DNA of 64,000 nucleotides from Winogradskyella sp. PG-2 (GTDB lineage: Bacteria; Bacteroidota; Bacteroidia; Flavobacteriales; Flavobacteriaceae): contig NZ_AP014583.1 in the NCBI RefSeq assembly GCF_000828715.1, positions 866,001 to 930,000 on the forward strand, in the 5' to 3' direction. The notes below the pieces were generated by a model. It was not told the DNA's origin. It searched no databases and saw only the letters and a list, made by a program, of their open reading frames with translations. Each line of letters opens with the position of its first letter. The first letter of the stretch is position 1. The translations under genes were made by a program, and so were the position numbers. This document shows positions 1-64,000 of this stretch, piece after piece.

Positions 1-2577
1 ACCATCACCATCTACATCCACAAATTTTAAATCACCTGGTGCAATATCACCAATTATGCTATAAGTACCTGATGGTGCAGAAGCATCTAAAATATCTATT
101 TCTGCTTGTGTTTGATATATTCCATTGGTTTTATATCCATAATAATGTCCCAGCGGCAATCCTGGAATCATTCGTGTAATACCCGTCTGATTTATACCCA
201 CTCCATATTCACCACCAACAGGAGTTGTTCTACCATTTAATGAAACAACTTCATTATCTATTGTTGTAAAATTAAAATTGAAATTGAAATTAAAGTCATC
301 TGAAAAATTATCGTTATATCCAATTGCAAATTCAATACCTTCATTACTTACTGTACCTGCATTAACAACTGAGGCACCAGTTGCTGGAGCACCAACACCT
401 GTAGTAGCTGATGCTTGTGGAGTTAATAATAAATCTTTAGTTTGTTTTTTATAAGCATCCGCAGAAATATTGACTTTACCTTTGAACAATCGAAAATCTA
501 ATCCAATATTTGCCGTTTCTTGTTCTTCCCATTTAAGGTCTGGATTACCAGGCCTACCAGGTGCTAAACCAAATAATAATTCATCAGAACCTATATCGAT
601 AGTTGCCTGCCCATCTAATCTTGTAATAAATGCAAATGAAGGAATACGGTCGTTTCCAATAATACCATAGCTTCCTCTTAATTTTAAATTACTTATCCAA
701 TTAATATCTTGCATAAAATCTTCTTCAGAAATATTCCATCCAATGGAACCTGAAGGAAAGTAACCTACATTATTTCCATCTTCTGATGAAAATTGCGAAG
801 AAACATCTCTTCTTAATACAGCTGATAACAAATATTTCCCTTTATAACTATACTGTAACCTAGTAAATAAAGAAGAAAGTCTAACATCAAACCAATCTGC
901 ACCGTTTTCCAGAGCTGCTTCATTAAAGCGAGGTTCTAAAACCATACCTTGGTCATAAATCGTTTGCCCTAATCTATCAGTACCAACTTCTGTTCGACCT
1001 ATTCCACCATAGAAACGCCCTTTAGTTCTATACAATGACATTCCTAATAAAGCTGTTAAATCATGACTGTCATTAAACGTATTTGTGTATGTAATATAAT
1101 TATCCCACGTGAAGTCAGTGAAATCTGCACCAAAATCTACCACTTCGTTAATAATAGCATCATCTTCCAATGCCGCAAGTGAATTTACTGTATTCGCAGA
1201 TTTCCCACCACCATAGTAAACTTCAGGTCTAAAAATATCGTCACGCACATTAGCATGGTTCCCTTGAAATCTAGATGTAACTTTGAAGTTTTCTAAAAAC
1301 GTATAATCCAAACCAAGTACTCCACTCCATCTTGCTACTCTAGACGTATTGTATGAGTCAGAAATTTGAGCAACTGGATTTATAATTTCGATTTGAGAAA
1401 TATCACTAGCTAAAGCAAAGTCACCATTATCATTTCTAACTGCCATTGTTGGATTAATATTTACAGCATTATAGAGAACCGCACCTATACCACCTTCAGC
1501 TAAATTTTGCTTTTCAGAAATTGTATGTAAACCATTTGCAGTAAGTTTTAAGTTATCTAAAATATCGTATTGATAATTTAATCTCGCTGTTAGACGTTCA
1601 TAATTATTTTTATCCCCACCAACAATTCCATCTTGATTTAAATATGATATACCCGCAGAATATGCTGATTTATTTCCTCCACCACTAACATTAAAACTAA
1701 CATTTGATATAGCTGCTGTTTCAAAAACCTCATCTTGCCAATCAGTTCCGCTACTTGGATATACAAAAAATTCGGTTTGATCTGCAGCATCATTTACATA
1801 AATGGCAAAATCTCTAGAATTTAGTAACTCCATTTTTTTACTAGTGAATTGGAAACCAGTATAAGAGTCTACTTGAAATTTTAGCTCAGAGTCTAACCTA
1901 CCAGATTTGGTAGTAATTAAAATAACACCATTTGCTGCTTGAACACCATATATACCAGCTGTAGCATCTTTAAGAACGTTTATTGTTTCGATATCATTTG
2001 GATTGATAACAGAAAGGTCTGAAATTCTATTTCCATCAACTAAAATCAAAGGTGCATTATCACCATTGGTTGTAATACCCCTAATTCTTATGTTAAGCCC
2101 ACTACCAGGCGAACCTGAATTTGATGTAATATTAACACCAGCGACTTGGCCTTGAATTGCTTGTTCAATTCTTACAGGATTTAGTTTCTCAATCGCTTTA
2201 GAATCTAGAACACTAACGGCACCTGTAATTTCTTTTTTCTTTTGAGTACCATAACCAATAACAACAACCTCATTTAGGGATTCGGCGTCATCTTGAAGTG
2301 AAATATTTATTGGCTGAATATTGATTACAGTAACTTCTTGAGTTACAAAACCTAAATAAGAAACTACTAATATTGAATTTAATGGTACATCTTTTAAAAT
2401 AAAGTTTCCGTCAAAATCGGTAGACACTCCTTTCTTAGTGTTCTTTATAATTACATTCACACCTGGTAAGGGTTGTCCAGAAGCGGCTTCAATAACCGTA
2501 CCTGTGACATCTATATTTTGCCCATACATTGATAATGTAAAAATAAGAGTGAAGAGAGTTAAAAGTTTTAATTTCAT
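1..2577 (-). CDS. SusC/RagA-family TonB-linked outer membrane receptor (3' end missing)
   Basis: Outer-membrane TonB-dependent transporter, of the type that works with a SusD-like lipoprotein to import glycans or peptides. Translating the minus strand from ATG 2577 gives an open frame to the window edge, 859 codons. It starts with a signal peptide (MKLKLLTLFTLIF...SMYGQ), then a carboxypeptidase-regulatory-like domain at about residues 21-105, a TonB-box-like stretch ending NEVVVIGYGTQ, and a plug domain with the LVDGN and LKDATA-type motifs. The last visible codons read FVDVDGDG, a motif usually found near the C-terminal part of SusC barrels, so roughly the last 100-200 residues lie outside the window. 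A susD partner would also be outside. Upstream lie two copies of the 17-bp repeat operator and the gene of a propeller/LuxR regulator on the same strand, the usual sensor-transporter pairing. The substrate cannot be read from this piece. Confidence 0.95.
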   Translation of the reverse strand, partial: MKLKLLTLFTLIFTLSMYGQNIDVTGTVIEAASGQPLPGVNVIIKNTKKGVSTDFDGNFILKDVPLNSILVVSYLGFVTQEVTVINIQPINISLQDDAESLNEVVVIGYGTQKKKEITGAVSVLDSKAIEKLNPVRIEQAIQGQVAGVNITSNSGSPGSGLNIRIRGITTNGDNAPLILVDGNRISDLSVINPNDIETINVLKDATAGIYGVQAANGVILITTKSGRLDSELKFQVDSYTGFQFTSKKMELLNSRDFAIYVNDAADQTEFFVYPSSGTDWQDEVFETAAISNVSFNVSGGGNKSAYSAGISYLNQDGIVGGDKNNYERLTARLNYQYDILDNLKLTANGLHTISEKQNLAEGGIGAVLYNAVNINPTMAVRNDNGDFALASDISQIEIINPVAQISDSYNTSRVARWSGVLGLDYTFLENFKVTSRFQGNHANVRDDIFRPEVYYGGGKSANTVNSLAALEDDAIINEVVDFGADFTDFTWDNYITYTNTFNDSHDLTALLGMSLYRTKGRFYGGIGRTEVGTDRLGQTIYDQGMVLEPRFNEAALENGADWFDVRLSSLFTRLQYSYKGKYLLSAVLRRDVSSQFSSEDGNNVGYFPSGSIGWNISEEDFMQDINWISNLKLRGSYGIIGNDRIPSFAFITRLDGQATIDIGSDELLFGLAPGRPGNPDLKWEEQETANIGLDFRLFKGKVNISADAYKKQTKDLLLTPQASATTGVGAPATGASVVNAGTVSNEGIEFAIGYNDNFSDDFNFNFNFNFTTIDNEVVSLNGRTTPVGGEYGVGINQTGITRMIPGLPLGHYYGYKTNGIYQTQAEIDILDASAPSGTYSIIGDIAPGDLKFVDVDGDG

Positions 2578-2636
2578 AATTAATTGATTGTATAATGCAA
2601 CTTAGAAAAAAGAATTGAAGGATTCTTAATAAAAGA

Positions 2637-2653
2637 CTATACAAAAAACATAC
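2637..2653 (+). promoter_or_regulatory. 17-bp direct-repeat operator, site 1
   Basis: Reads CTATACAAAAAACATAC on the plus strand, two ATAC cores exactly 11 bp apart, ending about 60 bp upstream of the receptor ATG. It differs from site 4 by one base. Direct repeats with an 11-bp period and an A/T-rich spacer resemble OmpR/PhoB-type sites; the binding protein is unknown. Confidence 0.5.
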
Positions 2654-2795
2654 AATTCAATAAATAACCTTAAATATTATAGATATAATAATACAAAACT
2701 CTTTATTTTATTGATATAACAAGGTTAATCCTAGCTTAACAATTGTTTAACAATTACTCTAAAAAACCTCTAGAAATGGGCTTTACAAAGGATTT

Positions 2796-2823
2796 GTATA
2801 GGCTTTGTATGGGCTTTGTATAG
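2796..2823 (-). promoter_or_regulatory. triple direct-repeat operator, site 2
   Basis: On the minus strand three units in tandem read CTATACAAAGC, CCATACAAAGC and CTATAC, with ATAC cores at 2821-2818, 2810-2807 and 2799-2796, an exact 11-bp period twice over. It lies between the regulator stop and the receptor gene, about 220 bp upstream of the receptor start. It shares the consensus of sites 1, 3, 4 and 5. Confidence 0.55.
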
Positions 2824-2847
2824 TTGAAATTTAAAAACGTATAGGTG

Positions 2848-3354
2848 TTATATCTCTAAAATATAATCTGCAAGACTTTGTTTATGGTCTAACTTCATTT
2901 TTTTTCTCAAGCGGTATCGTTTTACTTCAACACTTTTATGTGAGATATTTAATAGAGGAGCAATCTCTTTTGAGGACAAATTTAATCTTATATACGCACA
3001 AAGTCTCAAATCATTTGGGGTAATTGTAGGATGAATTGATTTTATTTTTTTCATAAAATCTTTATCAACATTATTAAAGGCCTCTTCAAATAGTTTCCAA
3101 TCCCCTGTATTATTTATGCTAGAATTAATCGTCTTTACAACTCTTTTTACATCAGTTAATGATTTACTTCGTATTAATTCATCTTTAATTTTATTTAGCA
3201 GTTCATTACGTTTAACTATACTCATTGTTGCTGTTCCCAACTCTCTATTTTTATTTTCAATATCAAGTTTTAAATTTTCATTTTTAAACTCTATGACTTG
3301 TCGTTGATTTTGTAATTGCTCTAATTCTAACTCTCTCTGCTTTTTTTCAATCAA
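2848..3354 (-). CDS. C-terminal part of a LuxR-HTH regulator (split by frameshift)
   Basis: A 168-residue piece starting at a TTG that overlaps the stop of the upstream reading frame (TTGA). Residues 1-60 are a charged coiled coil rich in E, K, Q and N (IEKKQRELELEQLQNQ). The C-terminal 60-65 residues form a LuxR/GerE-type helix-turn-helix (TPNDLRLCAYIRLNLSSKEI...SHKSVEVKRYRLRKKM). In flavobacteria this block normally follows directly on the membrane segment of a propeller/Y_Y_Y sensor, and the upstream frame ends exactly there. I therefore read it as the 3' part of one gene cut by the loss of one A in an A-run. TTG initiation by coupling to the TGA stop is possible but unusual. If made alone it would be a cytoplasmic DNA-binding protein without its sensor. 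Confidence 0.75.
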   Translation of the reverse strand: MIEKKQRELELEQLQNQRQVIEFKNENLKLDIENKNRELGTATMSIVKRNELLNKIKDELIRSKSLTDVKRVVKTINSSINNTGDWKLFEEAFNNVDKDFMKKIKSIHPTITPNDLRLCAYIRLNLSSKEIAPLLNISHKSVEVKRYRLRKKMKLDHKQSLADYILEI

Positions 3355-5642
3355 TTTTTGTTTTCCCTTTTATAATATTTGTTATTAAAATATTGTATTA
3401 AAAAAATTAAAGCTAAGCCTAATAGCACGTAAAATATTATAGCAACTGTGTGCAAATACCATGGTTTTTCAATTGAAAACTCATAAGACGCTATATTATT
3501 AGATTGCTCACCACTCGATAAAGCTTTAACTTCAAACTTATAACTACCATGAGGCAGATTCTCTATGTAAGTTTGAGACTCTGATGACCAATTACTCCAT
3601 TTGTCATAGAACCCTAATAGTCTATATTTATATTTTGTAGCAGAAAACTTGTTATAATCCGTGACACTATACCTAAAAAGAATACTGTTGCTTTTATAAT
3701 CAAGTTCTATAGGTTTATTAATATTTACTAAGACAAACTCATCATGCAAGGATCTATATGAAACTTTATCTATACCTATACTCTTAGAACTCTGTTTATG
3801 TTTATCTAAATCTATTGTGAGATACCCATCAGCTGTACCAACTAAATATTTATTATCTGCAAGGCTTAATATATTTTCATAACCAACCTTACTATTTCTT
3901 AATTGATTTGGTATAGGTATTTTATTGATTTTTGGTTCTTCTGATAGTTTACCAGGTTCAACAAAAATTATATCACTTTCAGAAAAACACCAGAGTCGAT
4001 TGTTGTTATCATCATAGATTAACTTACCCGAAACATAGCTATCACCTTCTATGATTGAACTCAAGGTTGAGTCCTTATAAAATATTGCTTGTGGTTTATT
4101 ATAAATATATACACCACCTCTATTACTATATAAAATTGAATTTTGATATTTAATTATACTAGATTTTGGACCTTGGTCAATACCAAGTTTCTCATAATTC
4201 ATAATTTTTTTATATTCTGAACTTATATTAAGCTTATACACACCTTTATATTCATGGCTTATCAGTAATTGATTTGACTCTATAAAATCCAAATACCTTG
4301 AAGAAATATTAAATCCGTCTATTTTATTTCTATAATTCCATTTTTCGTTTTTTTTCTCAAGTATACTTAAACCTTTATAGTTTCCTTGAAGCAAAAGATT
4401 AGGCTTATCTTTAATCTCTTTTATTGCCCATGTACCTATATCTCCTTTTATAAGGTTTGCTTTACCATTTTTTACAATAAATGTTCCTTTGTCGTGACCA
4501 CAAAAGATCTCACCTTTTAAATAATTTAAACTCCATACCTGACCTTTTGTACCTTCAATAAAATTAAAATTTGAACCTTCACCATATCTCTTAAAAAAAA
4601 GACCTTGATTACTTCCTAAGTATAAATAATTATCAACCTTAATTGATGTATATATAGTTCCTAAAACCCCCTGTTTATCTTTATAGATTAGATAAGGTGA
4701 ATCTAGATTCATAATATTAATTCCGTTATTTAAACCTAACCAAATATTCCCTTTATTATCTTCTAAGAGTGACAATACTGTATTGTTACTTAGTCCATCA
4801 GATTTATTTATTTTTAAAATTTTCTTCCCGTCGCTACTGAGTTGAATTATACCTTCTGAGATAGTACCAAAAAGAAAACTGCCATCACTAAGCCTTATAC
4901 TATTGTATATACTTAAGCCTTCAAGAGCTTTGTTCGCATTGGAATTCCATATAGAAATTACGCCTTCTGAATAAATGAACAGACCTCGTTCTTTTGTCAA
5001 CAGCAATAAATCATTATCAATACTATAAATATTTATTATTTCATTATTACTAAATTTATCTTCAGGTATTACTAGCCTTTCACTACCATTCTGAATTTCA
5101 TAAATCCCATATCCCTCTTTCTGAAAATAAATTGTCTCATTTGTCTTAAAAATTTTATTAATTCTATGTCTTGAATCAATAATTTTAAAACTATCAGCAT
5201 TCACATTATAAATGTATATTCTATCTAATGATTGAAATAATATATAATCTTCAACGCCTACAATATCCCAAAATTCTTCATCTTCTTTAATTTTAAAATC
5301 TTTATCTGAAGTTAGTGACTTATAAGTTAAACCACCTAAATTATCTTTACCCCAATAACCAAAATCCATATAACTACCAGAGTAGATTTTGTCATTAATG
5401 ACACATACTGATCTTAGTATAGACTGATTTGGTGTTGGAAAGAGCTCCCATCTGGCACTATTATAACTAAGTAATCCTTTATTATTAGCAAAATAAATAA
5501 CACCATCTCGATCTTGAGATATAGACCAATTTTGATCTTCGGCCATATAATCTTGAGGTGTAAAAACTTGAATAGGTGGAACCTCTTGCGATTGTATTAA
5601 TAAAGCAAATGAAAAAATGAAAACGGTAAAAAAAAATTTCAT
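3351..5642 (-). CDS. propeller/Y_Y_Y sensor, N-terminal part of a split LuxR-type regulator
   Basis: Periplasmic sensor half of a one-piece regulator. I chose ATG 5642 because it opens directly on a signal peptide (MKFFFTVFIFSFALLIQSQ); the longer upstream extension looks non-coding. Residues 20-620 form repeated two-component-regulator propeller blades (for example IWLGLNNGINIM, LVGTADGYLT). A triple-tyrosine Y_Y_Y domain follows near 630-720 (ATKYKYRLLGFYDKWS), then one transmembrane helix and the tail NNKYYKREN. The frame then hits TGA. The family normally continues with KQKLIEKKQREL and an HTH, and exactly that is present in the -1 frame. Such regulators usually control an adjacent susC/susD locus, here the receptor downstream. 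Upstream lie two TATACAAAGTA half sites. Whether the break is real, phase-variable or an assembly error cannot be decided from the text. Confidence 0.85.
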   Translation of the reverse strand: MKFFFTVFIFSFALLIQSQEVPPIQVFTPQDYMAEDQNWSISQDRDGVIYFANNKGLLSYNSARWELFPTPNQSILRSVCVINDKIYSGSYMDFGYWGKDNLGGLTYKSLTSDKDFKIKEDEEFWDIVGVEDYILFQSLDRIYIYNVNADSFKIIDSRHRINKIFKTNETIYFQKEGYGIYEIQNGSERLVIPEDKFSNNEIINIYSIDNDLLLLTKERGLFIYSEGVISIWNSNANKALEGLSIYNSIRLSDGSFLFGTISEGIIQLSSDGKKILKINKSDGLSNNTVLSLLEDNKGNIWLGLNNGINIMNLDSPYLIYKDKQGVLGTIYTSIKVDNYLYLGSNQGLFFKRYGEGSNFNFIEGTKGQVWSLNYLKGEIFCGHDKGTFIVKNGKANLIKGDIGTWAIKEIKDKPNLLLQGNYKGLSILEKKNEKWNYRNKIDGFNISSRYLDFIESNQLLISHEYKGVYKLNISSEYKKIMNYEKLGIDQGPKSSIIKYQNSILYSNRGGVYIYNKPQAIFYKDSTLSSIIEGDSYVSGKLIYDDNNNRLWCFSESDIIFVEPGKLSEEPKINKIPIPNQLRNSKVGYENILSLADNKYLVGTADGYLTIDLDKHKQSSKSIGIDKVSYRSLHDEFVLVNINKPIELDYKSNSILFRYSVTDYNKFSATKYKYRLLGFYDKWSNWSSESQTYIENLPHGSYKFEVKALSSGEQSNNIASYEFSIEKPWYLHTVAIIFYVLLGLALIFLIQYFNNKYYKRENKN
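3354..3368 (-). other. apparent frameshift site in the regulator gene
   Basis: On the minus strand the sequence is AGG GAA AAC AAA AAT TGA in the sensor frame. Adding one A to the first A-run gives AGG GAA AAA CAA AAA TTG, that is R-E-K-Q-K-L, and joins the two frames into one protein of about 930 residues with the family's usual domain order. No standard slippery heptamer (X XXY YYZ) is present in the zero frame. Confidence 0.65.
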
Positions 5643-5970
5643 TATATTGATTAATTGATTAATTACAGTAAAGTTCAGAAAATCAAGAGACAATAATACC
5701 ACAACAATTATGTTAAGCTACTAATCTAAGTAAATATAAGTAAATATATAGACTCTTAGAATTATTGTAGTGCTGAAGTATACAAAGTACAATTCAAAAA
5801 ACAAAAAAGTAAACGTAATTTTTGGCTTTTATCTATACAAAGTATGATCCGTTTTTTTAGCTAGATAATTAAATTTATCGGTTAGCTTAAAAAACAAAAG
5901 CACCAAATAATAAGATATTTGATGCTTAACTAAAGATCCCTACATCTAAAGTTTGTTTTTTACATGGTTT
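5643..5970. promoter_or_regulatory. intergenic region between the sensor gene and the S74 gene
   Basis: This region should hold the regulator's promoter. Two copies of TATACAAAGTA occur at about 5780-5790 and 5834-5844. Each is a half site of the repeat operator followed by an inverted GTA(T), without the 11-bp direct partner. Next to the S74 gene it contains that gene's terminator. No coding frame is apparent. Confidence 0.4.
5888..5927 (-). terminator. rho-independent terminator of the S74 protein gene
   Basis: On the minus strand a 12-bp stem, AAGCATCAAATA with TATTTGGTGCTT (one G-U pair), has a 6-base loop and is followed by TTGTTTTTT. It lies about 45 bp beyond the stop of the S74-domain gene. 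Confidence 0.8.
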
Positions 5971-8001
5971 TTAGTTGTCAACTCTGTTTTTTATTATTTT
6001 TTCTAATGCTTCTAATCGCTTAAGTATTGTTTCATTCTCTACTTTCAATCTTTCATTTTCTTTCTGAAGTTTTTCTATAATAACTTGTTGCTCTTGCACA
6101 GCTTTAACTGTCATAGGGATAAAATCATTATAACGGACACCATACATACCATTATCATCTATTGAAATGATACCATTATTTGGATCTCCTGCATTTATAA
6201 AAGCTTCTTCTATTTCTTGAGCAATAAATCCGTATTCTGTTTTTTTATTCGGGTCATTCTTTCTTACATAAGACACTGGCCTCAATGTTTTAATAAAATC
6301 TAATCCAAAGGTAGAATTTGAAATGTTTTCTTTCCATCTTCTATCAGAGGTTGCAGTCCAACCTACTTGAACGTTAGCAACTGTAATAGCAGCGTTACCA
6401 ATTCTTATTTGGTTATCACTAGCAGCAGCTGGAACCTGTGCTTGAAAACCAATGGCAATATTATTATTACCAGTTGTTGCATTACTTGCAGCTTGATAGC
6501 CTATATAAGTATTATTATCACCACTACTTAAACCTCCAGCTACTCTATAACCAACACCTGTATTACCACTTCCAGCATTAAGACGATACATAGCCTCTGA
6601 CCCAATCCCTGTGTTTTGTTGTCCAGCAGCCATATCTTCTAATGCTAATTGACCAACAGCCGTATTATTTATACCTGCACTAGTTCCTCTACTCATAGCA
6701 CCTTTACCAATTCCTGTATTAAAATTACCGGTATTGTTTCTGCCCGATTCAGCTCCTAAAAACGTATTTTGGACCATTGCCGAGTTACCGTTTTGCATTG
6801 AAAAATAACCTATAGCAACGTTCAAATTTGCTGCACTATTATTTAATTGTGATAATGCCTGATAACCTATTACTGTATTATTTGGGCTTGATGAATTAGC
6901 TCTTAAAGCCTGATAACCAATGCCAATATTATTACCTGCTGCATTACTTAACATAGCCTCATAGCCAATTGCGATACTACTAGACCCTCCAGTACTAGCC
7001 GCATTAGCATTCCAACCAATACCAATATTTGCAGATCCTGTATTAGCATTTAGTGCATTAAAACCAATTGCTATATTTTGATTTCCACCTGTATTTGAAA
7101 CAAGCGCATTTGTACCAACTGCTACGTTATCACCTCCTCCTACATTTGCGCCTAGGGCTTGAGAACCTATCGCAACATTATCATCTCCATTTGTATTTGC
7201 GTCCAAAGCTTGCAGCCCAACAGCAATATTGTTTGATGCGGTATTAGCTAACAATGCGTTAACACCAATAGCTATATTGTTACTCCCGCCATTAGCAAGT
7301 TGTGCATTAGAGCCAATGCCTATGTTGTATTCTCCTGCCACGTTATTACCTAAAGCATTAGAACCAAGCGCAGTATTAAAGCGTCCGGTTGTATTATTCA
7401 ACATTGCACTTGTACCAACGGCTGTATTAAATTCGCCAGCAAAACTTGTACCATCGCCATTATTGGCTGCTAAAGCTGAACTTCCAATTGCTACATTTCC
7501 TTCTGCAACCGTATTTAGAGCTAAAGCATTTACACCAAATGCAGTTGTTGTTGAAGCTGTATTAATATTTGCAGATAATAGTCCAAAACTTGTACTTGCT
7601 GTACCAATTCTTCCAGCAGAAAGATTATTCCTTCTAAATGCCACATCTACATTATTAACTGTACCCATAAAATTTGTTCCATCCACAATATCTGCATTCC
7701 CAAGAATAGACCACCCTGTTGATGTACCTAATCTAATCCATGGACCTGTTGCTGTACTGAGATAATAATAACCAGGTGCTACATCTCCAGCAGTAGCAGT
7801 ATTATAAACAATTTCTGATACTGTTGGTGTAGCAACTGTAACTGTAGTAGTATTGGTTAAGGCTACTCTAGGTATTAAAAGACCTTCAGATGCTGAAGTA
7901 ATATCTAATGCCGCCTGAGGGTTTGAAGTACCAATACCCACTTGTGAATTTAACAACAGAGATAAAAACATAAGCAATAAAGTAAAAACACCCGATTTCA
8001 T
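5971..8001 (-). CDS. secreted repeat protein with a C-terminal S74 (endosialidase-type) chaperone domain
   Basis: Surface or secreted fibre-like protein. ATG 8001 is chosen over a TTG two codons earlier because it opens directly on the signal peptide (MKSGVFTLLLMFLSLLLNSQ). The N-terminus (VGIGTSNPQAALDI) is common to flavobacterial surface proteins. About residues 120-530 hold some fifteen repeats of 20-27 residues around NxAIGxxAL, as in trimeric beta-helical heads. The C-terminal 125 residues are a Peptidase_S74 intramolecular chaperone starting SDRRWKENI; Ser552 and Lys557 have the S-x4-K spacing of the self-cleaving endosialidase dyad. A final coiled coil (EKLQKENERLKVENE) fits trimerisation. 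By family, the domain assembles the fibre and then cuts itself off. The gene stands alone with its own terminator. Its ligand is unknown; it is not phage-associated here. Confidence 0.85.
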   Translation of the reverse strand: MKSGVFTLLLMFLSLLLNSQVGIGTSNPQAALDITSASEGLLIPRVALTNTTTVTVATPTVSEIVYNTATAGDVAPGYYYLSTATGPWIRLGTSTGWSILGNADIVDGTNFMGTVNNVDVAFRRNNLSAGRIGTASTSFGLLSANINTASTTTAFGVNALALNTVAEGNVAIGSSALAANNGDGTSFAGEFNTAVGTSAMLNNTTGRFNTALGSNALGNNVAGEYNIGIGSNAQLANGGSNNIAIGVNALLANTASNNIAVGLQALDANTNGDDNVAIGSQALGANVGGGDNVAVGTNALVSNTGGNQNIAIGFNALNANTGSANIGIGWNANAASTGGSSSIAIGYEAMLSNAAGNNIGIGYQALRANSSSPNNTVIGYQALSQLNNSAANLNVAIGYFSMQNGNSAMVQNTFLGAESGRNNTGNFNTGIGKGAMSRGTSAGINNTAVGQLALEDMAAGQQNTGIGSEAMYRLNAGSGNTGVGYRVAGGLSSGDNNTYIGYQAASNATTGNNNIAIGFQAQVPAAASDNQIRIGNAAITVANVQVGWTATSDRRWKENISNSTFGLDFIKTLRPVSYVRKNDPNKKTEYGFIAQEIEEAFINAGDPNNGIISIDDNGMYGVRYNDFIPMTVKAVQEQQVIIEKLQKENERLKVENETILKRLEALEKIIKNRVDN

Positions 8002-8524
8002 AAGCAATTATATTTACTGTAATAATAATCTATTATTTCTTACAAAAAGTGAAATTACACCATATAAAATGCATACAATTAGTAGTCTAACAAACAAATA
8101 ATTTTAAAACACCTATACAATCACCATACATATAGTATTATTGAACTAAACTTGTATTGATAAGAATTTGATTCAATTTTTAAGTGTTCACATTAAGAAT
8201 CTTAATAAATGTAAATAGTACGTTACTCAGAAAGGTCAGAAAAATAGATACCTAAACATTTATTATACCTCAAATGTACCCTACAACAATTTGCGAAAAT
8301 AATCTTCTTTTTTAATTTTTTTTTGACATCGGAATAAACCGTATACCATTATACTAATTTATAAGTTTAATAACGAACTTATTTGTGATTTTAGTTGAAA
8401 CATCCTACATTCGGTAAAAAATTGTATACCTTAAATTCTCAAAAGAAACCTTTAGCTGTAGATCAATATAACTAATTCTTTTATTGGGATAAAACAAACT
8501 TTTTCAATTAAATTCTAATTCCAT
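8002..8524. promoter_or_regulatory. divergent intergenic region between the S74 and WbqC-like genes
   Basis: About 520 bp, strongly AT-rich, without a convincing coding frame on either strand. It must hold the promoters of both flanking genes. Visible features are operator site 3 (8113-8129), an isolated GCATACAATT half site at 8071-8080, and two GTATACC copies near 8341 and 8424. TTGACA at about 8323 has no suitably spaced -10 element. Confidence 0.4.
8113..8129 (+). promoter_or_regulatory. 17-bp direct-repeat operator, site 3
   Basis: Reads CTATACAATCACCATAC on the plus strand, ATAC cores 11 bp apart. It is about 110 bp upstream of the S74 gene start and about 400 bp upstream of the WbqC-like gene. 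Its left flank AACAC is the same as at site 5. Confidence 0.5.
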
Positions 8525-9208
8525 ATGACGGTAAGCATCTCTCAACCTACACTTTTCCCTTGGATTGGGTATTTTGATATGATAAAAAGATCAGATGTTT
8601 TTGTTTTTCTTGATAACGTCAAATTCAAGAAGCAAACTTGGCAAATGCGTAACAGATTAAAATCTGGATCTAAAATAGAAGACAATGAGATTTGGATTAG
8701 AATACCTACAAAATTACCAAAAACAGATACATTAATAAAAGATGTCATTATTGATAATTCAAAAGACTGGATGCAAGGTCATCTAGATATATTTCAATAC
8801 AATTACGGCGCAAAATATCAAGATATTGACTTTTTAAAAAAAGATTTGTACGCCAAAGATTGGATTAAAATTGCCGATTTCAACATCGAATTTATCACAA
8901 AATGTTGTCGCTATCTAGAGATAAACACACCTCTCATTAAAGCTTCAGACATGGATGTTAAAGGAAAAAAAAGTCATTTGGTATTAGATATTTGTAAAGA
9001 ACTAGGCGCTAATAATTTAATAGCTAACAAAGGGTCTCAAAATTATTTAGAAAAAGACCACAATATTTTTGATGAAAAGGGTATTTCTATTTCATACCAA
9101 AATTATCAGCCTCTGTTATATAATCAACATGGTGATAAATTTATCAAAAATCTATCGATTCTAGATTTACTATTCTCTGAGTTCGAAAATTCAAGGAGAT
9201 TTATATAA
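8525..9208 (+). CDS. WbqC-like family protein
   Basis: 227 residues of the WbqC family (PF08889), which is common in O-antigen and capsule loci; its biochemical role is not established, though an aminoacyl or N-acyl transfer role on sugars has been suggested. Family hallmarks are the start SISQPTLFPWIGYFDMI, the segment FLDNVKFKKQTWQMRN and the later NNLIANKGSQNYL, covering the whole length. The ATG is preceded by an AT-rich leader without a Shine-Dalgarno sequence. The gene stands alone on the plus strand, 320 bp before the Wza-like gene, so it probably belongs to the same polysaccharide locus but has its own promoter. Confidence 0.85.
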   Translation: MTVSISQPTLFPWIGYFDMIKRSDVFVFLDNVKFKKQTWQMRNRLKSGSKIEDNEIWIRIPTKLPKTDTLIKDVIIDNSKDWMQGHLDIFQYNYGAKYQDIDFLKKDLYAKDWIKIADFNIEFITKCCRYLEINTPLIKASDMDVKGKKSHLVLDICKELGANNLIANKGSQNYLEKDHNIFDEKGISISYQNYQPLLYNQHGDKFIKNLSILDLLFSEFENSRRFI

Positions 9209-9528
9209 TAATCCTAAACTAATTAGGGCTAAATTCTTTTGATTTTAATAAAACCTTTCTCTTGTATGGTTTTTGTATAGTTATCAAAATCATATTATCG
9301 ACAAATGGTATATTATCAAAGCTTTTATGAAACATCATCCAATAAAAAAGGATTACATTTAAAAATCAGTTTTACTTAAGGAATTCTATATTCTTATTGC
9401 TCAATCATTACTAATATAAAGATTATATGAAGAAGGTTTTTTTAGTAATAGTATTAAACCTTTTAGAATGAGATTATGTTGGTAGAATTAATTCTAATAA
9501 AAAATAACAAAACAATAATAGGTATACT
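9209..9528. promoter_or_regulatory. intergenic region upstream of the wza-wzc operon
   Basis: 320 bp without a coding frame. Just after the WbqC-like stop there is a weak hairpin (CCTAA, 5-base loop, TTAGG, near 9213-9227) that may be a poor terminator. Operator site 4 lies at 9264-9280, about 250 bp before the Wza-like start. I found no clear -7/-33 pair. Confidence 0.4.
9264..9280 (-). promoter_or_regulatory. 17-bp direct-repeat operator, site 4
   Basis: Reads CTATACAAAAACCATAC on the minus strand, ATAC cores 11 bp apart. It lies upstream of the polysaccharide export operon and is almost identical to site 1. Confidence 0.5.
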
Positions 9529-10317
9529 ATGTACTTAAATAAAAAAATAATTTTGAAAGAAATAAAAATATCTGAACTAAGAGATTGGTTTATAATTTTA
9601 ATTACAATATTACTTACAGGATGCGCTTCATCAAATAAGATTAATTATTTTAAGAAAAATGATAAGTTAGTCCTAAAGGAAGATATCACTAATTTTCAGC
9701 CAACCATCCAATATGCTGATATGCTAAATATTAATATTTCTTCTATTGAGCCCGAACTTGCTGCTCCTTATAATTCTTATGAAATACAGGAGAATAGGCT
9801 AGTTAGACAAATTCCATATATCGTTACTGCAGATGGCGATATTAATTTTCCTGTTTTAGGTAGGATCATGGTGGTAGGTTTAACAACTAGAGAAGTTACC
9901 GATAAGCTTTATCAAATGTTATCAAAATACTTAAATAATCCTTCAGTATCGGTGCAACTTGTTAACTTCAAAATATCTGTCTTAGGAGAAGTAAGGTCCC
10001 CAGGAAGTTATACTATTTTGAATGAGAGAATTACAATTTTGGAAGCTATTGCGTTAGCAGGAGATTTAACTATATATGGTAAGCGTAAACCCGTGACTTT
10101 GATTAGAGAGCAGAATGGTAAACGTGAGTTTATCCACATCGATTTAACTGACAAAGCTCTTTTTAATTCACCCTATTATTATTTGTCTCAAAATGATATT
10201 CTATATATTGAAGCTAATAAAACAAGGGTTAATTCTTCTAAAGTAGGACCAAATACAACAATTTTAATATCAACACTTTCAATTTTAATATCCTTAGCAG
10301 CTATTCTGACCAATTAA
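9529..10317 (+). CDS. Wza-like polysaccharide export lipoprotein
   Basis: Outer-membrane export protein for capsule or exopolysaccharide. It has a lipobox LLTGC near residue 34, so the mature protein should be lipid-anchored. A Poly_export domain follows at about residues 60-150 (YADMLNINISS ... ADGDINFPVLGRI), then an SLBB domain at about 150-235 (VLGEVRSPGSYTI ... EAIALAGDL). The C-terminus has a hydrophobic helix of about 20 residues (TILISTLSILISLAAIL), matching the membrane-crossing C-terminal helix of Wza. At 262 residues it is shorter than enteric Wza (about 380), as is usual in Bacteroidetes. It is followed after 5 bp by the Wzc-like kinase; together they form the envelope-spanning export machine for the polymer made by the minus-strand operon. 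Confidence 0.9.
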   Translation: MYLNKKIILKEIKISELRDWFIILITILLTGCASSNKINYFKKNDKLVLKEDITNFQPTIQYADMLNINISSIEPELAAPYNSYEIQENRLVRQIPYIVTADGDINFPVLGRIMVVGLTTREVTDKLYQMLSKYLNNPSVSVQLVNFKISVLGEVRSPGSYTILNERITILEAIALAGDLTIYGKRKPVTLIREQNGKREFIHIDLTDKALFNSPYYYLSQNDILYIEANKTRVNSSKVGPNTTILISTLSILISLAAILTN

Positions 10318-10322
10318 TAAAA

Positions 10323-12632
10323 ATGAAAAATAATAAAAATCATAAAAATAATGATCCAGATCATCAAAAATTAGATCTTAGAAATGCGCTTAAGATATAT
10401 TTAGCATATTGGAAATGGTTTATTATTAGTGTCTGTATTGCAATAATTTTTGCTTTTATCTATTTACATTTTTCCTCACCAATTTATGAAGTGTCTTCGA
10501 CTATCTTAATTAATGACAATGCTGATAATGGAAATACAAACTCAGAAATTTCTGTATTTGAAGACTTAGGGCTATTTGCAGGCCCTAAAACTTCTTTAGA
10601 CACAGAAATTGGGGTTTTAAAATCTAAATCGTTAATAGAAAGGGTTGTCAAAGAACTAGAATTAAACATCTCATATTATATTAAAACTGATGTAAAATAT
10701 AAGGAACTATACAAAAATGAGATTCCTTTTACTTTAAACTTCTTTATGCCCGACAGTTCGTTCAATAATTTGAGTGAAGTATTTTTCGTAAAAGCTAAAT
10801 CTCCTACAGAATTTGTTTTATTCTCTGAAGATGACACCAAAATATGTGAAGGCTCTTTTGGACAGTTAATAAGTTGTGATTTTGGTGAATTAGTTATAAC
10901 ACCAAAAGATTTAGGCACTTTAAAAACAAATCAGTCTGTATTAGTAAAAATAAGTTCTATAGAAGAAGTTGCAATAGCTTATAAAAAGCGAATTAAAATT
11001 AGTGCAGACGCGCCAAAATCAAATCTCTTAACACTTTCATTGCAAGATGGTATCAGAATAAAGGCAAGAGCTATTTTAGATAGTCTAATTACCTATTACA
11101 ATGCAGATGCAATAGCATATAAAACTCAATTATCTGAAGATACTGATAAATTTATTGATAATAGAATAGTTGATATATTAGAAGAGTTAACTAGCTTTGA
11201 TGAGGGTGTAGAAACCTATAAAGTTGATAATAAATTAAGTAACATTGATTCTGAGGCAAACTTGGTATTAGAATCCAATGCGTCAGTTGCAAGCCAGATC
11301 GTAGAGCTTAATGCGCAATTACAACTAACCAACTATCTAATCACATATTTAAATAATAACAAAAATGATTTGATTCCACCGAATCTAGGTTTAGCCAACG
11401 AAAATGCCAACCAAAATGTCATTCGTTTTAACAATCTTTTACTTGACAAAAAACGTTTATTAAAAGGTGCAAATGAAGAAAATCCCATTATTCTAAACCT
11501 AAATGATCAGATTTTAAGTTTAAGAACAAGCATTGAACAAGATTTAAGTAACACAAGATCTTCATTAAGCTTTTCCATAAATCAATTAAGGCAGCAGGAA
11601 AATGAATTAGTTACAAAAATTGCAGAAAACCCTAAGAAACAAAGAGCTATTAGAGATATAGAACGACAACAAGAGATTTTTGAAACTGTTTATCTATACT
11701 TACTTCAGAAAAGAGAAGAAAACTCAATTTCATTAGCTGTTACCACACCATATGCAAAAATTATTGATAAAGCCTACGGGAGTTCCATACCAGTAGCTCC
11801 AAATAAAAAAGTCATATTTTTAATTGCGCTTATAGTTGGGTTACTAATTCCTTTTGTATTAGTTTATTTAAGATTAATATTTGACAATAAAGTAAACACA
11901 TTAAAGACTCTCGAAAAAAACCTTGAAATACCCTCATTAGGAGAAATTCCAAAATTAAAGTCGAATCATCAAGTTATTAGTTTAGACGATAAGCTTAAGA
12001 AAGGTTCAGAGTCATTCCGACTTTTAAGAACCAATTTAAATCACTTATTACCAGATTCAAAAAACGAAGGTCAAGCTATTATTATTTCTTCAACATCAAA
12101 AAATGAAGGCAAATCATTTATTTCATTAAATCTTGCTAGTTCTTTGGCCATCTTAAATAAACGCGTTCTAATAATAGATGCCGATGTTAGAAATCCAAAA
12201 TCTGGTGTTTCCAGATTTACAAAGGGTCAACAAAAAATAGGTTTAACTCAATTTTTATCTCAAGAAAATATTAACCTGAAAGATCTTATAAATCAGAATG
12301 AAAAGATAAATGTAGATATTATTGAATCTGGACATTTGCCAAAAAAATCTCAAGAGTTATTCAGTGACGTCAAGTTTGAAGAAATTTTATCGTTTGCTAA
12401 AAAAAATTACGACTATGTCATTGTAGATACACCAGCTATTAATACCACAACAGACACATTGCTAATAGGACAACTAGCAGATATTTTTATCTATGTTATA
12501 AAAGCAAACTATTTAGATAAGGATAAGCTCGAAATTCCTAGAAGGTTACATCAAACAAATAAATTAAAAAACATGGTATCTCTATTAAATTATTCCAATC
12601 CAAAGAGAGTAAATAGAGTTGGTTACTATTAG
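10323..12632 (+). CDS. Wzc-like polysaccharide co-polymerase and BY-type tyrosine kinase
   Basis: Inner-membrane chain-length regulator and bacterial tyrosine kinase. Residues 20-130 hold the Wzz domain with a first transmembrane helix (WKWFIISVCIAIIFAFIYLHF). A long coiled periplasmic part follows, with a second helix near 500 (KVIFLIALIVGLLIPFVLVYL). The cytoplasmic kinase shows Walker A (SSTSKNEGKS), Walker A' (VLIIDADVRNP) and Walker B (VIVDTPA). The tyrosine-rich tail is very short: the protein ends in NRVGYY, whereas many relatives carry several spaced tyrosines. It is coupled to the Wza-like gene by a 5-bp spacing. In this family cycles of phosphorylation control polymer length and export. 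Confidence 0.92.
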   Translation: MKNNKNHKNNDPDHQKLDLRNALKIYLAYWKWFIISVCIAIIFAFIYLHFSSPIYEVSSTILINDNADNGNTNSEISVFEDLGLFAGPKTSLDTEIGVLKSKSLIERVVKELELNISYYIKTDVKYKELYKNEIPFTLNFFMPDSSFNNLSEVFFVKAKSPTEFVLFSEDDTKICEGSFGQLISCDFGELVITPKDLGTLKTNQSVLVKISSIEEVAIAYKKRIKISADAPKSNLLTLSLQDGIRIKARAILDSLITYYNADAIAYKTQLSEDTDKFIDNRIVDILEELTSFDEGVETYKVDNKLSNIDSEANLVLESNASVASQIVELNAQLQLTNYLITYLNNNKNDLIPPNLGLANENANQNVIRFNNLLLDKKRLLKGANEENPIILNLNDQILSLRTSIEQDLSNTRSSLSFSINQLRQQENELVTKIAENPKKQRAIRDIERQQEIFETVYLYLLQKREENSISLAVTTPYAKIIDKAYGSSIPVAPNKKVIFLIALIVGLLIPFVLVYLRLIFDNKVNTLKTLEKNLEIPSLGEIPKLKSNHQVISLDDKLKKGSESFRLLRTNLNHLLPDSKNEGQAIIISSTSKNEGKSFISLNLASSLAILNKRVLIIDADVRNPKSGVSRFTKGQQKIGLTQFLSQENINLKDLINQNEKINVDIIESGHLPKKSQELFSDVKFEEILSFAKKNYDYVIVDTPAINTTTDTLLIGQLADIFIYVIKANYLDKDKLEIPRRLHQTNKLKNMVSLLNYSNPKRVNRVGYY

Positions 12633-12743
12633 TTAATAAGATAACTAAAAGAATTGTTGGTCAAAAAAATGACTAAAATAGTTTTAAGGAATGTACCTAT
12701 ATAATTAACATAAACTGATTGCTGATAGAAAGATCAAATCCAT

Positions 12744-13634
12744 ATGAATTTTAAGTATAAATGCTACATACAACGTTTCTTTTCAACTATTCCTAATGGA
12801 GAAAAGTTAAATTACTTATTCCAAAAAAATATTACAAAGACACTTCCTGTATCTGATAGCAAGTTTTTATTTAAAGTAGAAATGGCCATAAGACATAAGG
12901 ATAACTTTAAAAAATTTAACTCTATTGAAAATCCTGCAAACAATTACTATGAGTTTGGTGCTGGATGGGATTTAATCATACCAATAGCTATAAGTCATCT
13001 TGGTTATGAAGTTGATGTTATAGATATAAGAAAATTACTTATTAATGACTTGGTTAAAGATTCTATAGAACGTTTTAATAACCCAAACTTTAATCATCCA
13101 TTAAAAATTGTAAAAAAAAGCCCTCTTAAAAAAGACTTGTCAAATTTAAAAGAAGATTTTGGTCTATCTTATTATGCACCTGAAGATGCAAGACAAACTA
13201 AATATGATGATAATCATTTTGATTTCTCTTCATCAACATCTACAATGGAACATATACCACCTAACGATATTTTAAAAATATTAAATGAGACTTATAGAAT
13301 TATGAAAAAGGGAGGTGTACTTTCTATGGATATAGACTACATAGATCATTGGGCATATTTCGACTCTAACATTTCTTATTATAATTTTTTAAAGTATTCT
13401 TCCGAGGAATGGAAAAAATTTAATCCAGACCTCAACTATCAAAATAGGTTAAGACATTCGGATTACATGAAAATCATTTCTCAAACTCCTTTTGAAGTTG
13501 TGAAAAATAAACCTAGACTTCCAAATGAATTGCAAAGGAATGCTTTGAGGAATTTAAAATTAGCAGATATGTACAAGAATTACTCTTATGAAGATATAGA
13601 AATAACAGGCAGTGAGATCGTTTTACGAAAATAA
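12744..13634 (+). CDS. SAM-dependent class I methyltransferase
   Basis: 296 residues. A glycine-rich SAM-binding motif (YEFGAGWDLIIPIAI) lies near residues 70-85 and an acidic strand end (VDVIDI) near 95. The post-II region STSTMEHIPPNDILKI precedes the YRIMKKGGVLSMDIDY strand typical of methyltransferase domain 11/25. The substrate is unknown; the position after wzc and before a dioxygenase and an MBL-fold protein suggests sugar or lipid-linked glycan decoration. It follows a 111-bp gap that contains two short hairpins, so it may be a separate transcription unit or depend on read-through from wzc. The N-terminal 60 residues, up to the core, resemble nothing I recognise. Confidence 0.75.
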   Translation: MNFKYKCYIQRFFSTIPNGEKLNYLFQKNITKTLPVSDSKFLFKVEMAIRHKDNFKKFNSIENPANNYYEFGAGWDLIIPIAISHLGYEVDVIDIRKLLINDLVKDSIERFNNPNFNHPLKIVKKSPLKKDLSNLKEDFGLSYYAPEDARQTKYDDNHFDFSSSTSTMEHIPPNDILKILNETYRIMKKGGVLSMDIDYIDHWAYFDSNISYYNFLKYSSEEWKKFNPDLNYQNRLRHSDYMKIISQTPFEVVKNKPRLPNELQRNALRNLKLADMYKNYSYEDIEITGSEIVLRK

Positions 13635-13700
13635 AATGTATTATCTACTTAAGACCAACATTAACTAAGTAGAATAGCAAATAAAGAAATAATAAAAATC

Positions 13701-14510
13701 ATGACACTCAAAGAACAAATTGACAGAGATGGTTACATCCTAATAAAAAATGTATTCAGTCCAGAAGAAGTTGAAGTATTAAGACAAAAAGGTATAGAGG
13801 ATCAAAATCACGAAGGAGATCTATTATCCTCAGACAAGTTGCATAGTGTACTGATGGATGAGCGTATTTTAAACATTTTTAAAGAATGTCTAGATAGCGA
13901 AAAATTATATTACTTTGCTGATAGTAATTTATCTGTGAACAGACCTGGTAAAGGAGGTTTTCATAAAGACTCTACCAATAGGCACAAAAAAGATAGCAAA
14001 GAATTTACAGACATAAATTATTCGTTATTAAGAGCAGGGATTTACTTACAAGATCATGCGAATTCATCTAGAGGGCTTTGTCTCAGAAAAGGTTCGCACC
14101 TGCATCAAAGTTGCGGTGTAGGAAAAATAATTAACGTAAAAAGTGAAATTGGTGATGTTGTTATTTGGAAACTCAGCACCACCCACTCTGCTAATGCACA
14201 AGTCATCTCAATGTTCCCAAACACATCGTTTCACCCTTTAATTGCCAGATTTGTCCCAGATTTCTTAAAACAAGAAGCGGCAAGTCCAAGAGTAGTGTTG
14301 TTTATGTGCTTTGGACTAAAAGATGATTATGCAATGGAATACAGAGAATACCTTAAAACTAGACAATATGCCCTAGATAGATGGGTTAAATCTAAATTAT
14401 CACAAGAAAGAATTGCCAAAATGAATGCCTTAGGTGTAGAAATCTACGATGATTTCAATATTGATGAAATTGACCAAAGTAAAGTCAATGTGCTCTATAA
14501 ACAATTGTAG
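13701..14510 (+). CDS. phytanoyl-CoA dioxygenase (PhyH)-like Fe(II)/2-oxoglutarate oxygenase
   Basis: 269 residues. The start (MTLKEQIDRDGYILIKNVFSPEEV) is characteristic of the PhyH family (PF05721). Likely iron ligands are His and Asp in FHKDS and the distal His in TTHSANA, giving the HxD...H facial triad. By family it would hydroxylate or otherwise oxidise a small molecule or glycan; no substrate can be named. It lies 66 bp after the methyltransferase and 43 bp before the MBL-fold gene on the same strand. A stretch between the second His and the C-terminus (SMFPNTSFHPLIARFVPDFL) looks like a family-specific insertion. Confidence 0.8.
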   Translation: MTLKEQIDRDGYILIKNVFSPEEVEVLRQKGIEDQNHEGDLLSSDKLHSVLMDERILNIFKECLDSEKLYYFADSNLSVNRPGKGGFHKDSTNRHKKDSKEFTDINYSLLRAGIYLQDHANSSRGLCLRKGSHLHQSCGVGKIINVKSEIGDVVIWKLSTTHSANAQVISMFPNTSFHPLIARFVPDFLKQEAASPRVVLFMCFGLKDDYAMEYREYLKTRQYALDRWVKSKLSQERIAKMNALGVEIYDDFNIDEIDQSKVNVLYKQL

Positions 14511-14553
14511 TATTTCAATACTACCCTAAAGTTGTTTTATTAAAAATATAGTT

Positions 14554-15891
14554 ATGAAAATCCGATACATCAAATCTGCTTGCATTACAGTTGAAACCAA
14601 GGGTGTAAAAATATTGACAGACCCTTGGTTAGTTGATGGAGAATATTATGGGTCTTGGTGTCATTATCCAAAATTAGAATTTGATGAAGACTATTTTGAC
14701 AGTATCGATTATATTTATATTAGCCATATTCATCCAGACCACTTCAGTAAAAAAACATTTGAGCTTCTAAACAAGGACATTCCTATTCTTATTCATGAAT
14801 ATGCAAGTCCTTTTTTAAAAATGAACATTGAACGATTGGGTTTTAATGTTACAGAATTGCCTCATAATGAAAAAACAGATTTAAAAAATGGAGTAACTAT
14901 AGAAATTCTTGCAGCAGATAATTGTAATCCAGAATTATGTGCGAAATTTATGGGATGCGGCATCGTAGAAACAAAATTTAAATCCACACAAATTGATTCA
15001 TTAGCTGTTATTTCTGATGGCACACATAATGTCTTAAACCTTAATGATTGCCCGTACGACTTAGCCAAGGAAGCTGTTTTTGCGGTAAATAAGAAATATC
15101 AATATATTGATTTCTTATTAGTGGGCTATGGTGGAGCAGGACCATATCCTCAATGCTTTGAGTTGTCTGATGAAGACCGAAGAAAAGCTCAAGAAGGGAA
15201 AAAATTGCAATTTCTTAATCAAGGAGAGAAATATATAGATCTTGTAAAGCCCAAATATTATATGCCGTTTGCAGGAACATATACATTAGCTGGGAAGCTT
15301 TCTAAACTGCAAAATAAAAGAGGTGTACCTGAACTTCATGAGGCAGTAGACTATTTTTTAAATTCAACTATAATCAATCTAGAAGAATCTAAACCTATTT
15401 TATTAAACACTTATGAGTATTTCGACTTAGAGACAAAAAAACAATCTATTAAATATAAACCTGTTAATAAGAAGGAAAAAGAAGCTTATATCGAAAATGT
15501 ACTTAGTAAGAGAACGCTAGATTATGAATTAGATGACGAACCAAATGTTGAGGAAATGTTGGCACTTATTCCAGCTGCAAATCAACGAATGAATGCCAAA
15601 AGAGAAGAGATAAACTTTGTTTCAGACACTAGTGTTTTAGTTAAGTTGAAAGAAGATCTTTTTATAAAATTATACTTTGATGGTACTGAATATGAAGTAG
15701 TCGATAACACTAATGGGATTAAATCATTTGTAGAATATCAGTTGTCAACTAAACTTTTAAATAGAATTTTAAAAGGACCACGTTATGCACACTGGAATAA
15801 TGCCGAAATTGGTTCTCATATAAAATTTAGAAGAGTTCCAAATACTTTTGAACGAGGTTTATATCATGCAATGTGTTTCTTTCATGCCTAA
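14554..15891 (+). CDS. MBL-fold metallo-hydrolase related to the C-terminal part of sugar hydroxylases
   Basis: 445 residues. The N-terminal 250 residues are a metallo-beta-lactamase fold with the metal motif SHIHPDHF (HxHxDH), the start YIKSACITVETKGVKILTDPWL and a later GYGGAGPYPQC. The fold and length resemble the MBL part of CMP-Neu5Ac hydroxylase and of UDP-MurNAc hydroxylase, but the Rieske iron-sulphur domain of those enzymes is not seen. The C-terminal 190 residues are less familiar and end RFRRVPNTFERGLYH. Next to a PhyH oxygenase and a methyltransferase, a role in modifying a nucleotide sugar is reasonable but not shown. It is the last plus-strand gene and converges with the carbamoyltransferase gene, 28 bp away. 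Confidence 0.7.
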   Translation: MKIRYIKSACITVETKGVKILTDPWLVDGEYYGSWCHYPKLEFDEDYFDSIDYIYISHIHPDHFSKKTFELLNKDIPILIHEYASPFLKMNIERLGFNVTELPHNEKTDLKNGVTIEILAADNCNPELCAKFMGCGIVETKFKSTQIDSLAVISDGTHNVLNLNDCPYDLAKEAVFAVNKKYQYIDFLLVGYGGAGPYPQCFELSDEDRRKAQEGKKLQFLNQGEKYIDLVKPKYYMPFAGTYTLAGKLSKLQNKRGVPELHEAVDYFLNSTIINLEESKPILLNTYEYFDLETKKQSIKYKPVNKKEKEAYIENVLSKRTLDYELDDEPNVEEMLALIPAANQRMNAKREEINFVSDTSVLVKLKEDLFIKLYFDGTEYEVVDNTNGIKSFVEYQLSTKLLNRILKGPRYAHWNNAEIGSHIKFRRVPNTFERGLYHAMCFFHA

Positions 15892-15913
15892 CAACCTAAA
15901 TTATTTAGACACT

Positions 15914-15944
15914 AGATAACTATTTTCTTAAAAGATAGTTACCA
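15914..15944. terminator. possible hairpin between convergent genes
   Basis: ATAACTATTTT and AAAGATAGTTA can pair around a short loop, with one bulge, overlapping the stop of the minus-strand carbamoyltransferase gene. It lacks a long T-run, so it is only a weak candidate terminator for the two converging transcripts. Confidence 0.3.
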
Positions 15945-17617
15945 ATTATTAAGGCATCTAGTCCCGTTGAAAAAAAACAGCGAATAGCATCAACTGGTGA
16001 TTCAACAACAGGCTCACCTTGAACATTAAAACTTGTATTTAAAACCACTGGAACACCTGTCTTATTCCCTAATTTTTTAATTAAATCGTAATATCTTGGG
16101 TTTAATCCTCTAGTTACGGTTTGTAACCGAGCACTGCCATCAACATGTGTCACTGCAGGAATAACATCTTGCTTTTCTTTTAAAACATTACAAACTTTTA
16201 GCATAAAAGGTGCTTCGACATCTAAATCAAAATAATCATCTTTTGCTTCGAGTATAGTAGATGGTGCAAAAGGACGATAAGCTTCTCTAAATTTTACTTC
16301 GGCATTAATTTTGTCTTTCATAGTTGGCACGTTCGGATTCGCCAAAATACTGCGATTGCCTAATGCTCTTGGACCAATTTCCATTTTACCCTGAAACCAA
16401 CCTATTATATTTCCTTCAGCTAATAATTCAGCTCCCTTATCAGAAATATCTTCAAAATATTTATAATTTAATTTTGATCCTTTTAATACTCTTTTGATAT
16501 CCTTGTTAGAATAAGAGGTGCCAACATAAGGATCTAAATGAATAAAAGTTCTAGGCTTTTTAAAAACCCCATTATATAAATAGTAAGCTGCACCAATTGC
16601 AGTACCATTGTCACCAGCAGCTGGCATTACATAGATATCTTTAAACTTACTTTCTCTAACAATCCTACCATTCATTACACTATTTAATGCTACACCACCA
16701 GAAACAATGAGATAGTCCGTCTTTGTTTTTTTGTAGAGCACATCACATATTTCTAACACACAATCTTCTAAAACTTCCTGAAAAGCTGCAGCCATATCCA
16801 TATGATGCTGCGTAAACTCTTCATTAGGTTTTCTACCTTTTCCAAATTTTTTATAGAATTTTGGCGACAGACGCTCTAAACTTAAATTCTGAAAATTAAA
16901 ATAACTTAGGTCAAAATGTAATTTACCTATATCATCTACCCAAACCAATTTTGCTATATCTTCTTTATATACTTTAGGATTACCTAAAGGTGCCAAACCC
17001 ATAGTCTTACCTTCATCGTAATAAGGCTTAAATCCACAATAATAAGTAACTGCAACATAAAATGAACCCAAGGAATATGGAAAGAAACTCTCTCCTATTA
17101 TTTCAACTTTATTAGCATTACCATAGCCTAGCCATGTTGTTGCCCACTCTCCTGAGCCATCAACTCCCAAAAGGGCAGCTTTTTTATATGGAGAAACAAA
17201 AAATGAACCTGGAGCATGGCAATTATGATGTGGTATAAAATGTACCTTTGGTCCTTTCTTTTTAGAAACCCATTGACCTTTATACCAACCCCAAAAACCA
17301 CGTTGCTTTCTAAAAGCATGAAGAATTTCATTGTTTATAAAAGCCTTGAGAGACCTAAGACTTTTCGTATTAAAAGCCCAGTATAATAGTTTTTTACCAG
17401 AGTTATGTTTTGGTTGAATTGAAACAGCAATATGGTCTATATCATCATAACTTAATTTTGCAATTTTCAGGCATCTGTCAATAGCTTTCTTCGGAAATTC
17501 TCTAGTGTGCTTATCTCTATTTAATCGTTCTTCTTCTATAGCAGCAATTAGGCTTCCATCAACTACAATACATGCTGTGGAATCGTGATAATAATAATTC
17601 AAACCTAATATGACCAT
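15920..17617 (-). CDS. NodU/TobZ-family O-carbamoyltransferase
   Basis: 565 residues. By family it transfers a carbamoyl group from carbamoyl phosphate, via carbamoyl-AMP, to a hydroxyl. The N-terminal half is a Kae1-like domain (VILGLNYYYHDSTACIVVDG, EEERLNRDKHTREFP, HHNCHAPGSFF, LLGVDGSGEW). The C-terminal carbamoyltransferase domain is at about 360-565 (GWFQGKMEIGPRALGNRSILANP, RPFAPS, VVLNTSFNVQGEPVV). All these family signatures are intact. It is the last gene of the 24-kb minus-strand operon. Family members decorate sugars such as Nod-factor fucose, tobramycin or heptose units; as the operon makes a GDP-heptose, carbamoyl-heptose is my favoured guess. Confidence 0.92.
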   Translation of the reverse strand: MVILGLNYYYHDSTACIVVDGSLIAAIEEERLNRDKHTREFPKKAIDRCLKIAKLSYDDIDHIAVSIQPKHNSGKKLLYWAFNTKSLRSLKAFINNEILHAFRKQRGFWGWYKGQWVSKKKGPKVHFIPHHNCHAPGSFFVSPYKKAALLGVDGSGEWATTWLGYGNANKVEIIGESFFPYSLGSFYVAVTYYCGFKPYYDEGKTMGLAPLGNPKVYKEDIAKLVWVDDIGKLHFDLSYFNFQNLSLERLSPKFYKKFGKGRKPNEEFTQHHMDMAAAFQEVLEDCVLEICDVLYKKTKTDYLIVSGGVALNSVMNGRIVRESKFKDIYVMPAAGDNGTAIGAAYYLYNGVFKKPRTFIHLDPYVGTSYSNKDIKRVLKGSKLNYKYFEDISDKGAELLAEGNIIGWFQGKMEIGPRALGNRSILANPNVPTMKDKINAEVKFREAYRPFAPSTILEAKDDYFDLDVEAPFMLKVCNVLKEKQDVIPAVTHVDGSARLQTVTRGLNPRYYDLIKKLGNKTGVPVVLNTSFNVQGEPVVESPVDAIRCFFSTGLDALIIGNYLLRK

Positions 17618-17664
17618 AGAATAAATTTAAGAATAGTTAATATACGCTTTCAATAAGTAAAACA

Positions 17665-18621
17665 CTAAAACTCATTTTTAAGTAATTCTTTAATATCTAG
17701 ACTTAGCTTTTTAGTAAATAATTCTGAGCCCTCCTTGTTTAAGTGTTGTGAATTAAAAAAATAATACTTTTTAAAAGTCAATTCATCATCAGAATAATCC
17801 AAGAATGGTACGTTATACTTTTCTGAAATATCATTTAAATAATCAAACAATAATTGTCTATCTAAGTCATAAGGGATAAACTCATAATATACTGGCGTAT
17901 ACACTAAAATTAATTTTATATTTTTCTGATTACATTCTTCGATATAGGCCTCAAATATATCGCAGGTTGACTTATCTATAGAGGAGTTAATTCCATCTTT
18001 GTTCTCCAATTTAAATTTATCGAATGTTCCATCCCAAGTTAAGTTCTTTTGCAAATAACCTTTTTCCATATTTGCAGGTGAAATATGTACGTTAAAAGAT
18101 GAAGCAAATCCATCTAAAACTTCTAATGGTTGACCTGAATATTTAAAAAAAGGCAAATTATAATCTACAAATGAGAAGCCTTCGTATTGTTTTGTCGTAG
18201 TAGCTACTTCATTAACATTAATGTAAGGCGCAAATCTTATATAGTTATACAACTCACCTTCTGCTTTTCTTAAAGTAGCAAAATCAACCGTTTGAATTAT
18301 AATTTTAGGAGGTGTATTTGTTTTTTCATAAAGATCATATTGCATTTTTTGAATTACAAAATCATTACCATCTAAACCAAGATTGTAAGAATTTAAATCT
18401 AATACAGAATCAATAATCTTTGGTGAGAGTTGTACATAAGATTTAGAATTACCATTAATAATTAAGTCTGTGTTAATGGCTCCATTAGATAGTTTTGTGA
18501 GTTTCTCATAAATAACCATATTACTCTGTCTAAGCCCATTCGTAATTACTTTATCTAAAACAAAGAAAAGTACTGTGATAATTGAACCTAAAAGCAATAT
18601 ATTAATAAGAAATTTTTTCAT
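17665..18621 (-). CDS. membrane-anchored SGNH-like partner of the MBOAT acyltransferase
   Basis: 318 residues with one N-terminal membrane anchor (INILLLGSIITVLFFVLDKV) and an extracytoplasmic domain. A block-I-like motif with a possible nucleophile is INGNSKSYVQLSP near residue 57. Near the C-terminus NSQHLNKEGSELF resembles the catalytic DxxHL of SGNH/GDSL enzymes, although the Asp is replaced by Asn. The gene starts 16 bp after the MBOAT stop. The pairing mirrors DltB/DltD and AlgI/AlgJ, where the MBOAT passes acyl groups across the membrane and the SGNH-type partner transfers them to the polymer. No family name can be given with certainty. Confidence 0.65.
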   Translation of the reverse strand: MKKFLINILLLGSIITVLFFVLDKVITNGLRQSNMVIYEKLTKLSNGAINTDLIINGNSKSYVQLSPKIIDSVLDLNSYNLGLDGNDFVIQKMQYDLYEKTNTPPKIIIQTVDFATLRKAEGELYNYIRFAPYINVNEVATTTKQYEGFSFVDYNLPFFKYSGQPLEVLDGFASSFNVHISPANMEKGYLQKNLTWDGTFDKFKLENKDGINSSIDKSTCDIFEAYIEECNQKNIKLILVYTPVYYEFIPYDLDRQLLFDYLNDISEKYNVPFLDYSDDELTFKKYYFFNSQHLNKEGSELFTKKLSLDIKELLKNEF

Positions 18622-18637
18622 TTTTATTAACTAAAGA

Positions 18638-20098
18638 TTAAAATTGAAAATATATAAATTCTTGAGAACTGCCCGAAAAGACTGTTATAGCTAAAATAAT
18701 TAAACTATAAACTGACCATCTTAATACTTTAGATTTTTCATTATGCAAAAAAGCTATACCGTGTTGTTCGTTTCTACCCAACCATTCCGTCATTATAAAA
18801 ACTACTATTAGAAATAATGTTAAGAAAGATTCAAATTTTATTCTTGAGGAGTTTGAGAAATGAGGCATTTCAAAAATAGAAGCAGACGCTATTGAATTAA
18901 CATAATCAAATGCATGGGCTATGTTTTCTGCTCTAAAGAATATCCATGCAAAAACGGTTAAACTAAAAGTAAGTAATATCATAGATAACTCCTTAAGACT
19001 AGGTAAGATCTTTCCTTCTGCTATAACATTTAGGTTGTTTCTGTTTTTTTTAGTAATTAATAAGGGTAAAAAATAGATGGCATTTAAAGCTCCCCAAACA
19101 ATAAATGTCCAGTTGGCACCATGCCAAAAACCACTGACAATAAAAATGATAAAAGTATTTCTTATCTGCATCCATTTGCCACCTCGACTTCCGCCTAAGG
19201 GTATATAAAGATAATCTCTAAACCAAGTAGATAATGAGATATGCCAGCGTCTCCAAAATTCTGCTATATCCCTAGAGAAATAAGGGAAATTAAAATTCTG
19301 CATTAAATCAAAACCAAAAAGACGCGATGTACCAATCGCAATGTCTGAATATCCTGAAAAATCACCATAAATCTGAAACGTAAAAAATATAGCTCCAAGA
19401 AGAAGTGTACTTCCAGAGTAATCAGCTGAATTATTAAAAATCATATTGGCATATTCCGCACAATTATCTGCTATAACCATTTTCTTGAATAAGCCCCAAA
19501 GTATTTGCCGCATACCATCTACGGCTTTATCATATTCGAAAGTTCGTTTTTTATAAAATTGAGGTAATAAATGCTTTGCACGTTCTATAGGGCCAGCAAC
19601 TAATTGCGGAAAAAAGCTTACGAAAGCAGAGAAGGCAACAAAATCTTTTGTAGGTTCTAGCTTTCTTTTGTAGACGTCTAAAGTATAACTCAAGGTTTGA
19701 AATGTATAAAAGCTTATACCAACAGGTAAGATGATATTAAGCGAGTTTGCTTGTATCTCAGTACCAAAAAAAGAAAAGGCTGAGATGAAATTATCTAAAA
19801 AGAAATTATAGTATTTAAAAAAACCAAGAAAGCCTAGATTGACTAAAATACTCGTCCACAGTAAAACTTTCCGCTTTGATTTGTTTTCTTGTTTAGATAA
19901 AGCAACACCGACTGAATAATCCACAAGTGTGCTAAATAAAATTAATGTCAGGAATCTCGAGTCCCACCAACCATAAAAGATATAACTCGCAAAAACTATT
20001 AAAGCGTTTTGTAGTTTCAAATTTCTATTGACTATAAACCAATATAAAATAAATACTATTGGCAAAAATATCGCAAAGTCAATTGAGTTAAAAATCAT
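18638..20098 (-). CDS. MBOAT-family polysaccharide O-acyltransferase (AlgI/DltB-like)
   Basis: 486 residues, about ten to twelve predicted transmembrane helices. The MBOAT core shows ISFYTFQTLSYTLDVYKR, FFPQLVAGPIERAKHLLPQF, FWRRWHISLSTWFRDYLYIPLGG and the catalytic-histidine segment SGFWHGANWTF near residue 325. The enzyme takes an acyl group, usually acetyl, from a cytoplasmic donor and passes it to a periplasmic acceptor. Here the acceptor is probably the capsule or exopolysaccharide made by this operon. It lies between the GmhA-like gene and the putative SGNH partner. All expected motifs are intact. Confidence 0.93.
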   Translation of the reverse strand: MIFNSIDFAIFLPIVFILYWFIVNRNLKLQNALIVFASYIFYGWWDSRFLTLILFSTLVDYSVGVALSKQENKSKRKVLLWTSILVNLGFLGFFKYYNFFLDNFISAFSFFGTEIQANSLNIILPVGISFYTFQTLSYTLDVYKRKLEPTKDFVAFSAFVSFFPQLVAGPIERAKHLLPQFYKKRTFEYDKAVDGMRQILWGLFKKMVIADNCAEYANMIFNNSADYSGSTLLLGAIFFTFQIYGDFSGYSDIAIGTSRLFGFDLMQNFNFPYFSRDIAEFWRRWHISLSTWFRDYLYIPLGGSRGGKWMQIRNTFIIFIVSGFWHGANWTFIVWGALNAIYFLPLLITKKNRNNLNVIAEGKILPSLKELSMILLTFSLTVFAWIFFRAENIAHAFDYVNSIASASIFEMPHFSNSSRIKFESFLTLFLIVVFIMTEWLGRNEQHGIAFLHNEKSKVLRWSVYSLIILAITVFSGSSQEFIYFQF

Positions 20099-20111
20099 AT
20101 AACTTGTTGTC

Positions 20112-20744
20112 TTATACTTTTGCTTTTTTTCTAAGTGTAAATCGTCTTACATCATACAAATTTTTCACTTTGGGCTTTTCAATTTCAACTACTGCTTCTT
20201 TTAATAGTTTCATTAAAACATGAACCATGGTCATATGTATGTCTTCAGATATTTGCATATCATTAATATTGGCATCAACAGAGTGGTGAGCTAATTCTTT
20301 TAGCTTACCTCCGTCAAATCCTGTCCAACCCACGGATACACCTCCATTTTTATTGATAAAATCGATAGCTTTAAGTACATTTTTAGAATTACCACTTCCA
20401 GAAATACCAACTAACACATCACCTGGATTGAAGAAATTCTTTAATTGCTCTTCAAATACAATGTCATAACCTACGTCATTAGTATATGCAGTGATAGTGC
20501 CTAAATTATCAGTTAAAGGAATAACTTTAAATCGTTTTTGTAATCCATAGCTTACACCTTTATTTATATCACATGCAAAATGGGATGCTGTAGCAGCACT
20601 TCCTCCATTTCCGCAAATAAAGATATGGTTTCCATTCTCATAAGCTTTTAATAAAACATTAGCGCAATTTTCAATTGCATCAATATCGAGATTATTTAAC
20701 GTTTCGGTTAGGTTCTCTAGGTAACTTTTAATTTGAGTTTTCAT
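20112..20744 (-). CDS. gmhA: SIS-domain phosphoheptose isomerase (GmhA-like)
   Basis: 210 residues covering one SIS domain. Motifs are FICGNGGSAATASHFACDI near residues 43-60 and LVGISGSGNSKNVLKAI near 111-127. It should convert sedoheptulose 7-phosphate to D-glycero-D-manno-heptose 7-phosphate. The neighbouring HddA-like kinase and HddC-GmhB fusion complete the route to GDP-D-glycero-alpha-D-manno-heptose, which supports the assignment over other SIS enzymes. The C-terminus (KNLYDVRRFTLRKKAKV) is a basic tail. There are 13 bp to the MBOAT gene and 40 bp from the kinase gene. Confidence 0.85.
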   Translation of the reverse strand: MKTQIKSYLENLTETLNNLDIDAIENCANVLLKAYENGNHIFICGNGGSAATASHFACDINKGVSYGLQKRFKVIPLTDNLGTITAYTNDVGYDIVFEEQLKNFFNPGDVLVGISGSGNSKNVLKAIDFINKNGGVSVGWTGFDGGKLKELAHHSVDANINDMQISEDIHMTMVHVLMKLLKEAVVEIEKPKVKNLYDVRRFTLRKKAKV

Positions 20745-20784
20745 TTTTTGTTTATATTGGTTAATAGCGAGATTTATTTTTTAC

Positions 20785-21765
20785 TTATTTATTGTAATGA
20801 ATGACTTTTGTTCCTTCAAAATTGAATTTAAACTCAATTTCTTCTAAATCATTTAAGGCTTGTTTTACTTTTTCATGATTATCTTCTTTCACATAGAATA
20901 GCAAAAAGCCTCCACCACCTGCTCCAAGGAGTTTACCACCAGACGCCCCATTTTCTATACCCAGTTGATAGTAATAATCTATTCTATTGTTAGATATTTG
21001 ATCTGCTAGCTCTTTTTTATACATCCAACCTTTATGCAGAATTTCTCCAATAGCATCAATATTATTATTCACAAATTCCTTTTTAAGATCTTCAGATAAT
21101 GCTACCATTTTGTGCAAAGATTCTACCTTACGTTGGTCGTTAATTGTATTTTTCTTTTGCTCTGTTAAAATCTTGCTAGCAGAACGTGTATTACCCAAAT
21201 AAAACAAAAACAGGTTATTCTCTAATTGCTTTACTTTTTCGGGTTTTAATATTATTTTTTCAACAGATACAGTATCATCTTTATTAAATTTTATAAAATT
21301 TAAACCACCAATAGCACAGGCATATTGATCCTGTTTACCTATAGGTTCTTTAAGCTTATTAATTTCAACTTCACAAGCATACTTTGCAATATCCTCTAAA
21401 GACATGTAATTGTTGTTATAAGTACTACAAAGAGTTGTTAAACCCGATGTAAATGACGAAGATGAGCCTAAACCAGTCCCAGATGGGATATCTGCGCTAG
21501 AATTAAAGTCTACACCAGATATATTAAAATCTTGAAAAACCTGTTTTATGATTCGATGCTGAATATTATCAATACTGTCTACAAGTTCATTTTTTGAGTA
21601 TTTTAAGAAGTACTTATTTTCTTGAAAATATGGGTGCATTGATAAATAAATATATTTATTTATGGCTACGCTTAATACAGAACCACCATGATTTAAATAA
21701 TATTCTTTCAAATCACTTCCTCCGCCTGCAAAACTTATCCGTAATGGTGTTCTTGTTATTATCAT
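20785..21765 (-). CDS. hddA: GHMP kinase, D-glycero-alpha-D-manno-heptose 7-phosphate kinase (HddA-like)
   Basis: 326 residues. The N-terminus TRTPLRISFAGGGSDLKEYY and the ATP loop IPSGTGLGSSSSFTSGL near 93-109 are the GHMP hallmarks, with a C-terminal GASGGKLLGAGGGGFLLFY motif. This pattern matches HddA, which phosphorylates C1 of heptose 7-phosphate in the alpha (GDP-heptose) branch. It lies 11 bp after the HddC-GmhB gene. A galactokinase-type role is possible from motifs alone, but the operon context favours heptose. Confidence 0.88.
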   Translation of the reverse strand: MIITRTPLRISFAGGGSDLKEYYLNHGGSVLSVAINKYIYLSMHPYFQENKYFLKYSKNELVDSIDNIQHRIIKQVFQDFNISGVDFNSSADIPSGTGLGSSSSFTSGLTTLCSTYNNNYMSLEDIAKYACEVEINKLKEPIGKQDQYACAIGGLNFIKFNKDDTVSVEKIILKPEKVKQLENNLFLFYLGNTRSASKILTEQKKNTINDQRKVESLHKMVALSEDLKKEFVNNNIDAIGEILHKGWMYKKELADQISNNRIDYYYQLGIENGASGGKLLGAGGGGFLLFYVKEDNHEKVKQALNDLEEIEFKFNFEGTKVIHYNK

Positions 21766-21776
21766 TTAATTTTTCT

Positions 21777-23075
21777 TTAGTTCGTTTTTAAAATGTAATC
21801 GGTAGCTTCTGCTAGATTATTAAACACAAAGTCTGATTCTATTGAAGGGAAATTATGTTTATCACTACCTGCATGTCCGGTTTTAAGCAATATGGTACTT
21901 GTATTTGTGCTTTTACCAGCTGCTATATCTGTATATCTATCACCCACAAACCATGAATTCTTAAGGTCAATATTGTATTGTTGAGCAGCTTTTAAAAGCA
22001 TTCCTGGCTTTGGTTTTCGACATTTACATTCAATTTTAAGCGCAGTTATTTCTCCTTCAAAACCTACTTTCGGGTGGTGAGGGCAATAAAATAAATCATC
22101 TAAAAAGGCTCCTTCATTGCCTAACAACATATCCATCTTTTTATGAATGGATTGTAATTGCTCAACCGTTATAAAACCTTTAGCTATAACTGGTTGATTG
22201 GTAATAACAATAACTATATAATCAGATTTATTTAAAGACTTAATAGCTCTTATTGTGCCATCTATCAACTCAAAATCCTCTATATTAGTCAATTGATCAA
22301 CCTCTTTATTTATTACGCCATCGCGATCTAGGAAGACTGCTTTTTGTTTTTTACTTCTGTTTAACCTCGAAACTTTGCCACTTACTAAGTCCTTTTCAAC
22401 TTTTACAAATCGATCAGGTGTACCCATATCCTTTATATACTCTGTGGTTTTATATGCATAAAGGTTTTCCGTTTCTACAAGTTGAGGGAAAATATGTTTG
22501 CCAAAATCGCTAGCTTTATTTGATGCTATGTATTCAAAAACTTTTGGTGACAAAATATAAAGGGCAGCATTGACCATATTAGAGTACATTAAATTTTCTT
22601 TATGTGGCTTAGAAAGAAAAGCAGTTACTCTATTATTTTCATTAACTTCTATTAAATCACTATCATAAGGATGGTCATTTGGATGAACAAGAATGCTACC
22701 AATTGCATCTCTATTTTTCAAATCAAAATCTATAAAATTAGCAAGATCTATGTCCATTATTGTATCCCCATAAAACACCATAAACCTATCCTCTATAAGC
22801 CCCTCCAACTGTTTTACTGCTCCAGCTGTACTCAAAGGTTTATCTTCAACAACATGCGTAATGTTGACTCCAAAATTTGCCCCATCTCCAAAATGATCTA
22901 TTATTACACTAGACAGATAACCTGAAAGTATATATATATCTGAAAGTCCATACCGTTTAGCAAGATTAATCTGGTGTTCTAATAATGGTTTCCCATTAAT
23001 AACAACCATAGGTTTAGGGATCTCTTTAAGCCCTAACCTTGTGCCTTTACCTCCTGCTATTATTACTAGTTTCAT
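21777..23075 (-). CDS. fused sugar nucleotidyltransferase and heptose-bisphosphate phosphatase (HddC-GmhB)
   Basis: 432 residues, two enzymes in one chain. Residues 1-235 are a nucleotidyltransferase: LVIIAGGKGTRLGLKEIPKP, FYGDTIMDIDL and later KHIFPQLVE. Residues 240-432 are a HAD phosphatase of the GmhB type: VFLDRDGVINKEV, VITNQPVIAKG, the zinc loop CPHHP...CKCRKPKPGML and FVGDRYTDIAAG. The phosphatase would remove the 7-phosphate from heptose 1,7-bisphosphate, and the transferase would then load GMP, giving GDP-D,D-heptose. The two steps are consecutive, so fusion is sensible. The upstream epimerase gene ends 6 bp before it. The nucleotide (GDP) is inferred from HddA in the operon. Confidence 0.88.
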   Translation of the reverse strand: MKLVIIAGGKGTRLGLKEIPKPMVVINGKPLLEHQINLAKRYGLSDIYILSGYLSSVIIDHFGDGANFGVNITHVVEDKPLSTAGAVKQLEGLIEDRFMVFYGDTIMDIDLANFIDFDLKNRDAIGSILVHPNDHPYDSDLIEVNENNRVTAFLSKPHKENLMYSNMVNAALYILSPKVFEYIASNKASDFGKHIFPQLVETENLYAYKTTEYIKDMGTPDRFVKVEKDLVSGKVSRLNRSKKQKAVFLDRDGVINKEVDQLTNIEDFELIDGTIRAIKSLNKSDYIVIVITNQPVIAKGFITVEQLQSIHKKMDMLLGNEGAFLDDLFYCPHHPKVGFEGEITALKIECKCRKPKPGMLLKAAQQYNIDLKNSWFVGDRYTDIAAGKSTNTSTILLKTGHAGSDKHNFPSIESDFVFNNLAEATDYILKTN

Positions 23076-23081
23076 AATTAA

Positions 23082-24020
23082 TTAAAAATCTAGCGTTAGT
23101 ATATATTGGATTGCTTTTCTAACAGCCTCATTAGACGTATTATTAGCTTTCCATCCTAACGTATTTACTTTAGTTAGGTCATAATTAAATTCCGGCACAT
23201 CGCCTATCCAACCTCTATTCCCTCCAGTATATTTTATAGTTGCGTCTAGTTTCATTTCCTCAATAACCATAACAGCAATATCTTTCACTTTGGTTCTAGA
23301 GTTGACCCCTAGATTATAAATATTGAGTCTCTCAGAACTATTTTTCCACACAAATAAAATAGCCTCGACTAAATCCTTGACATATAAGTATGGTTTATAC
23401 TGCTCTCCATCTCCCAAAACCTCTAGTTCGCTATTATTTTTGTTAAGTTTCTTTATAAAATCGAATATAACGCCATGTGTAGCACGCTCACCCACTACAT
23501 TTGGAAAGCGAACAATCCAAGCTTGTATTCCATAATTTTCTACAAATGAGGAAATAAAAGCTTCACTAGCCAATTTACCTGCTCCATAATGAGAAGCGGG
23601 CTGAAGAGGTCCATAATTTTCATGTAAAAGGTCTGCTGTATCTCCATAAATTGCAGAAGTAGAAGAAAATACAATCTCCTTGGTCTTATATTTCTTCATC
23701 ATCTCCAACACACGATACGTCGTCATAAACGTATGGTCTTTATCGACATTAGGATTATCATGGCTCACTGCGATGTCTGAATTTGCAGCCAGATGAATGA
23801 CTGTGTCGAAATTACCTTCAGCAAAAATGGCGTCTAGAGTTTCTGATAGAATATCTGCCTTGATGAACTTAAAGTTTTTATTATCTAATAAATGCTTTAT
23901 ATTATTCATTCTACCAAGTGATAGATTATCGATAACTGCGATTTTGTTATCGTTAATTAATGCATCACATAAATGACTTCCAATAAAGCCTGCACCACCA
24001 GTTATTAGAATTGATTTCAT
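23082..24020 (-). CDS. NAD-dependent epimerase/dehydratase (extended SDR)
   Basis: 312 residues. The Rossmann loop ILITGGAGFIGSHLCDALI is at the N-terminus, the catalytic Ser/Thr in FSSTSAIYGDT near residue 120, and the YxxxK pair in SHYGAGK near 143. This is the UDP-glucose-4-epimerase-like branch. In a GDP-heptose operon it may modify the heptose (4,6-dehydration or epimerisation) or make another nucleotide sugar such as UDP-Gal; the sequence does not decide. It is one base from the glycosyltransferase 2 stop and 6 bp from the HddC-GmhB start. Confidence 0.85.
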   Translation of the reverse strand: MKSILITGGAGFIGSHLCDALINDNKIAVIDNLSLGRMNNIKHLLDNKNFKFIKADILSETLDAIFAEGNFDTVIHLAANSDIAVSHDNPNVDKDHTFMTTYRVLEMMKKYKTKEIVFSSTSAIYGDTADLLHENYGPLQPASHYGAGKLASEAFISSFVENYGIQAWIVRFPNVVGERATHGVIFDFIKKLNKNNSELEVLGDGEQYKPYLYVKDLVEAILFVWKNSSERLNIYNLGVNSRTKVKDIAVMVIEEMKLDATIKYTGGNRGWIGDVPEFNYDLTKVNTLGWKANNTSNEAVRKAIQYILTLDF

Positions 24021-24021
24021 A

Positions 24022-24870
24022 TTAAATGTTTGTTTCTTTAATTTCCTTTTTCCCTTTTAAACCACTTAAAAGTTTACTTCCTGCAAGACTTGATCGCATC
24101 TCAACTGATAACATAGAGAATACTTTAAACGCTGTAATACTTATGCCAGCCAGAATAGGATTCCATAAGTAAGGAACATGGTTATATCTTGCTTTAAAAT
24201 TGTATTTCCAATGCTGTTCGTTACGGGCTTCTTCAATATCGAGTACTCTATAATTGACTAAAAATTCATCAATATTGGCGAATACACAATTCTTCCTCAT
24301 CAATCTCAACCATAATTCTAAATCCTCAGAACACTTAAATTCTTCATTATAACCACCAAACTTTTTTAAGGTTTCTATTCTTAACATTATCGAAGGATGC
24401 GCAACACCGGTTGTGAACAAAAAGGTTTTTTTTATGTCATTATGAGCTGTCTTATACTTTCTTTTGGATATGATCTTATTGTCCTTATCTACAAGAATTA
24501 AGTTCGTTCCTAAAACATCAATATCATCGTGTGATTCTAAATACGTTACTTGTTTTTCAAACCTGCTTAGCTCACAATAATCGTCACTATCTATTCTTGC
24601 CATATATTTTCCAGTGGCACCAGCAAGACCAATGTTTAAAGATTTTACAAACCCTTGTTTTTCTTTGTTCACTATAATTTGAACTCTATTGTCTTTAGCT
24701 GTATATGATTTGATAAAATCTAAATTCACATCTGATGGTTCAAACACAATAATGAATTCAAAATCTTTAAACGTTTGATTCAATACTCTATCTACACATA
24801 AGATGAAATTTTCTCTATCTTCGTTATACGTTGTCATTACAACACTGATTAATGGGTGCTTTGTCTCCAT
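24022..24870 (-). CDS. family 2 glycosyltransferase
   Basis: ATG 24870 is preferred over an in-frame start at 24921. It begins METKHPLISVVMTTYNED, the typical family 2 N-terminus, and it removes a 44-bp overlap with the upstream EpsG gene. The GT-A domain has ARIDSDDYCELSRFEKQV (DxD-type SDD near residue 90) and later CSEDLELWLRL (ED motif). It would add one sugar of the repeat unit to the lipid-linked intermediate on the cytoplasmic face. No strong membrane helix is seen. The donor sugar cannot be told from sequence. Confidence 0.88.
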   Translation of the reverse strand: METKHPLISVVMTTYNEDRENFILCVDRVLNQTFKDFEFIIVFEPSDVNLDFIKSYTAKDNRVQIIVNKEKQGFVKSLNIGLAGATGKYMARIDSDDYCELSRFEKQVTYLESHDDIDVLGTNLILVDKDNKIISKRKYKTAHNDIKKTFLFTTGVAHPSIMLRIETLKKFGGYNEEFKCSEDLELWLRLMRKNCVFANIDEFLVNYRVLDIEEARNEQHWKYNFKARYNHVPYLWNPILAGISITAFKVFSMLSVEMRSSLAGSKLLSGLKGKKEIKETNI

Positions 24871-24877
24871 AGGCTTT

Positions 24878-25927
24878 CTATTCAAAAATTGTTTTATAAG
24901 GAAAGCCACCATGTGTACCAAGTTCCAACAAGACTTCTAGTTCAAAAAATAATAAGGCTACTGCTAAGACCCCAAGCTTTAGAGTCCAGTTATTTTCATT
25001 TTTTATATATAATGGAAGTACTAATACTTTTATATATACAAGGTAAAATGCAACCCTTGTTATAACATGAAAATCTAATGTGACTATAAAAAAGACTGTT
25101 CCAAATAAGTACAAATTAACTAATACAGGTCTATTAATTTTTCTTTGATTAAGTGCAATATAAAGTCCAATAATTACCCAAAATAAAACAGCTAATCCTG
25201 TTCCAAGTTTTTCGATGGCAACTATATGTTTCGTTTCATTTCCAAATCGATCTCCATAGAATGGAATAAGTGAAATAAGATTTCCAAAAATATTCTGAAA
25301 CATTCCTCTTGAGTAAACTATATAACCTAAAATAATAGCGACACACCAAACCCAAGTAGGTAGATATTTTCTATACATAAAATATGCAGGCAACATGATA
25401 AGTGCTGAATAATGAATCAACACACCTGTTGCTATCATAATTATCGAATACTTATAGAACTCTCTATTCTCAATAAATTGAATAGCGTAGAGAAATATTG
25501 CGATAGCAATACCTTGTCTTACTTGGTCATTAATTAGAAAAATGAGCTCAAATGCAAATACAAAGAAGATACCTAGCGGTAATATTTGCTCCTTAACAAA
25601 TGTTTTGAATAGAAAGAAAAATGTAATAAAACTAGATATGAGCATTACATATTTATAACCGTTTACACTTTCTGTAAACATAGAATTAATTAGAAAATAG
25701 CCATATTCTAAACGCGTACCAATACCATTTCTAATAGCATTAAATAGGACGACATAAGCTTCGTAATCATTACCTACATAATGTCTTAGGCCTACAAAAA
25801 GAAACACCACAAGAAAAGATGCAACTATTGCAATATGATTACTCCTAGATGTTATTCTTTCACTTATATAGGCGAAAAGAACACCAAATAGTAATATGAC
25901 ATTATATATTATAAACGTGAAACTCAT
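24878..25927 (-). CDS. EpsG-family polysaccharide polymerase (Wzy role)
   Basis: 349 residues with about ten hydrophobic helices. Family features are the early FLFVGLRHYVGNDYEAYV (the GLR/GxDY motif of EpsG, PF14897) and the loop INDQVRQGIAIAIFLYAI near residue 133. In this family the protein joins repeat units on the outer face of the inner membrane, filling the Wzy role. It is the only polymerase candidate in the operon. It starts 18 bp after the stop of the unassigned glycosyltransferase-like gene. Confidence 0.85.
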   Translation of the reverse strand: MSFTFIIYNVILLFGVLFAYISERITSRSNHIAIVASFLVVFLFVGLRHYVGNDYEAYVVLFNAIRNGIGTRLEYGYFLINSMFTESVNGYKYVMLISSFITFFFLFKTFVKEQILPLGIFFVFAFELIFLINDQVRQGIAIAIFLYAIQFIENREFYKYSIIMIATGVLIHYSALIMLPAYFMYRKYLPTWVWCVAIILGYIVYSRGMFQNIFGNLISLIPFYGDRFGNETKHIVAIEKLGTGLAVLFWVIIGLYIALNQRKINRPVLVNLYLFGTVFFIVTLDFHVITRVAFYLVYIKVLVLPLYIKNENNWTLKLGVLAVALLFFELEVLLELGTHGGFPYKTIFE

Positions 25928-25945
25928 GTATATGATTCCTTACTT

Positions 25946-26959
25946 TTATTTCTTAATAAATTGTTTAATTTCTTCTGGTTTCTTTATTTGACTAATCCCC
26001 CAATACTTATCTGCAATTTTTAACTGTTGCTCTGTAATATGAAAGTCATAGCTACTGTATGCGTTCAGGATTTCTTCTGTTTCTGATTTCAATGTTTCTG
26101 TTGCTGCTTTATTTCTTTGATCAAATGCTCTATTATCATTTTTTGAAACATTATAATCTATAGTTTGCCCAATTATAACTTGGGGCTTACCTAGAAATGT
26201 TATATAGCCTATATGGGTACCAACACTGTTAGAAATGGTAAAATCAGATAGCTTTATAATCGATTTTAATCTTGATAAGAAATTAGTATCGTGAACATGT
26301 CCTGCAGACATAATCTTGTAGCCTATATCCACATACGATTCTACAAGTACTTTGTTATGAGCGTCTCTCCAGTACAAGCAAATAACTACTGAATCAAAAT
26401 CCTCTTTTTTTGATTCTATGTAGGCTATTAATTCATCATTATTAAAAGCAGCTTCAATATTTTTAATTGAATGTGATGGAAAAACCATTAATACTTTCCC
26501 CAATTCTTTTTTTAATGTTCTAAGTTCATCATCTGAAAGCAGATCCTCAGCGTAATGAATATATGGTCCTATTTTGAAAACAGGCTTTACTGTCGCTTTT
26601 TTAATATAAGCTTCTCTTTTTGAGCTTAAAGTCATAATTTTAGGAGTACACCATCTTACAGCATCTTCTTTAACTAAAGTTCCTAAAACCAGTCCGTGTT
26701 CTATATAAGAATTAAGCGGTAAAGTCGTTTTCATATACTTTTGCAATGCTCTGCTTAAACCGTAAAAATTATTATCGATAACCATATCTGTAGGATATAA
26801 AGGCATATCTTGGATAACAGCTTGATAATCGAAAATAGAAAGTTGACCACGTCTTCTACTTTCTTCCTCAGAGGTCTTATTTAAGATGCGCAACACAAAC
26901 ACATAAAGTTTGTTTATGGGCTGACTTATTATGATTATCTTTTTAATTAACTCTTTCAT
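25946..26959 (-). CDS. unassigned protein, possibly a GT-B-type glycosyltransferase
   Basis: 337 residues; I do not recognise a named family with confidence. There is a short hydrophobic N-terminus (IIIISQPINKLYVFVLRIL) that could touch the membrane. Residues 160-280 alternate beta strands and helices as in the C-terminal half of a GT-B enzyme: KVLMVFPSHSIKN, FDSVVICLYWRD, SAGHVHDTNFLSRLKSI, ISNSVGTHIGYITFLGKPQVI. The last motif resembles the nucleotide-sugar site of GT-B enzymes (S-x2-G...G-x2-LGKP). It lies between a GT4 and the EpsG polymerase, where a glycosyltransferase is expected. Alternatives are a glycerophospho- or pyruvyl-type transferase. Confidence 0.5.
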   Translation of the reverse strand: MKELIKKIIIISQPINKLYVFVLRILNKTSEEESRRRGQLSIFDYQAVIQDMPLYPTDMVIDNNFYGLSRALQKYMKTTLPLNSYIEHGLVLGTLVKEDAVRWCTPKIMTLSSKREAYIKKATVKPVFKIGPYIHYAEDLLSDDELRTLKKELGKVLMVFPSHSIKNIEAAFNNDELIAYIESKKEDFDSVVICLYWRDAHNKVLVESYVDIGYKIMSAGHVHDTNFLSRLKSIIKLSDFTISNSVGTHIGYITFLGKPQVIIGQTIDYNVSKNDNRAFDQRNKAATETLKSETEEILNAYSSYDFHITEQQLKIADKYWGISQIKKPEEIKQFIKK

Positions 26960-26999
26960 ATGGCTTCAAAACCAATGGTCTTGTTCTTTCTAATTTATT

Positions 27000-28187
27000 T
27001 TAATTGAGGCTTAAAAATATATTGGCATAATCGCGAAACATGGCATTTTGAGTAAACTTCTCTTCATACATTTTTTGAGAGTTTTCACCCATTTCGTCTA
27101 AATTATATTGACTTAAATTTTTAAAGGTTTGAAATACTTCTTCTTCCTTGGGTTCAATTAAGAATCCATTGTGTTTATCTTCAACCATTTCTGGTATTCC
27201 ACCAACATTTGTTGATATAATAGGTAGACCTAATCGCAACGCCTCAATAATTGCAACTGGTAATCCTTCATCATAACTTGTAAGCATAAACCCATTAGAT
27301 TGCATCAAGTAACTTGTAACATCATTGACAAAACCTTTAAAAAATATGTGCTTATCTAGTTTATTAACTTTTACAAAATTTTCTAGCTTAACTTTTTCAG
27401 CACCATCACCTAAAAAAGTAATATTGAATTGAAGTTTTTCTTCCTCAGATAACCCATTAAAAGCTCTAATAATTAATTCTTGCCCTTTTCTTTTAGTGAT
27501 GGAGCCAGCACAATAAAACGTATACTTAGCTGGTAATTTTGCAAGCTGTTCCGTTCTTTTAATTTTTGGTATACCACCTATACCATTATAGACGTAGAAT
27601 AATTTATTGCTGTCATAACTTGGATTTAAGTTCTGAAAATGTTCCATTGCATTTTTAGCAACAAATCCCAATTTATCAACTGAAGACAATACTTCTTGTT
27701 CTTGCTCTAATAAGTGCTTATAGTAATTTGTATTTCTAAGCTTAGGATAATAGATGTTTAACATCTTAAATGATTCCCCATTAGAATGAATCACCAACAC
27801 AATCTTAGCATTAGTATGTTTCCTCTTTTTTAGGTAGTGATAGCAAGTGGACATCTCATGGAAAAAAAGGATATCGGCTTCTGAGCTATTGTTAGATATA
27901 TAATAATCAACAATATGCTCTTTTTTACTTTCTGCAGATTTAAGATATTTTACAGTGAAATAGCTAGAATATGGGATGAGCTTTTTTAAGAAGATCTTTA
28001 AACGCTTTTTAAAAGACTTTTTACTTTGATCTACATCTTGTTCGTGAAATATATCCGAACTAATAACAGACAAGTCAATCGCTTGACTTTTAAAATAGGC
28101 ATCACTATCTAAAAAAGCACGTACTACCCTACTGTCACCGTTAGGTGATGATAATCTAGGTGCAAATACTAAATCTACTTTTTTCAT
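27000..28187 (-). CDS. family 4 glycosyltransferase
   Basis: 395 residues, GT-B fold. The C-terminal half has YTFYCAGSITKRKGQELIIRAF, FLGDGAEKVKLENFV, FFKGFVNDV and the E-x7-E nucleotide-sugar motif DEGLPVAIIEALRLGLPII near residue 312, followed by NVGGIPEMV. The enzyme retains the anomeric configuration and adds one sugar of the repeat unit. Its ATG overlaps the stop of the flippase gene by 4 bp (ATGA), a sign of coupled translation. The donor is unknown; heptose or N-acetylhexosamine are plausible in context. Confidence 0.92.
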   Translation of the reverse strand: MKKVDLVFAPRLSSPNGDSRVVRAFLDSDAYFKSQAIDLSVISSDIFHEQDVDQSKKSFKKRLKIFLKKLIPYSSYFTVKYLKSAESKKEHIVDYYISNNSSEADILFFHEMSTCYHYLKKRKHTNAKIVLVIHSNGESFKMLNIYYPKLRNTNYYKHLLEQEQEVLSSVDKLGFVAKNAMEHFQNLNPSYDSNKLFYVYNGIGGIPKIKRTEQLAKLPAKYTFYCAGSITKRKGQELIIRAFNGLSEEEKLQFNITFLGDGAEKVKLENFVKVNKLDKHIFFKGFVNDVTSYLMQSNGFMLTSYDEGLPVAIIEALRLGLPIISTNVGGIPEMVEDKHNGFLIEPKEEEVFQTFKNLSQYNLDEMGENSQKMYEEKFTQNAMFRDYANIFLSLN

Positions 28188-29443
28188 ACAGGATTAATTT
28201 GGGAATACACATTTTTCCTTACATAGTAATAGGACAAAACTGATGTTGCTACTTCTGAAATCAGAACCGCTATACAGATGCCATATAAATACCATATATC
28301 AAAAATGTACATACCAAGAATTAGGATACCAAATACAATTCCGGATCCAATGATTGCTCTTGCAAATAATTTTTTATACCCAAAGGCTAAAAGTGTTTGC
28401 ACAGCAAAAGCATTATTTAGTACTACAGGAATAACTGTCAAGGACAGAATAAATAGAGCCGCAGTTGCTTGTGGAATCTCCTTGCCACTAACTAACTCCA
28501 CAATAAAAGGTGCAGTTGTTAATACAACAACAAGTAAAATGGCTTGAATACCTAGATTGAGTTTTAATATTTTATTTATAAAGCTGATGCTCTTATCCTT
28601 CACAATCTTTGGAAAGACCGTTTGACTTACTAAACTTATCGGCACTTTCATTAAGTTGGTTATTTTTTCAGCAACATCATAATAAGCTACCTCATCTAAG
28701 CCAATAAAAGCTCCTATGATAATCTTGTTTAGCTTTATATATAATTGTGAGAGATTGGACAGAAATATTGGTAAACTCTCTTTAAAATAATATTTGAGTG
28801 TTACCATTTTAGGAATGTAAAACCTCACCTTATCTTTTCTAAATATTATAATCATTGCCATAACTCCAGAAAACACGGAACCAATACCATTGATTACTGG
28901 GACCAATAAATAATCTGACTCTTTTCGTATGAGTACAAATATTAAGACCAAGAAAATAATACGACTTCCTAGGTTAATAAATGTGATAAACTTCATTCGC
29001 TCTAGACCTTGGAAGTACCAAATTGGAAAAACAAATTCGTACAAACAAAACCACATACTCAATAAAAACAAGAGTTTGTAATCTTGAAAGAATGGTATTA
29101 TAAAAATCAGTATGGTTATTATGAGTAGAGATGCTATAAATAATGCCGCTTTTATTAAAAAAACACTACTTACTATTTCAGATATTTTCGAAGTATCTTC
29201 TCTATGAATACTGATATCTTTTGTTGCAGAAATATTAAAACCAAAACTTACTAGAATCCCTAAATAAATCGCAACAGATTGAGCAAACACTACAATACCC
29301 CAAGTTGTGTCACCCAGCACACTAAACAAGTGCGGCAAGGTGATAATTGGCACTAGTAAAGTAATCATCTGCAATACGGCTAAATAGCTGAAATTGCTGA
29401 CAAGTACTTTGTACTTAATTAAGAGTTCTTTTAATCTGTGCAT
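28184..29443 (-). CDS. Wzx-type polysaccharide flippase
   Basis: 419 residues with about twelve transmembrane helices, oligosaccharide flippase family (MATE-like MOP superfamily). Typical early segments are NFSYLAVLQMITLLVPIITLPHLFSVLG and GIVVFAQSVAIYLGILVSFGFN. It should flip the undecaprenyl-linked repeat unit to the periplasm for the EpsG-type polymerase. It starts 15 bp after the PseI stop and overlaps the GT4 start by 4 bp. There is no evidence on specificity, though its place right after the nonulosonate genes fits a nonulosonate-containing unit. Confidence 0.9.
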   Translation of the reverse strand: MHRLKELLIKYKVLVSNFSYLAVLQMITLLVPIITLPHLFSVLGDTTWGIVVFAQSVAIYLGILVSFGFNISATKDISIHREDTSKISEIVSSVFLIKAALFIASLLIITILIFIIPFFQDYKLLFLLSMWFCLYEFVFPIWYFQGLERMKFITFINLGSRIIFLVLIFVLIRKESDYLLVPVINGIGSVFSGVMAMIIIFRKDKVRFYIPKMVTLKYYFKESLPIFLSNLSQLYIKLNKIIIGAFIGLDEVAYYDVAEKITNLMKVPISLVSQTVFPKIVKDKSISFINKILKLNLGIQAILLVVVLTTAPFIVELVSGKEIPQATAALFILSLTVIPVVLNNAFAVQTLLAFGYKKLFARAIIGSGIVFGILILGMYIFDIWYLYGICIAVLISEVATSVLSYYYVRKNVYSQINPV

Positions 29444-29458
29444 ATTATTGCTTTAGCT

Positions 29459-30502
29459 CTAATTTTCTATATGAGACCTATGTAATGCTGTCCCTTTTTC
29501 TATGCTTACTGCCGCTTTTTTATTTAAAATATCTTTATAAAATTTTGGATGCATTCCAAATCCTGGTCGTACGGAACGCACGTTATTTTTTGTTAATGTT
29601 TCCCCAGCTTTTATATCTTCAACGACATAAAGCGAGCGACAAAAGTCTCTTCCTTTGCGTTGTTTTTCAGTTAATGAATAATCAATTTCACCAATAGCAC
29701 TTTCTGCTTCTCTCACAGCTTTTACCATGGCTGTAAATTCTTCTTCATTCATTGAAAATGAGGCATCAGCACCTCCAATATCTCGATTAAGAATAAAGTG
29801 CTTTTCTATGATTTTTGCTCCCATCGCAGTTGCAACCACAGGCACCGTACTTCCCATAGTATGGTCAGAAAGACCGCTTATTACACCATAGCGCTTTGCC
29901 AAATCTTTAACCATACACATATTTGCCTCTTCTATTGGCGCTGGATAACTCGATGTGCATTTCAATAAGGCTATATCCTTATTACCCATTCTTTGACAAG
30001 CATCTAATGCTAATTCTATATCCTCTTGTTGAGCTATACCAGTAGAAATAATGACAGGTTTTCCTTTTGACGCTATTAATTCTATCAAAGGAATATCAGT
30101 AATTTCAAAAGATGCTATTTTGTATGCTGATACATTTAGCATTTCTAAAAACTCAACCGAAGTCGGATCAAAAGGAGATGAAAAACAAATTAAACCTTCT
30201 GCTTTTGCTACTTCCATTATTTGTTTATGCCACTCCCAAGGTAAATGTGTTGTTTTATAGAGATCATGTAAATATTGACCATCCCAAAGCGTTCCTTGAT
30301 TTATTTTAAAATCATCTTTTTTAGAATCTAGAGTAATCGTATCAGCAGTAAAAGTTTGTAATTTAATACAATCTGCACCTGCGCGTTTTGCGGCTTTAAC
30401 CGTTTCAATTGCAGTATCAATACTACCATTATGATTAGCAGATAATTCCGCTATTATAAATACTGGTGAGTTTTGGTCAATAATATAATTATCTATTTTC
30501 AT
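29459..30502 (-). CDS. pseI: pseudaminic acid synthase (PseI/NeuB family)
   Basis: 347 residues. It condenses phosphoenolpyruvate with a 2,4-diacetamido-2,4,6-trideoxyhexose to make a nine-carbon nonulosonic acid. The NeuB domain covers residues 10-270: PVFIIAELSANHNGS, AGADCIKLQTFTADT, ALLKCTSSYPAP, GLSDHT and KIIEKHFILNRDIGGADASFS. A C-terminal SAF domain follows (SLYVVEDIKAGETLTKNNVRSVRPGFG). The segments WDGQYLHDLYKTTHLPWEWH and CTSSYPAPIEEANM are closer to PseI than to NeuB or LegI. It follows the ATP-grasp gene and precedes wzx. The exact substrate is uncertain because of the unusual enzymes upstream. Confidence 0.9.
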   Translation of the reverse strand: MKIDNYIIDQNSPVFIIAELSANHNGSIDTAIETVKAAKRAGADCIKLQTFTADTITLDSKKDDFKINQGTLWDGQYLHDLYKTTHLPWEWHKQIMEVAKAEGLICFSSPFDPTSVEFLEMLNVSAYKIASFEITDIPLIELIASKGKPVIISTGIAQQEDIELALDACQRMGNKDIALLKCTSSYPAPIEEANMCMVKDLAKRYGVISGLSDHTMGSTVPVVATAMGAKIIEKHFILNRDIGGADASFSMNEEEFTAMVKAVREAESAIGEIDYSLTEKQRKGRDFCRSLYVVEDIKAGETLTKNNVRSVRPGFGMHPKFYKDILNKKAAVSIEKGTALHRSHIEN

Positions 30503-30514
30503 GTATTATCTTAC

Positions 30515-31465
30515 TTACTTAATGTGTTCTTCGTAACCTTTATAAAACTTTCTACCAGTTACAATCTGTCTATTATCAGATAATTCTAGTCCCAGTTTAT
30601 CTTCTAAAGACCATATTAAATCTTCGAAGCCAAAAAGATGTCTAAACAGTACTGTACTTGAAAACCTCGGATTGATTTCAAAAACCTTAGGCACTCCATT
30701 TGCTAACCGCAACTGAATATTAATACTACCTACTAAATCTAATTTAACTGCTAATTCCTCTAAAAGTGACGTAATAATTTCGTTTTCAACCACCTCTCCA
30801 TATCCGCTGTAACCACTAAGAAGTTCTCTTTTAAATATTTGAGATCTTATCTCCCCTTTACTACTTCTAAATAGTCCACAAGTATATTCGCCTTTTTTTT
30901 CAGGTATAAATTCCTGTATAACATAATCTTCAATATTTTGCCTAGTGTAAAACGAGAACTCCTCCATGTTATTAATCTTATGAATGTCTTTACTACCAGA
31001 ACCAGTCCTAGATTTTAGAATTACAGGAAAAGACTCAATAGTATCTAAGTCTTTTGCCAAATAAGTTTTAGGAAAAGGGAAGCCCTCTGTTTTTAAAAAT
31101 TCAGCTGTTTCATATTTATCAAAACCAATCTCTAAAGCCTTAGTTGATGCTGTAATCATTTTAGCATTGCCAATTTCATTTAAAATATTTTGCTTTGAGA
31201 AATACCGTAATTCGGGTTCTGCAATAGGGATGACAATATCGATATCATTATAACTGATGAAGGTCTCTAGTTGATGTAAATATTCAGAATTAGTATAGCG
31301 TAAACCCACGGAAAAATTAGGGTAAATGAACTGCGCCGCATTTTTATCTGAAATATCAATTCCAAACAAATTATTAGTGTAAGCCCATTTTTTTAAAATT
31401 TTACCCAGGCTTTGCCCTATGTCTCCACCACAGCCTGTGACTAATATGTTTAACCCATTTTTCAT
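30515..31465 (-). CDS. ATP-grasp ligase-like protein
   Basis: 316 residues. The N-terminal segment ILVTGCGGDIGQSLGKIL is a Rossmann-like pre-ATP-grasp domain of the carbamoyl-phosphate-synthase large-chain type. The ATP-grasp part has FPVILKSRTGSGSKDIHKI (ATP-binding lysine, glycine loop), VIQEFIPEKKGEYTCGLF and KVFEINPRFSSTVLFR (metal-binding ExNPR). By family it would join a carboxylic acid to an amine. In a nonulosonate operon with a class III aminotransferase it may acylate an added amino group, for example with an amino acid; this is inference. It overlaps the phosphoesterase gene by 4 bp. Confidence 0.8.
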   Translation of the reverse strand: MKNGLNILVTGCGGDIGQSLGKILKKWAYTNNLFGIDISDKNAAQFIYPNFSVGLRYTNSEYLHQLETFISYNDIDIVIPIAEPELRYFSKQNILNEIGNAKMITASTKALEIGFDKYETAEFLKTEGFPFPKTYLAKDLDTIESFPVILKSRTGSGSKDIHKINNMEEFSFYTRQNIEDYVIQEFIPEKKGEYTCGLFRSSKGEIRSQIFKRELLSGYSGYGEVVENEIITSLLEELAVKLDLVGSINIQLRLANGVPKVFEINPRFSSTVLFRHLFGFEDLIWSLEDKLGLELSDNRQIVTGRKFYKGYEEHIK

Positions 31466-32169
31466 GTCCCTTTATTTCTGATTAAAACTTTGGTTAAGTA
31501 TTCTATATCTTCATCTTTTTCAGCAATTTCATTTATTAAATTATCTACCTCATAATCGGTAGAAAACATTCTAAAACATTTGTTATTTGTATCAATCATA
31601 CACCAAGACGATTTTCCTCCTTCTTGCCTTGATTGCCCGACAGATCCTGGATTAACAAGTACACTATTGGCATTGTTAATTGCAAAGGCATAATGCGAAT
31701 GTCCTACTAAAACAAAATTATGCTCGGTAGAATCACAACGTGTTATTATATCCATTCCACAATCTGGATATATATAAAAATCATTTGACCATGGACTTCC
31801 GTGAGACATTAGAATGGAAACTTCATCAAATTGAACAGATTTAGTTTCTGGTAGCTCTTTTAAAAACTTCAATTGTTCTTCTGATAATTTTTCCAAAGCT
31901 GCCTTATGTCCGCTTCCATATTTTAATCGAATTGAATTAGCCAAATCAGGCTTAGCAATTAAGTCTTCTAATATGTACTCATGATTTCCTTTTATGATAT
32001 CAAAACTCCATTCTGAAAGTGCTTCTAGAACTTTGTCAGGATGATAATAATAACCCACAATATCACCAAGAACTAGTAAATGCTCCACACCTTCTTTTTT
32101 AGCCTTTTTCAAGACTTCAAAAAGCGCATCATAATTACCATGTATATCAGATATTACGGCTATCTTCAT
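31462..32169 (-). CDS. calcineurin-like metallophosphoesterase (YfcE/MJ0936-type)
   Basis: 235 residues. The dimetal motifs are all visible: ISDIHGNYDAL (DxH), LGDIVGYY (GD), KGNHEYILE (GNHE), SHGSPW (H) and VGHSHYAF (GHxH). The family cleaves phosphodiesters or phosphomonoesters. Both ends overlap neighbours by 4 bp (SDR and ATP-grasp genes), so it is an integral part of the nonulosonate block rather than a passenger. As the block has no PseG, this enzyme could release the sugar from its UDP carrier, or act on a phosphorylated intermediate; neither is shown. Confidence 0.85.
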   Translation of the reverse strand: MKIAVISDIHGNYDALFEVLKKAKKEGVEHLLVLGDIVGYYYHPDKVLEALSEWSFDIIKGNHEYILEDLIAKPDLANSIRLKYGSGHKAALEKLSEEQLKFLKELPETKSVQFDEVSILMSHGSPWSNDFYIYPDCGMDIITRCDSTEHNFVLVGHSHYAFAINNANSVLVNPGSVGQSRQEGGKSSWCMIDTNNKCFRMFSTDYEVDNLINEIAEKDEDIEYLTKVLIRNKGT

Positions 32170-32840
32170 TCTGTAAATATTATATTTTTGATAAGGTCAT
32201 TTGCAACATCAATTGGTTGTTTTAGCTGGCCTTCAGTTTGCAATGCCTTAAAATTTTCAACATCAGGAAAATCACTAGCTCTCAATGTTTTTTGCATACC
32301 TGTATCCATAACACCAGGATTTATATTTAAAAATCTATGCGCTTTATACTCCTCTGCAGCCACATCAAAAAACATTTCAGTAAAAGCCTTTGATGAACAA
32401 TACAATGACCAATTTCTAATGGCTCTTTTAGCAGCGCCAGAACTAATATTTGCAAATGTTAAAGCGTTAGAATTAAAATTTGAAAGCAAAAATTTAGTAA
32501 TCAACATCGTTGATTTTATATTAACTGACAATGTATTATCAATCGATAAATCATCAATATTTCCAACTTTGGTTAAAGGTTCTATAATACTCGCATTATT
32601 AATAAAGTAGACAGCTTCATTAGTAATTAAATCTTTTAATACTTCAATTTTTTGAATCAATTTATCGTCAGACAAATCAACTTTTATAAAATGAAATCGC
32701 TCGGACGAATACTGTTTCTGGTCTTCACTTAACTGTCTGGACAATGAAATAACAAAGCAGTCTTCATAGTTCATTAAAACATCCACAAATGCTTTACCTA
32801 AACCTCTACTAGTTCCTGTTATTACGATTGTTTTTTTCAT
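32166..32840 (-). CDS. short-chain dehydrogenase/reductase
   Basis: 224 residues, classical SDR. The cofactor loop is TGTSRGLGKAFVDVL near residue 8, the catalytic Ser in FANISSGAAKRAI near 130, and the YxxxK pair in LYCSSKAFTEMF near 146. FINNASI corresponds to the NNAG motif. It would oxidise or reduce a hydroxyl or keto group of the nonulosonate or its precursor. It is 3 bp from the GNAT start and overlaps the phosphoesterase ATG by 4 bp. SDRs at this place also occur in other nonulosonate loci, but the reaction is not known to me. Confidence 0.85.
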   Translation of the reverse strand: MKKTIVITGTSRGLGKAFVDVLMNYEDCFVISLSRQLSEDQKQYSSERFHFIKVDLSDDKLIQKIEVLKDLITNEAVYFINNASIIEPLTKVGNIDDLSIDNTLSVNIKSTMLITKFLLSNFNSNALTFANISSGAAKRAIRNWSLYCSSKAFTEMFFDVAAEEYKAHRFLNINPGVMDTGMQKTLRASDFPDVENFKALQTEGQLKQPIDVANDLIKNIIFTE

Positions 32841-32843
32841 TAT

Positions 32844-33422
32844 TTATGCCTTTGAAACATTTACCTTGTTAATTTTTCCATGCATTATTACATCTAAATA
32901 AGAATCATTAAATAGACAATGCTCTTTCAAAACTGCTTCTCTTACGAATCCTGCATTTTCAATGATTTCATATAAATGTGGTCTTAGATCAAAAGCGTAT
33001 GTAACCAGTTTATGCAACTGTAGTTCTTTAAAAGCAACCTCTTCAATAAGTTTTAAAAAAATAGTCCAATGCTTAGAGAAATAGTCTTGTTCTAATATGG
33101 TATTCATTATAAATGAAATTTCTGCGTGCTTGTCGACCCAATTAATATGAACCAAACCGCCATAACCAATACATGCATCATTTTCCATGTAAGAAAATAA
33201 GATTTGACTAGGACTTTCCTTACTGAATAGCTCACTAACAACTGATTTAAAATATACCTCTTGATTTTCTCTTGTCAAAGGCTTATCTTGTCTTAAATGA
33301 TAAATCTGTTCATTTCTCCATTTTAATATATCCATACGATCCTCATAACGAATAGGAACTATAGAGAACTCATCGTTGGAGAATACCTGGTTATGTAATA
33401 CTTTATATGAATTCATTCTCAC
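32844..33422 (-). CDS. GNAT-family N-acetyltransferase (PseH-like)
   Basis: 192 residues. The GNAT fold shows IRYEDRMDILKWRNEQIYHLRQ at the start, ACIGYGGLVHINWVDKHAEISFIM in the middle and LHKLVTYAFDLRPHLYEIIENAGFVREAVLKEHCLFN at the end, the RimJ/PseH type. One of two acetyltransferases in this block; either could do the PseH step on the 4-amino group. It starts one base after the aminotransferase stop. The N-terminal 12 residues (MRMNSYKVLHNQ) are extra; an ATG two codons downstream is an alternative start. Confidence 0.8.
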   Translation of the reverse strand: MRMNSYKVLHNQVFSNDEFSIVPIRYEDRMDILKWRNEQIYHLRQDKPLTRENQEVYFKSVVSELFSKESPSQILFSYMENDACIGYGGLVHINWVDKHAEISFIMNTILEQDYFSKHWTIFLKLIEEVAFKELQLHKLVTYAFDLRPHLYEIIENAGFVREAVLKEHCLFNDSYLDVIMHGKINKVNVSKA

Positions 33423-34730
33423 TTAGTTTAATCTTTTAAATCCTGAATGGCATACTGGACCATCCAACAAATCATATATATTTAAAGTTTCAGATTCACA
33501 TTTAGAAATTGTTGCATAAATAGAATCTAAAGCATTGAAATAGCTGTCGATATGCTCGTCATTATGTGCCGTACATGCATAAAAATGTGTGCTAGCTAAG
33601 AATCCTCTTTTCAACATTTCTTGTGTTATATAGGTTTTGTATGCTAATGCATTATTACTATTAAAACCATAAGTTGTCATTGCCGAAATCCCAGAAATTG
33701 TTATATCTAGATTATGCGTTTCAGCTAGACTTGACCAACCATTCTGAATTTTATTTCCTGTTTCCGTAATTATCTCCCAAGACTTTATACGTTGCATTTC
33801 CTTTAGTGTGGCTACTGCAGCACTAGGCCCTATTCTTTCCGTCCAAAACGTACTACTAATAAAAGTAGTTTGAGCAGCTTCCATAACCGATTTACGTCCT
33901 ACAACTGCTGTAAGTGCATATCCATTTCCAATAGTCTTGCCCATCATTATCATGTCTGGATTTACCTTAAATTTTTGGTAAATACCACCAAATGTTTCTC
34001 TAAAACCAGAAGAACACTCATCGAAAATGAGGACTATATTTTTCTGTGTTGCTAGGTCTCTTACTTTCTGCAAAAAGTTATTTTCAGGACCAAAATTTCG
34101 CATCACTTCCATTTTAATCACGCCAATATCATTGTTTTCAACAATCTCTAAAAGCTCCTCATAATTATTATAATGGAATGGAAAAACTGAATTTTTCAAA
34201 TTTCTAGGAACGCCTTTTGGACTTAATCCAGGGATTAAATGTGCAGACAGATCATCACCACCATTATGGTTTGCAGATAAATACCAATCATGCCATCCAT
34301 GATAACCACAAATAGCTACATTATCTTTACCAGAAGCCGCTCTCGCTATTCTAATAGCGATAGAATTTGCTTCTCCTCCTGTTCTGGCAAATCTCACCAT
34401 ATCTGCCCAAGGATTCATTTCTACTAACTGCTCAGCTAATTGAACTTCCTCAGGGCAATTTAATGTACTCATGTTCCCTCTTTTAACAGTTTCTATAACT
34501 GCAGCATCTACTTCATCATTACCATATCCAAGTGTATTAGTGCCTATACCCATAATAGACATGTCTATCAATTCTTTGCCATCTAAATCCCATACTTTGC
34601 ATCCTTTTGATTTTGAAAAATAGGATGGCCAATGTTCTGGTAAAAACATTTCTGGTCGCTTTGACAGCAACATAGTGCCTCCTGGAATCAATGTTTTAGC
34701 TTTTCTATATAAGTCTTGCCCCTTACCCAT
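33423..34730 (-). CDS. class III (glutamate-1-semialdehyde-type) PLP aminotransferase
   Basis: 435 residues. It has the GSA-aminomutase-like start YRKAKTLIPGGTMLLSKRPEMF, the substrate region RFARTGGEANSIAIRIARAASG, the PLP aspartate in LIFDECSSGFRETFGG and the Schiff-base lysine in DMIMMGKTIGNGYALTAVVG near residue 268. It is distinct from PseC, so the pathway contains two PLP aminotransferases. Relatives occur in several nonulosonate and flagellin-glycosylation clusters, where they are thought to aminate the sugar acid or a precursor; which carbon is not known. The start overlaps the cytidylyltransferase stop by 8 bp. Confidence 0.88.
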   Translation of the reverse strand: MGKGQDLYRKAKTLIPGGTMLLSKRPEMFLPEHWPSYFSKSKGCKVWDLDGKELIDMSIMGIGTNTLGYGNDEVDAAVIETVKRGNMSTLNCPEEVQLAEQLVEMNPWADMVRFARTGGEANSIAIRIARAASGKDNVAICGYHGWHDWYLSANHNGGDDLSAHLIPGLSPKGVPRNLKNSVFPFHYNNYEELLEIVENNDIGVIKMEVMRNFGPENNFLQKVRDLATQKNIVLIFDECSSGFRETFGGIYQKFKVNPDMIMMGKTIGNGYALTAVVGRKSVMEAAQTTFISSTFWTERIGPSAAVATLKEMQRIKSWEIITETGNKIQNGWSSLAETHNLDITISGISAMTTYGFNSNNALAYKTYITQEMLKRGFLASTHFYACTAHNDEHIDSYFNALDSIYATISKCESETLNIYDLLDGPVCHSGFKRLN

Positions 34731-35490
34731 TTATGTCTTTTTTTAATGACTTTATAAGTCCTTCATTTCTAATAATTTGATCATTCATTTTGGTCAAATT
34801 ATGCGCTTCTATATAATCTGTATATTCTAACCAAGTTTTTTCGGTACCTAGCTCAAGAATTAGATGCTCTATCAGATCAAAATCTCTTGATTCATCTACT
34901 GTCATTCTTATATGAGAAAAGTCTTGTTTACAATCGTAATTAATACTCCTAAAAATGTTGCCACCTCTTACATCACTATTATTTATGATATATGGTGTAA
35001 CATGTTCTAATTCTGAAACTAAAGTTGCATTTTTCCAAGCTTTCTCTAAAGCCAAAAATTTGAATACCTCAACATCTTGTCCATCAGGAAAATGTTCTAT
35101 TAAACCATTTGACACATAGTCATAGTTATGGTTTTGGGCGAACTCTATTACCTCGTCAAGTAATTGAGGATCAAGCAATGGACAATCAGATGTTACTCTT
35201 ACTATCCAATCTGCATTTTCGTCCTTTACAGCGTGATAAAAGCGATCCAACACATTTTCTTCCGAACCTCTGAAGCTTTTATAATCCCATTCTATAGCAT
35301 TATTATAAATGATAGCGTCTTTATCATTAGTAGTTGTGGCTACTACAATCTCATCTATTCTTACAGACTTGGAAATTCTATCTAAATGTATTTGCAATAA
35401 GGATTTACCATTAACTTCCTTGAGTACTTTGCCAGGTAGCCTAGTACTGCCTGTCCGCGCTTGGGTCACTAATATTGTTCTTAATTCCAT
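34723..35490 (-). CDS. SpsF/PseF-like cytidylyltransferase
   Basis: 255 residues. The start TILVTQARTGSTRLPGKVLKE is the SpsF/acylneuraminate cytidylyltransferase signature, with VVATTTNDKD, SFRGSEENVLDRFYHAV and WIVRVTSDCPLLDP following. It should activate the nonulosonic acid as its CMP sugar. SpsF-type enzymes are shorter and more divergent than NeuA. The C-terminal 50 residues are a charged helix. It overlaps its neighbours by 10 bp (aldo/keto reductase) and 8 bp (aminotransferase), so the three are translationally linked. It is the only CMP-sugar synthase in the locus. Confidence 0.85.
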   Translation of the reverse strand: MELRTILVTQARTGSTRLPGKVLKEVNGKSLLQIHLDRISKSVRIDEIVVATTTNDKDAIIYNNAIEWDYKSFRGSEENVLDRFYHAVKDENADWIVRVTSDCPLLDPQLLDEVIEFAQNHNYDYVSNGLIEHFPDGQDVEVFKFLALEKAWKNATLVSELEHVTPYIINNSDVRGGNIFRSINYDCKQDFSHIRMTVDESRDFDLIEHLILELGTEKTWLEYTDYIEAHNLTKMNDQIIRNEGLIKSLKKDING

Positions 35491-36359
35491 AGCGAAGGGT
35501 TTAATAAATTAATATCAGAAACCTTTATATTGTTAATCTCTTGTACAATATCTTGGCCAATTGTTGGGTTTAATACCGAGATATTATTTACAAGTTGTTC
35601 TCTTGAGTCTACACCTATAAGTACATTATCTATTGATTTTTGATGAATACAATAATTCAAAGCTAACTCTGCTACTGAAGATTTTCTATTCTTAGTAATA
35701 TTAGATAATTGCATTAATTCGGTTTTAAGTCGTCTAACAGTTTGATGATCTGAATTTACATCCTTAAAAAATAAGCCTTGTAAAAGTGCTGATCTTGTGT
35801 GTATAATTTTTCCTTTGGCTTTGGCTTTGGCTATGATATCACCTCTTAAATTTGAATTATCAAAAAGATTGAAAGGCAATTGAATGATATCTACCTGCTC
35901 ATTTATTATGACTTCTTCTATCTCTTCATTATTATAAACCGACACTCCAACATATTTTATTTTCCCACTCGCTTTTAATTGTATTAGACTATTAAAGTTG
36001 TTAATATTCTCTTTGTAACTAGAGAAACTATGAAATAGCAAAGCGTGTAATTGACGGACCTTTAAATCATTGAGATAGCGATCTACCTTATCTTTAATTT
36101 CAGTATCAAATTGATGTGGCAATTTTGTAATGATTTGAAATAATTTAGTTGGATTTTTTTTATGAAAAGATCCTATAACCTCATGTGCATTTCCATAGGC
36201 TTCTGCAGAATCTAACATGGTAATACCGTTGTCATAAGCATGATCAAAAATTGCATGGCTATCTTCTAAAGACACCTTACCTATAGTGTTATTAATACCA
36301 TAAGCTAAGCCCATTTGAACGGTTCCCAAAATCAATTTATTATTTAAAGTCTTCGACAT
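35481..36359 (-). CDS. aldo/keto reductase
   Basis: 292 residues of the AKR superfamily, TIM barrel with LILGTVQMGLAYGINN at the start, MLDSAEAYGNAHEVIG (catalytic D and Y), KLPHQF (lysine strand) and LHALLFHSFSSY (histidine). GVSVYNNEEIEEVI and IDIIQLPFNLFD-like strands follow. NAD(P)H-dependent reduction or oxidation of a sugar intermediate is expected. AKRs between PseC and the cytidylyltransferase occur in related clusters, but the step is not known. It overlaps the GNAT stop by 20 bp and the cytidylyltransferase start by 10 bp. Confidence 0.87.
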   Translation of the reverse strand: MSKTLNNKLILGTVQMGLAYGINNTIGKVSLEDSHAIFDHAYDNGITMLDSAEAYGNAHEVIGSFHKKNPTKLFQIITKLPHQFDTEIKDKVDRYLNDLKVRQLHALLFHSFSSYKENINNFNSLIQLKASGKIKYVGVSVYNNEEIEEVIINEQVDIIQLPFNLFDNSNLRGDIIAKAKAKGKIIHTRSALLQGLFFKDVNSDHQTVRRLKTELMQLSNITKNRKSSVAELALNYCIHQKSIDNVLIGVDSREQLVNNISVLNPTIGQDIVQEINNIKVSDINLLNPSLWN

Positions 36360-36873
36360 CTAGTGACATATTTAATGAGTTACAAAGTTTATTGTTATAA
36401 ACACCTATATCCCTCGTTACTCCATCTATTTTAAATCCTATATTTTTGTATAGCTCTACAGCTTTATTATTATCCTCTATTACTCCTAGTTTGACCTTAG
36501 ATAATTTAATTTCATTAAAACAATAATCTAAAATTCTTAGTGTTGCCTCTTTGCCATATCCTTTTCCCCAATTTGTTTTGTCTCCCATTAATATCCCATA
36601 GTCACCAAAATTGGTTTTATAGTCTATAGGATCAATTTTTATATTGCCTATATGTTTTTTTGTGCTTTTTAAATGAATAGCCCAAAAAAATATCTCGTTT
36701 TTATATTGCTCTTCAACATATGCCTTTAATAATTCTAGTGTATAATTTCCTCTTGTTTCTATATACATATTGACTTCGGGATCGTTTATCCAACTCACAT
36801 ATTCATTAGAAATATGCTCATTAGAAACCCTTTTAAAAGTCAAACGTTCAGATTCAAGATCAATATTATTCAT
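36340..36873 (-). CDS. GNAT-family acetyltransferase (RimJ/RimL type)
   Basis: 177 residues. Motifs are LESERLTFKRVSNEHISNEYVSWINDPEVNMY at the start, the acetyl-CoA loop NWGKGYGKEATLRILDY near residue 100 and LGVIEDNNKAVELYKNIGFKIDG near 133. It directly follows PseC (8-bp overlap), the order expected for the enzyme that acetylates the 4-amino group made by PseC. I regard it as the better PseH candidate of the two GNATs. Confidence 0.85.
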   Translation of the reverse strand: MNNIDLESERLTFKRVSNEHISNEYVSWINDPEVNMYIETRGNYTLELLKAYVEEQYKNEIFFWAIHLKSTKKHIGNIKIDPIDYKTNFGDYGILMGDKTNWGKGYGKEATLRILDYCFNEIKLSKVKLGVIEDNNKAVELYKNIGFKIDGVTRDIGVYNNKLCNSLNMSLDVEDFK

Positions 36874-38047
36874 TATAAAACATGTTTATTTTTTCAATAA
36901 CATATGCCTGTTCTTCACCTGTTAATGTGGGATACATTGGTAAACTGATACAATGCTTATAATAATTTTCAGCATTAGGAAAATCACCTTGTTTCCATCC
37001 GAATTTTTGATAATACGGCATTAAATGGCATGGTATATAATGAATCTGAGCATAGATATTATTTCGCCTTAAATATTCATATAAACCTAATCGATCTTCT
37101 ACTTCAATAACATAAAGATGATAGGCATGCCCATCAACAACATCAGACTGTCCTTTTATAAACTGCTTATTTTTAAAAGCATTAAAATATTTTGATGCTA
37201 TTTCTCTTCTTTTAGAAACGCCCTCATTAGCTCTACTAAGTTGACTCAACCCTAAAGCTGCTTGAAAATCTGTTATGCGATAATTATATCCAAGGTTTTG
37301 CATTTCCATATACCAACCAGGATATTCATCTATACCGCCTGCTAGCTCTATAGAATTTTGATATGCATTATTATCTTTAACAATACCATGAGTTCTAAAC
37401 TGCTTTAGTTTTTCGTAAAGTTGTTTATCGTTTGTAGTAATCATACCTCCCTCACCAGAAGCAATATGTTTTACAGGATGAAAAGAAAAAATTGATAAAT
37501 CCGCATAGCTTCCGTTTCCACACTTTACTACATTATTTTGATTATTTTTAAAGTAACCACCAGGCGCATGACATGCGTCTTCGATAATCCATAGATTATA
37601 CTCATCTGCTAAAACTCTAAACTCTTCTAAGTTATGAGCTCTACCAGCAAAATCAACTGGTATTATACCCTTATAAGTACCTATTGGAGATTGTTCTAAT
37701 AATTGTCTTACCTTATGTATATCCAACAAGTACGTTTCTGGATCTATATCGGAAAAAACAACCTCTCCACCACAATAGCGAACACAATTTGCTGAAGCAG
37801 CAAATGTTATTGGCGTAGTAATAACTTTATCCCCTTCTTTCACATCTAAAGCCATTGTACATAGATGTAAAGCTGCTGTTCCATTGGCCAAAGCAACCGC
37901 ATACTTGCAACCAACATAATTTGCAAAAGCCTCTTCAAATTCTGCTATTTTTGGTCCCTGGGTTAAATAGTCTGAAGTCAGTGTTTTTAATACTTCCTGT
38001 ATATCCTCATCGGTTATATGTTGTCTTCCGTACGGTATCGCTTTCAT
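36866..38047 (-). CDS. pseC: UDP-4-amino-4,6-dideoxy-N-acetyl-beta-L-altrosamine transaminase (PseC)
   Basis: 393 residues, DegT/DnrJ/EryC1 family of PLP enzymes. Key segments are IPYGRQHITDEDIQEVLKTL at the start, CKYAVALANGTAALHL, GDKVITTPITFAASANCV, IIEDACHAPGG (PLP-binding Asp), SIFSFHPVKHIASGEGGMI (Schiff-base Lys near residue 190) and NYRITDFQAALGLSQL. These match PseC closely. It aminates C4 of the keto sugar made by PseB. Its ATG shares one base with the PseB stop (TAATG). Confidence 0.93.
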   Translation of the reverse strand: MKAIPYGRQHITDEDIQEVLKTLTSDYLTQGPKIAEFEEAFANYVGCKYAVALANGTAALHLCTMALDVKEGDKVITTPITFAASANCVRYCGGEVVFSDIDPETYLLDIHKVRQLLEQSPIGTYKGIIPVDFAGRAHNLEEFRVLADEYNLWIIEDACHAPGGYFKNNQNNVVKCGNGSYADLSIFSFHPVKHIASGEGGMITTNDKQLYEKLKQFRTHGIVKDNNAYQNSIELAGGIDEYPGWYMEMQNLGYNYRITDFQAALGLSQLSRANEGVSKRREIASKYFNAFKNKQFIKGQSDVVDGHAYHLYVIEVEDRLGLYEYLRRNNIYAQIHYIPCHLMPYYQKFGWKQGDFPNAENYYKHCISLPMYPTLTGEEQAYVIEKINMFYNE

Positions 38048-39060
38048 TACTCAACTTTAAAATTTGAATCAACATGTTTTTTAATCAAAGTACGTAGAGA
38101 TTCTACTGATTCCCATTCTGTATTCTTTCCTGAGTTATAAGCAAAGCCCTCAGGTACTAATTTTGCTTTAAAATTTGATATAAATTCATCCTTTTTCCAC
38201 ATTGGTGTTTGAGGCAAAATCACATAGTATTTACCAAGATCATAGGTAAAAAAAGCATCAGATGACGTAATCATTTCTTCATGAATTTTTTCACCAGGTC
38301 TAATACCAACAACTTTATGTTCGCAATTTGGTCCAATAGCATCAGCAACATCTGTAATCTTATATGATGGTATTTTAGGAATAAATATCTCCCCTCCCCA
38401 AGCAGATTTCATAGCGTGCATAACCATATCAACCCCACCCTGTAGTGAAATATTAAATCTGGTCATAGACTTTTCTGTAATTGGTAATATGCCTTCCTTC
38501 CTTTTCTTTAAGAAAAATGGTATAACCGATCCATTAGAACCCATTACATTGCCATATCTAACAACAGAAAATTTTATATTGTGTTTACCCCTTATGTTAT
38601 TTGCTGCAACAAATAATTTGTCTGAAGTAAGCTTTGTTGCACCATAAAGATTTATTGGTGCACATGCTTTATCAGTTGATAATGCAACTACATTTTGTAC
38701 ATTGGTTTGTAATGCGGCTTGTATAACATTTTCTGCTCCACCGACATTGGTTTTTACACATTCATCAGGGTTATATTCTGCAATATGAACATGTTTCATA
38801 GCTGCAGCGTGTATAACATAATCTACATCTCTAAATGCCCTTACAAGTCTTTCTCGATCTCTAACATCTCCAATAAAGAATCTTATCTGAGGAAATTTTG
38901 AAACTGGGTAGTCTTGTTCCATTAAATATTGTTTCTGCTCATCTCTCGAAAAGATGACTAGCTTTCTAACGCCAGGCCAATTCTGCAAGATATGCGCCGT
39001 AAGTGCTTTACCCAAAGAGCCTGTTCCACCCGTAATCAAAATTGATTTATTTTCTAACAT
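38047..39060 (-). CDS. pseB: UDP-N-acetylglucosamine 4,6-dehydratase, inverting (PseB)
   Basis: 337 residues. The Rossmann start is SILITGGTGSLGKALTAHIL; the active-site region reads VALSTDKACAPINLYGATK near residues 125-143, the PseB-type motif with STDKA and YGATK. IGDVRDRERL and HAAAMKHV are also family features. It removes water and inverts C5, giving UDP-2-acetamido-2,6-dideoxy-beta-L-arabino-hexos-4-ulose, the first step towards pseudaminic acid. The C-terminal part (GIRPGEKIHEEMI) is intact. It follows the initiating transferase by 66 bp. Confidence 0.94.
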   Translation of the reverse strand: MLENKSILITGGTGSLGKALTAHILQNWPGVRKLVIFSRDEQKQYLMEQDYPVSKFPQIRFFIGDVRDRERLVRAFRDVDYVIHAAAMKHVHIAEYNPDECVKTNVGGAENVIQAALQTNVQNVVALSTDKACAPINLYGATKLTSDKLFVAANNIRGKHNIKFSVVRYGNVMGSNGSVIPFFLKKRKEGILPITEKSMTRFNISLQGGVDMVMHAMKSAWGGEIFIPKIPSYKITDVADAIGPNCEHKVVGIRPGEKIHEEMITSSDAFFTYDLGKYYVILPQTPMWKKDEFISNFKAKLVPEGFAYNSGKNTEWESVESLRTLIKKHVDSNFKVE

Positions 39061-39126
39061 ATAATGTTACTAGTTTATTTTTAATAAGGCAAAACCTTAA
39101 TTAATTTCATTATTACGATTATAACT

Positions 39127-40236
39127 TTAGAATAAAAATTGAATAGCAGATACGAGGTATCTAAACCTATTTCCTTTTTCTATATTTCTTTTCAATTTAT
39201 AAAACACTATTAATAGTAATATGAATGCTAATAAGTAAAATCCTATCATTTCGAAGCTGCCATAACTCCTCGATAGAAAAATAAACACTGAGGCTAAGAT
39301 TAAGTTTAAAGAGCCTAAAAATAAGCTAGCTTTAAAATGACTTAAACCTGAATTTATTAGTACATGATGAATGTGATTATTATCTGCCTTAAAAGGACTA
39401 TTCTTGTTTATTAGACGTATACTGATAACCCTTATGATATCAAATAGAGGGATAAAAAAGATTGCAGCAATTATTATAAGTTTATTACTCGGTATAAAAG
39501 AAAATTCTTGAAATAGTTTCGAGTCTATTGACAAAAACTTAACTGATAAGAAGCCGATACAAAACCCTATGAATAATGACCCTGTATCTCCCATAAAAAT
39601 CTTCCTGTTTTTAGACAAATTGAAACGTATGTAACCAATAAGTATTCCTAGAAAGCAAAGACAAAGTAAAAAATAGAATTCTAAACCAAAAATTAGAAAC
39701 AAGAAACCATAAACACTAAATATTACTATACCAATGATTGAAGCTAACCCATCAATACCGTCAATCATATTAAATGAATTAATTATGGTTAAAATAATCA
39801 ATGTAACTAAAATGTAAGCTGCAAAGTCTGGTATTACACCAATTCCCATAAACCCACCCAAAGAACTTACTTTAAGACAGTTACAAAATAATATCATACC
39901 TATCGCTAGCACTTCACTTATTATTTTTGCTCTTGGCGTAGAAACTACCAAATCATCTTTGAGGCCAACAGCGAACATTAAACCGAGTGCAGCAATTAAG
40001 TTAATACCAACTCCAGTAGTGTCCCAAGGTTTTATTATAATAAGAACAAATATGACTGTTAGAAAAAACGAAACTCCTGCCATTGTGGGTGTAGATTCTA
40101 TGTGAGAACTTCTATGATCTGGACGATCAATTAAATCCATACTCTTAACAATCCATCTAATTTTGTTAATCAAAATGGTAACTATAAAAGCAGAACTCAA
40201 CAAAGTCACTGAAGCAACAATGTATAGGTTGTTCAT
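39127..40236 (-). CDS. WecA/MraY-type undecaprenyl-phosphate sugar-1-phosphate transferase
   Basis: Start ATG 40236 (MNNLYIVASVTLLSS) is preferred because it opens at the first membrane helix; an upstream in-frame start at 40311 would add 25 residues. About ten to eleven helices. Family motifs are LIDRPDHRSSHIESTPTMAG near residue 40, LMFAVGLKDDLV (DD metal site), NSFNMIDGIDGLASIIG (NxxNxxDGxDGL), IFMGDTGSLFIGF and DNNHIHHVLI (HIHH). It loads the first sugar phosphate onto undecaprenyl phosphate and so starts each repeat unit. It is the first gene of the minus-strand operon, with operator site 5 about 265 bp upstream. Confidence 0.9.
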   Translation of the reverse strand: MNNLYIVASVTLLSSAFIVTILINKIRWIVKSMDLIDRPDHRSSHIESTPTMAGVSFFLTVIFVLIIIKPWDTTGVGINLIAALGLMFAVGLKDDLVVSTPRAKIISEVLAIGMILFCNCLKVSSLGGFMGIGVIPDFAAYILVTLIILTIINSFNMIDGIDGLASIIGIVIFSVYGFLFLIFGLEFYFLLCLCFLGILIGYIRFNLSKNRKIFMGDTGSLFIGFCIGFLSVKFLSIDSKLFQEFSFIPSNKLIIIAAIFFIPLFDIIRVISIRLINKNSPFKADNNHIHHVLINSGLSHFKASLFLGSLNLILASVFIFLSRSYGSFEMIGFYLLAFILLLIVFYKLKRNIEKGNRFRYLVSAIQFLF

Positions 40237-40311
40237 AATGTAATTGGTTTGATTAATAGCAAAAAGTAACCTGAAAATGAAACAAATTACAACAATACGT
40301 ATCTGGTTCAC

Positions 40312-40659
40312 AACTCAATTTAACTTTCATTAATATACTACCTTTTTTATCGCTTTACTTCATTATCATTACTACAAATAGCATACAAAGAGTTGTTTTA
40401 GTCAAACCGTTTAATTAAGCAGACAAAATACTTATAACTCATGCGTTTATCTGTTTTTTTTCTTTTCATCATATATTGAACAATCCTATAATCTTAGTGT
40501 ATAGGTAAAGTATAGGTGTTTAAGTAGTGTCTTATTGTAAATTAAGTCAGAATTATCTGTATAAACTATTAATTATGACTAGAGAATTAAACTTTCATCG
40601 TAGAACTAATTGGAGCTAGTTTGATATTTAAATAAAGTATCGAGCCTATAAATTTATAA
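40312..40659. promoter_or_regulatory. promoter region of the 24-kb polysaccharide operon
   Basis: About 350 bp between the operon and the tRNA-Leu terminator, no coding frame. The operon promoter must lie here. Operator site 5 sits at 40499-40515 and a single GCATACAAAG half site at 40381-40390. No JUMPstart-like element could be recognised, and no NusG-like antiterminator gene (UpxY type) lies at the operon head. Confidence 0.45.
40499..40515 (-). promoter_or_regulatory. 17-bp direct-repeat operator, site 5
   Basis: Reads CTATACTTTACCTATAC on the minus strand; both halves carry CTATAC and the period is 11 bp. It lies upstream of the initiating transferase, in the leader of the long polysaccharide operon. 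The flank AACAC is the same as at site 3. Confidence 0.5.
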
Positions 40660-40690
40660 AAACAAAAAAAGTCGAAACTTTCGTTTCGAC
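40660..40690 (-). terminator. rho-independent terminator after tRNA-Leu
   Basis: On the minus strand a perfect 8-bp stem GTCGAAAC/GTTTCGAC with a GAAA tetraloop is followed by TTTTTTTGTTTTT. It ends the tRNA-Gly/tRNA-Leu transcript, about 10 bp after the tRNA 3' end. Confidence 0.9.
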
Positions 40691-40699
40691 TTTTCTCTG

Positions 40700-40783
40700 T
40701 ACTGAAGACGGGACTTGAACCCGTACGTCCTAATGGACATTGGATTTTAAGTCCAACGTGTCTACCAATTCCACCACTTCAGC
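40700..40783 (-). tRNA. tRNA-Leu (anticodon TAA)
   Basis: On the minus strand the gene starts GCTGAAGTGGTGGAATTGG and ends CTTCAGT plus discriminator A. The acceptor stem is 7 bp with a terminal G-U pair. The anticodon arm TTGGACTTAAAATCCAA presents TAA. A long variable arm fits a leucine tRNA, and the T loop GGTTCAAGTCC is present. CCA is not encoded. Confidence 0.95.
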
Positions 40784-40830
40784 ATCCTGATTACAGCAAT
40801 GTAATCAAATTGGTATATTTTAAAGAATAG

Positions 40831-40902
40831 AGCGAAAGATGGGATTTGAACCCACGACCTCCACCTTGGCAAGGTGATGCTCTACCCCTGAGCTACTTTC
40901 GC
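40831..40902 (-). tRNA. tRNA-Gly (anticodon GCC)
   Basis: On the minus strand a 72-base cloverleaf: acceptor GCGAAAG/CTTTCGC, D arm AGCTCAGGGGTAGAGC, anticodon arm CACCTTGCCAAGGTG with GCC, T arm GTGGGTTCAAATCCCAT. CCA is not encoded. It precedes tRNA-Leu by 47 bp, probably in the same transcript. Confidence 0.96.
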
Positions 40903-40998
40903 AATTTTAAAAAGAACTATTACGCTTTTAAAGCGGATGCAAATTTAAAATATTTCTGAGAAAAGCAAAGCCTTTTTTTAAAATAAATAGAATTTATT

Positions 40999-43611
40999 TT
41001 AAGCCTGTTTTTTCTTTATCAACATACGCTTAATTTCATTGAGCTTCATTAAGGCCTCAACTGGTGTTAACGTATCTATATCTGTATGCAAGATTTCGTC
41101 TTTTATTTCAACTAACAAAGGATCATCTAGGTTAAAGAAACTCAATTGCAAATCATCCTTCAATGATTTCACCTTATCTGTTAACTCCTCACTAGAATGT
41201 GATTTCTCTAACTTAGAAAGAATTTTATTCGCACGTCGAATGACTTGCTGTGGCATTCCTGCCATTTTTGCTACATGAATACCAAAACTATGCTCACTTC
41301 CGCCTTCTATTAACTTACGTACAAAAAGTACATTATCTTTTAGCTCTTTCACAGCAACATTGAAATTCTTGATCCTATCAAAGGTCTCAGTCATTTCGTT
41401 TAACTCGTGATAATGAGTAGCAAATAAGGTTTTTGGCTTTGCAGGATGCTCATGCAAATACTCACTAATTGCCCAAGCAATAGAAATACCATCATAAGTA
41501 CTAGTTCCTCTTCCTATTTCATCAAGAAGTACTAAACTTCTGTCTGATATATTATTAAGAATAGAAGCAGTTTCATTCATTTCTACCATAAATGTAGATT
41601 CACCCATTGAAATATTATCACTTGCTCCAACTCTTGTGAAAATTTTATCTACTAGGCCAATTCTAGCTTCTTTTGCAGGAACAAAACTTCCTATTTGCGC
41701 TAATAGAACAATTAATGCTGTTTGTCGTAAAATAGCTGACTTACCAGACATATTAGGTCCTGTAATCATAATGATTTGCTGCAATTCTCTATCTAAATAC
41801 AAATCATTTGCTATATACGCTTCGCCTAAAGGCAATTGTTTTTCTATAACGGGATGACGACCATCTTTTATCTCTAAATCGAAACTATCATCTATCTGAG
41901 GATATATATATTTATTTGTCTTCGCCAAACTTGCAAAACCACATAAACAATCTAATTGACCAATCAGCTGCGCATTTTGCTGGACCTGAATTATAAACTG
42001 ATGCATCCAAAGTACTAATTCGGAAAATAGTTGCTGTTCAATTGCTAAAATACGTTCTTCAGCACCTAAAATTTTAGCTTCATATTCTTTAAGTTTTTCC
42101 GTTATATAGCGTTCTGCATTAACAAGTGTTTGTTTTCTAATCCACTCTTCCGGAACTTTATCTTTATGCGAATTTCGCACTTCGATATAATAACCAAATA
42201 CATTATTTGAAGCAATTTTTAAAGACGAAATTCCTGTACGTTGGCTTTCGCGTTGCAACATATTATCAAGATAGTCTTTTCCAGATTTTGATAGGCCTCT
42301 TAAGTCATCTAGTTCTTGAGAAAAGCCTTCGGCAATTGTATTCCCTTTTAAAACGTTAACAGGAGCGTCTTCATTTAGGGTTTGTTTAATTTTTTCGCGG
42401 AGTAAATCACAATTATTCAAGCTTTCACCTAAAACCTTTAAAGCTTCATTATCACAAGCTTCGGCAATTGATTTTATTGGCACTATAGCTTCTAATGAAT
42501 TTTTAAGTTGAATCACTTCTCGTGGACTTACTTTTGCGGTAGCAATCTTAGAAATTAAGCGTTCAATATCCCCAATATGCTTAATCTGTCCTTGATTCTT
42601 TTGAAGTACAGATTCATTATCTAACAAAAACCTAACAACTTCGTGGCGCTGTTTAATTTTATCTGCATGCTTTAATGGAAGTGCAAGCCAACGCTTTAAA
42701 GTTCTACCTCCCATAGCAGAAATAGTCTTATCAATAACGTTGATTAAAGTAACGGCATTTGCATTTGTAGAATGATACAACTCTAGATTTCTGATCGTGA
42801 ATTTATCCATCCATACATAATCATCGGTTGCAATTCTAGAAATCGTTGCGATATGCTCTAATTTGTTGTGACGGGTTTCACCTAAATAATGAAGCACAAC
42901 ACCCGAAGCAATTATACCTTCATATAAATCTTCTATTCCAAAACCTTTCAATGTATTGGTATTGAAATGCTTAATTAATGTCTCGTTTGCATAATCGGCT
43001 TGAAACACCCAATCTTCTAGATAAAAAGTATGAAAGTCATTTCCGAAGGTTTCTACAAACTCTTTTCTACTTTGTTTGGAAATTAAAACCTCACTTGGAC
43101 TAAAATTTTGAAGTAGTTTATCAATATACTCAGCATTACCTTGAGACGTTAAAAACTCACCAGTGGAAATATCTAAAAATGAAACTCCAATATTCTTTTT
43201 TTCAAAATAAACTGCTGCCAAAAAATTATTGGACTTAGAATGTAAAATATCATCATTAAAAGCAACACCAGGTGTAACTAATTCCGTAACACCACGCTTT
43301 ACAATAGTTTTTGTTTGTTTAGGGTCTTCTAACTGATCACAAATGGCAACTCGCTCACCAGCCCTTACTAATTTTGGCAAATACGTATTTAAAGAATGAT
43401 GCGGAAAACCTGCTAATTCAGTTTCACTCTCACTACCAGCACCACGTTTGGTTAAGATAATATCGAGTATTTTAGACGCTTTCACTGCATCACTTCCAAA
43501 GGTTTCATAAAAATCACCAACCCTAAACAATAGTAATGCATCAGGATATTTAACCTTGATCGCATTATATTGCTTCATTAATGGTGTTACTTTTTTTACC
43601 TTTTTAGCCAA
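40999..43611 (-). CDS. mutS: DNA mismatch repair protein MutS
   Basis: 870 residues, full length for MutS1. The N-terminal mismatch-binding domain has the conserved [14 protein letters not shown] (Phe-x-Glu wedge) near residue 28. The ATPase domain shows Walker [17 protein letters not shown] near 610, the Walker B stretch [16 protein letters not shown] and [10 protein letters not shown]. It recognises mismatches and recruits MutL. It is a single gene on the minus strand, with the tRNA genes downstream and a divergent rRNA-methyltransferase gene upstream. Confidence 0.98.
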
Positions 43612-43715
43612 CTGTTTTCTTTATTTTTGTTGAAATTGTAAGAATGCTAATTTACTTATAATTTGAGGGTTATTGAAGCCTAAAAACTATAAGTTATCTA
43701 CAAGTGTTGATAAAT

Positions 43716-44243
43716 ATGAGAAAGTTAAAAAACGAAGAATTAGACCGATTAGAAGTTTCAGAATTCAAAGCTGCTAAAAAGTCTCCAATTATTATAATTC
43801 TAGACAATATTAGAAGTTTAAATAATATAGGCTCTGTTTTTAGAACAAGTGATGCCTTCTTAATTGAAAAGATTTACCTCTGTGGCATTACTGCTCAACC
43901 ACCTCATAACGATATTAGAAAAACTGCGCTTGGCAGCACAGAAACTGTAGAATGGGAGTATATAGAGAATACTATAGATGTGATTAACTCCTTGAAGACG
44001 CAGAACATAAAAATCTGCTCAATTGAACAAGCGGAAAATACAACAATGCTTAATACTTTTAAACCTCAACCTAATACTAAATATGCTTTTGTTTTTGGTA
44101 ATGAAGTAAAAGGTGTTGCACAAGATGTTGTAAATACTAGCGATATTGTGATTGAAATCCCTCAATATGGTACCAAACATTCATTAAATATTTCAGTAAG
44201 TTGTGGTGTTGTAGTTTGGGATGTGTTTAGTAAACTCCACTAG
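43716..44243 (+). CDS. SpoU/TrmH-family RNA 2'-O-methyltransferase
   Basis: ATG 43716 (MRKLKNEELDRLEVSEF) is preferred to a GTG four codons upstream. About 175 residues, SPOUT fold: IIILDNIRSLNNIGSVFRTSDAF (motif 1, with the N and R of the family), YAFVFGNEVKGVAQDVV (motif 2) and IEIPQYGTKHSLNISVSCGVVVWD (motif 3, knot). It methylates a 2'-OH in tRNA or rRNA; the exact nucleotide is unknown. It lacks an N-terminal RNA-binding extension. Its stop overlaps the GTG of the next gene by one base. Confidence 0.88.
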   Translation: MRKLKNEELDRLEVSEFKAAKKSPIIIILDNIRSLNNIGSVFRTSDAFLIEKIYLCGITAQPPHNDIRKTALGSTETVEWEYIENTIDVINSLKTQNIKICSIEQAENTTMLNTFKPQPNTKYAFVFGNEVKGVAQDVVNTSDIVIEIPQYGTKHSLNISVSCGVVVWDVFSKLH

Positions 44244-44899
44244 TGAAAAAATTAAAAACACCTTGGTCTACAAAAGACGTAATGCATCAAATTTACGAGC
44301 AGCATCTTTGGGGCGGAAAAGACTTGGATTTTTATTCTGGCGAAGGTTCTCACAATCCAGAAATCATTCAACCTTATTTAGATGCTGTACGCTCATTTTT
44401 AAAATCTCACAAAGGCAAATTAACTGTTTGTGATTTGGGTTGTGGCGATTTCAATATTGGAAAACAGCTATACAAATATTCTAAAAAATATGTTTCTGTT
44501 GATATTGTTGAAACCCTTATCGAAAGAAATAAGAAATTGTATAAACAAGAAAATCTAGAATTTCAATGCTTAGATATTTCGAGAGATGAGCTTCCCAAAG
44601 CTGATTGCATCATATTAAGACAAGTACTTCAACATTTATCGAATAAAGAAATTCAAAGTATTGTTAATAAACTAATTAATTACAAATACATAATTCTAAC
44701 AGAGCATATCCCATTTGGAAACTTTGAACCTAATAAAGATAAAATAGCCAGTCAAGGGATTCGGCTAAAACAAAATAGTGGTGTTAACCTATTAGAAGCG
44801 CCTTTTAATTTAAAAGTTTTAAAAGCAAAAAAAATAAACGAAGTCGTTTTAGAAAACAACAAAGGAAAGATTACAACAACACTCTACAATTGTTTCTGA
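44243..44899 (+). CDS. SAM-dependent class I methyltransferase, GTG start
   Basis: 218 residues. GTG 44243 overlaps the previous stop by one base; it keeps the segment LKTPWSTKDVMHQIYEQHLWGG, which I believe is conserved in this group, whereas the first ATG (44282) would remove part of it. SAM motif I is VCDLGCGDFNIGKQLY near residue 65, then YVSVDIVETLI, and RQVLQHLSNKEIQSIVN in the post-II region. The target is unknown. It runs 16 bases into the 3' end of the convergent folK fusion. Confidence 0.75.
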   Translation: MKKLKTPWSTKDVMHQIYEQHLWGGKDLDFYSGEGSHNPEIIQPYLDAVRSFLKSHKGKLTVCDLGCGDFNIGKQLYKYSKKYVSVDIVETLIERNKKLYKQENLEFQCLDISRDELPKADCIILRQVLQHLSNKEIQSIVNKLINYKYIILTEHIPFGNFEPNKDKIASQGIRLKQNSGVNLLEAPFNLKVLKAKKINEVVLENNKGKITTTLYNCF

Positions 44900-46023
44900 C
44901 CGCCTATTTCATTTAGCAGCCACAAATAATCCTCACGAGACTTCACAAAATCCTTATCAGAAATATCAATAATCTTAACATTCATTTCTGGCTGACTTTT
45001 TAAGAATTCGAGATAACCAGAGTTAATTTTTTCGAGATAATCATCTTTAATATCCTTCTCGTAATTACGTCCACGCTTTTTAATGTTCTTCTGAAGTCGT
45101 TCTGTATTTTGATATAAATAAACATATAAATCTGGTTTCGCAATGTCCTTATAAACTTGATAAAATAATTTTCGGTATAATCGAAACTCATCTGCTGGTA
45201 AAGTCACCTTAGAAAATATAAGCGACTTATTTACATCATAATCGCTTACCATAAAATCTTTAAACAAATCTAATTGCGATAAATCATCAGAAATTTGCTG
45301 ATAACGATCTGCCAAAAAAGACATTTCTAAAGTAAATGCATAACGTTCTGGTTCTTTATAAAATTTTGGTAAAAACGCATTATCTGCAAAACGCTCTAAA
45401 ATTAATTTCGCATTAAAGTCATGAGCTATTTTATTAGCTAAACTGGTTTTGCCTGCACCAATATTACCTTCAATAGCAATGTAATTATAGTCACCAAAAG
45501 TAAATGCTCTCTTAGGGTTTTTTAACCATATTTTAATAGGTTCTATTTCAGAATCATCTTCACATTCCTCCAATAAAACTGAAATTAGTTTATTCAATTT
45601 TACATGTTCAATATCTTGAGCAATATCGCAAAGTGGTTTTAGAACGAACTTACGGTTTTCCATTTCTGGATGTGGTATTACTAAAGATTTTTCTTCAATA
45701 ATAACATCGTCGTAAAACAAAATGTCTAAATCTATTTCACGAGATTCATAACCTTCTTTTGTTTTCGATTGTCTTCCTAAATCAATCTCAATGGATTGAA
45801 GCACTTTCAAAACCTTCTTAGGTTTCAGTTCTGTTTCTACCTTAATACATGCGTTATAGAAATCATCTCCATCAAAACCAAAAGCAGGTGTTTTATAGAC
45901 TTTAGATATCTTACTAACCACACCAATTCTTTCATATATAGCATCAACGGCAAGTTGCAAATAGTCTAATTTGTTGCCTTTATTACTTCCTAATGCTATG
46001 TAAACATTTTTTGTTGGTGTCAT
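44884..46023 (-). CDS. folK: fused FolK pyrophosphokinase and deoxynucleoside kinase
   Basis: 379 residues, two domains. Residues 1-135 are HPPK (FolK): VYIALGSNKGNKLDYLQLAV, KVYKTPAFG, FYNACIKVET, SREIDLDILFYDD and VIPHPEMENRKFVLKPL. It phosphorylates 6-hydroxymethyl-dihydropterin in folate synthesis. Residues 170-375 are a deoxynucleoside kinase: YIAIEGNIGAGKTSLANKI (P-loop), RFADNAFLPKFY, SLIFSKVTL and PDLYVYLYQNTERLQKNIKKRGRNYE. The fusion joins folate and deoxynucleotide salvage in one chain and seems usual in flavobacteria. It converges with the methyltransferase gene. Confidence 0.92.
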   Translation of the reverse strand: MTPTKNVYIALGSNKGNKLDYLQLAVDAIYERIGVVSKISKVYKTPAFGFDGDDFYNACIKVETELKPKKVLKVLQSIEIDLGRQSKTKEGYESREIDLDILFYDDVIIEEKSLVIPHPEMENRKFVLKPLCDIAQDIEHVKLNKLISVLLEECEDDSEIEPIKIWLKNPKRAFTFGDYNYIAIEGNIGAGKTSLANKIAHDFNAKLILERFADNAFLPKFYKEPERYAFTLEMSFLADRYQQISDDLSQLDLFKDFMVSDYDVNKSLIFSKVTLPADEFRLYRKLFYQVYKDIAKPDLYVYLYQNTERLQKNIKKRGRNYEKDIKDDYLEKINSGYLEFLKSQPEMNVKIIDISDKDFVKSREDYLWLLNEIGGQKQL

Positions 46024-46094
46024 AGAAAGTTCAAAATAACTAAAAGAATAATTAATACTTTATCTTTACTGAAACTATTTATTAACCATTTTCA

Positions 46095-46799
46095 ATGCCA
46101 TTAAAAGATAAGCTATTAGCACAACGGATTTATTTGTTATTGGGTGCGCTTTTTATAACGTCTTTAGTGGTTTCTAATCTAATATTTCAAAAATTTTTTT
46201 ATTGGTACCCAATTGATGTTGAGATTTTTGGAAGCAAACTTTTTGAAATTTCTGTTGGTATCTTACCTTACCCAATTACATTTTTAATTACAGATTTAAT
46301 CAGTGAAATTTATGGCAAAAAACGCGCTAATGATGTGGTAGTCGTTGGTATTTTTGCCTCGATATTTTCGCTACTAATTATTTACACAGCTTCAATTGTA
46401 CCTGCTACCTCATGGTCTCCAGTAAATAATTCTCTATTTGATACCGTTTTTGGAAATTCTACAATCGCTGTATTTGCGAGTATGCTAACATATTTGTTTG
46501 CGCAATTTGTAGATATTCAAATTTATCATTTCTGGAAACGCAGAACAAAAGGCAAACACCTTTGGTTGCGTAACAACTTTTCAACTTGGTTTTCTCAATT
46601 TGTTGATACGTTTACTATTGTATTTTTATTATGCTCGTTTGGTATTATCGATTGGACTAATTTTAAAGGCTTATTAATCAGTGGTTTTTTATTTAAAGTA
46701 TTAGTCGCGGCATTAGATACACCATTTTTATATCTAGGTGTTTATTTATTCAGAAGGCGTTTTAAACTCAAAGTAAACGAAGAAATTGAGCTCCTTTAG
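46095..46799 (+). CDS. queuosine precursor transporter (YhhQ/VUT family)
   Basis: 234 residues with six to seven hydrophobic helices. Family hallmarks are LLGALFITSLVVSNLIFQKF, LPYPITFLITDLISEIYGKKRAN and FAQFVDIQIYHFWKRRTKGKHLWLRNNFSTWFSQFVDT. It imports queuosine precursors such as preQ0 or preQ1. The C-terminus is short and polar. It stands divergent from the folK fusion gene, with a 71-bp promoter region between them. Confidence 0.92.
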   Translation: MPLKDKLLAQRIYLLLGALFITSLVVSNLIFQKFFYWYPIDVEIFGSKLFEISVGILPYPITFLITDLISEIYGKKRANDVVVVGIFASIFSLLIIYTASIVPATSWSPVNNSLFDTVFGNSTIAVFASMLTYLFAQFVDIQIYHFWKRRTKGKHLWLRNNFSTWFSQFVDTFTIVFLLCSFGIIDWTNFKGLLISGFLFKVLVAALDTPFLYLGVYLFRRRFKLKVNEEIELL

Positions 46800-46906
46800 A
46801 TGTTATTAAATCATTAAAACACTCCCAAAGTTTCTTAATAGCACAACTATTCTGCTCTACTTTACGTATAATATATAGAAGCTATTATCAAAATAATAAA
46901 GCACTT

Positions 46907-49573
46907 ATGAAGAAAATTTTCAAAATTATTGGAATCATCTTACTCCTTTTTATTGCAATACTAATTGCTATTCCTTTTGTTTTAGAATCTAAAATAGATA
47001 GCATCGTTCAGAATTATGGAGATGAAAACCTAAATGCAGATTTAAGTTTTGATGACATTAGTCTAAGCTTAATAAGCAGTTTTCCAAAGGCAGAAGTTAA
47101 TGTTGATAATTTAAAAATTACAAATAGGTTACCTTTTGAAGGAGAAACTCTTGCCACTGCAAAATCGTTGTCTTTTGAAATGCCAATTGGCGAATTGTTT
47201 AAAGGCACGGAAGAACCACTTATTATAAATGAAATTATTGCAGATGAAATGTTATTAACCTTAAAAACTAATAAAAATGGTTCTGTAAATTATGATATTG
47301 TAAAAGAAAGTGATGACGCCAATGAAGTAGAAGCAAACTCAAGTCCTACTGGTTTTAGCTTTGATATTGAAAATTACGAACTCAACAATAGTGCTTTCAT
47401 TTACATTGATGAAGGCGCAAACACAAAACTTTATGCAACGGAGATAAACCATAATGGTAAAGGCATTTTTTCTGGCAACGGTTCAGAATTAGTTACTAAA
47501 ACCGAAGCTATGATTAGCATAGCTATAGACAGTACCGAATATTTAAGTAATAATATTATAAAGTTAGATGCGCTAATCGGTTTAGATTTAGAGCAAGAAA
47601 AATACACGTTTAAAAAAAACAAAGGCTTTATAAATGCTTTACCACTAGAATTTGAAGGCTTTGTGCAATTAGTTGAGCAAGGGCAAGAAATTGATATCAG
47701 CTTTAAAAACCCCGAATCGTCTTTTAAGGATTTCTTAGCTGTAATCCCTAACGCTTATGCCAAGAATATTGAAAATGTAACTACAACTGGGAATTTTACT
47801 GTCAAGGGTATTATTAAAGGCTTGATGTCTGAAGAAACTATTCCAACTTTAGATATAAACATGCGCTCAGAAAATGCTTCGTTTAAATATCCTGACTTAC
47901 CAAAAAGCGTTGACAATATAATGATTAATGCTTCGGTTAAAAACACAACTGGTAACGTAGATGATACATTTATTGACATCAATAAACTAGACTTTAAAAT
48001 TGATCAAGATGTTTTTAAATCTGAAGCGCATATTAAAAATCTAACTGGCAATATTTTAGTCAACGCCAATTTAGATGGTGTTTTAAATTTAGCCAATATT
48101 TCTAAAGCTTATCCTTTAGAATTAGAAAATCAATTAAGTGGTATTTTAAAAGGAAAACTGAACACTGCCTTTGACATGAATGCCATAGAGACCAATGCAT
48201 ATCAGCGTATTAAAAATAATGGAAGTGTTTCAATTTCGGACTTTATATTTTCATCTGAAGACATTGTAAATCCTATTCAAATTAATAAGGCAGATTTAAC
48301 CTTTAAACCAGGAATAGTTAGCCTCAATAGTTTTGACGCATTAACAGGTAAGAGTGATTTCTCTGCAACAGGAACTATTAATAATTTACTCGGGTTTCTA
48401 TTAAGTAATAAAAAGCTTCAAGGGAATTTTAATGTCAACTCAAACACATTTGCTATTTCAGATTTTATGGTAGAAGATGAAACTGCAACTGAATCCTCAA
48501 ATAAGACAACATCAGATTCAGAATCTCTAAAAATTCCTGACTTTTTAGATTGTGCTATTACTGCCAATGCAAAATCTGTTCTTTATGATAACCTAACATT
48601 AAAGAATGTAAATGGTGAGCTATTAATAAAAGATCAGAATGCTAATTTAAAAGACATGACAACAGATTTGTTTAAAGGTCAGCTAGGAATTTCTGGTAAT
48701 GTTTCTACTAAAGGTGTCAAACCAAAGTTTGATATGAAGTTAGCAATGCAACAGTTTGATATTTCACAGTCATTTAAAGAATTAGAACTATTGAAGTTTT
48801 TAGCACCAATTGCTAAAATACTTAAAGGAAAACTCAATTCTACAATAGATTTAAATGGTATTTTAGATGAAAACTTTACACCAGATTTAATGTCTATTTC
48901 TGGAGATGCTTTAGCTGAAGTATTAACCGATAATATTAGTTCAAATCAAAGTGCTATTCTTTCCGGTCTCAGTGATAAACTAGATTTTTTAGATTTAGAT
49001 CAATTCGATTTTAAAGACATTAAAACTAATTTAAGTTTTGAAAATGGGCAAGTTTCAGTGAAGCCATTTACTTTTATATATAAAGACGACATCCCTATTG
49101 AAATATCTGGAACGCATAGTTTTTCTAACACAATGGATTACAGTGCTGTTCTGCAAGTACCAGCTAAATATTTAGGAAGTGAGGTCAATAGACTCATCGG
49201 AAAAATAAATGATTCTGAAGTTGACATTATTAAGATTCCTGTAACTGCAACTATTGGAGGAACAGTTACAAAACCAAATATTAAAACTGACTTAACAAGT
49301 GGTATTTCTAATTTAACGAAACAACTCATTGAAATACAAAAACAAAAATTCTTAAATCTAGGAACAAATCAAATTAATGATTTATTAGGTGGTCTTGTAG
49401 GAGGTGATTCTAATACTAAAGAAACGGATTCTACTAAAACTAAAACTGACAGCACAAAAACAACTATTGATGATAATATAAAAGAAGGTTTAAATTCTGT
49501 TTTAGGCGGACTTCTCGATGGGAAAAAGAAATCGAAGGACAAAAAAGTACAAGATTCAACTAAAAACGACTGA
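46907..49573 (+). CDS. AsmA-family inner-membrane protein
   Basis: 888 residues. A single N-terminal helix (IIGIILLLFIAILIAIPFVL) anchors the protein. The AsmA N-terminal region continues with LSFDDISLSLISSFPKAEVNVDNLKI, and the AsmA C-terminal domain lies at about 560-770 (MAQFDISQSFKELELLKFLAPIAKILKGKLNSTIDLNG-type segment). The beta-rich repeats suggest a lipid-transfer groove as in the AsmA/TamB/VPS13 group. The C-terminus is a lysine/threonine/aspartate-rich low-complexity tail. By family it helps outer-membrane lipid homeostasis. It stands alone between the transporter and rpoD. Confidence 0.87.
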   Translation: MKKIFKIIGIILLLFIAILIAIPFVLESKIDSIVQNYGDENLNADLSFDDISLSLISSFPKAEVNVDNLKITNRLPFEGETLATAKSLSFEMPIGELFKGTEEPLIINEIIADEMLLTLKTNKNGSVNYDIVKESDDANEVEANSSPTGFSFDIENYELNNSAFIYIDEGANTKLYATEINHNGKGIFSGNGSELVTKTEAMISIAIDSTEYLSNNIIKLDALIGLDLEQEKYTFKKNKGFINALPLEFEGFVQLVEQGQEIDISFKNPESSFKDFLAVIPNAYAKNIENVTTTGNFTVKGIIKGLMSEETIPTLDINMRSENASFKYPDLPKSVDNIMINASVKNTTGNVDDTFIDINKLDFKIDQDVFKSEAHIKNLTGNILVNANLDGVLNLANISKAYPLELENQLSGILKGKLNTAFDMNAIETNAYQRIKNNGSVSISDFIFSSEDIVNPIQINKADLTFKPGIVSLNSFDALTGKSDFSATGTINNLLGFLLSNKKLQGNFNVNSNTFAISDFMVEDETATESSNKTTSDSESLKIPDFLDCAITANAKSVLYDNLTLKNVNGELLIKDQNANLKDMTTDLFKGQLGISGNVSTKGVKPKFDMKLAMQQFDISQSFKELELLKFLAPIAKILKGKLNSTIDLNGILDENFTPDLMSISGDALAEVLTDNISSNQSAILSGLSDKLDFLDLDQFDFKDIKTNLSFENGQVSVKPFTFIYKDDIPIEISGTHSFSNTMDYSAVLQVPAKYLGSEVNRLIGKINDSEVDIIKIPVTATIGGTVTKPNIKTDLTSGISNLTKQLIEIQKQKFLNLGTNQINDLLGGLVGGDSNTKETDSTKTKTDSTKTTIDDNIKEGLNSVLGGLLDGKKKSKDKKVQDSTKND

Positions 49574-49685
49574 CATTTACGTCAAAACCATACTTTTTTC
49601 ACAATTTCTGTTAATAATTGCCCGTTTTTTTGGATTTCTTAAATATTACGTTATCATGTGGGTTCACAAATTTTAAAAAGGATAC

Positions 49686-50549
49686 ATGAGGCAGTTAAAA
49701 ATCACCAAGCAAGTTACCAATAGAGAAGATAAATCATTAGATAAATATCTTCAAGATATAAGTAAGATTCCACTAATTACAGCGGAAGAAGAAGTAGAAT
49801 TGGCACAACTTATACGTAAAGGTGATCAAGTTGCATTAGATAAACTAACAACAGCGAATTTGCGTTTTGTTGTTTCTGTAGCTAAGCAATATCAAAATCA
49901 AGGATTAAAACTTCCAGATTTAATAAACGAAGGTAATGCTGGTTTAGTAAAAGCAGCAAAGCGTTTTGATGAAACAAGAGGTTTTAAGTTTATATCTTAT
50001 GCCGTATGGTGGATTAGACAAGCTATACTTCAAGCATTAGCAGAACAATCTCGTATTGTACGTTTACCATTAAATAAGATTGGTACAATCAATAAGATTA
50101 ATAAAGCGTTTTCGCATTTAGAACAATTACACCAAAGACCTCCAAATGCTGAAGAAATTGCTCGCGAGTTAGATATAAGCGCACGTGAGGTTAAGCAATC
50201 TATGAAAAACTCAGGTCGTCACTTATCTATGGATGCACCATTAAAAGATGGTGAGACATTTAGTTTATATGACGTAGTTAGTGCGAGTGAGTCACCAAGA
50301 CCAGATAAAAATTTAATGAAGGAATCACTGAATCTAGAAGTTGAGCGTGCTTTAGAAACGTTAACTCAAAAGGAAAGTGATGTTATTCGTTTAAATTTTG
50401 GTATTGGAGATCAGCCACCAATGACCTTAGAAGAAATAGGTGGAATCTATGACTTAACAAGAGAACGTGTTAGACAAATTAGAGAAAAAGGCATTCGAAG
50501 ATTAAGACATGCAAGTAAGAGTAAAATTTTAAAGACCTATTTAGGGTAA
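49686..50549 (+). CDS. rpoD: RNA polymerase primary sigma factor RpoD
   Basis: 287 residues, the usual compact form in Bacteroidetes that lacks region 1.1. Region 1.2 starts at [21 protein letters not shown]. Region 2 has [43 protein letters not shown] and [10 protein letters not shown]. Region 3 follows, then region 4 with [10 protein letters not shown] and [29 protein letters not shown]. Being the housekeeping sigma factor, it should read the TAnnTTTG promoters seen in this window. ATG 49686 is preceded by AAAAAGGATAC, one of the few recognisable Shine-Dalgarno-like stretches. Confidence 0.97.
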
Positions 50550-50587
50550 TTAAAATAATTTAATTTTTTATTTTCAAATAGTTAGCA

Positions 50588-50595
50588 TATATTTG
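50588..50595 (+). promoter_or_regulatory. candidate -7 element of the rpsU promoter
   Basis: TATATTTG matches the Bacteroidetes -7 consensus TAnnTTTG and lies 44 bp before the rpsU ATG, between rpoD and rpsU. The -33 region has only a T-run. This suggests a separate rpsU transcript. Confidence 0.5.
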
Positions 50596-50638
50596 CCGAC
50601 CATTTGCAAGAATTAGATAACAAAAATATATCGATATA

Positions 50639-50833
50639 ATGATTAAAATCGAAATCAAAGAAGGAGAAAATATAGAACGTGCACTTAAGCGTTACAAGCG
50701 TAAACACAGAAATGTGCAGATTATGCAAAACTTAAGAGAGTCTCGTTATTTCACAAAACCTTCTGTAAAAAGAAGAAGAGAAATTCAGAAAGCTGAATAT
50801 ATTCAAGGTCTTAGAGACGCTGAAAACGTATAG
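50639..50833 (+). CDS. rpsU: 30S ribosomal protein bS21
   Basis: 64 residues, normal length. The family pattern is IKEGENIERALKRYKRK at the start and RESRYFTKPSVKRRREIQKAEYIQ at the end. bS21 sits on the platform of the 30S subunit; in flavobacteria it has been reported to help mask the anti-Shine-Dalgarno end of 16S rRNA. Upstream bases show no Shine-Dalgarno sequence; an AAGGAG occurs only inside the gene (50661-50666), where it encodes the conserved KEGE. A promoter precedes it and a strong terminator follows. Confidence 0.97.
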   Translation: MIKIEIKEGENIERALKRYKRKHRNVQIMQNLRESRYFTKPSVKRRREIQKAEYIQGLRDAENV

Positions 50834-50862
50834 ATTTTAATCTACGTATTTATAATATACTA

Positions 50863-50890
50863 GAGCAATAGAAATATTGCTCTTTTTTGT
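50863..50890 (+). terminator. rho-independent terminator of rpsU
   Basis: Perfect 8-bp stem GAGCAATA/TATTGCTC with a GAAA loop, followed by TTTTTT, 30 bp after the rpsU stop on the plus strand. Confidence 0.92.
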
Positions 50891-50918
50891 TTGCACATCT
50901 TTTCCAAACTTTATGTGT

Positions 50919-50957
50919 CTCATTTGTAAGTTATCTAAAACTTATACTACAAATGAG
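50919..50957. repeat. 10-bp inverted repeat just before the LysE-type gene
   Basis: CTCATTTGTA (50919-50928) and TACAAATGAG (50948-50957) are perfect reverse complements separated by 19 bases. The right arm ends two bases before the gene's ATG. It could be a leader hairpin covering the start, or an operator for a dimeric repressor. Confidence 0.5.
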
Positions 50958-50959
50958 TC

Positions 50960-51469
50960 ATGCTTATTCTATACTTTTTTATTGGTCTTTTAGCTTCAAT
51001 TATTGGAGCATTACCTCTAGGCGCTTCTAATATTGCTGTAATTAATACTACACTTAAGCAAAATGCGTCTCAAGCATTTAAAATAGCAATTGCAGCAGGT
51101 ATTGCAGAAGTCATTTTGTCTTATTACGCTTTGCACTTTAATATGGCAGTAAAAGATTTTTTCAATGCCAATCAATGGTTACAAATTAGTATTGCTATAC
51201 TTCTATTAGGTATTGGCAGTTTTCTATTCTTTAAATCCAATAACAGAAAATCAAAGTCTGCAACAAAATCAAATAAACTTTTAAAATCAAAATACGCTAC
51301 AGGTTTTCTACTAGGTCTTTTAAATCCACCAGTATTAGTTTATTGGCTTGTAGTTTATGGATTTATCAATACTAATAATATTATGTTGTCATTACAATCT
51401 TCTTTACTAGTACTATTTCTATTTTTTGTTGGTGTATATGCTGGTAAGATTCTAACACTATATATATAA
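50960..51469 (+). CDS. LysE-family exporter
   Basis: 169 residues with four to five hydrophobic helices. The start LLASIIGALPLGASNIAVINTTL (the PGP/GAxP-like N-terminal motif) and KYATGFLLGLLNPPVLVYWLVVYGF are LysE-type features. It is shorter than LysE/RhtB (about 200 residues). The middle contains a basic loop (FKSNNRKSKSATKSNKLLKSK). The substrate, probably an amino acid or similar small molecule, is unknown. A 10-bp inverted repeat sits directly before the ATG. Confidence 0.75.
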   Translation: MLILYFFIGLLASIIGALPLGASNIAVINTTLKQNASQAFKIAIAAGIAEVILSYYALHFNMAVKDFFNANQWLQISIAILLLGIGSFLFFKSNNRKSKSATKSNKLLKSKYATGFLLGLLNPPVLVYWLVVYGFINTNNIMLSLQSSLLVLFLFFVGVYAGKILTLYI

Positions 51470-51588
51470 AGTAGATTTAGCATAGTAATTAAGCAAAAGT
51501 TTAGGAATATAAACGTGATTATTAATAAAGTAACTAGAAGTCTCTTATTCTTTATTGGATTGGTAAATGTATTTAAAATCTATTTCAT

Positions 51589-52380
51589 TTAGATATTTAA
51601 TTCCACTACCAAGCCTTCATTCGCTCTAATATTGAATACTGTATTATCTTCAAATATTAGGTACTGTCCTTTTATACCAACTAATTTACCTGAGTACTCT
51701 AGTTGCTTTTTTATATTTAAGCTATTTGGTTTTTCTGGGTAGTGTTCTACCGGAAATTTTAAATGTGTTTCAGAATTATACTCTATAAAATAATCTTGGG
51801 CTTCTTCAGGAATATATTGTTTTAACTTTTGCCTCCATTCCAAAAGATTTTCATCCTCAATATCATTTTTTAGCATTTTTCTCCAGTTGGTTTTATCTGC
51901 TACATAATCTTTTAAAGCTACTTCTGTAATACCAGCTAAATATCTATTTGGAACCTCAACTATTTCAACTGCTTCATGAGCACCTTGGTCTATCCAACGC
52001 GTTGGCACTTGACTTTTCCTTGTTACACCAACCTTTACATTACTAGAATTTGCTAAATACACTATATGTGGCTGCAATTGCACCTTTTTCTCATATTCCA
52101 AATCACGATCTTCCTTTCCTATATGTGCTGTACTTAACTCTGGTCGCATTATCCAATCACCTGCTAAAGGTTTATCGAAGAAACATGTTTTACAAAAGCC
52201 TTGTCTATATATTGGGCGATCTAATCCGCAACTTAAGCACTGATGCCCAACGAGTTTCATTTCAATAGTCTTATTCAATAATTGATTCATATGAATAAAA
52301 TCATTTTCAAAGACCAAATAATATTGAATTGGTTCTAAAAACTCAGTTTGCATTTTTGTAAGGACACCTTTATAAAGCAT
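51589..52380 (-). CDS. DUF2797 protein
   Basis: 263 residues of the DUF2797 family (PF10977); function unknown. A zinc-ribbon-like cluster CLSCG...GFCKTC lies at about residues 49-70. A conserved central block reads DWIMRPELSTAHIGKEDRDLEYEKKVQLQPHIVYLANSS, followed by VKVGVTRKSQVPTRWIDQGA. This last stretch (YLANSSNVKVGVTRK) looks like the core of a GIY-YIG-type nuclease fold, so a nucleic-acid role is possible. The start MLYKGVLTKMQTE is consistent with relatives. It is divergent from the GH3 gene. Confidence 0.85.
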   Translation of the reverse strand: MLYKGVLTKMQTEFLEPIQYYLVFENDFIHMNQLLNKTIEMKLVGHQCLSCGLDRPIYRQGFCKTCFFDKPLAGDWIMRPELSTAHIGKEDRDLEYEKKVQLQPHIVYLANSSNVKVGVTRKSQVPTRWIDQGAHEAVEIVEVPNRYLAGITEVALKDYVADKTNWRKMLKNDIEDENLLEWRQKLKQYIPEEAQDYFIEYNSETHLKFPVEHYPEKPNSLNIKKQLEYSGKLVGIKGQYLIFEDNTVFNIRANEGLVVELNI

Positions 52381-52513
52381 AAAAGAAATTTAGTATTTTT
52401 AACGCATAAGCTTCTTTAAATTAAATATAAAGATGCTTATAAAATGAAGATTTACGACTACAAAACCTAACTAGTAATATAAATCTCGCTTAGAGAATAA
52501 AGATAACTAATCC

Positions 52514-54031
52514 ATGCCAATTCCAATTGTAAATTCTATTGCTTCTTGGTTTTTGAAAAAACGATTTCATCAGATAGAATTGTTTCTCAAATATCCTAAT
52601 GAAGTACAAAATGAATTGCTCTTTAGTCTACTAAAAATAGCAAAAGACACTGAAATTGGTCGGCAATATGACTTTGCATCAATAAAATCGTATAAAGATT
52701 TTAGCGAGCGTATTCCTGTTGTTAATTACGAAGCTTTTCAACCATTAATTGAACGGTCTAGAAATGGGGAATACAATATTTTTTGGCCAAGACCTATTAA
52801 ATGGTTCGCGAAATCTAGTGGAACAACTAACGCAAAAAGTAAATTTATTCCTGTTAGTACTGAATCTTTAGAAGATTGTCATTATGCAGGTGGTAAAGAC
52901 TTATTATGTATGTACCTCAATAATAATGAAGGCTCTCAAATGTTTACTGGAAAGAGCTTACGTCTTGGAGGCAGTAAAGAACTTTATAAAGAAAACGGTA
53001 CCATATTTGGAGATTTAAGCGCAATACTAATAGATAATATGCCTTTTTGGGCAGAATTTAGTAGTACTCCTAGTAGCAGAGTTTCATTAATGAGTGAATG
53101 GGAAACAAAAATGGGAGCTATTGTAGATGAAACTATTGATGAAAACGTAACCAGCTTAACAGGTGTACCATCCTGGATGCTAGTTTTACTCAATAATGTT
53201 TTAGATAAAACAGGAAAAGATAACCTTTTTGATATTTGGCCTAATCTCGAAGTTTACTTTCATGGTGGAGTGAGCTTCCATCCTTACATTGAACAATACA
53301 GAGCAATACTACCGAAAAAGCAATTTAAGTATTATGAAATCTATAATGCTTCAGAAGGTTTTTTTGCTATCCAAGATCAGAATAACTCAGGAGATTTATT
53401 ACTAATGTTGGATTATGGTATTTTCTATGAGTTTATACCTATGGATACTTATGGGACTCTAGAGCAAAAAGTAATACCCTTGAGTGATGTAAAACTGAAT
53501 ATTAATTATGCTTTAGTAATTACTACTAATGCTGGTCTTTGGCGTTATAAAATTGGTGATACTATTCGTTTTGTTAGTTTAAGTCCACATCGTATCAAAG
53601 TTTCTGGTCGTACTAAACACCACATTAATGTCTTTGGAGAGGAGTTAATCATTGAAAATGCTGAAGATGCTCTTAAAAAAGTATGTAAACGTACTTCAGC
53701 TGAAGTTGTAGACTATACAGCAGCTCCAATTTTTATGAATGGTAAAGAAAAAGGTGCTCACGAATGGATCATTGAGTTTAAAAAGCCACCTGAAAGCATC
53801 AACTATTTTAATGAATTATTTGATAATGCATTAAAAGCCTTAAACTCTGATTACGAAGCAAAACGCTATAATAACATGACTTTAAATAAGCCTACTATTC
53901 ACATGGCTAGACCAAATCTATTCTATGATTGGTTAAAGGAAAACGATAAGCTTGGTGGACAACATAAAGTACCACGTCTATCTAATTCTAGAGATTATAT
54001 AGAAGAATTATTACGCTTAAACAATACATAA
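52514..54031 (+). CDS. GH3 auxin-responsive promoter-family protein (acyl-adenylate-forming)
   Basis: 505 residues of the GH3 family (PF03321), ANL superfamily. Motifs are WFAKSSGTTNAKSKFIPVS near residues 97-115 (ATP loop), FKYYEIYNASEGFFAIQD near 273-291, and LWRYKIGDTIRFVS near 342-355 with HINVFGEELIIENAEDALKK. In plants GH3 enzymes link amino acids to auxin or jasmonate; in bacteria the substrate is unknown, but adenylation of a carboxylic acid and ligation to an amine is expected. The gene stands alone before a bidirectional terminator. Confidence 0.9.
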   Translation: MPIPIVNSIASWFLKKRFHQIELFLKYPNEVQNELLFSLLKIAKDTEIGRQYDFASIKSYKDFSERIPVVNYEAFQPLIERSRNGEYNIFWPRPIKWFAKSSGTTNAKSKFIPVSTESLEDCHYAGGKDLLCMYLNNNEGSQMFTGKSLRLGGSKELYKENGTIFGDLSAILIDNMPFWAEFSSTPSSRVSLMSEWETKMGAIVDETIDENVTSLTGVPSWMLVLLNNVLDKTGKDNLFDIWPNLEVYFHGGVSFHPYIEQYRAILPKKQFKYYEIYNASEGFFAIQDQNNSGDLLLMLDYGIFYEFIPMDTYGTLEQKVIPLSDVKLNINYALVITTNAGLWRYKIGDTIRFVSLSPHRIKVSGRTKHHINVFGEELIIENAEDALKKVCKRTSAEVVDYTAAPIFMNGKEKGAHEWIIEFKKPPESINYFNELFDNALKALNSDYEAKRYNNMTLNKPTIHMARPNLFYDWLKENDKLGGQHKVPRLSNSRDYIEELLRLNNT

Positions 54032-54345
54032 GCTACTCTAATTTTAATTAAAGGAATGAGCATATTCTTTACATTAAAATGCAACTGACCCTTCATCGTT
54101 AAAAACAACATTAAATTTTATTACATCGACTAATCAATAGTCTTTAACCAAAAAATAAATTAAACAACGTTTACTTTATTTTAAGCCTATACCTTGCGGT
54201 AAATAAATGTGCTATTTATTATTATAATCCCTTAAGAACTAAATAAAATATTGCCATGCAATATTATATTAATCAATCCTAACTAAATAAAAAAACCACA
54301 ATTTCAAAATTAGAAATTGTGGTTTTTACTTATAAAGTTTTGTTT
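54032..54345. other. intergenic region between GH3 and clpX
   Basis: 314 bp between converging genes. It contains the terminator at 54291-54327 and a perfect 8-bp palindrome (AATATTGC, CAT, GCAATATT) at 54247-54265 without a T-run. CTATACC at about 54187 is an isolated half-match to the repeat operator. No coding frame was found. Confidence 0.5.
54291..54327. terminator. bidirectional rho-independent terminator between GH3 and clpX
   Basis: Perfect 15-bp stem AAAAACCACAATTTC/GAAATTGTGGTTTTT with a 7-base loop. A/T runs on both sides make it work in both directions. It lies 18 bp beyond the clpX stop. Confidence 0.92.
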
Positions 54346-55578
54346 TTACGAGACGGCTTTCAATTTCTTTAAAGTTGACTTAGATAACCTATCTTCAGCA
54401 TACGTTTTGGTAACATTAAGTTTTGTTTCACCAGAACCTGGTAAATCAAACATAGCTTCAGTTAAAATTTCTTCGCACAGTGAACGTAAACCACGTGCTC
54501 CAAGCTTATACTCTATGGCCTTACTTACGATATATTCTAGTGCACCTTCTGTAATTGTAAAAGCGACTTCGTCCATTAAAAATAATTTTTTGTATTGTTT
54601 AATAATGGCATTTTTAGGCTCAGTTAAAATAGCTCTTAATGTCTTAGCATCTAACGGATCCATATGTGTTAACACAGGTAGACGACCTATAATCTCTGGT
54701 ATTAAACCAAAGTCTTTTAAATCTTTAGGAATAATGTACTGCAAGATATTATCGTTATCTACATTATCATCAGAATTTATAGAACTATAACCAATAGCTT
54801 GCATATTTAAGCGTTTTGTAATAACGCGCTCAATGCCATCAAATGCACCACCAGCAATAAATAATATATGCTCTGTGTTAACTTCAATAAACTTTTGGTC
54901 TGGATGTTTACGACCTCCTTTAGGTGGTACATTAACAACAGTTCCTTCTAACAATTTTAATAATGCTTGTTGAACACCTTCACCAGAAACATCTCTCGTT
55001 ATTGAAGGGTTATCACTTTTACGAGCAATTTTATCTATTTCATCAATAAAAACAATACCTCGTTCAGCTTTTTCAAGATTATAATCAGCAGCTTGTAATA
55101 AACGTGTTAAAATACTTTCAACATCTTCACCAACATAACCAGCTTCTGTTAAAACAGTTGCATCTACAATTGCCAAAGGCACATTTAACATTCTTGCAAC
55201 TGTCTTTGCCATTAATGTTTTACCTGTACCAGTTTGCCCAACCATAATGATATTACTTTTTTGTATTTCAATATCATCATCAGATGGAGGTTGTAATAAA
55301 CGTTTATAATGATTATAAACGGCAACGGACATAACTCGCTTTGTATATTCTTGTCCAATTATATATTCATCTAAAAAAGCTTTAATTTCTTTCGGCTTTC
55401 TCAACATTAACTCAGCACTTAAATCTGAATTTCCTGTTTGTTTAGATTCTTCAATAACAATTCCATGCGCTTGTTCTATGCAACGATCACAAATGTGAGC
55501 ATCTAGACCTGCAATAAGTAAATTTGTTTCTGGCTTCTTTCTACCACAAAATGAACATTCTAATTCTTCTTTTGCCAT
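54346..55578 (-). CDS. clpX: ATP-dependent protease unfoldase ClpX
   Basis: 410 residues, standard length. The N-terminal zinc domain shows [10 protein letters not shown]...[13 protein letters not shown]. The AAA+ module has Walker [16 protein letters not shown] near residue 112, [12 protein letters not shown] (pore loop), Walker [14 protein letters not shown], and sensor 2 [13 protein letters not shown]. The IGF-like loop appears as IGYSSI in an alternative form: the protein has [14 protein letters not shown] where many ClpX have IGF. It unfolds substrates for ClpP, whose gene lies 43 bp upstream. Confidence 0.98.
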
Positions 55579-55621
55579 AATTAAATTCTAGTTAGGAATT
55601 AATAGTCGTAATTATAAGGGT

Positions 55622-56296
55622 TTACTTGCGTTGTAGCACTTCATCAATCATACCGTAATCTAATGCTTCGTTAGAAGTCATCCAATAATCACGGTCAGAG
55701 TCTTTTTCAACTTGGTCATAAGTTTTACCTGAATGACTAGAGATAATATCATACAATTCTTTCTTAATTTTCAAGGTTTCTCTTACTGCAATTTCCATAT
55801 CAGATACTTGACCTTGAGTACCACTCATTGGTTGATGTATCATAACACGAGAGTGTTTTAAAGCTGAGCGTTTTCCTTTTTCTCCAGCACACAATAATAC
55901 TGCTGCCATAGAAGCTGCAATACCTGTACATATTGTTGCTACGTCTGGTTTTATAAATTGCATTGTATCATAAATACCCAAACCTGCATAAACAGATCCT
56001 CCTGGTGAGTTTATATATATTTGAACATCTTTAGATGCATCAGTACTTTGAAGAAATAATAATTGGGCTTGAATAATATTTGCAACCTGATCATTTACGC
56101 CAGTACCTAAAAAGATAATTCGATCCATCATTAAACGAGAAAACACATCAAAAACAGCAATGTTCATTTGACGCTCTTCAATAATATTTGGTGTTAGGTT
56201 TGTAGGATACATACTCTGTATAATTTTATCATAGTACATACTATTTACACCTTGATCTTTTATCGCAAATTTTTCAAATTCTTTTCCGTAATCCAT
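55622..56296 (-). CDS. clpP: ATP-dependent Clp protease proteolytic subunit ClpP
   Basis: 224 residues. The serine-protease triad is visible: Ser in TGIAASMAAVLLCAG, His in HSRVMIHQPMSGTQG and Asp in KDSDRDYWM. IYINSPGGSVYAGLGIYDTM is the conserved handle-side strand. The N-terminal 25 residues (MDYGKEFEKFAIKDQGVNSMYYDK) are a processed-type extension common in Bacteroidetes. It forms the tetradecameric chamber that works with ClpX, directly downstream. The order tig-clpP-clpX on one strand is the classical proteostasis cluster. Confidence 0.98.
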   Translation of the reverse strand: MDYGKEFEKFAIKDQGVNSMYYDKIIQSMYPTNLTPNIIEERQMNIAVFDVFSRLMMDRIIFLGTGVNDQVANIIQAQLLFLQSTDASKDVQIYINSPGGSVYAGLGIYDTMQFIKPDVATICTGIAASMAAVLLCAGEKGKRSALKHSRVMIHQPMSGTQGQVSDMEIAVRETLKIKKELYDIISSHSGKTYDQVEKDSDRDYWMTSNEALDYGMIDEVLQRK

Positions 56297-56398
56297 TTAT
56301 TTTTAAATCTTTTAATTGTTGAAATTTGTATTATTCTTAATCTAATGATATCCCGATAATAAGTTCAGGACGACACGAATTTTTCATAGAAAATAAGT

Positions 56399-56435
56399 GC
56401 CAAAAAAAGCGTAAAACTTTTCAGTTCTACGCCTT
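56399..56435 (-). terminator. rho-independent terminator of tig
   Basis: On the minus strand a 13-bp stem (AAGGCGTAGAACT/AGTTTTACGCTTT, two G-U pairs) closes a GAAA loop and is followed by TTTT. It lies 27 bp past the tig stop and separates tig from clpP. Confidence 0.85.
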
Positions 56436-56461
56436 AAAGATACTAATTAATTCAATATCGA

Positions 56462-57784
56462 TTAACTGTAGAATTCTTTAACAAAATCATCATAAGTGAT
56501 TTCTTTTGTCTTAATATTTGCTTCAGCTTTATATAAGCCTAATAGTTTTTGGCTCATTAACTGTTCTGATAAACGCTTCACCTCATCTTGGTTTCCTAAA
56601 ATACGTGCTGCAATATCTTCTAATTCTTTTTCTGAAGGATTCATTTGACCAAATTGAGCCATCTGACCTTTTATCATTTCCATTGAATAGGCTTTCAAAT
56701 CTTCAAACTGAACTTGTAATTTGTGTTCGTTGATAAGTTTCCCTTCTATTAACTGATAACGCATGCTTTTTTCTGACTTTTCATATTCTTCTTTAGCTTG
56801 GTCTTCTGACATCACTTCTTCACCCGCAGTTTGCATCCATTTCTGTAAAAAACTTGCTGGTAAATCGAACTTTGTATTTTCTACTAAATATTCAGTAACA
56901 TCGTTCAATAATTTCTGATCACCTTGTTGCACAAATTGCTTCTCAGAATCTTCTTTAATCTTCTCTTTCAATTCTGTAACAGAAGTTACAATGGCTTTAC
57001 CGAATAACTTATCAAACAATTCCTGATCTAAATCCGCTAATTCTCTACCATTGATTTCAGTGATTTCAAAATTAACTTCGACATTTAAACCATCAGCAAT
57101 ATCTTGAGGTACCTTTAAAAATGTCATTAAATCATTGTCATTATTAAACAACCCTTTAGTCTTAAGAGTAATAACGTCACCTACTTTAGCTCCGATAAAT
57201 TTCTTTGGGTTAGTTTTCCCCTTTAATTTATCTAAAGTCATCATTGTAGAATTATCGATCCCTTTTTCTTCATTGAAGAAGGTACCAGTAACCTCTGAAT
57301 CTTTATCTGCTTCATTTTGTGAAATTATTTTACCATATTGCTTTTGGATATGCTCAATTTGGTTATTGATCATCTTATCATCTGCAACTATGTTATAATG
57401 CGTAATTGCTTTTTTGCCTTTTAGTTTTACATCGAATTCTGGTGCTAAACCTAATTCAAACTCAAAAGAAAATGCGTCTGCATCCCAATCTAAATCGTCT
57501 TGAGGTTTAGGTAATGGGTTACCTAAAACGTCTAGCTTTTCTTCAACCAAATACTTCCCAAGAGCGTCTTGTAATAATTTATTCACCTCATCAACTAACA
57601 CAGCCTTACCATATTGTTTCTTAACCATTCCCATTGGTACATGACCTTTTCTAAAACCTGGAATGTTTGCAGACTTTCGATAATCTGTTAAAATCTTTTC
57701 TACTTTATCACTATAATCTTCTTTAGCGATATCCACTGTTACAACTGCATTTAATGCATCAATGTTTTCTCTTGTAATGTTCAT
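56462..57784 (-). CDS. tig: trigger factor
   Basis: 440 residues from ATG 57784 (MNITRENIDALNAVVTVDIAKED). An in-frame start at 57811 is rejected because it lies within the candidate -7 element. The N-terminal ribosome-binding domain has the signature NIPGFRKGHVPMGMVKKQYG near residues 40-60. The central peptidyl-prolyl isomerase domain appears weak and shows an insertion (EADKDSEVTGTFFNEEKGIDN), a common feature in Bacteroidetes. The C-terminal chaperone arms are helical. It binds at the exit tunnel and shields nascent chains. Confidence 0.95.
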   Translation of the reverse strand: MNITRENIDALNAVVTVDIAKEDYSDKVEKILTDYRKSANIPGFRKGHVPMGMVKKQYGKAVLVDEVNKLLQDALGKYLVEEKLDVLGNPLPKPQDDLDWDADAFSFEFELGLAPEFDVKLKGKKAITHYNIVADDKMINNQIEHIQKQYGKIISQNEADKDSEVTGTFFNEEKGIDNSTMMTLDKLKGKTNPKKFIGAKVGDVITLKTKGLFNNDNDLMTFLKVPQDIADGLNVEVNFEITEINGRELADLDQELFDKLFGKAIVTSVTELKEKIKEDSEKQFVQQGDQKLLNDVTEYLVENTKFDLPASFLQKWMQTAGEEVMSEDQAKEEYEKSEKSMRYQLIEGKLINEHKLQVQFEDLKAYSMEMIKGQMAQFGQMNPSEKELEDIAARILGNQDEVKRLSEQLMSQKLLGLYKAEANIKTKEITYDDFVKEFYS

Positions 57785-57808
57785 TTTTTTGAAACTAAAA
57801 TTGGGCTG

Positions 57809-57840
57809 CAAAAATACAATATTTTTTACAACCCAACAAT
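57809..57840 (-). promoter_or_regulatory. promoter of tig
   Basis: On the minus strand TATTTTTG (57816-57809) matches TAnnTTTG, with a TTG-containing -33 region (ATTGTTGGG) about 20 bp upstream. Transcription would start near 57802, about 18 bases before the tig ATG. Confidence 0.55.
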
Positions 57841-57974
57841 ACTTTTAACCCTTTGATTGTTATACCATTTATACTTTCAAAATAACTGCAATAAAACGCC
57901 CTTTTTAACTTTCCATTTCTGTTAAAAACAGGAAACGTAGCTTAGGCTATGCTTTAATTTTTACCATCGTATAA

Positions 57975-58008
57975 AATTAAAAATCATCATTTCATTTAGC
58001 AATGATTT
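57975..58008 (-). terminator. possible terminator after the holin-like gene
   Basis: On the minus strand AAATCATT and AATGATGATTT can pair, with a bulged G, around a loop of about 9 bases, followed by TTTTTAATTTT. It is about 20 bp past the stop of the pdxJ operon's last gene. Confidence 0.4.
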
Positions 58009-58027
58009 CAAAACATAAATGTTACAG

Positions 58028-58375
58028 CTATTTTTTGTCTTTTTTTAAGAAGGAATGTAGCAACGATTGAAGAACACATAAAAGCACACTAAAAAGTATT
58101 GCTGTCCATATACCATCTACACTAAATCCATCAATAAGTTTATCTGCCAATAAAATAATAAGTGCATTGATTACAAATAAAAATAATCCTAATGTCAATA
58201 TTGTCACAGGCAAAGTCAAAATAACTAAGATTGGCTTTACTAATATATTTAATACAGAGAGTACGGCTGCAACAATCAAAGATGTTATATAGTTGTCTAC
58301 ATAGACTCCATTAAGAACTTCTGCTAGCACAAAAACTGCTACTGCGTTTAATAATAGTTTGATCAGTTTATTCAT
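58028..58375 (-). CDS. phage holin family-like small membrane protein (PF04020 type)
   Basis: 115 residues with four predicted helices (LIKLLLNAVAVFVLAEVLNG, YITSLIVAAVLSVLNILVKPILVILTLPVTILTLGLFLFVINALIILLADKLI). This is the 'mycobacterial 4 TMS phage holin' family, widespread in chromosomes, and the name does not imply a phage gene. The NILVKPILVILTLPVTI loop is the family core. It is the last gene of a run of four starting with pdxJ, 18 bp after the MORN/TonB gene. Function unknown. Confidence 0.85.
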   Translation of the reverse strand: MNKLIKLLLNAVAVFVLAEVLNGVYVDNYITSLIVAAVLSVLNILVKPILVILTLPVTILTLGLFLFVINALIILLADKLIDGFSVDGIWTAILFSVLLCVLQSLLHSFLKKDKK

Positions 58376-58393
58376 TTTCTAATGTTATTTATT

Positions 58394-59470
58394 TTATTCA
58401 ACCATAAATACAATTGGTATTGAAAATGGCATTGCTACTGGTTTTCCACGTTGATAACCTGGTGTGAATCTTGGCATTTCTTGCATTACACGTTGTGCTT
58501 CTATTCTTAATATAGGATGTGGTGCTTTTATTTTAGTAATGCTAACATAACCGTATTTATCTACCTTAAACGTTACAAATATCCTCTGTTTACCTTTTAG
58601 TCCTAGTCCCTTAGCTTTGTTTATATCAAAATTTACTGATATAAGTTGCGCCACATTTTGATTGATACATTTTTTTCTGGCTTTATTACCGAATAACTCT
58701 TCGCAACCAGGAAATATAGCAACGCGTTCTATCACTCCATCAGGAACTATTGTAGGTTCTATATCTAAATCCTCTACTCCTTTAGATACTTTTATCTTTT
58801 TTATTTTCTTACCGTTAGCATCATATTTAATCCAAGTCTTAGAAAATTCATTATTAGTATAAGCTCCTTTCCATAGAAGATTACCATTTTCGTTAAATCG
58901 TTTTTCTTCACCTTGTTTTTTATCCTTTAAAATTATGCCTTTAAGTTTTAGTTTACCATTAGGATAAAAAGATTCGTAAATTCCATTCCTAGAGCCCTTT
59001 TCATAGCTTACGCTCCACTCTAATTGACTTTGCACATCATATTGTCTCCATTTACCATAAAGCTCGTAGTCTAAATAATTTGCTTCTACTTTTAAAGAAC
59101 CATCTTCTCTAAACTCTTTATAATAACCGCTTTTTCGAGCTCGCTCATAGAATAATTTTCCGCTCTCATAGTAACCTCTTATTACAATAATGCCATTTTC
59201 TTTTACACCTTTACGCCTTACAACACCATTCTCATAGAATGAAGTTCCTTCAAAATCCATTTTGCCATTAGTATAACTAAATGTACTCGAAATTTGTCCG
59301 TTTTTATGATAGGCTATCCAAGCACCAACTCGTTTATTGTTTTTATGTTGACCTTCAACTTTTAACTCTCCAGTTTTGTAGTAGTCTTTAAAAGGACCAT
59401 CTGGTTTTTCTTGGGAGAATGACAAATTAAAGCTTGAAACAACTAAAAGGATTACGAAAATGTATTTCAT
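58394..59470 (-). CDS. secreted MORN-type repeat protein with a TonB C-terminal domain
   Basis: 358 residues. A signal peptide (YIFVILLVVSSFNLSFSQ) is followed by about eight MORN-variant/YwqK-like repeats at residues 25-215 (DYYKTGELKVEGQHKNNKRVG, YHKNGQISSTFSY, YENGVVRRKG, FREDGSLKVEA, YPNGKLKLKGI). The C-terminus (about 245-358) is a TonB-like domain (ERVAIFPGCEELFGNK..., ITKIKAPHPILRIEAQRVMQEMPRFTPG). This combination is found in Bacteroidetes; the mechanism is unknown. TonB-like tails usually contact receptor plugs in the outer membrane. It sits 19 bp after the hydrolase stop. Confidence 0.85.
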   Translation of the reverse strand: MKYIFVILLVVSSFNLSFSQEKPDGPFKDYYKTGELKVEGQHKNNKRVGAWIAYHKNGQISSTFSYTNGKMDFEGTSFYENGVVRRKGVKENGIIVIRGYYESGKLFYERARKSGYYKEFREDGSLKVEANYLDYELYGKWRQYDVQSQLEWSVSYEKGSRNGIYESFYPNGKLKLKGIILKDKKQGEEKRFNENGNLLWKGAYTNNEFSKTWIKYDANGKKIKKIKVSKGVEDLDIEPTIVPDGVIERVAIFPGCEELFGNKARKKCINQNVAQLISVNFDINKAKGLGLKGKQRIFVTFKVDKYGYVSITKIKAPHPILRIEAQRVMQEMPRFTPGYQRGKPVAMPFSIPIVFMVE

Positions 59471-59489
59471 ATTTTAAAAGTACTAATTT

Positions 59490-60257
59490 TTAGGATGGTA
59501 GAAAATCAATTACTGCTCTGTAAAAATCTTTAGGATTTTCTGCATGCAACCAGTGACCTGCATTACTGATTGTTACTATTTCTGAATTTGAAAAATGCCT
59601 TTGAATATTGGCTTCATCTGCTTCACCAATATATTCAGAACGATCTCCTCGTAAAAACAAGGTCTCCTTTTCAAATGTTGCATGCATTGGTAATACTTCA
59701 CCAACTTCCGAAACATTTTCTTTCAAAACTTCTAAATTGATTCTTAAACCCAATTGCCCTTTTTCAACCCAATATAAATTTTTGAGTAAAAACATTCGCG
59801 TTCCTATTTCATCTACATAATAACTCAATGCTATATCTGCTTGCCCTCTACTTTTTATTTCAGAAAAATCTAAACTACTCAACCCTTCTAATATAGCATC
59901 ATGATGAACTGGATAATATCGCGGTGAAATATCTGCTACTAAAAGCTTGCTTACCAATTCTGGATATTTAGTCGCAAATAACATTGCAGTTTTGCCTCCC
60001 ATGGAATGCCCTAACAAAACAATATCACTTAACTCGTTTTCATCGCAATAGTGTTTTAAATCTTCTGCCATTAACTCATAATCAAAATCATCTGAGTGAA
60101 AACTACGTCCATGATTGCGTTGATCAACTAAATGCATTTTAAAATTAGACTCAGAAAACTGTCTAGCTAATGTTTTCCAATTGTCACCCATTCCTAAAAA
60201 GCCGTGAAGAATTACGAATGGCTTTCCTTCTCCAAAAGTATTTGAATGTAATATCAT
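59490..60257 (-). CDS. alpha/beta hydrolase (YbfF-like esterase)
   Basis: 255 residues. The oxyanion region is VILHGFLGMGDNWKTLA, the nucleophile elbow GHSMGGKTAML (Ser near residue 92), the acid Asp in FLRGDRSEYI and the His in NAGHWLHAENP. VDQRNHGRS is a typical N-terminal motif of the YbfF subgroup. It should cleave an ester or thioester; the substrate is unknown. The ATG overlaps the pdxJ stop by 4 bp, so the two genes are co-translated. Confidence 0.9.
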   Translation of the reverse strand: MILHSNTFGEGKPFVILHGFLGMGDNWKTLARQFSESNFKMHLVDQRNHGRSFHSDDFDYELMAEDLKHYCDENELSDIVLLGHSMGGKTAMLFATKYPELVSKLLVADISPRYYPVHHDAILEGLSSLDFSEIKSRGQADIALSYYVDEIGTRMFLLKNLYWVEKGQLGLRINLEVLKENVSEVGEVLPMHATFEKETLFLRGDRSEYIGEADEANIQRHFSNSEIVTISNAGHWLHAENPKDFYRAVIDFLPS

Positions 60258-60967
60258 TTTAACTTATCTAAATACATACCAATTACATTCTCAGCTCCCA
60301 TATATAAACTCTCGGCTATTAATGCATGCCCAATAGAAACCTCAAGTAAACCTGTAATATTTTCTTTGAAGTATTTTATATTGCCAAGTGATAAATCATG
60401 TCCAGCATTGATACCAAGTTGTAAAGTGTTTGCTAATCCTGAGCACTCCATATATGGTATTATAGCTTCCTTATTTCCTAAACTATATTGATGCGCAAAA
60501 GCTTCAGTATAAAGTTCTATTCTATCAGTTCCGGTTTCTTTAGCTCCTTCTACCTGATGTAAGTCTGGATCTACAAATATGGAAGTTCTAATACCATTGC
60601 TTTTAAATTCTTTAATTACTTCAACTAAAAAATCTTTATGTTTAATCGTGTCCCAACCTGCATTAGATGTAATAGCATCAACGGCATCTGGCACCAATGT
60701 TACTTGTGTTGGTTTAATATCTAAAACCATATCTACAAACTTCGGAATAGGATTCCCTTCTATATTATATTCTGTATAAACTTCTGGTTTTAAATCATAG
60801 GCATCTTGATAACGAATATGACGCTCATCTGGTCTTGGATGAATCGTAACACCTTCTGCTCCAAAATGCTGTACATCTTTAGCAAATTGAACCACATTAG
60901 GCACATCTCCTCCTCTACTATTTCTTAAGGTTGCTATCTTATTTATATTAACACTTAGCTTTGTCAT
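60254..60967 (-). CDS. pdxJ: pyridoxine 5'-phosphate synthase PdxJ
   Basis: About 237 residues from ATG 60967 (MTKLSVNINKIATLRNSRGG); an in-frame upstream start at 60988 overlaps the candidate -7 element. TIM barrel with VNINKIATLRNSRGGDVPNV, GAEGVTIHPRPDERHIRYQD, VTLVPD, FVDPD, IELYTEAFA, INAGHDLSLGNI and VSIGHALIAESL, all intact. It condenses deoxyxylulose 5-phosphate with 1-amino-acetone 3-phosphate, the last step of de novo vitamin B6 synthesis. It is the first gene of an operon with the hydrolase, MORN/TonB and holin-like genes. Confidence 0.97.
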   Translation of the reverse strand: MTKLSVNINKIATLRNSRGGDVPNVVQFAKDVQHFGAEGVTIHPRPDERHIRYQDAYDLKPEVYTEYNIEGNPIPKFVDMVLDIKPTQVTLVPDAVDAITSNAGWDTIKHKDFLVEVIKEFKSNGIRTSIFVDPDLHQVEGAKETGTDRIELYTEAFAHQYSLGNKEAIIPYMECSGLANTLQLGINAGHDLSLGNIKYFKENITGLLEVSIGHALIAESLYMGAENVIGMYLDKLK

Positions 60968-60985
60968 TTTATAGAATTTGTCATA

Positions 60986-60993
60986 CAAAAATA
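60986..60993 (-). promoter_or_regulatory. candidate -7 element of pdxJ
   Basis: TATTTTTG on the minus strand matches TAnnTTTG and ends 18 bp before the pdxJ ATG. No clear -33 element was seen at the expected distance. Confidence 0.45.
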
Positions 60994-61055
60994 CAAACTA
61001 CAACACGCTTTTTATGGTAATTTTTGATTAATTTGCAGGATATTTAAAGCCTAAT

Positions 61056-61712
61056 ATGCAACTACAAGATTTAGTTATTAATGACATAAAGCCACTCAGT
61101 TTAAATGACAAAGTCAGTGATTTGCAAATGCTTTTTAATCAACTGACCTATTCACATATTCCTATTCAGAAAGATGGAGTTTATTTAGGCTGTATTTCTG
61201 AAACTGATGTACATTGTTTTGAAAGTGTAAAATCAATTAGTGAATGTCATCATACAATCGAAGGCTTTTTTGTAAGACCTACTTCAAACTGGCTAGATGT
61301 GTTAGAGGCTTTTGCTCAAAATGATTCTAACGTAATGCCTATTTTAGACCACAACAATAAATATCTAGGCTATTACGAACTCAATGATATCATTCACTTG
61401 TTTAATGAAACACCTTTCTTCTCTGAGCCAGGTGGAATCTTAATCGTTGAAAAAGGAATTCATGATTATTCATTCAGTGAAATTAGTCAGATTGTAGAAT
61501 CTAATGATGCCAAACTATTAGGTGCATTTATTTCTAAAATGGAAAGCGATTTAGTTAGAATAACGATAAAAATTGGAAACGCAAGTATTAATGATGTCAT
61601 CCATACCTTTAGACGTTATAGTTACAATATCATTTCTGGGCATGAAGAAGATTCTTATATCGAAAACCTAAAAGAACGCTCTCAATATTTAGACAAATAC
61701 CTAAACATGTAA
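61056..61712 (+). CDS. CBS-domain protein
   Basis: 218 residues. Two CBS motifs lie at about 5-60 (PLSLNDKVSDLQMLFNQLTYSHIPI) and 70-130 (SNWLDVLEAFAQNDSNVMPILDHNNKYLGYYELNDI). The C-terminal 80 residues (GGILIVEKGIHDYSFSEISQIVE...) resemble an ACT-like regulatory module. CBS pairs bind adenosine nucleotides. It is 3 bp before nadK; such coupling suggests an energy-state sensor linked to NAD kinase, but this is inference. It is divergent from pdxJ. Confidence 0.85.
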   Translation: MQLQDLVINDIKPLSLNDKVSDLQMLFNQLTYSHIPIQKDGVYLGCISETDVHCFESVKSISECHHTIEGFFVRPTSNWLDVLEAFAQNDSNVMPILDHNNKYLGYYELNDIIHLFNETPFFSEPGGILIVEKGIHDYSFSEISQIVESNDAKLLGAFISKMESDLVRITIKIGNASINDVIHTFRRYSYNIISGHEEDSYIENLKERSQYLDKYLNM

Positions 61713-61715
61713 GGA

Positions 61716-62594
61716 ATGAAAGTAGCAGTATATGGTCAGAATTACGCAAAGGAGGCGACTCAAGAAGCTTTTGAAATTCTCTTAGAAGTACTTTTAGAAC
61801 ATAAAGTAAGTATATATGTTGAAGTTGACTTTTTAAGTCTTCAAAATGATGCTTTAAAAAATAGTTCTGCAGTAAGAAGTTTTAAAGACTTAGATAAAAG
61901 TTATGACTTACTTATCAGTATTGGTGGTGATGGTACAATACTAAGAGCCATAACTTATGTTAGAGATTTAGGTATACCGATTGTTGGTATTAACACAGGT
62001 CGACTAGGTTTTTTAGCAACCGTACAAACTGACGATATTGCATCAGCACTTTCGGAGATATTTAAAGGCAACTATAAAATTTCTGAACGTTCTTTACTAA
62101 GTGTAGATACACATCCTAAACATAATGACATTGAAGAAACACATTTTGCACTTAACGAGATTGCTATAAGTAGAAAAAATACAACTTCGATGATTACAGT
62201 TGAAACACATCTAAATGATGAGTATTTAACTTCTTATTGGGCAGATGGTTTGATTCTATCAACACCAACAGGTTCCACTGGTTACTCCTTAAGTTGCGGA
62301 GGACCAGTAATTACTCCAGCTACTAAAAATTTCGCATTAACTCCTATAGCGCCTCATAACCTTAGTGCTCGTCCGTTGATTATTCCAGACGATACAAGGG
62401 TAAGTTTTAAAGTAGATGGTAGAGAAGATCAGTTTTTAATGTCTTTAGATTCTAGAATTGTTACATTACCAAACTCTACTATAGTTAATGTAAAAAAAGC
62501 AAACTTCGTAATTAAAATGGTTGAACTCTTAGATGAAACTTTTTTAAATACCCTCCGAAAAAAACTACTTTGGGGCGAAGATCGTCGTAATTAG
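61716..62594 (+). CDS. nadK: NAD kinase
   Basis: 292 residues. The GGDG ATP motif is in LISIGGDGTILRAITYV near residue 70; NTGRLGFLATVQ follows, and the substrate segment has SYWADGLILSTPTGSTGYSLSCGGPVITP. These are all the conserved PpnK elements. It phosphorylates NAD to NADP. It follows the CBS gene by 3 bp. Confidence 0.97.
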   Translation: MKVAVYGQNYAKEATQEAFEILLEVLLEHKVSIYVEVDFLSLQNDALKNSSAVRSFKDLDKSYDLLISIGGDGTILRAITYVRDLGIPIVGINTGRLGFLATVQTDDIASALSEIFKGNYKISERSLLSVDTHPKHNDIEETHFALNEIAISRKNTTSMITVETHLNDEYLTSYWADGLILSTPTGSTGYSLSCGGPVITPATKNFALTPIAPHNLSARPLIIPDDTRVSFKVDGREDQFLMSLDSRIVTLPNSTIVNVKKANFVIKMVELLDETFLNTLRKKLLWGEDRRN

Positions 62595-62668
62595 ACAATA
62601 AATACCACCAAAATCTGTTTATCTGTAATACATTTTGTGTCAAATTATTTAACACAAATCATAATTGT

Positions 62669-62676
62669 TATATTTG
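62669..62676 (+). promoter_or_regulatory. candidate -7 element before the DUF6089 gene
   Basis: TATATTTG matches TAnnTTTG, 17 bp before ATG 62694. This short leader is one reason to reject the longer frame starting at 62637. Confidence 0.45.
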
Positions 62677-62693
62677 CAAACTTTGAAAAATTT

Positions 62694-63383
62694 ATGAGGT
62701 ATTTTTTTCTAATTCTATTAAGTCTATTTGTGGTTAAAAACGTTGATGCTCAAATCTATGAGGTTGGCATTTTTGCTGGTGGCAGTAATTTTATTGGCGA
62801 TGTTGGTGAGACCACCTATATTTCGCCTAATCAAGGAGCATTTGGAGCTATAGTAAAGTGGAATAGAAGTCCTAGACATTCTTTTAGAGCTTCATTGATT
62901 TTTTCAAATTTAGAAGGTGTTGACGGAAAATCAGATGATCCAAGACGAGTACGACGAGGCTATCGCTTTAATACGAGTATTCTTGAAATTTCTGCTGGTA
63001 TGGAATTTACATTTTTAGATTTCGACTTACATACAAGTGACATGAAAGGCACTCCTTATTTATATGGAGGTATTTCCTTGGCCAATCACGACAATTTTTA
63101 TTTTAATCAAGCTGGTCAGGTAACTTCAGAGAATACAAGTAGTTGGGCATATGGAATTCCTATGGCATTAGGTTATAAGACTAATATTACTAATCACCTT
63201 ATATTAGCAGCCGAGATTGGTGCTCGTTATACATTTTCTGATGAACTAGATGGAAGTGTGCCTGATGCAGAATTTAGAGAACAATTTAGCTTTGGAAATA
63301 CAAATAGCACAGATTGGTATGTATTTTCAGGATTTACCTTAACTTACACCTTTGGTAGAAGACCTTGTTATTGCAATTTTTAA
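62694..63383 (+). CDS. DUF6089 outer-membrane protein
   Basis: 229 residues. ATG 62694 opens on a signal peptide (MRYFFLILLSLFVVKNVDAQ). The remainder is beta-rich and matches the DUF6089 group: YEVGIFAGGSNFIGDVGETTYISPNQ, IVKWNRSPRHSFRASLIF, GMEFTFLDFDLH and PYLYGGISLANH. The final segment WYVFSGFTLTYTFGRRPCY is a barrel-type C-terminus ending close to aromatic residues. In Bacteroidetes this family commonly precedes uppS and bamA, as here. Function unknown; a small outer-membrane barrel is likely. The stop codon is followed directly by the uppS ATG (TAAATG). Confidence 0.87.
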   Translation: MRYFFLILLSLFVVKNVDAQIYEVGIFAGGSNFIGDVGETTYISPNQGAFGAIVKWNRSPRHSFRASLIFSNLEGVDGKSDDPRRVRRGYRFNTSILEISAGMEFTFLDFDLHTSDMKGTPYLYGGISLANHDNFYFNQAGQVTSENTSSWAYGIPMALGYKTNITNHLILAAEIGARYTFSDELDGSVPDAEFREQFSFGNTNSTDWYVFSGFTLTYTFGRRPCYCNF

Positions 63384-64000
63384 ATGAGTCTTAAAGAACA
63401 ATTAAACAAAGAGAAACTTCCCAACCATGTAGCAATTATAATGGATGGAAATGGTCGTTGGGCAAAACAACAAGGCTTTATGCGTGTTATTGGCCATGAA
63501 AATGGCACAAAATCAGTAAGGCAAACTGTTGAAGCAAGCGCAGAATTAGGTATAAAAAACTTAACCTTATATGCCTTTTCTACAGAAAATTGGAATAGAC
63601 CAAAGCTAGAAGTACAAACTTTAATGAAACTTTTAGTAAAATCATTAAAGAAAGAAATAAAAACTCTACAAGACAATAACATAAAGTTATCTGCTATTGG
63701 GTGTCTAGGTGATTTACCAAAAAAGGCCCATCAAGAACTTTTAGATGTTATAGAAAAGACAAAAAATAATACGAATATGACATTAACCTTGGCATTAAGC
63801 TATGGATCTCGTGAAGAAATTGTTAATGTTATTAAAGAATTATCACTTAAAGTTAAAAATAATATAATTTCTACAGAAAGTATTGATGAATCCATTATTA
63901 ATAAGCATCTTTACACGCAAAATTTACCAGATGTTGACTTACTTATTCGCACAAGTGGTGAACATCGTATAAGTAACTTTTTGCTTTGGCAAATAGCTTA
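63384..64000 (+). CDS. uppS: isoprenyl (undecaprenyl diphosphate) transferase, 3' end missing
   Basis: Start ATG 63384, open to the window end, 205 codons visible. Motifs are [17 protein letters not shown] (catalytic Asp and pyrophosphate site), [27 protein letters not shown] and [22 protein letters not shown]. It makes undecaprenyl diphosphate, the lipid carrier for peptidoglycan and for the polysaccharide pathway in this window. About 40 residues are cut off at the end. A minus-strand frame at 63380-63682 is its shadow. Confidence 0.97.
   Translation, partial: [205 protein letters not shown]

What the first reader, a model, noticed from the sequence alone, without database searches (positions are those of the whole stretch)
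2637..40515. Recurring 17-bp direct-repeat operator linking surface-polysaccharide and SusC genes
CTATAC followed by a second ATAC core exactly 11 bp downstream occurs in five intergenic places: 2637-2653 (+), 2796-2823 (-, triple), 8113-8129 (+), 9264-9280 (-) and 40499-40515 (-). The aligned consensus is CTATACAAAnmCCATAC. Sites lie upstream of the SusC-like receptor (two), between the S74 and WbqC-like genes, before wza-wzc, and in the leader of the 24-kb polysaccharide operon. I saw no such pair in the other intergenic regions I read, including those of the core genes at 43-64 kb. Spacing of one helical turn with A/T-rich linkers is typical of OmpR/PhoB-type dimers. The regulator is not identified; the split LuxR protein next door is one candidate, though LuxR-type sites are usually dyads. 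I infer a shared regulon.
Basis: partly seen in the sequence, partly recalled or inferred. Interest (0 to 1): 0.72.

Follow-up and report, generated by a model that had tools for sequence, protein, structure and literature searches.

The report
Conserved operator of laminarin-locus regulator
The repeated 17-letter DNA motif is a conserved control site, most likely bound by the sugar-sensing regulator encoded next to it, so that one signal (probably the algal sugar laminarin) may control both sugar-uptake genes and a surface-polysaccharide export operon.

Summary
Five perfect CTATACN7ATAC pairs lie where stated (300 dinucleotide shuffles: mean 0.17, maximum 2). The narrower form CTATACWWWNMMYATAC occurs six times in the 3.81-Mb chromosome, all within 64 kb, against 0 for the reversed pattern. 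The sixth lies 23.6 kb left of the window, before the last gene of the same laminarin-type polysaccharide-utilisation locus (PUL). Sites are conserved between the SusR-like regulator and susC in 50 of 57 same-genus loci, before that secreted PUL gene and a separate GH16 gene, and before wza in both other genomes with this export locus, where it is far from the PUL. The distal site is an array of half-sites TGTNNNGG at 0/+11/+32 bp (one and two helical turns more): 45 of 57 genus loci, 15 of 20 other-genus orthologues, 13 of 14 loci of a paralogue with different half-site letters, 0 of 6 of a third group. Half-site cores vary with the regulator's recognition helix. Best reading: operators of the adjacent Reg_prop/Y_Y_Y/LuxR-HTH regulator, not an OmpR/PhoB protein. 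susC and wza are good targets; S74 and wecA rest on this genome alone. No binding was shown, and the regulator's frame is split here.

The parts
2637..2653 (+). susC-proximal operator, two half-sites 11 bp apart; in gene direction GTATGTTTTTTGTATAG, 59 bp before the susC ATG
   Evidence: conserved in same-genus loci
2597..2604 (-). putative -7 promoter box TAAGTTGC (TAnnTTGY type) of susC, 33-40 nt downstream of the proximal operator
   Evidence: SM5-type box described in PMC9723704 (passages); no start site mapped
2796..2844 (-). distal operator array: half-sites GTATAG 2796, GTATGG 2807, GTATAG 2818, GTATAG 2839 (read on +); the last three form the conserved 0/+11/+32 pattern
1..2577 (-). 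SusC-like TonB-dependent receptor (cut by the window edge; genome 865476-868577)
   Evidence: Pfam Plug and CarbopepD_reg_2; SusD in the next gene
2848..3354 (-). LuxR/GerE HTH part (168 aa) of the SusR-like regulator
   Evidence: Pfam PF00196
3351..5642 (-). sensor part (763 aa) of the SusR-like regulator, Reg_prop and Y_Y_Y domains, in an overlapping frame
   Evidence: Pfam; one open frame in relatives
8113..8129 (+). operator-like site 105 bp before the S74 gene, same orientation to its gene as at susC
   Evidence: no orthologue to test
5971..8007 (-). Peptidase_S74-domain protein gene
   Evidence: Pfam
9264..9280 (-). operator-like site 248 bp before wza; in gene direction GTATGGTTTTTGTATAG
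   Evidence: identical 17-mer before wza in G011 and G034
9529..10317 (+). wza-type polysaccharide export gene, followed by the wzc-type gene at 10323-12632
   Evidence: Pfam Poly_export, Wzz
40499..40515 (-). operator-like site 187 bp before the wecA-like gene that starts the long polysaccharide operon; opposite orientation to its gene
   Evidence: not found in G011 or G034
39127..40311 (-). wecA-like glycosyltransferase gene (Glycos_transf_4)

Best explanation
The repeats are operators of the SusR-like membrane regulator encoded beside susC (periplasmic Reg_prop/Y_Y_Y sensor, one membrane segment judged by eye, cytoplasmic LuxR-type HTH). SHOWN by sequence comparison: the sites are conserved in relatives; they are built of half-sites one helical turn (11 bp) apart, with a third half-site 21 bp further in the distal array; the susC-proximal site stands at a fixed distance upstream of a -7-like box; the same site stands before other PUL-type genes and before wza; half-site letters differ between regulator subgroups together with the recognition helix. 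INFERRED: the regulator senses a laminarin fragment in the periplasm; its HTH domains bind as a co-linear dimer or trimer on one face of the DNA at about -61 to -45 and activate susC, the secreted end-of-PUL protein and wza-wzc; the distal array holds further regulator copies and may loop to, or cooperate with, the proximal site. The wecA and S74 sites may be recent additions or chance.
For: Conservation beside the regulator: at least one site in 50 of 57 loci, both in 46; narrow pattern 137 matches against 6 for the reversed control in 68 genomes, accounted for as 6 own, 70 in regulator-susC gaps, 61 elsewhere. Geometry 0/+11/+32 in 45 of 57, 15 of 20 and 13 of 14 loci. Different half-site cores beside different paralogues: TATR pair in 42 of 57 group 1 and 0 of 20 of groups 2 and 3; CG core in 10 of 14 and 5 of 6, and 0 of 77 others. 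Fixed -7-like box 32-34 nt downstream in 41 of 49. Targets: 13 of the 61 other matches before the T9SS-tailed PUL gene, 4 before GH16 genes, 2 before wza. No SusR-like gene in the 68 kb fetched around the two unlinked wza loci, so action in trans is implied.
Against: No binding or expression data. The regulator is split into two frames in this genome. Regulator and site co-occur (54 of 58 against 3 of 10 genomes), but both belong to one PUL. 7 of 57 loci have no weight-matrix match, though 52 of 57 have a looser 11-bp pair. Group 3 paralogues lack the 0/+11/+32 pattern (0 of 6). Outside the genus the exact 17-mer is only weakly above control (70 matches, 9 of them in G000 and G011, against 46, hand count), and in 32 distant loci an 11-bp repeat appears in only 3 (control gaps 4 of 128). 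39 of the 61 other matches are at a PBP gene start (19), coding (5) or before varied genes (15). Half-site and matrix were defined on the same loci.
Confidence: 0.8

Rival explanations
1. Only the PUL sites (susC pair and end-of-PUL gene) are functional; the wza, S74 and wecA sites are chance or remnants near the PUL.
For: wecA site not found in either relative with the locus; S74 site untestable; the export locus is in only 3 of 68 genomes, and the two others look alike here.
Against: The wza leader shares a 21-bp exact word covering the site with G011 and G034 (shuffles: mean about 10, maximum 14 and 16) while the rest has diverged, and there wza is far from the PUL. Of 30 wza-like loci scanned, only those three have the site.
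Confidence: 0.22
2. The binder is another protein (a global or OmpR/PhoB-type regulator) that happens to act on the PUL and the export operon.
For: The 61 matches outside the gap include some before unrelated genes. A LacI-family gene lies at the far end of the PUL.
Against: All 6 perfect sites in the chromosome lie in one 64-kb region. Half-site letters change with the adjacent paralogue. The repeats end at the regulator's own stop codon in the distal array. LacI operators are palindromes (recalled).
Confidence: 0.12
3. The inverted distal and proximal repeats act as RNA: they pair in the susC leader or a read-through transcript.
For: Distal and proximal repeats are in opposite orientation and partly complementary, on one transcribed strand.
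Against: The T9SS, GH16 and wza sites are single, with no such distal partner reported in the windows looked at. Fixed spacing to a -7-like box suggests an upstream DNA site. RNA folding was not run.
Confidence: 0.04

Closest known systems
SusR and SusR-like regulons of Bacteroides (Ravcheev et al. 2013, PMC3878776; passages and section 7 read)
   Same: Sensor-type membrane regulator beside susC/susD; predicted sites are direct repeats with spacing read as whole helical turns.
   Different: There the centres are 67 or 77 bp apart; here half-sites are 11 and 21 bp apart in arrays, with an inverted operator about 135 or 147 bp away.
HTCS (hybrid two-component) PUL regulators (same paper)
   Same: Direct-repeat sites at PUL promoters, two turns (21 bp on average) apart.
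   Different: HTCS have an AraC-type HTH and kinase parts; this protein has a LuxR-type HTH and no kinase was found by Pfam.
Laminarin PULs of Muricauda, Formosa and Polaribacter (PMC13188888, passages read)
   Same: GH17 and GH30 enzymes, and a first gene often annotated as LuxR regulator.
   Different: The passages name no operator or regulon for that gene; 'promoter' and 'SusR' occur 0 times in the text.

Membership tests
SusR-like regulator | Reg_prop and Y_Y_Y sensor plus C-terminal HTH | tested here: met
   Pfam Reg_prop, Y_Y_Y (763-aa part) and GerE (168-aa part); the two parts are in different frames here, one frame in relatives
SusR-like regulator | gene next to susC/susD | tested here: met
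   (Plug/CarbopepD_reg_2; SusD_RagB)
SusR-like regulator | predicted operator with centres 67 or 77 bp apart (PMC3878776) | tested here: not met
   11, 21 and about 135/147 bp instead; this was a prediction for Bacteroides, not a defining test of the protein
SusR-like regulator | ligand-dependent activation by a glucan fragment | not testable with these tools
   needs expression data
OmpR/PhoB-type regulon | linked OmpR/PhoB gene or known box | tested here: inconclusive
   No such gene among those scanned; not every gene of the region was scanned
Laminarin PUL | GH17, GH30 and GH16 with SusC/SusD | tested here: met
Laminarin PUL | growth on or induction by laminarin | not testable with these tools
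   substrate inferred from gene content

The most novel reading that the evidence does not exclude
SusR-like regulators of Flavobacteriaceae share an operator grammar: half-sites TGT-NNN-GG at 0/+11/+32 next to the regulator's own stop codon, facing an inverted two-half-site operator 13 or 14 turns away at the susC promoter (looping or a membrane-anchored multimer), with NNN read by a few recognition-helix residues (VEVKR with TAT/TTG, VETKR with TCG, GVETHR with ACG). In some marine species this code has captured a polysaccharide-export operon, so that sensing an algal storage glucan switches on surface polysaccharide.
Probability: 0.42. Interest if true: 0.78.

Novelty: new variant of a known kind. 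Interest (0 to 1): 0.62.

Why it matters
SusR was an early-characterised PUL regulator, yet in the papers found here its family's DNA sites are known only as predictions with a 67/77-bp spacing. This gives a compact operator with helical spacing that can be tested directly, a way to assign operators to regulator subgroups by sequence, and a concrete proposed link between laminarin sensing and surface-polysaccharide export in marine flavobacteria.

Tried and rejected
Genome scan with 3 mismatches: 423 matches against 375 in the control, too loose; its listing was cut.

Autoregulation as a general rule: matrix match upstream of the regulator in 1 of 56 genus loci and 5 of 20 other-genus loci (4 of these 71-85 bp away), none in the window. 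A background count in that call (30 in 27,861 bases) includes the very sites for which the loci were chosen and is not used.

A general 11-bp spacing in distant Bacteroidota loci: not supported beyond single cases; by eye L069 (Salegentibacter) has 0/11/32 and L077 (Pedobacter) an 11-bp pair.

Matches at the start of a 783-aa gene (19 of 61; one of them, L200, scanned as a penicillin-binding protein; one truncated at 367 aa, L226): the second half-site overlaps the start codon; not assigned.

Weight matrix: built from 88 sites found in the same gaps with CYATACN7ATAC, so its hit rates there are not independent.

The wecA leader alignment is poor and shows no shared site. Alignment A1 used unoriented coordinates and is void. 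The C-terminal part has no PDB match at E 0.01; the sensor part matches 3v9f and 4a2l weakly in pieces. No tree, structure model, RNA fold or homologous-protein search was run.

Checks made for it.
Full report
OBSERVATION. The five pairs exist as described. Exact CTATACN7ATAC occurs 5 times; 300 dinucleotide shuffles gave mean 0.17 and maximum 2, and of 25 gap lengths only N7 is enriched. In the whole chromosome (3,811,479 bases, one contig) the narrow form CTATACWWWNMMYATAC has 6 matches, all in 842,345-906,515, and none when read backwards. One mismatch gives 19 against 12, so weak matches are noise.

WHAT THE LOCUS IS. Left of the window lie SusD, three GH17 hits, GH30, GH16 and a GH2-like enzyme; the gene at the window edge is a SusC-type receptor. 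This resembles laminarin PULs of Muricauda, Formosa and Polaribacter, whose first gene is often annotated LuxR (PMC13188888, passages). The regulator beside susC has a Reg_prop/Y_Y_Y sensor and a LuxR/GerE HTH. Here it lies in two overlapping frames (763 and 168 aa). In one search, 99 of 197 genomes (window's own included) have a match at E <= 1e-50; the listed matches, apart from the window's own and one partial (463 aa), have one open frame of 925-991 aa. Whether the split is real or a sequencing error cannot be told. Right of it lie S74, WbqC, wza, wzc and a long polysaccharide operon that starts with a wecA-like gene.

CONSERVATION BESIDE THE REGULATOR. In the first 20 same-genus loci fetched, 20 have at least one site in the regulator-susC gap and 17 both: proximal CTATACAAAAAACATAC and, inverted, distal CTATACATTACCTATAC as commonest forms. 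I fetched 57 of the 58 same-genus loci with the orthologue, window included (G021 was not fetched): 46 have both orientations, 4 one, 7 none above the matrix threshold. Across 68 genomes the narrow pattern has 137 matches against 6 for the control: 6 in this genome, 70 in the other 56 gaps, 61 elsewhere. Regulator and site co-occur (54 of 58 against 3 of 10 genomes, Fisher p 3.4e-5; any match counted, absence meaning no match or only a ~30% paralogue). Both lie in one PUL, so this alone does not single out the binder. Outside the genus the exact pattern is weak: in 249 genomes 70 matches (9 of them in G000 and G011) against 46 in the control (hand count).

OTHER TARGETS. The 61 matches elsewhere fall, by hand, into: 13 before the T9SS-tailed PUL gene, 67-73 bp from its start; 4 before GH16-related genes on another contig than the regulator, 51-60 bp (two of the four scanned: both GH16 with T9SS tail); 2 before wza; 2 before a PUL glycosidase gene; 1 before the regulator; 19 at the start of a 783-aa gene; 5 inside genes; 15 before varied genes. 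Close relatives of this wza (62-65% identity; other hits 46% or less) and of wecA (59-60%) were found only in G011 and G034 of 68 genomes. There wza lies 0.6 Mb (G011) and 3.8 Mb along the contig (G034) from the regulator, the identical 17-mer stands about 210 bp before wza, and the longest exact word shared with our leader is 21 bp covering the site (shuffles: mean about 10, maximum 14 and 16). tblastn found no SusR-like gene in the 68 kb fetched around the two loci, nor a transcription factor among the five neighbours scanned in G011. Of 30 wza-like loci scanned, only G000, G011 and G034 have the site. No site was found before wecA in G011 or G034, and S74 has only partial matches elsewhere, so those two sites lack comparative support. 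G011 and G034 look alike here, so wza conservation covers at most two lineages.

GEOMETRY. In relatives a third half-site follows 21 bp after the distal pair, at the regulator's stop codon. Counting TGTNNNGG with at most 2 mismatches in 15 fixed positions, offsets 0/+11/+32 occur in 45 of 57 genus loci, 15 of 20 orthologues from other genera (one from another family), 13 of 14 loci of paralogue group 2 (about 40% identical) and 0 of 6 of group 3 (about 30%). The other 143 offset pairs average 0.71, 0.33, 0.07 and 0; the highest are 20 (for 11/34), 5, 5 and 0. Group 2 uses TGTCGTGG-like half-sites: triple in 12 of 14 by a looser motif; group 3 uses TGACGTA with an 11-bp pair in 6 of 6; reversed sequences of groups 1 and 2 give 0. 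The TATR pair is in 42 of 57 group-1 loci, 1 of 20 other-genus orthologues and 0 of 20 of groups 2 and 3; a CG-core half-site is in 10 of 14 and 5 of 6, and in 0 of the 77 others. The recognition helix changes in step: VEVKRY or VEIKRY, VETKRY, GVETHRY. These are few groups, not many independent events, and the half-site was defined on the same loci. The distance from proximal to distal site is 134-137 in 22 loci and 145-148 in 21, with single cases at 125, 132 and 170 and none at 138-144 (46 loci). Shared ancestry and register shifts in a tandem array can produce this as well as a helical-phase constraint.

PROMOTER. Aligned on the proximal site, 41 of 49 loci have a -7-like box 32-34 nt downstream by a loose expression that also accepts TAATATTAC-type forms; in the window it is TAAGTTGC. 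F. psychrophilum has a TAnnTTGY box (motif SM5) at -12 to -5 (PMC9723704, passages). If that applies, the operator spans about -61 to -45, upstream of RNA polymerase, as for an activator. No start site is mapped.

MECHANISM. The regulator most likely binds these arrays on one face of the helix and activates. Distal array and proximal operator face each other, which suits looping or a membrane-held multimer; that step is speculative.

RELATION TO WHAT IS KNOWN. Ravcheev et al. (PMC3878776, passages and section 7) predict for Bacteroides SusR-like proteins direct repeats with centres 67 or 77 bp apart, and for HTCS about 21 bp. The present operators share the direct-repeat, whole-turn principle but not the SusR distances. 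In my paper searches (open-licence PMC papers, mostly listings) I saw no other paper on SusR-family DNA sites and none on such sites in marine flavobacteria. Zobellia induces glycosyltransferase genes on laminarin and alginate (PMC5613140, passages), a loose parallel to the wza link.

VERDICT. A real, conserved operator family, most likely of the SusR-like regulator next door; firm for susC and the PUL end, good for wza, weak for S74 and wecA.

Noticed in passing
window 2848-5642 (-): The SusR-like regulator is split into two overlapping frames here, while the listed full-length relatives have one open frame; real break or sequencing error is open.
   Followed up: partly
L200, L203, L204 and 16 further loci, start of a 783-aa gene: 19 relatives carry GTATAG-N5-GTATAG straddling the start codon of a penicillin-binding-protein-like gene; chosen by pattern, so conservation is unproven.
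   Followed up: partly
window 5779 and 5834: Two copies of TATACAAAGTA, 55 bp (five times 11) apart, upstream of the regulator gene; group 3 paralogues also show a 55-bp step between half-sites.
   Followed up: no
L306 and L307, upstream of wza: Remnants similar to WbqC precede wza in G034 and G011, suggesting that the WbqC-wza order is old.
   Followed up: partly
genome 842482-845778 (L037:12482-15778): A 1098-aa FG-GAP/ASPIC-UnbV protein is a frequent neighbour of the T9SS-tailed PUL gene in the genus; role unknown.
   Followed up: no
L207, L221, L245: The motif stands before a large gene in three genomes whose regulator-susC gap has no matrix match; the one scanned (L207) has lectin and CHU_C domains.
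   Followed up: no
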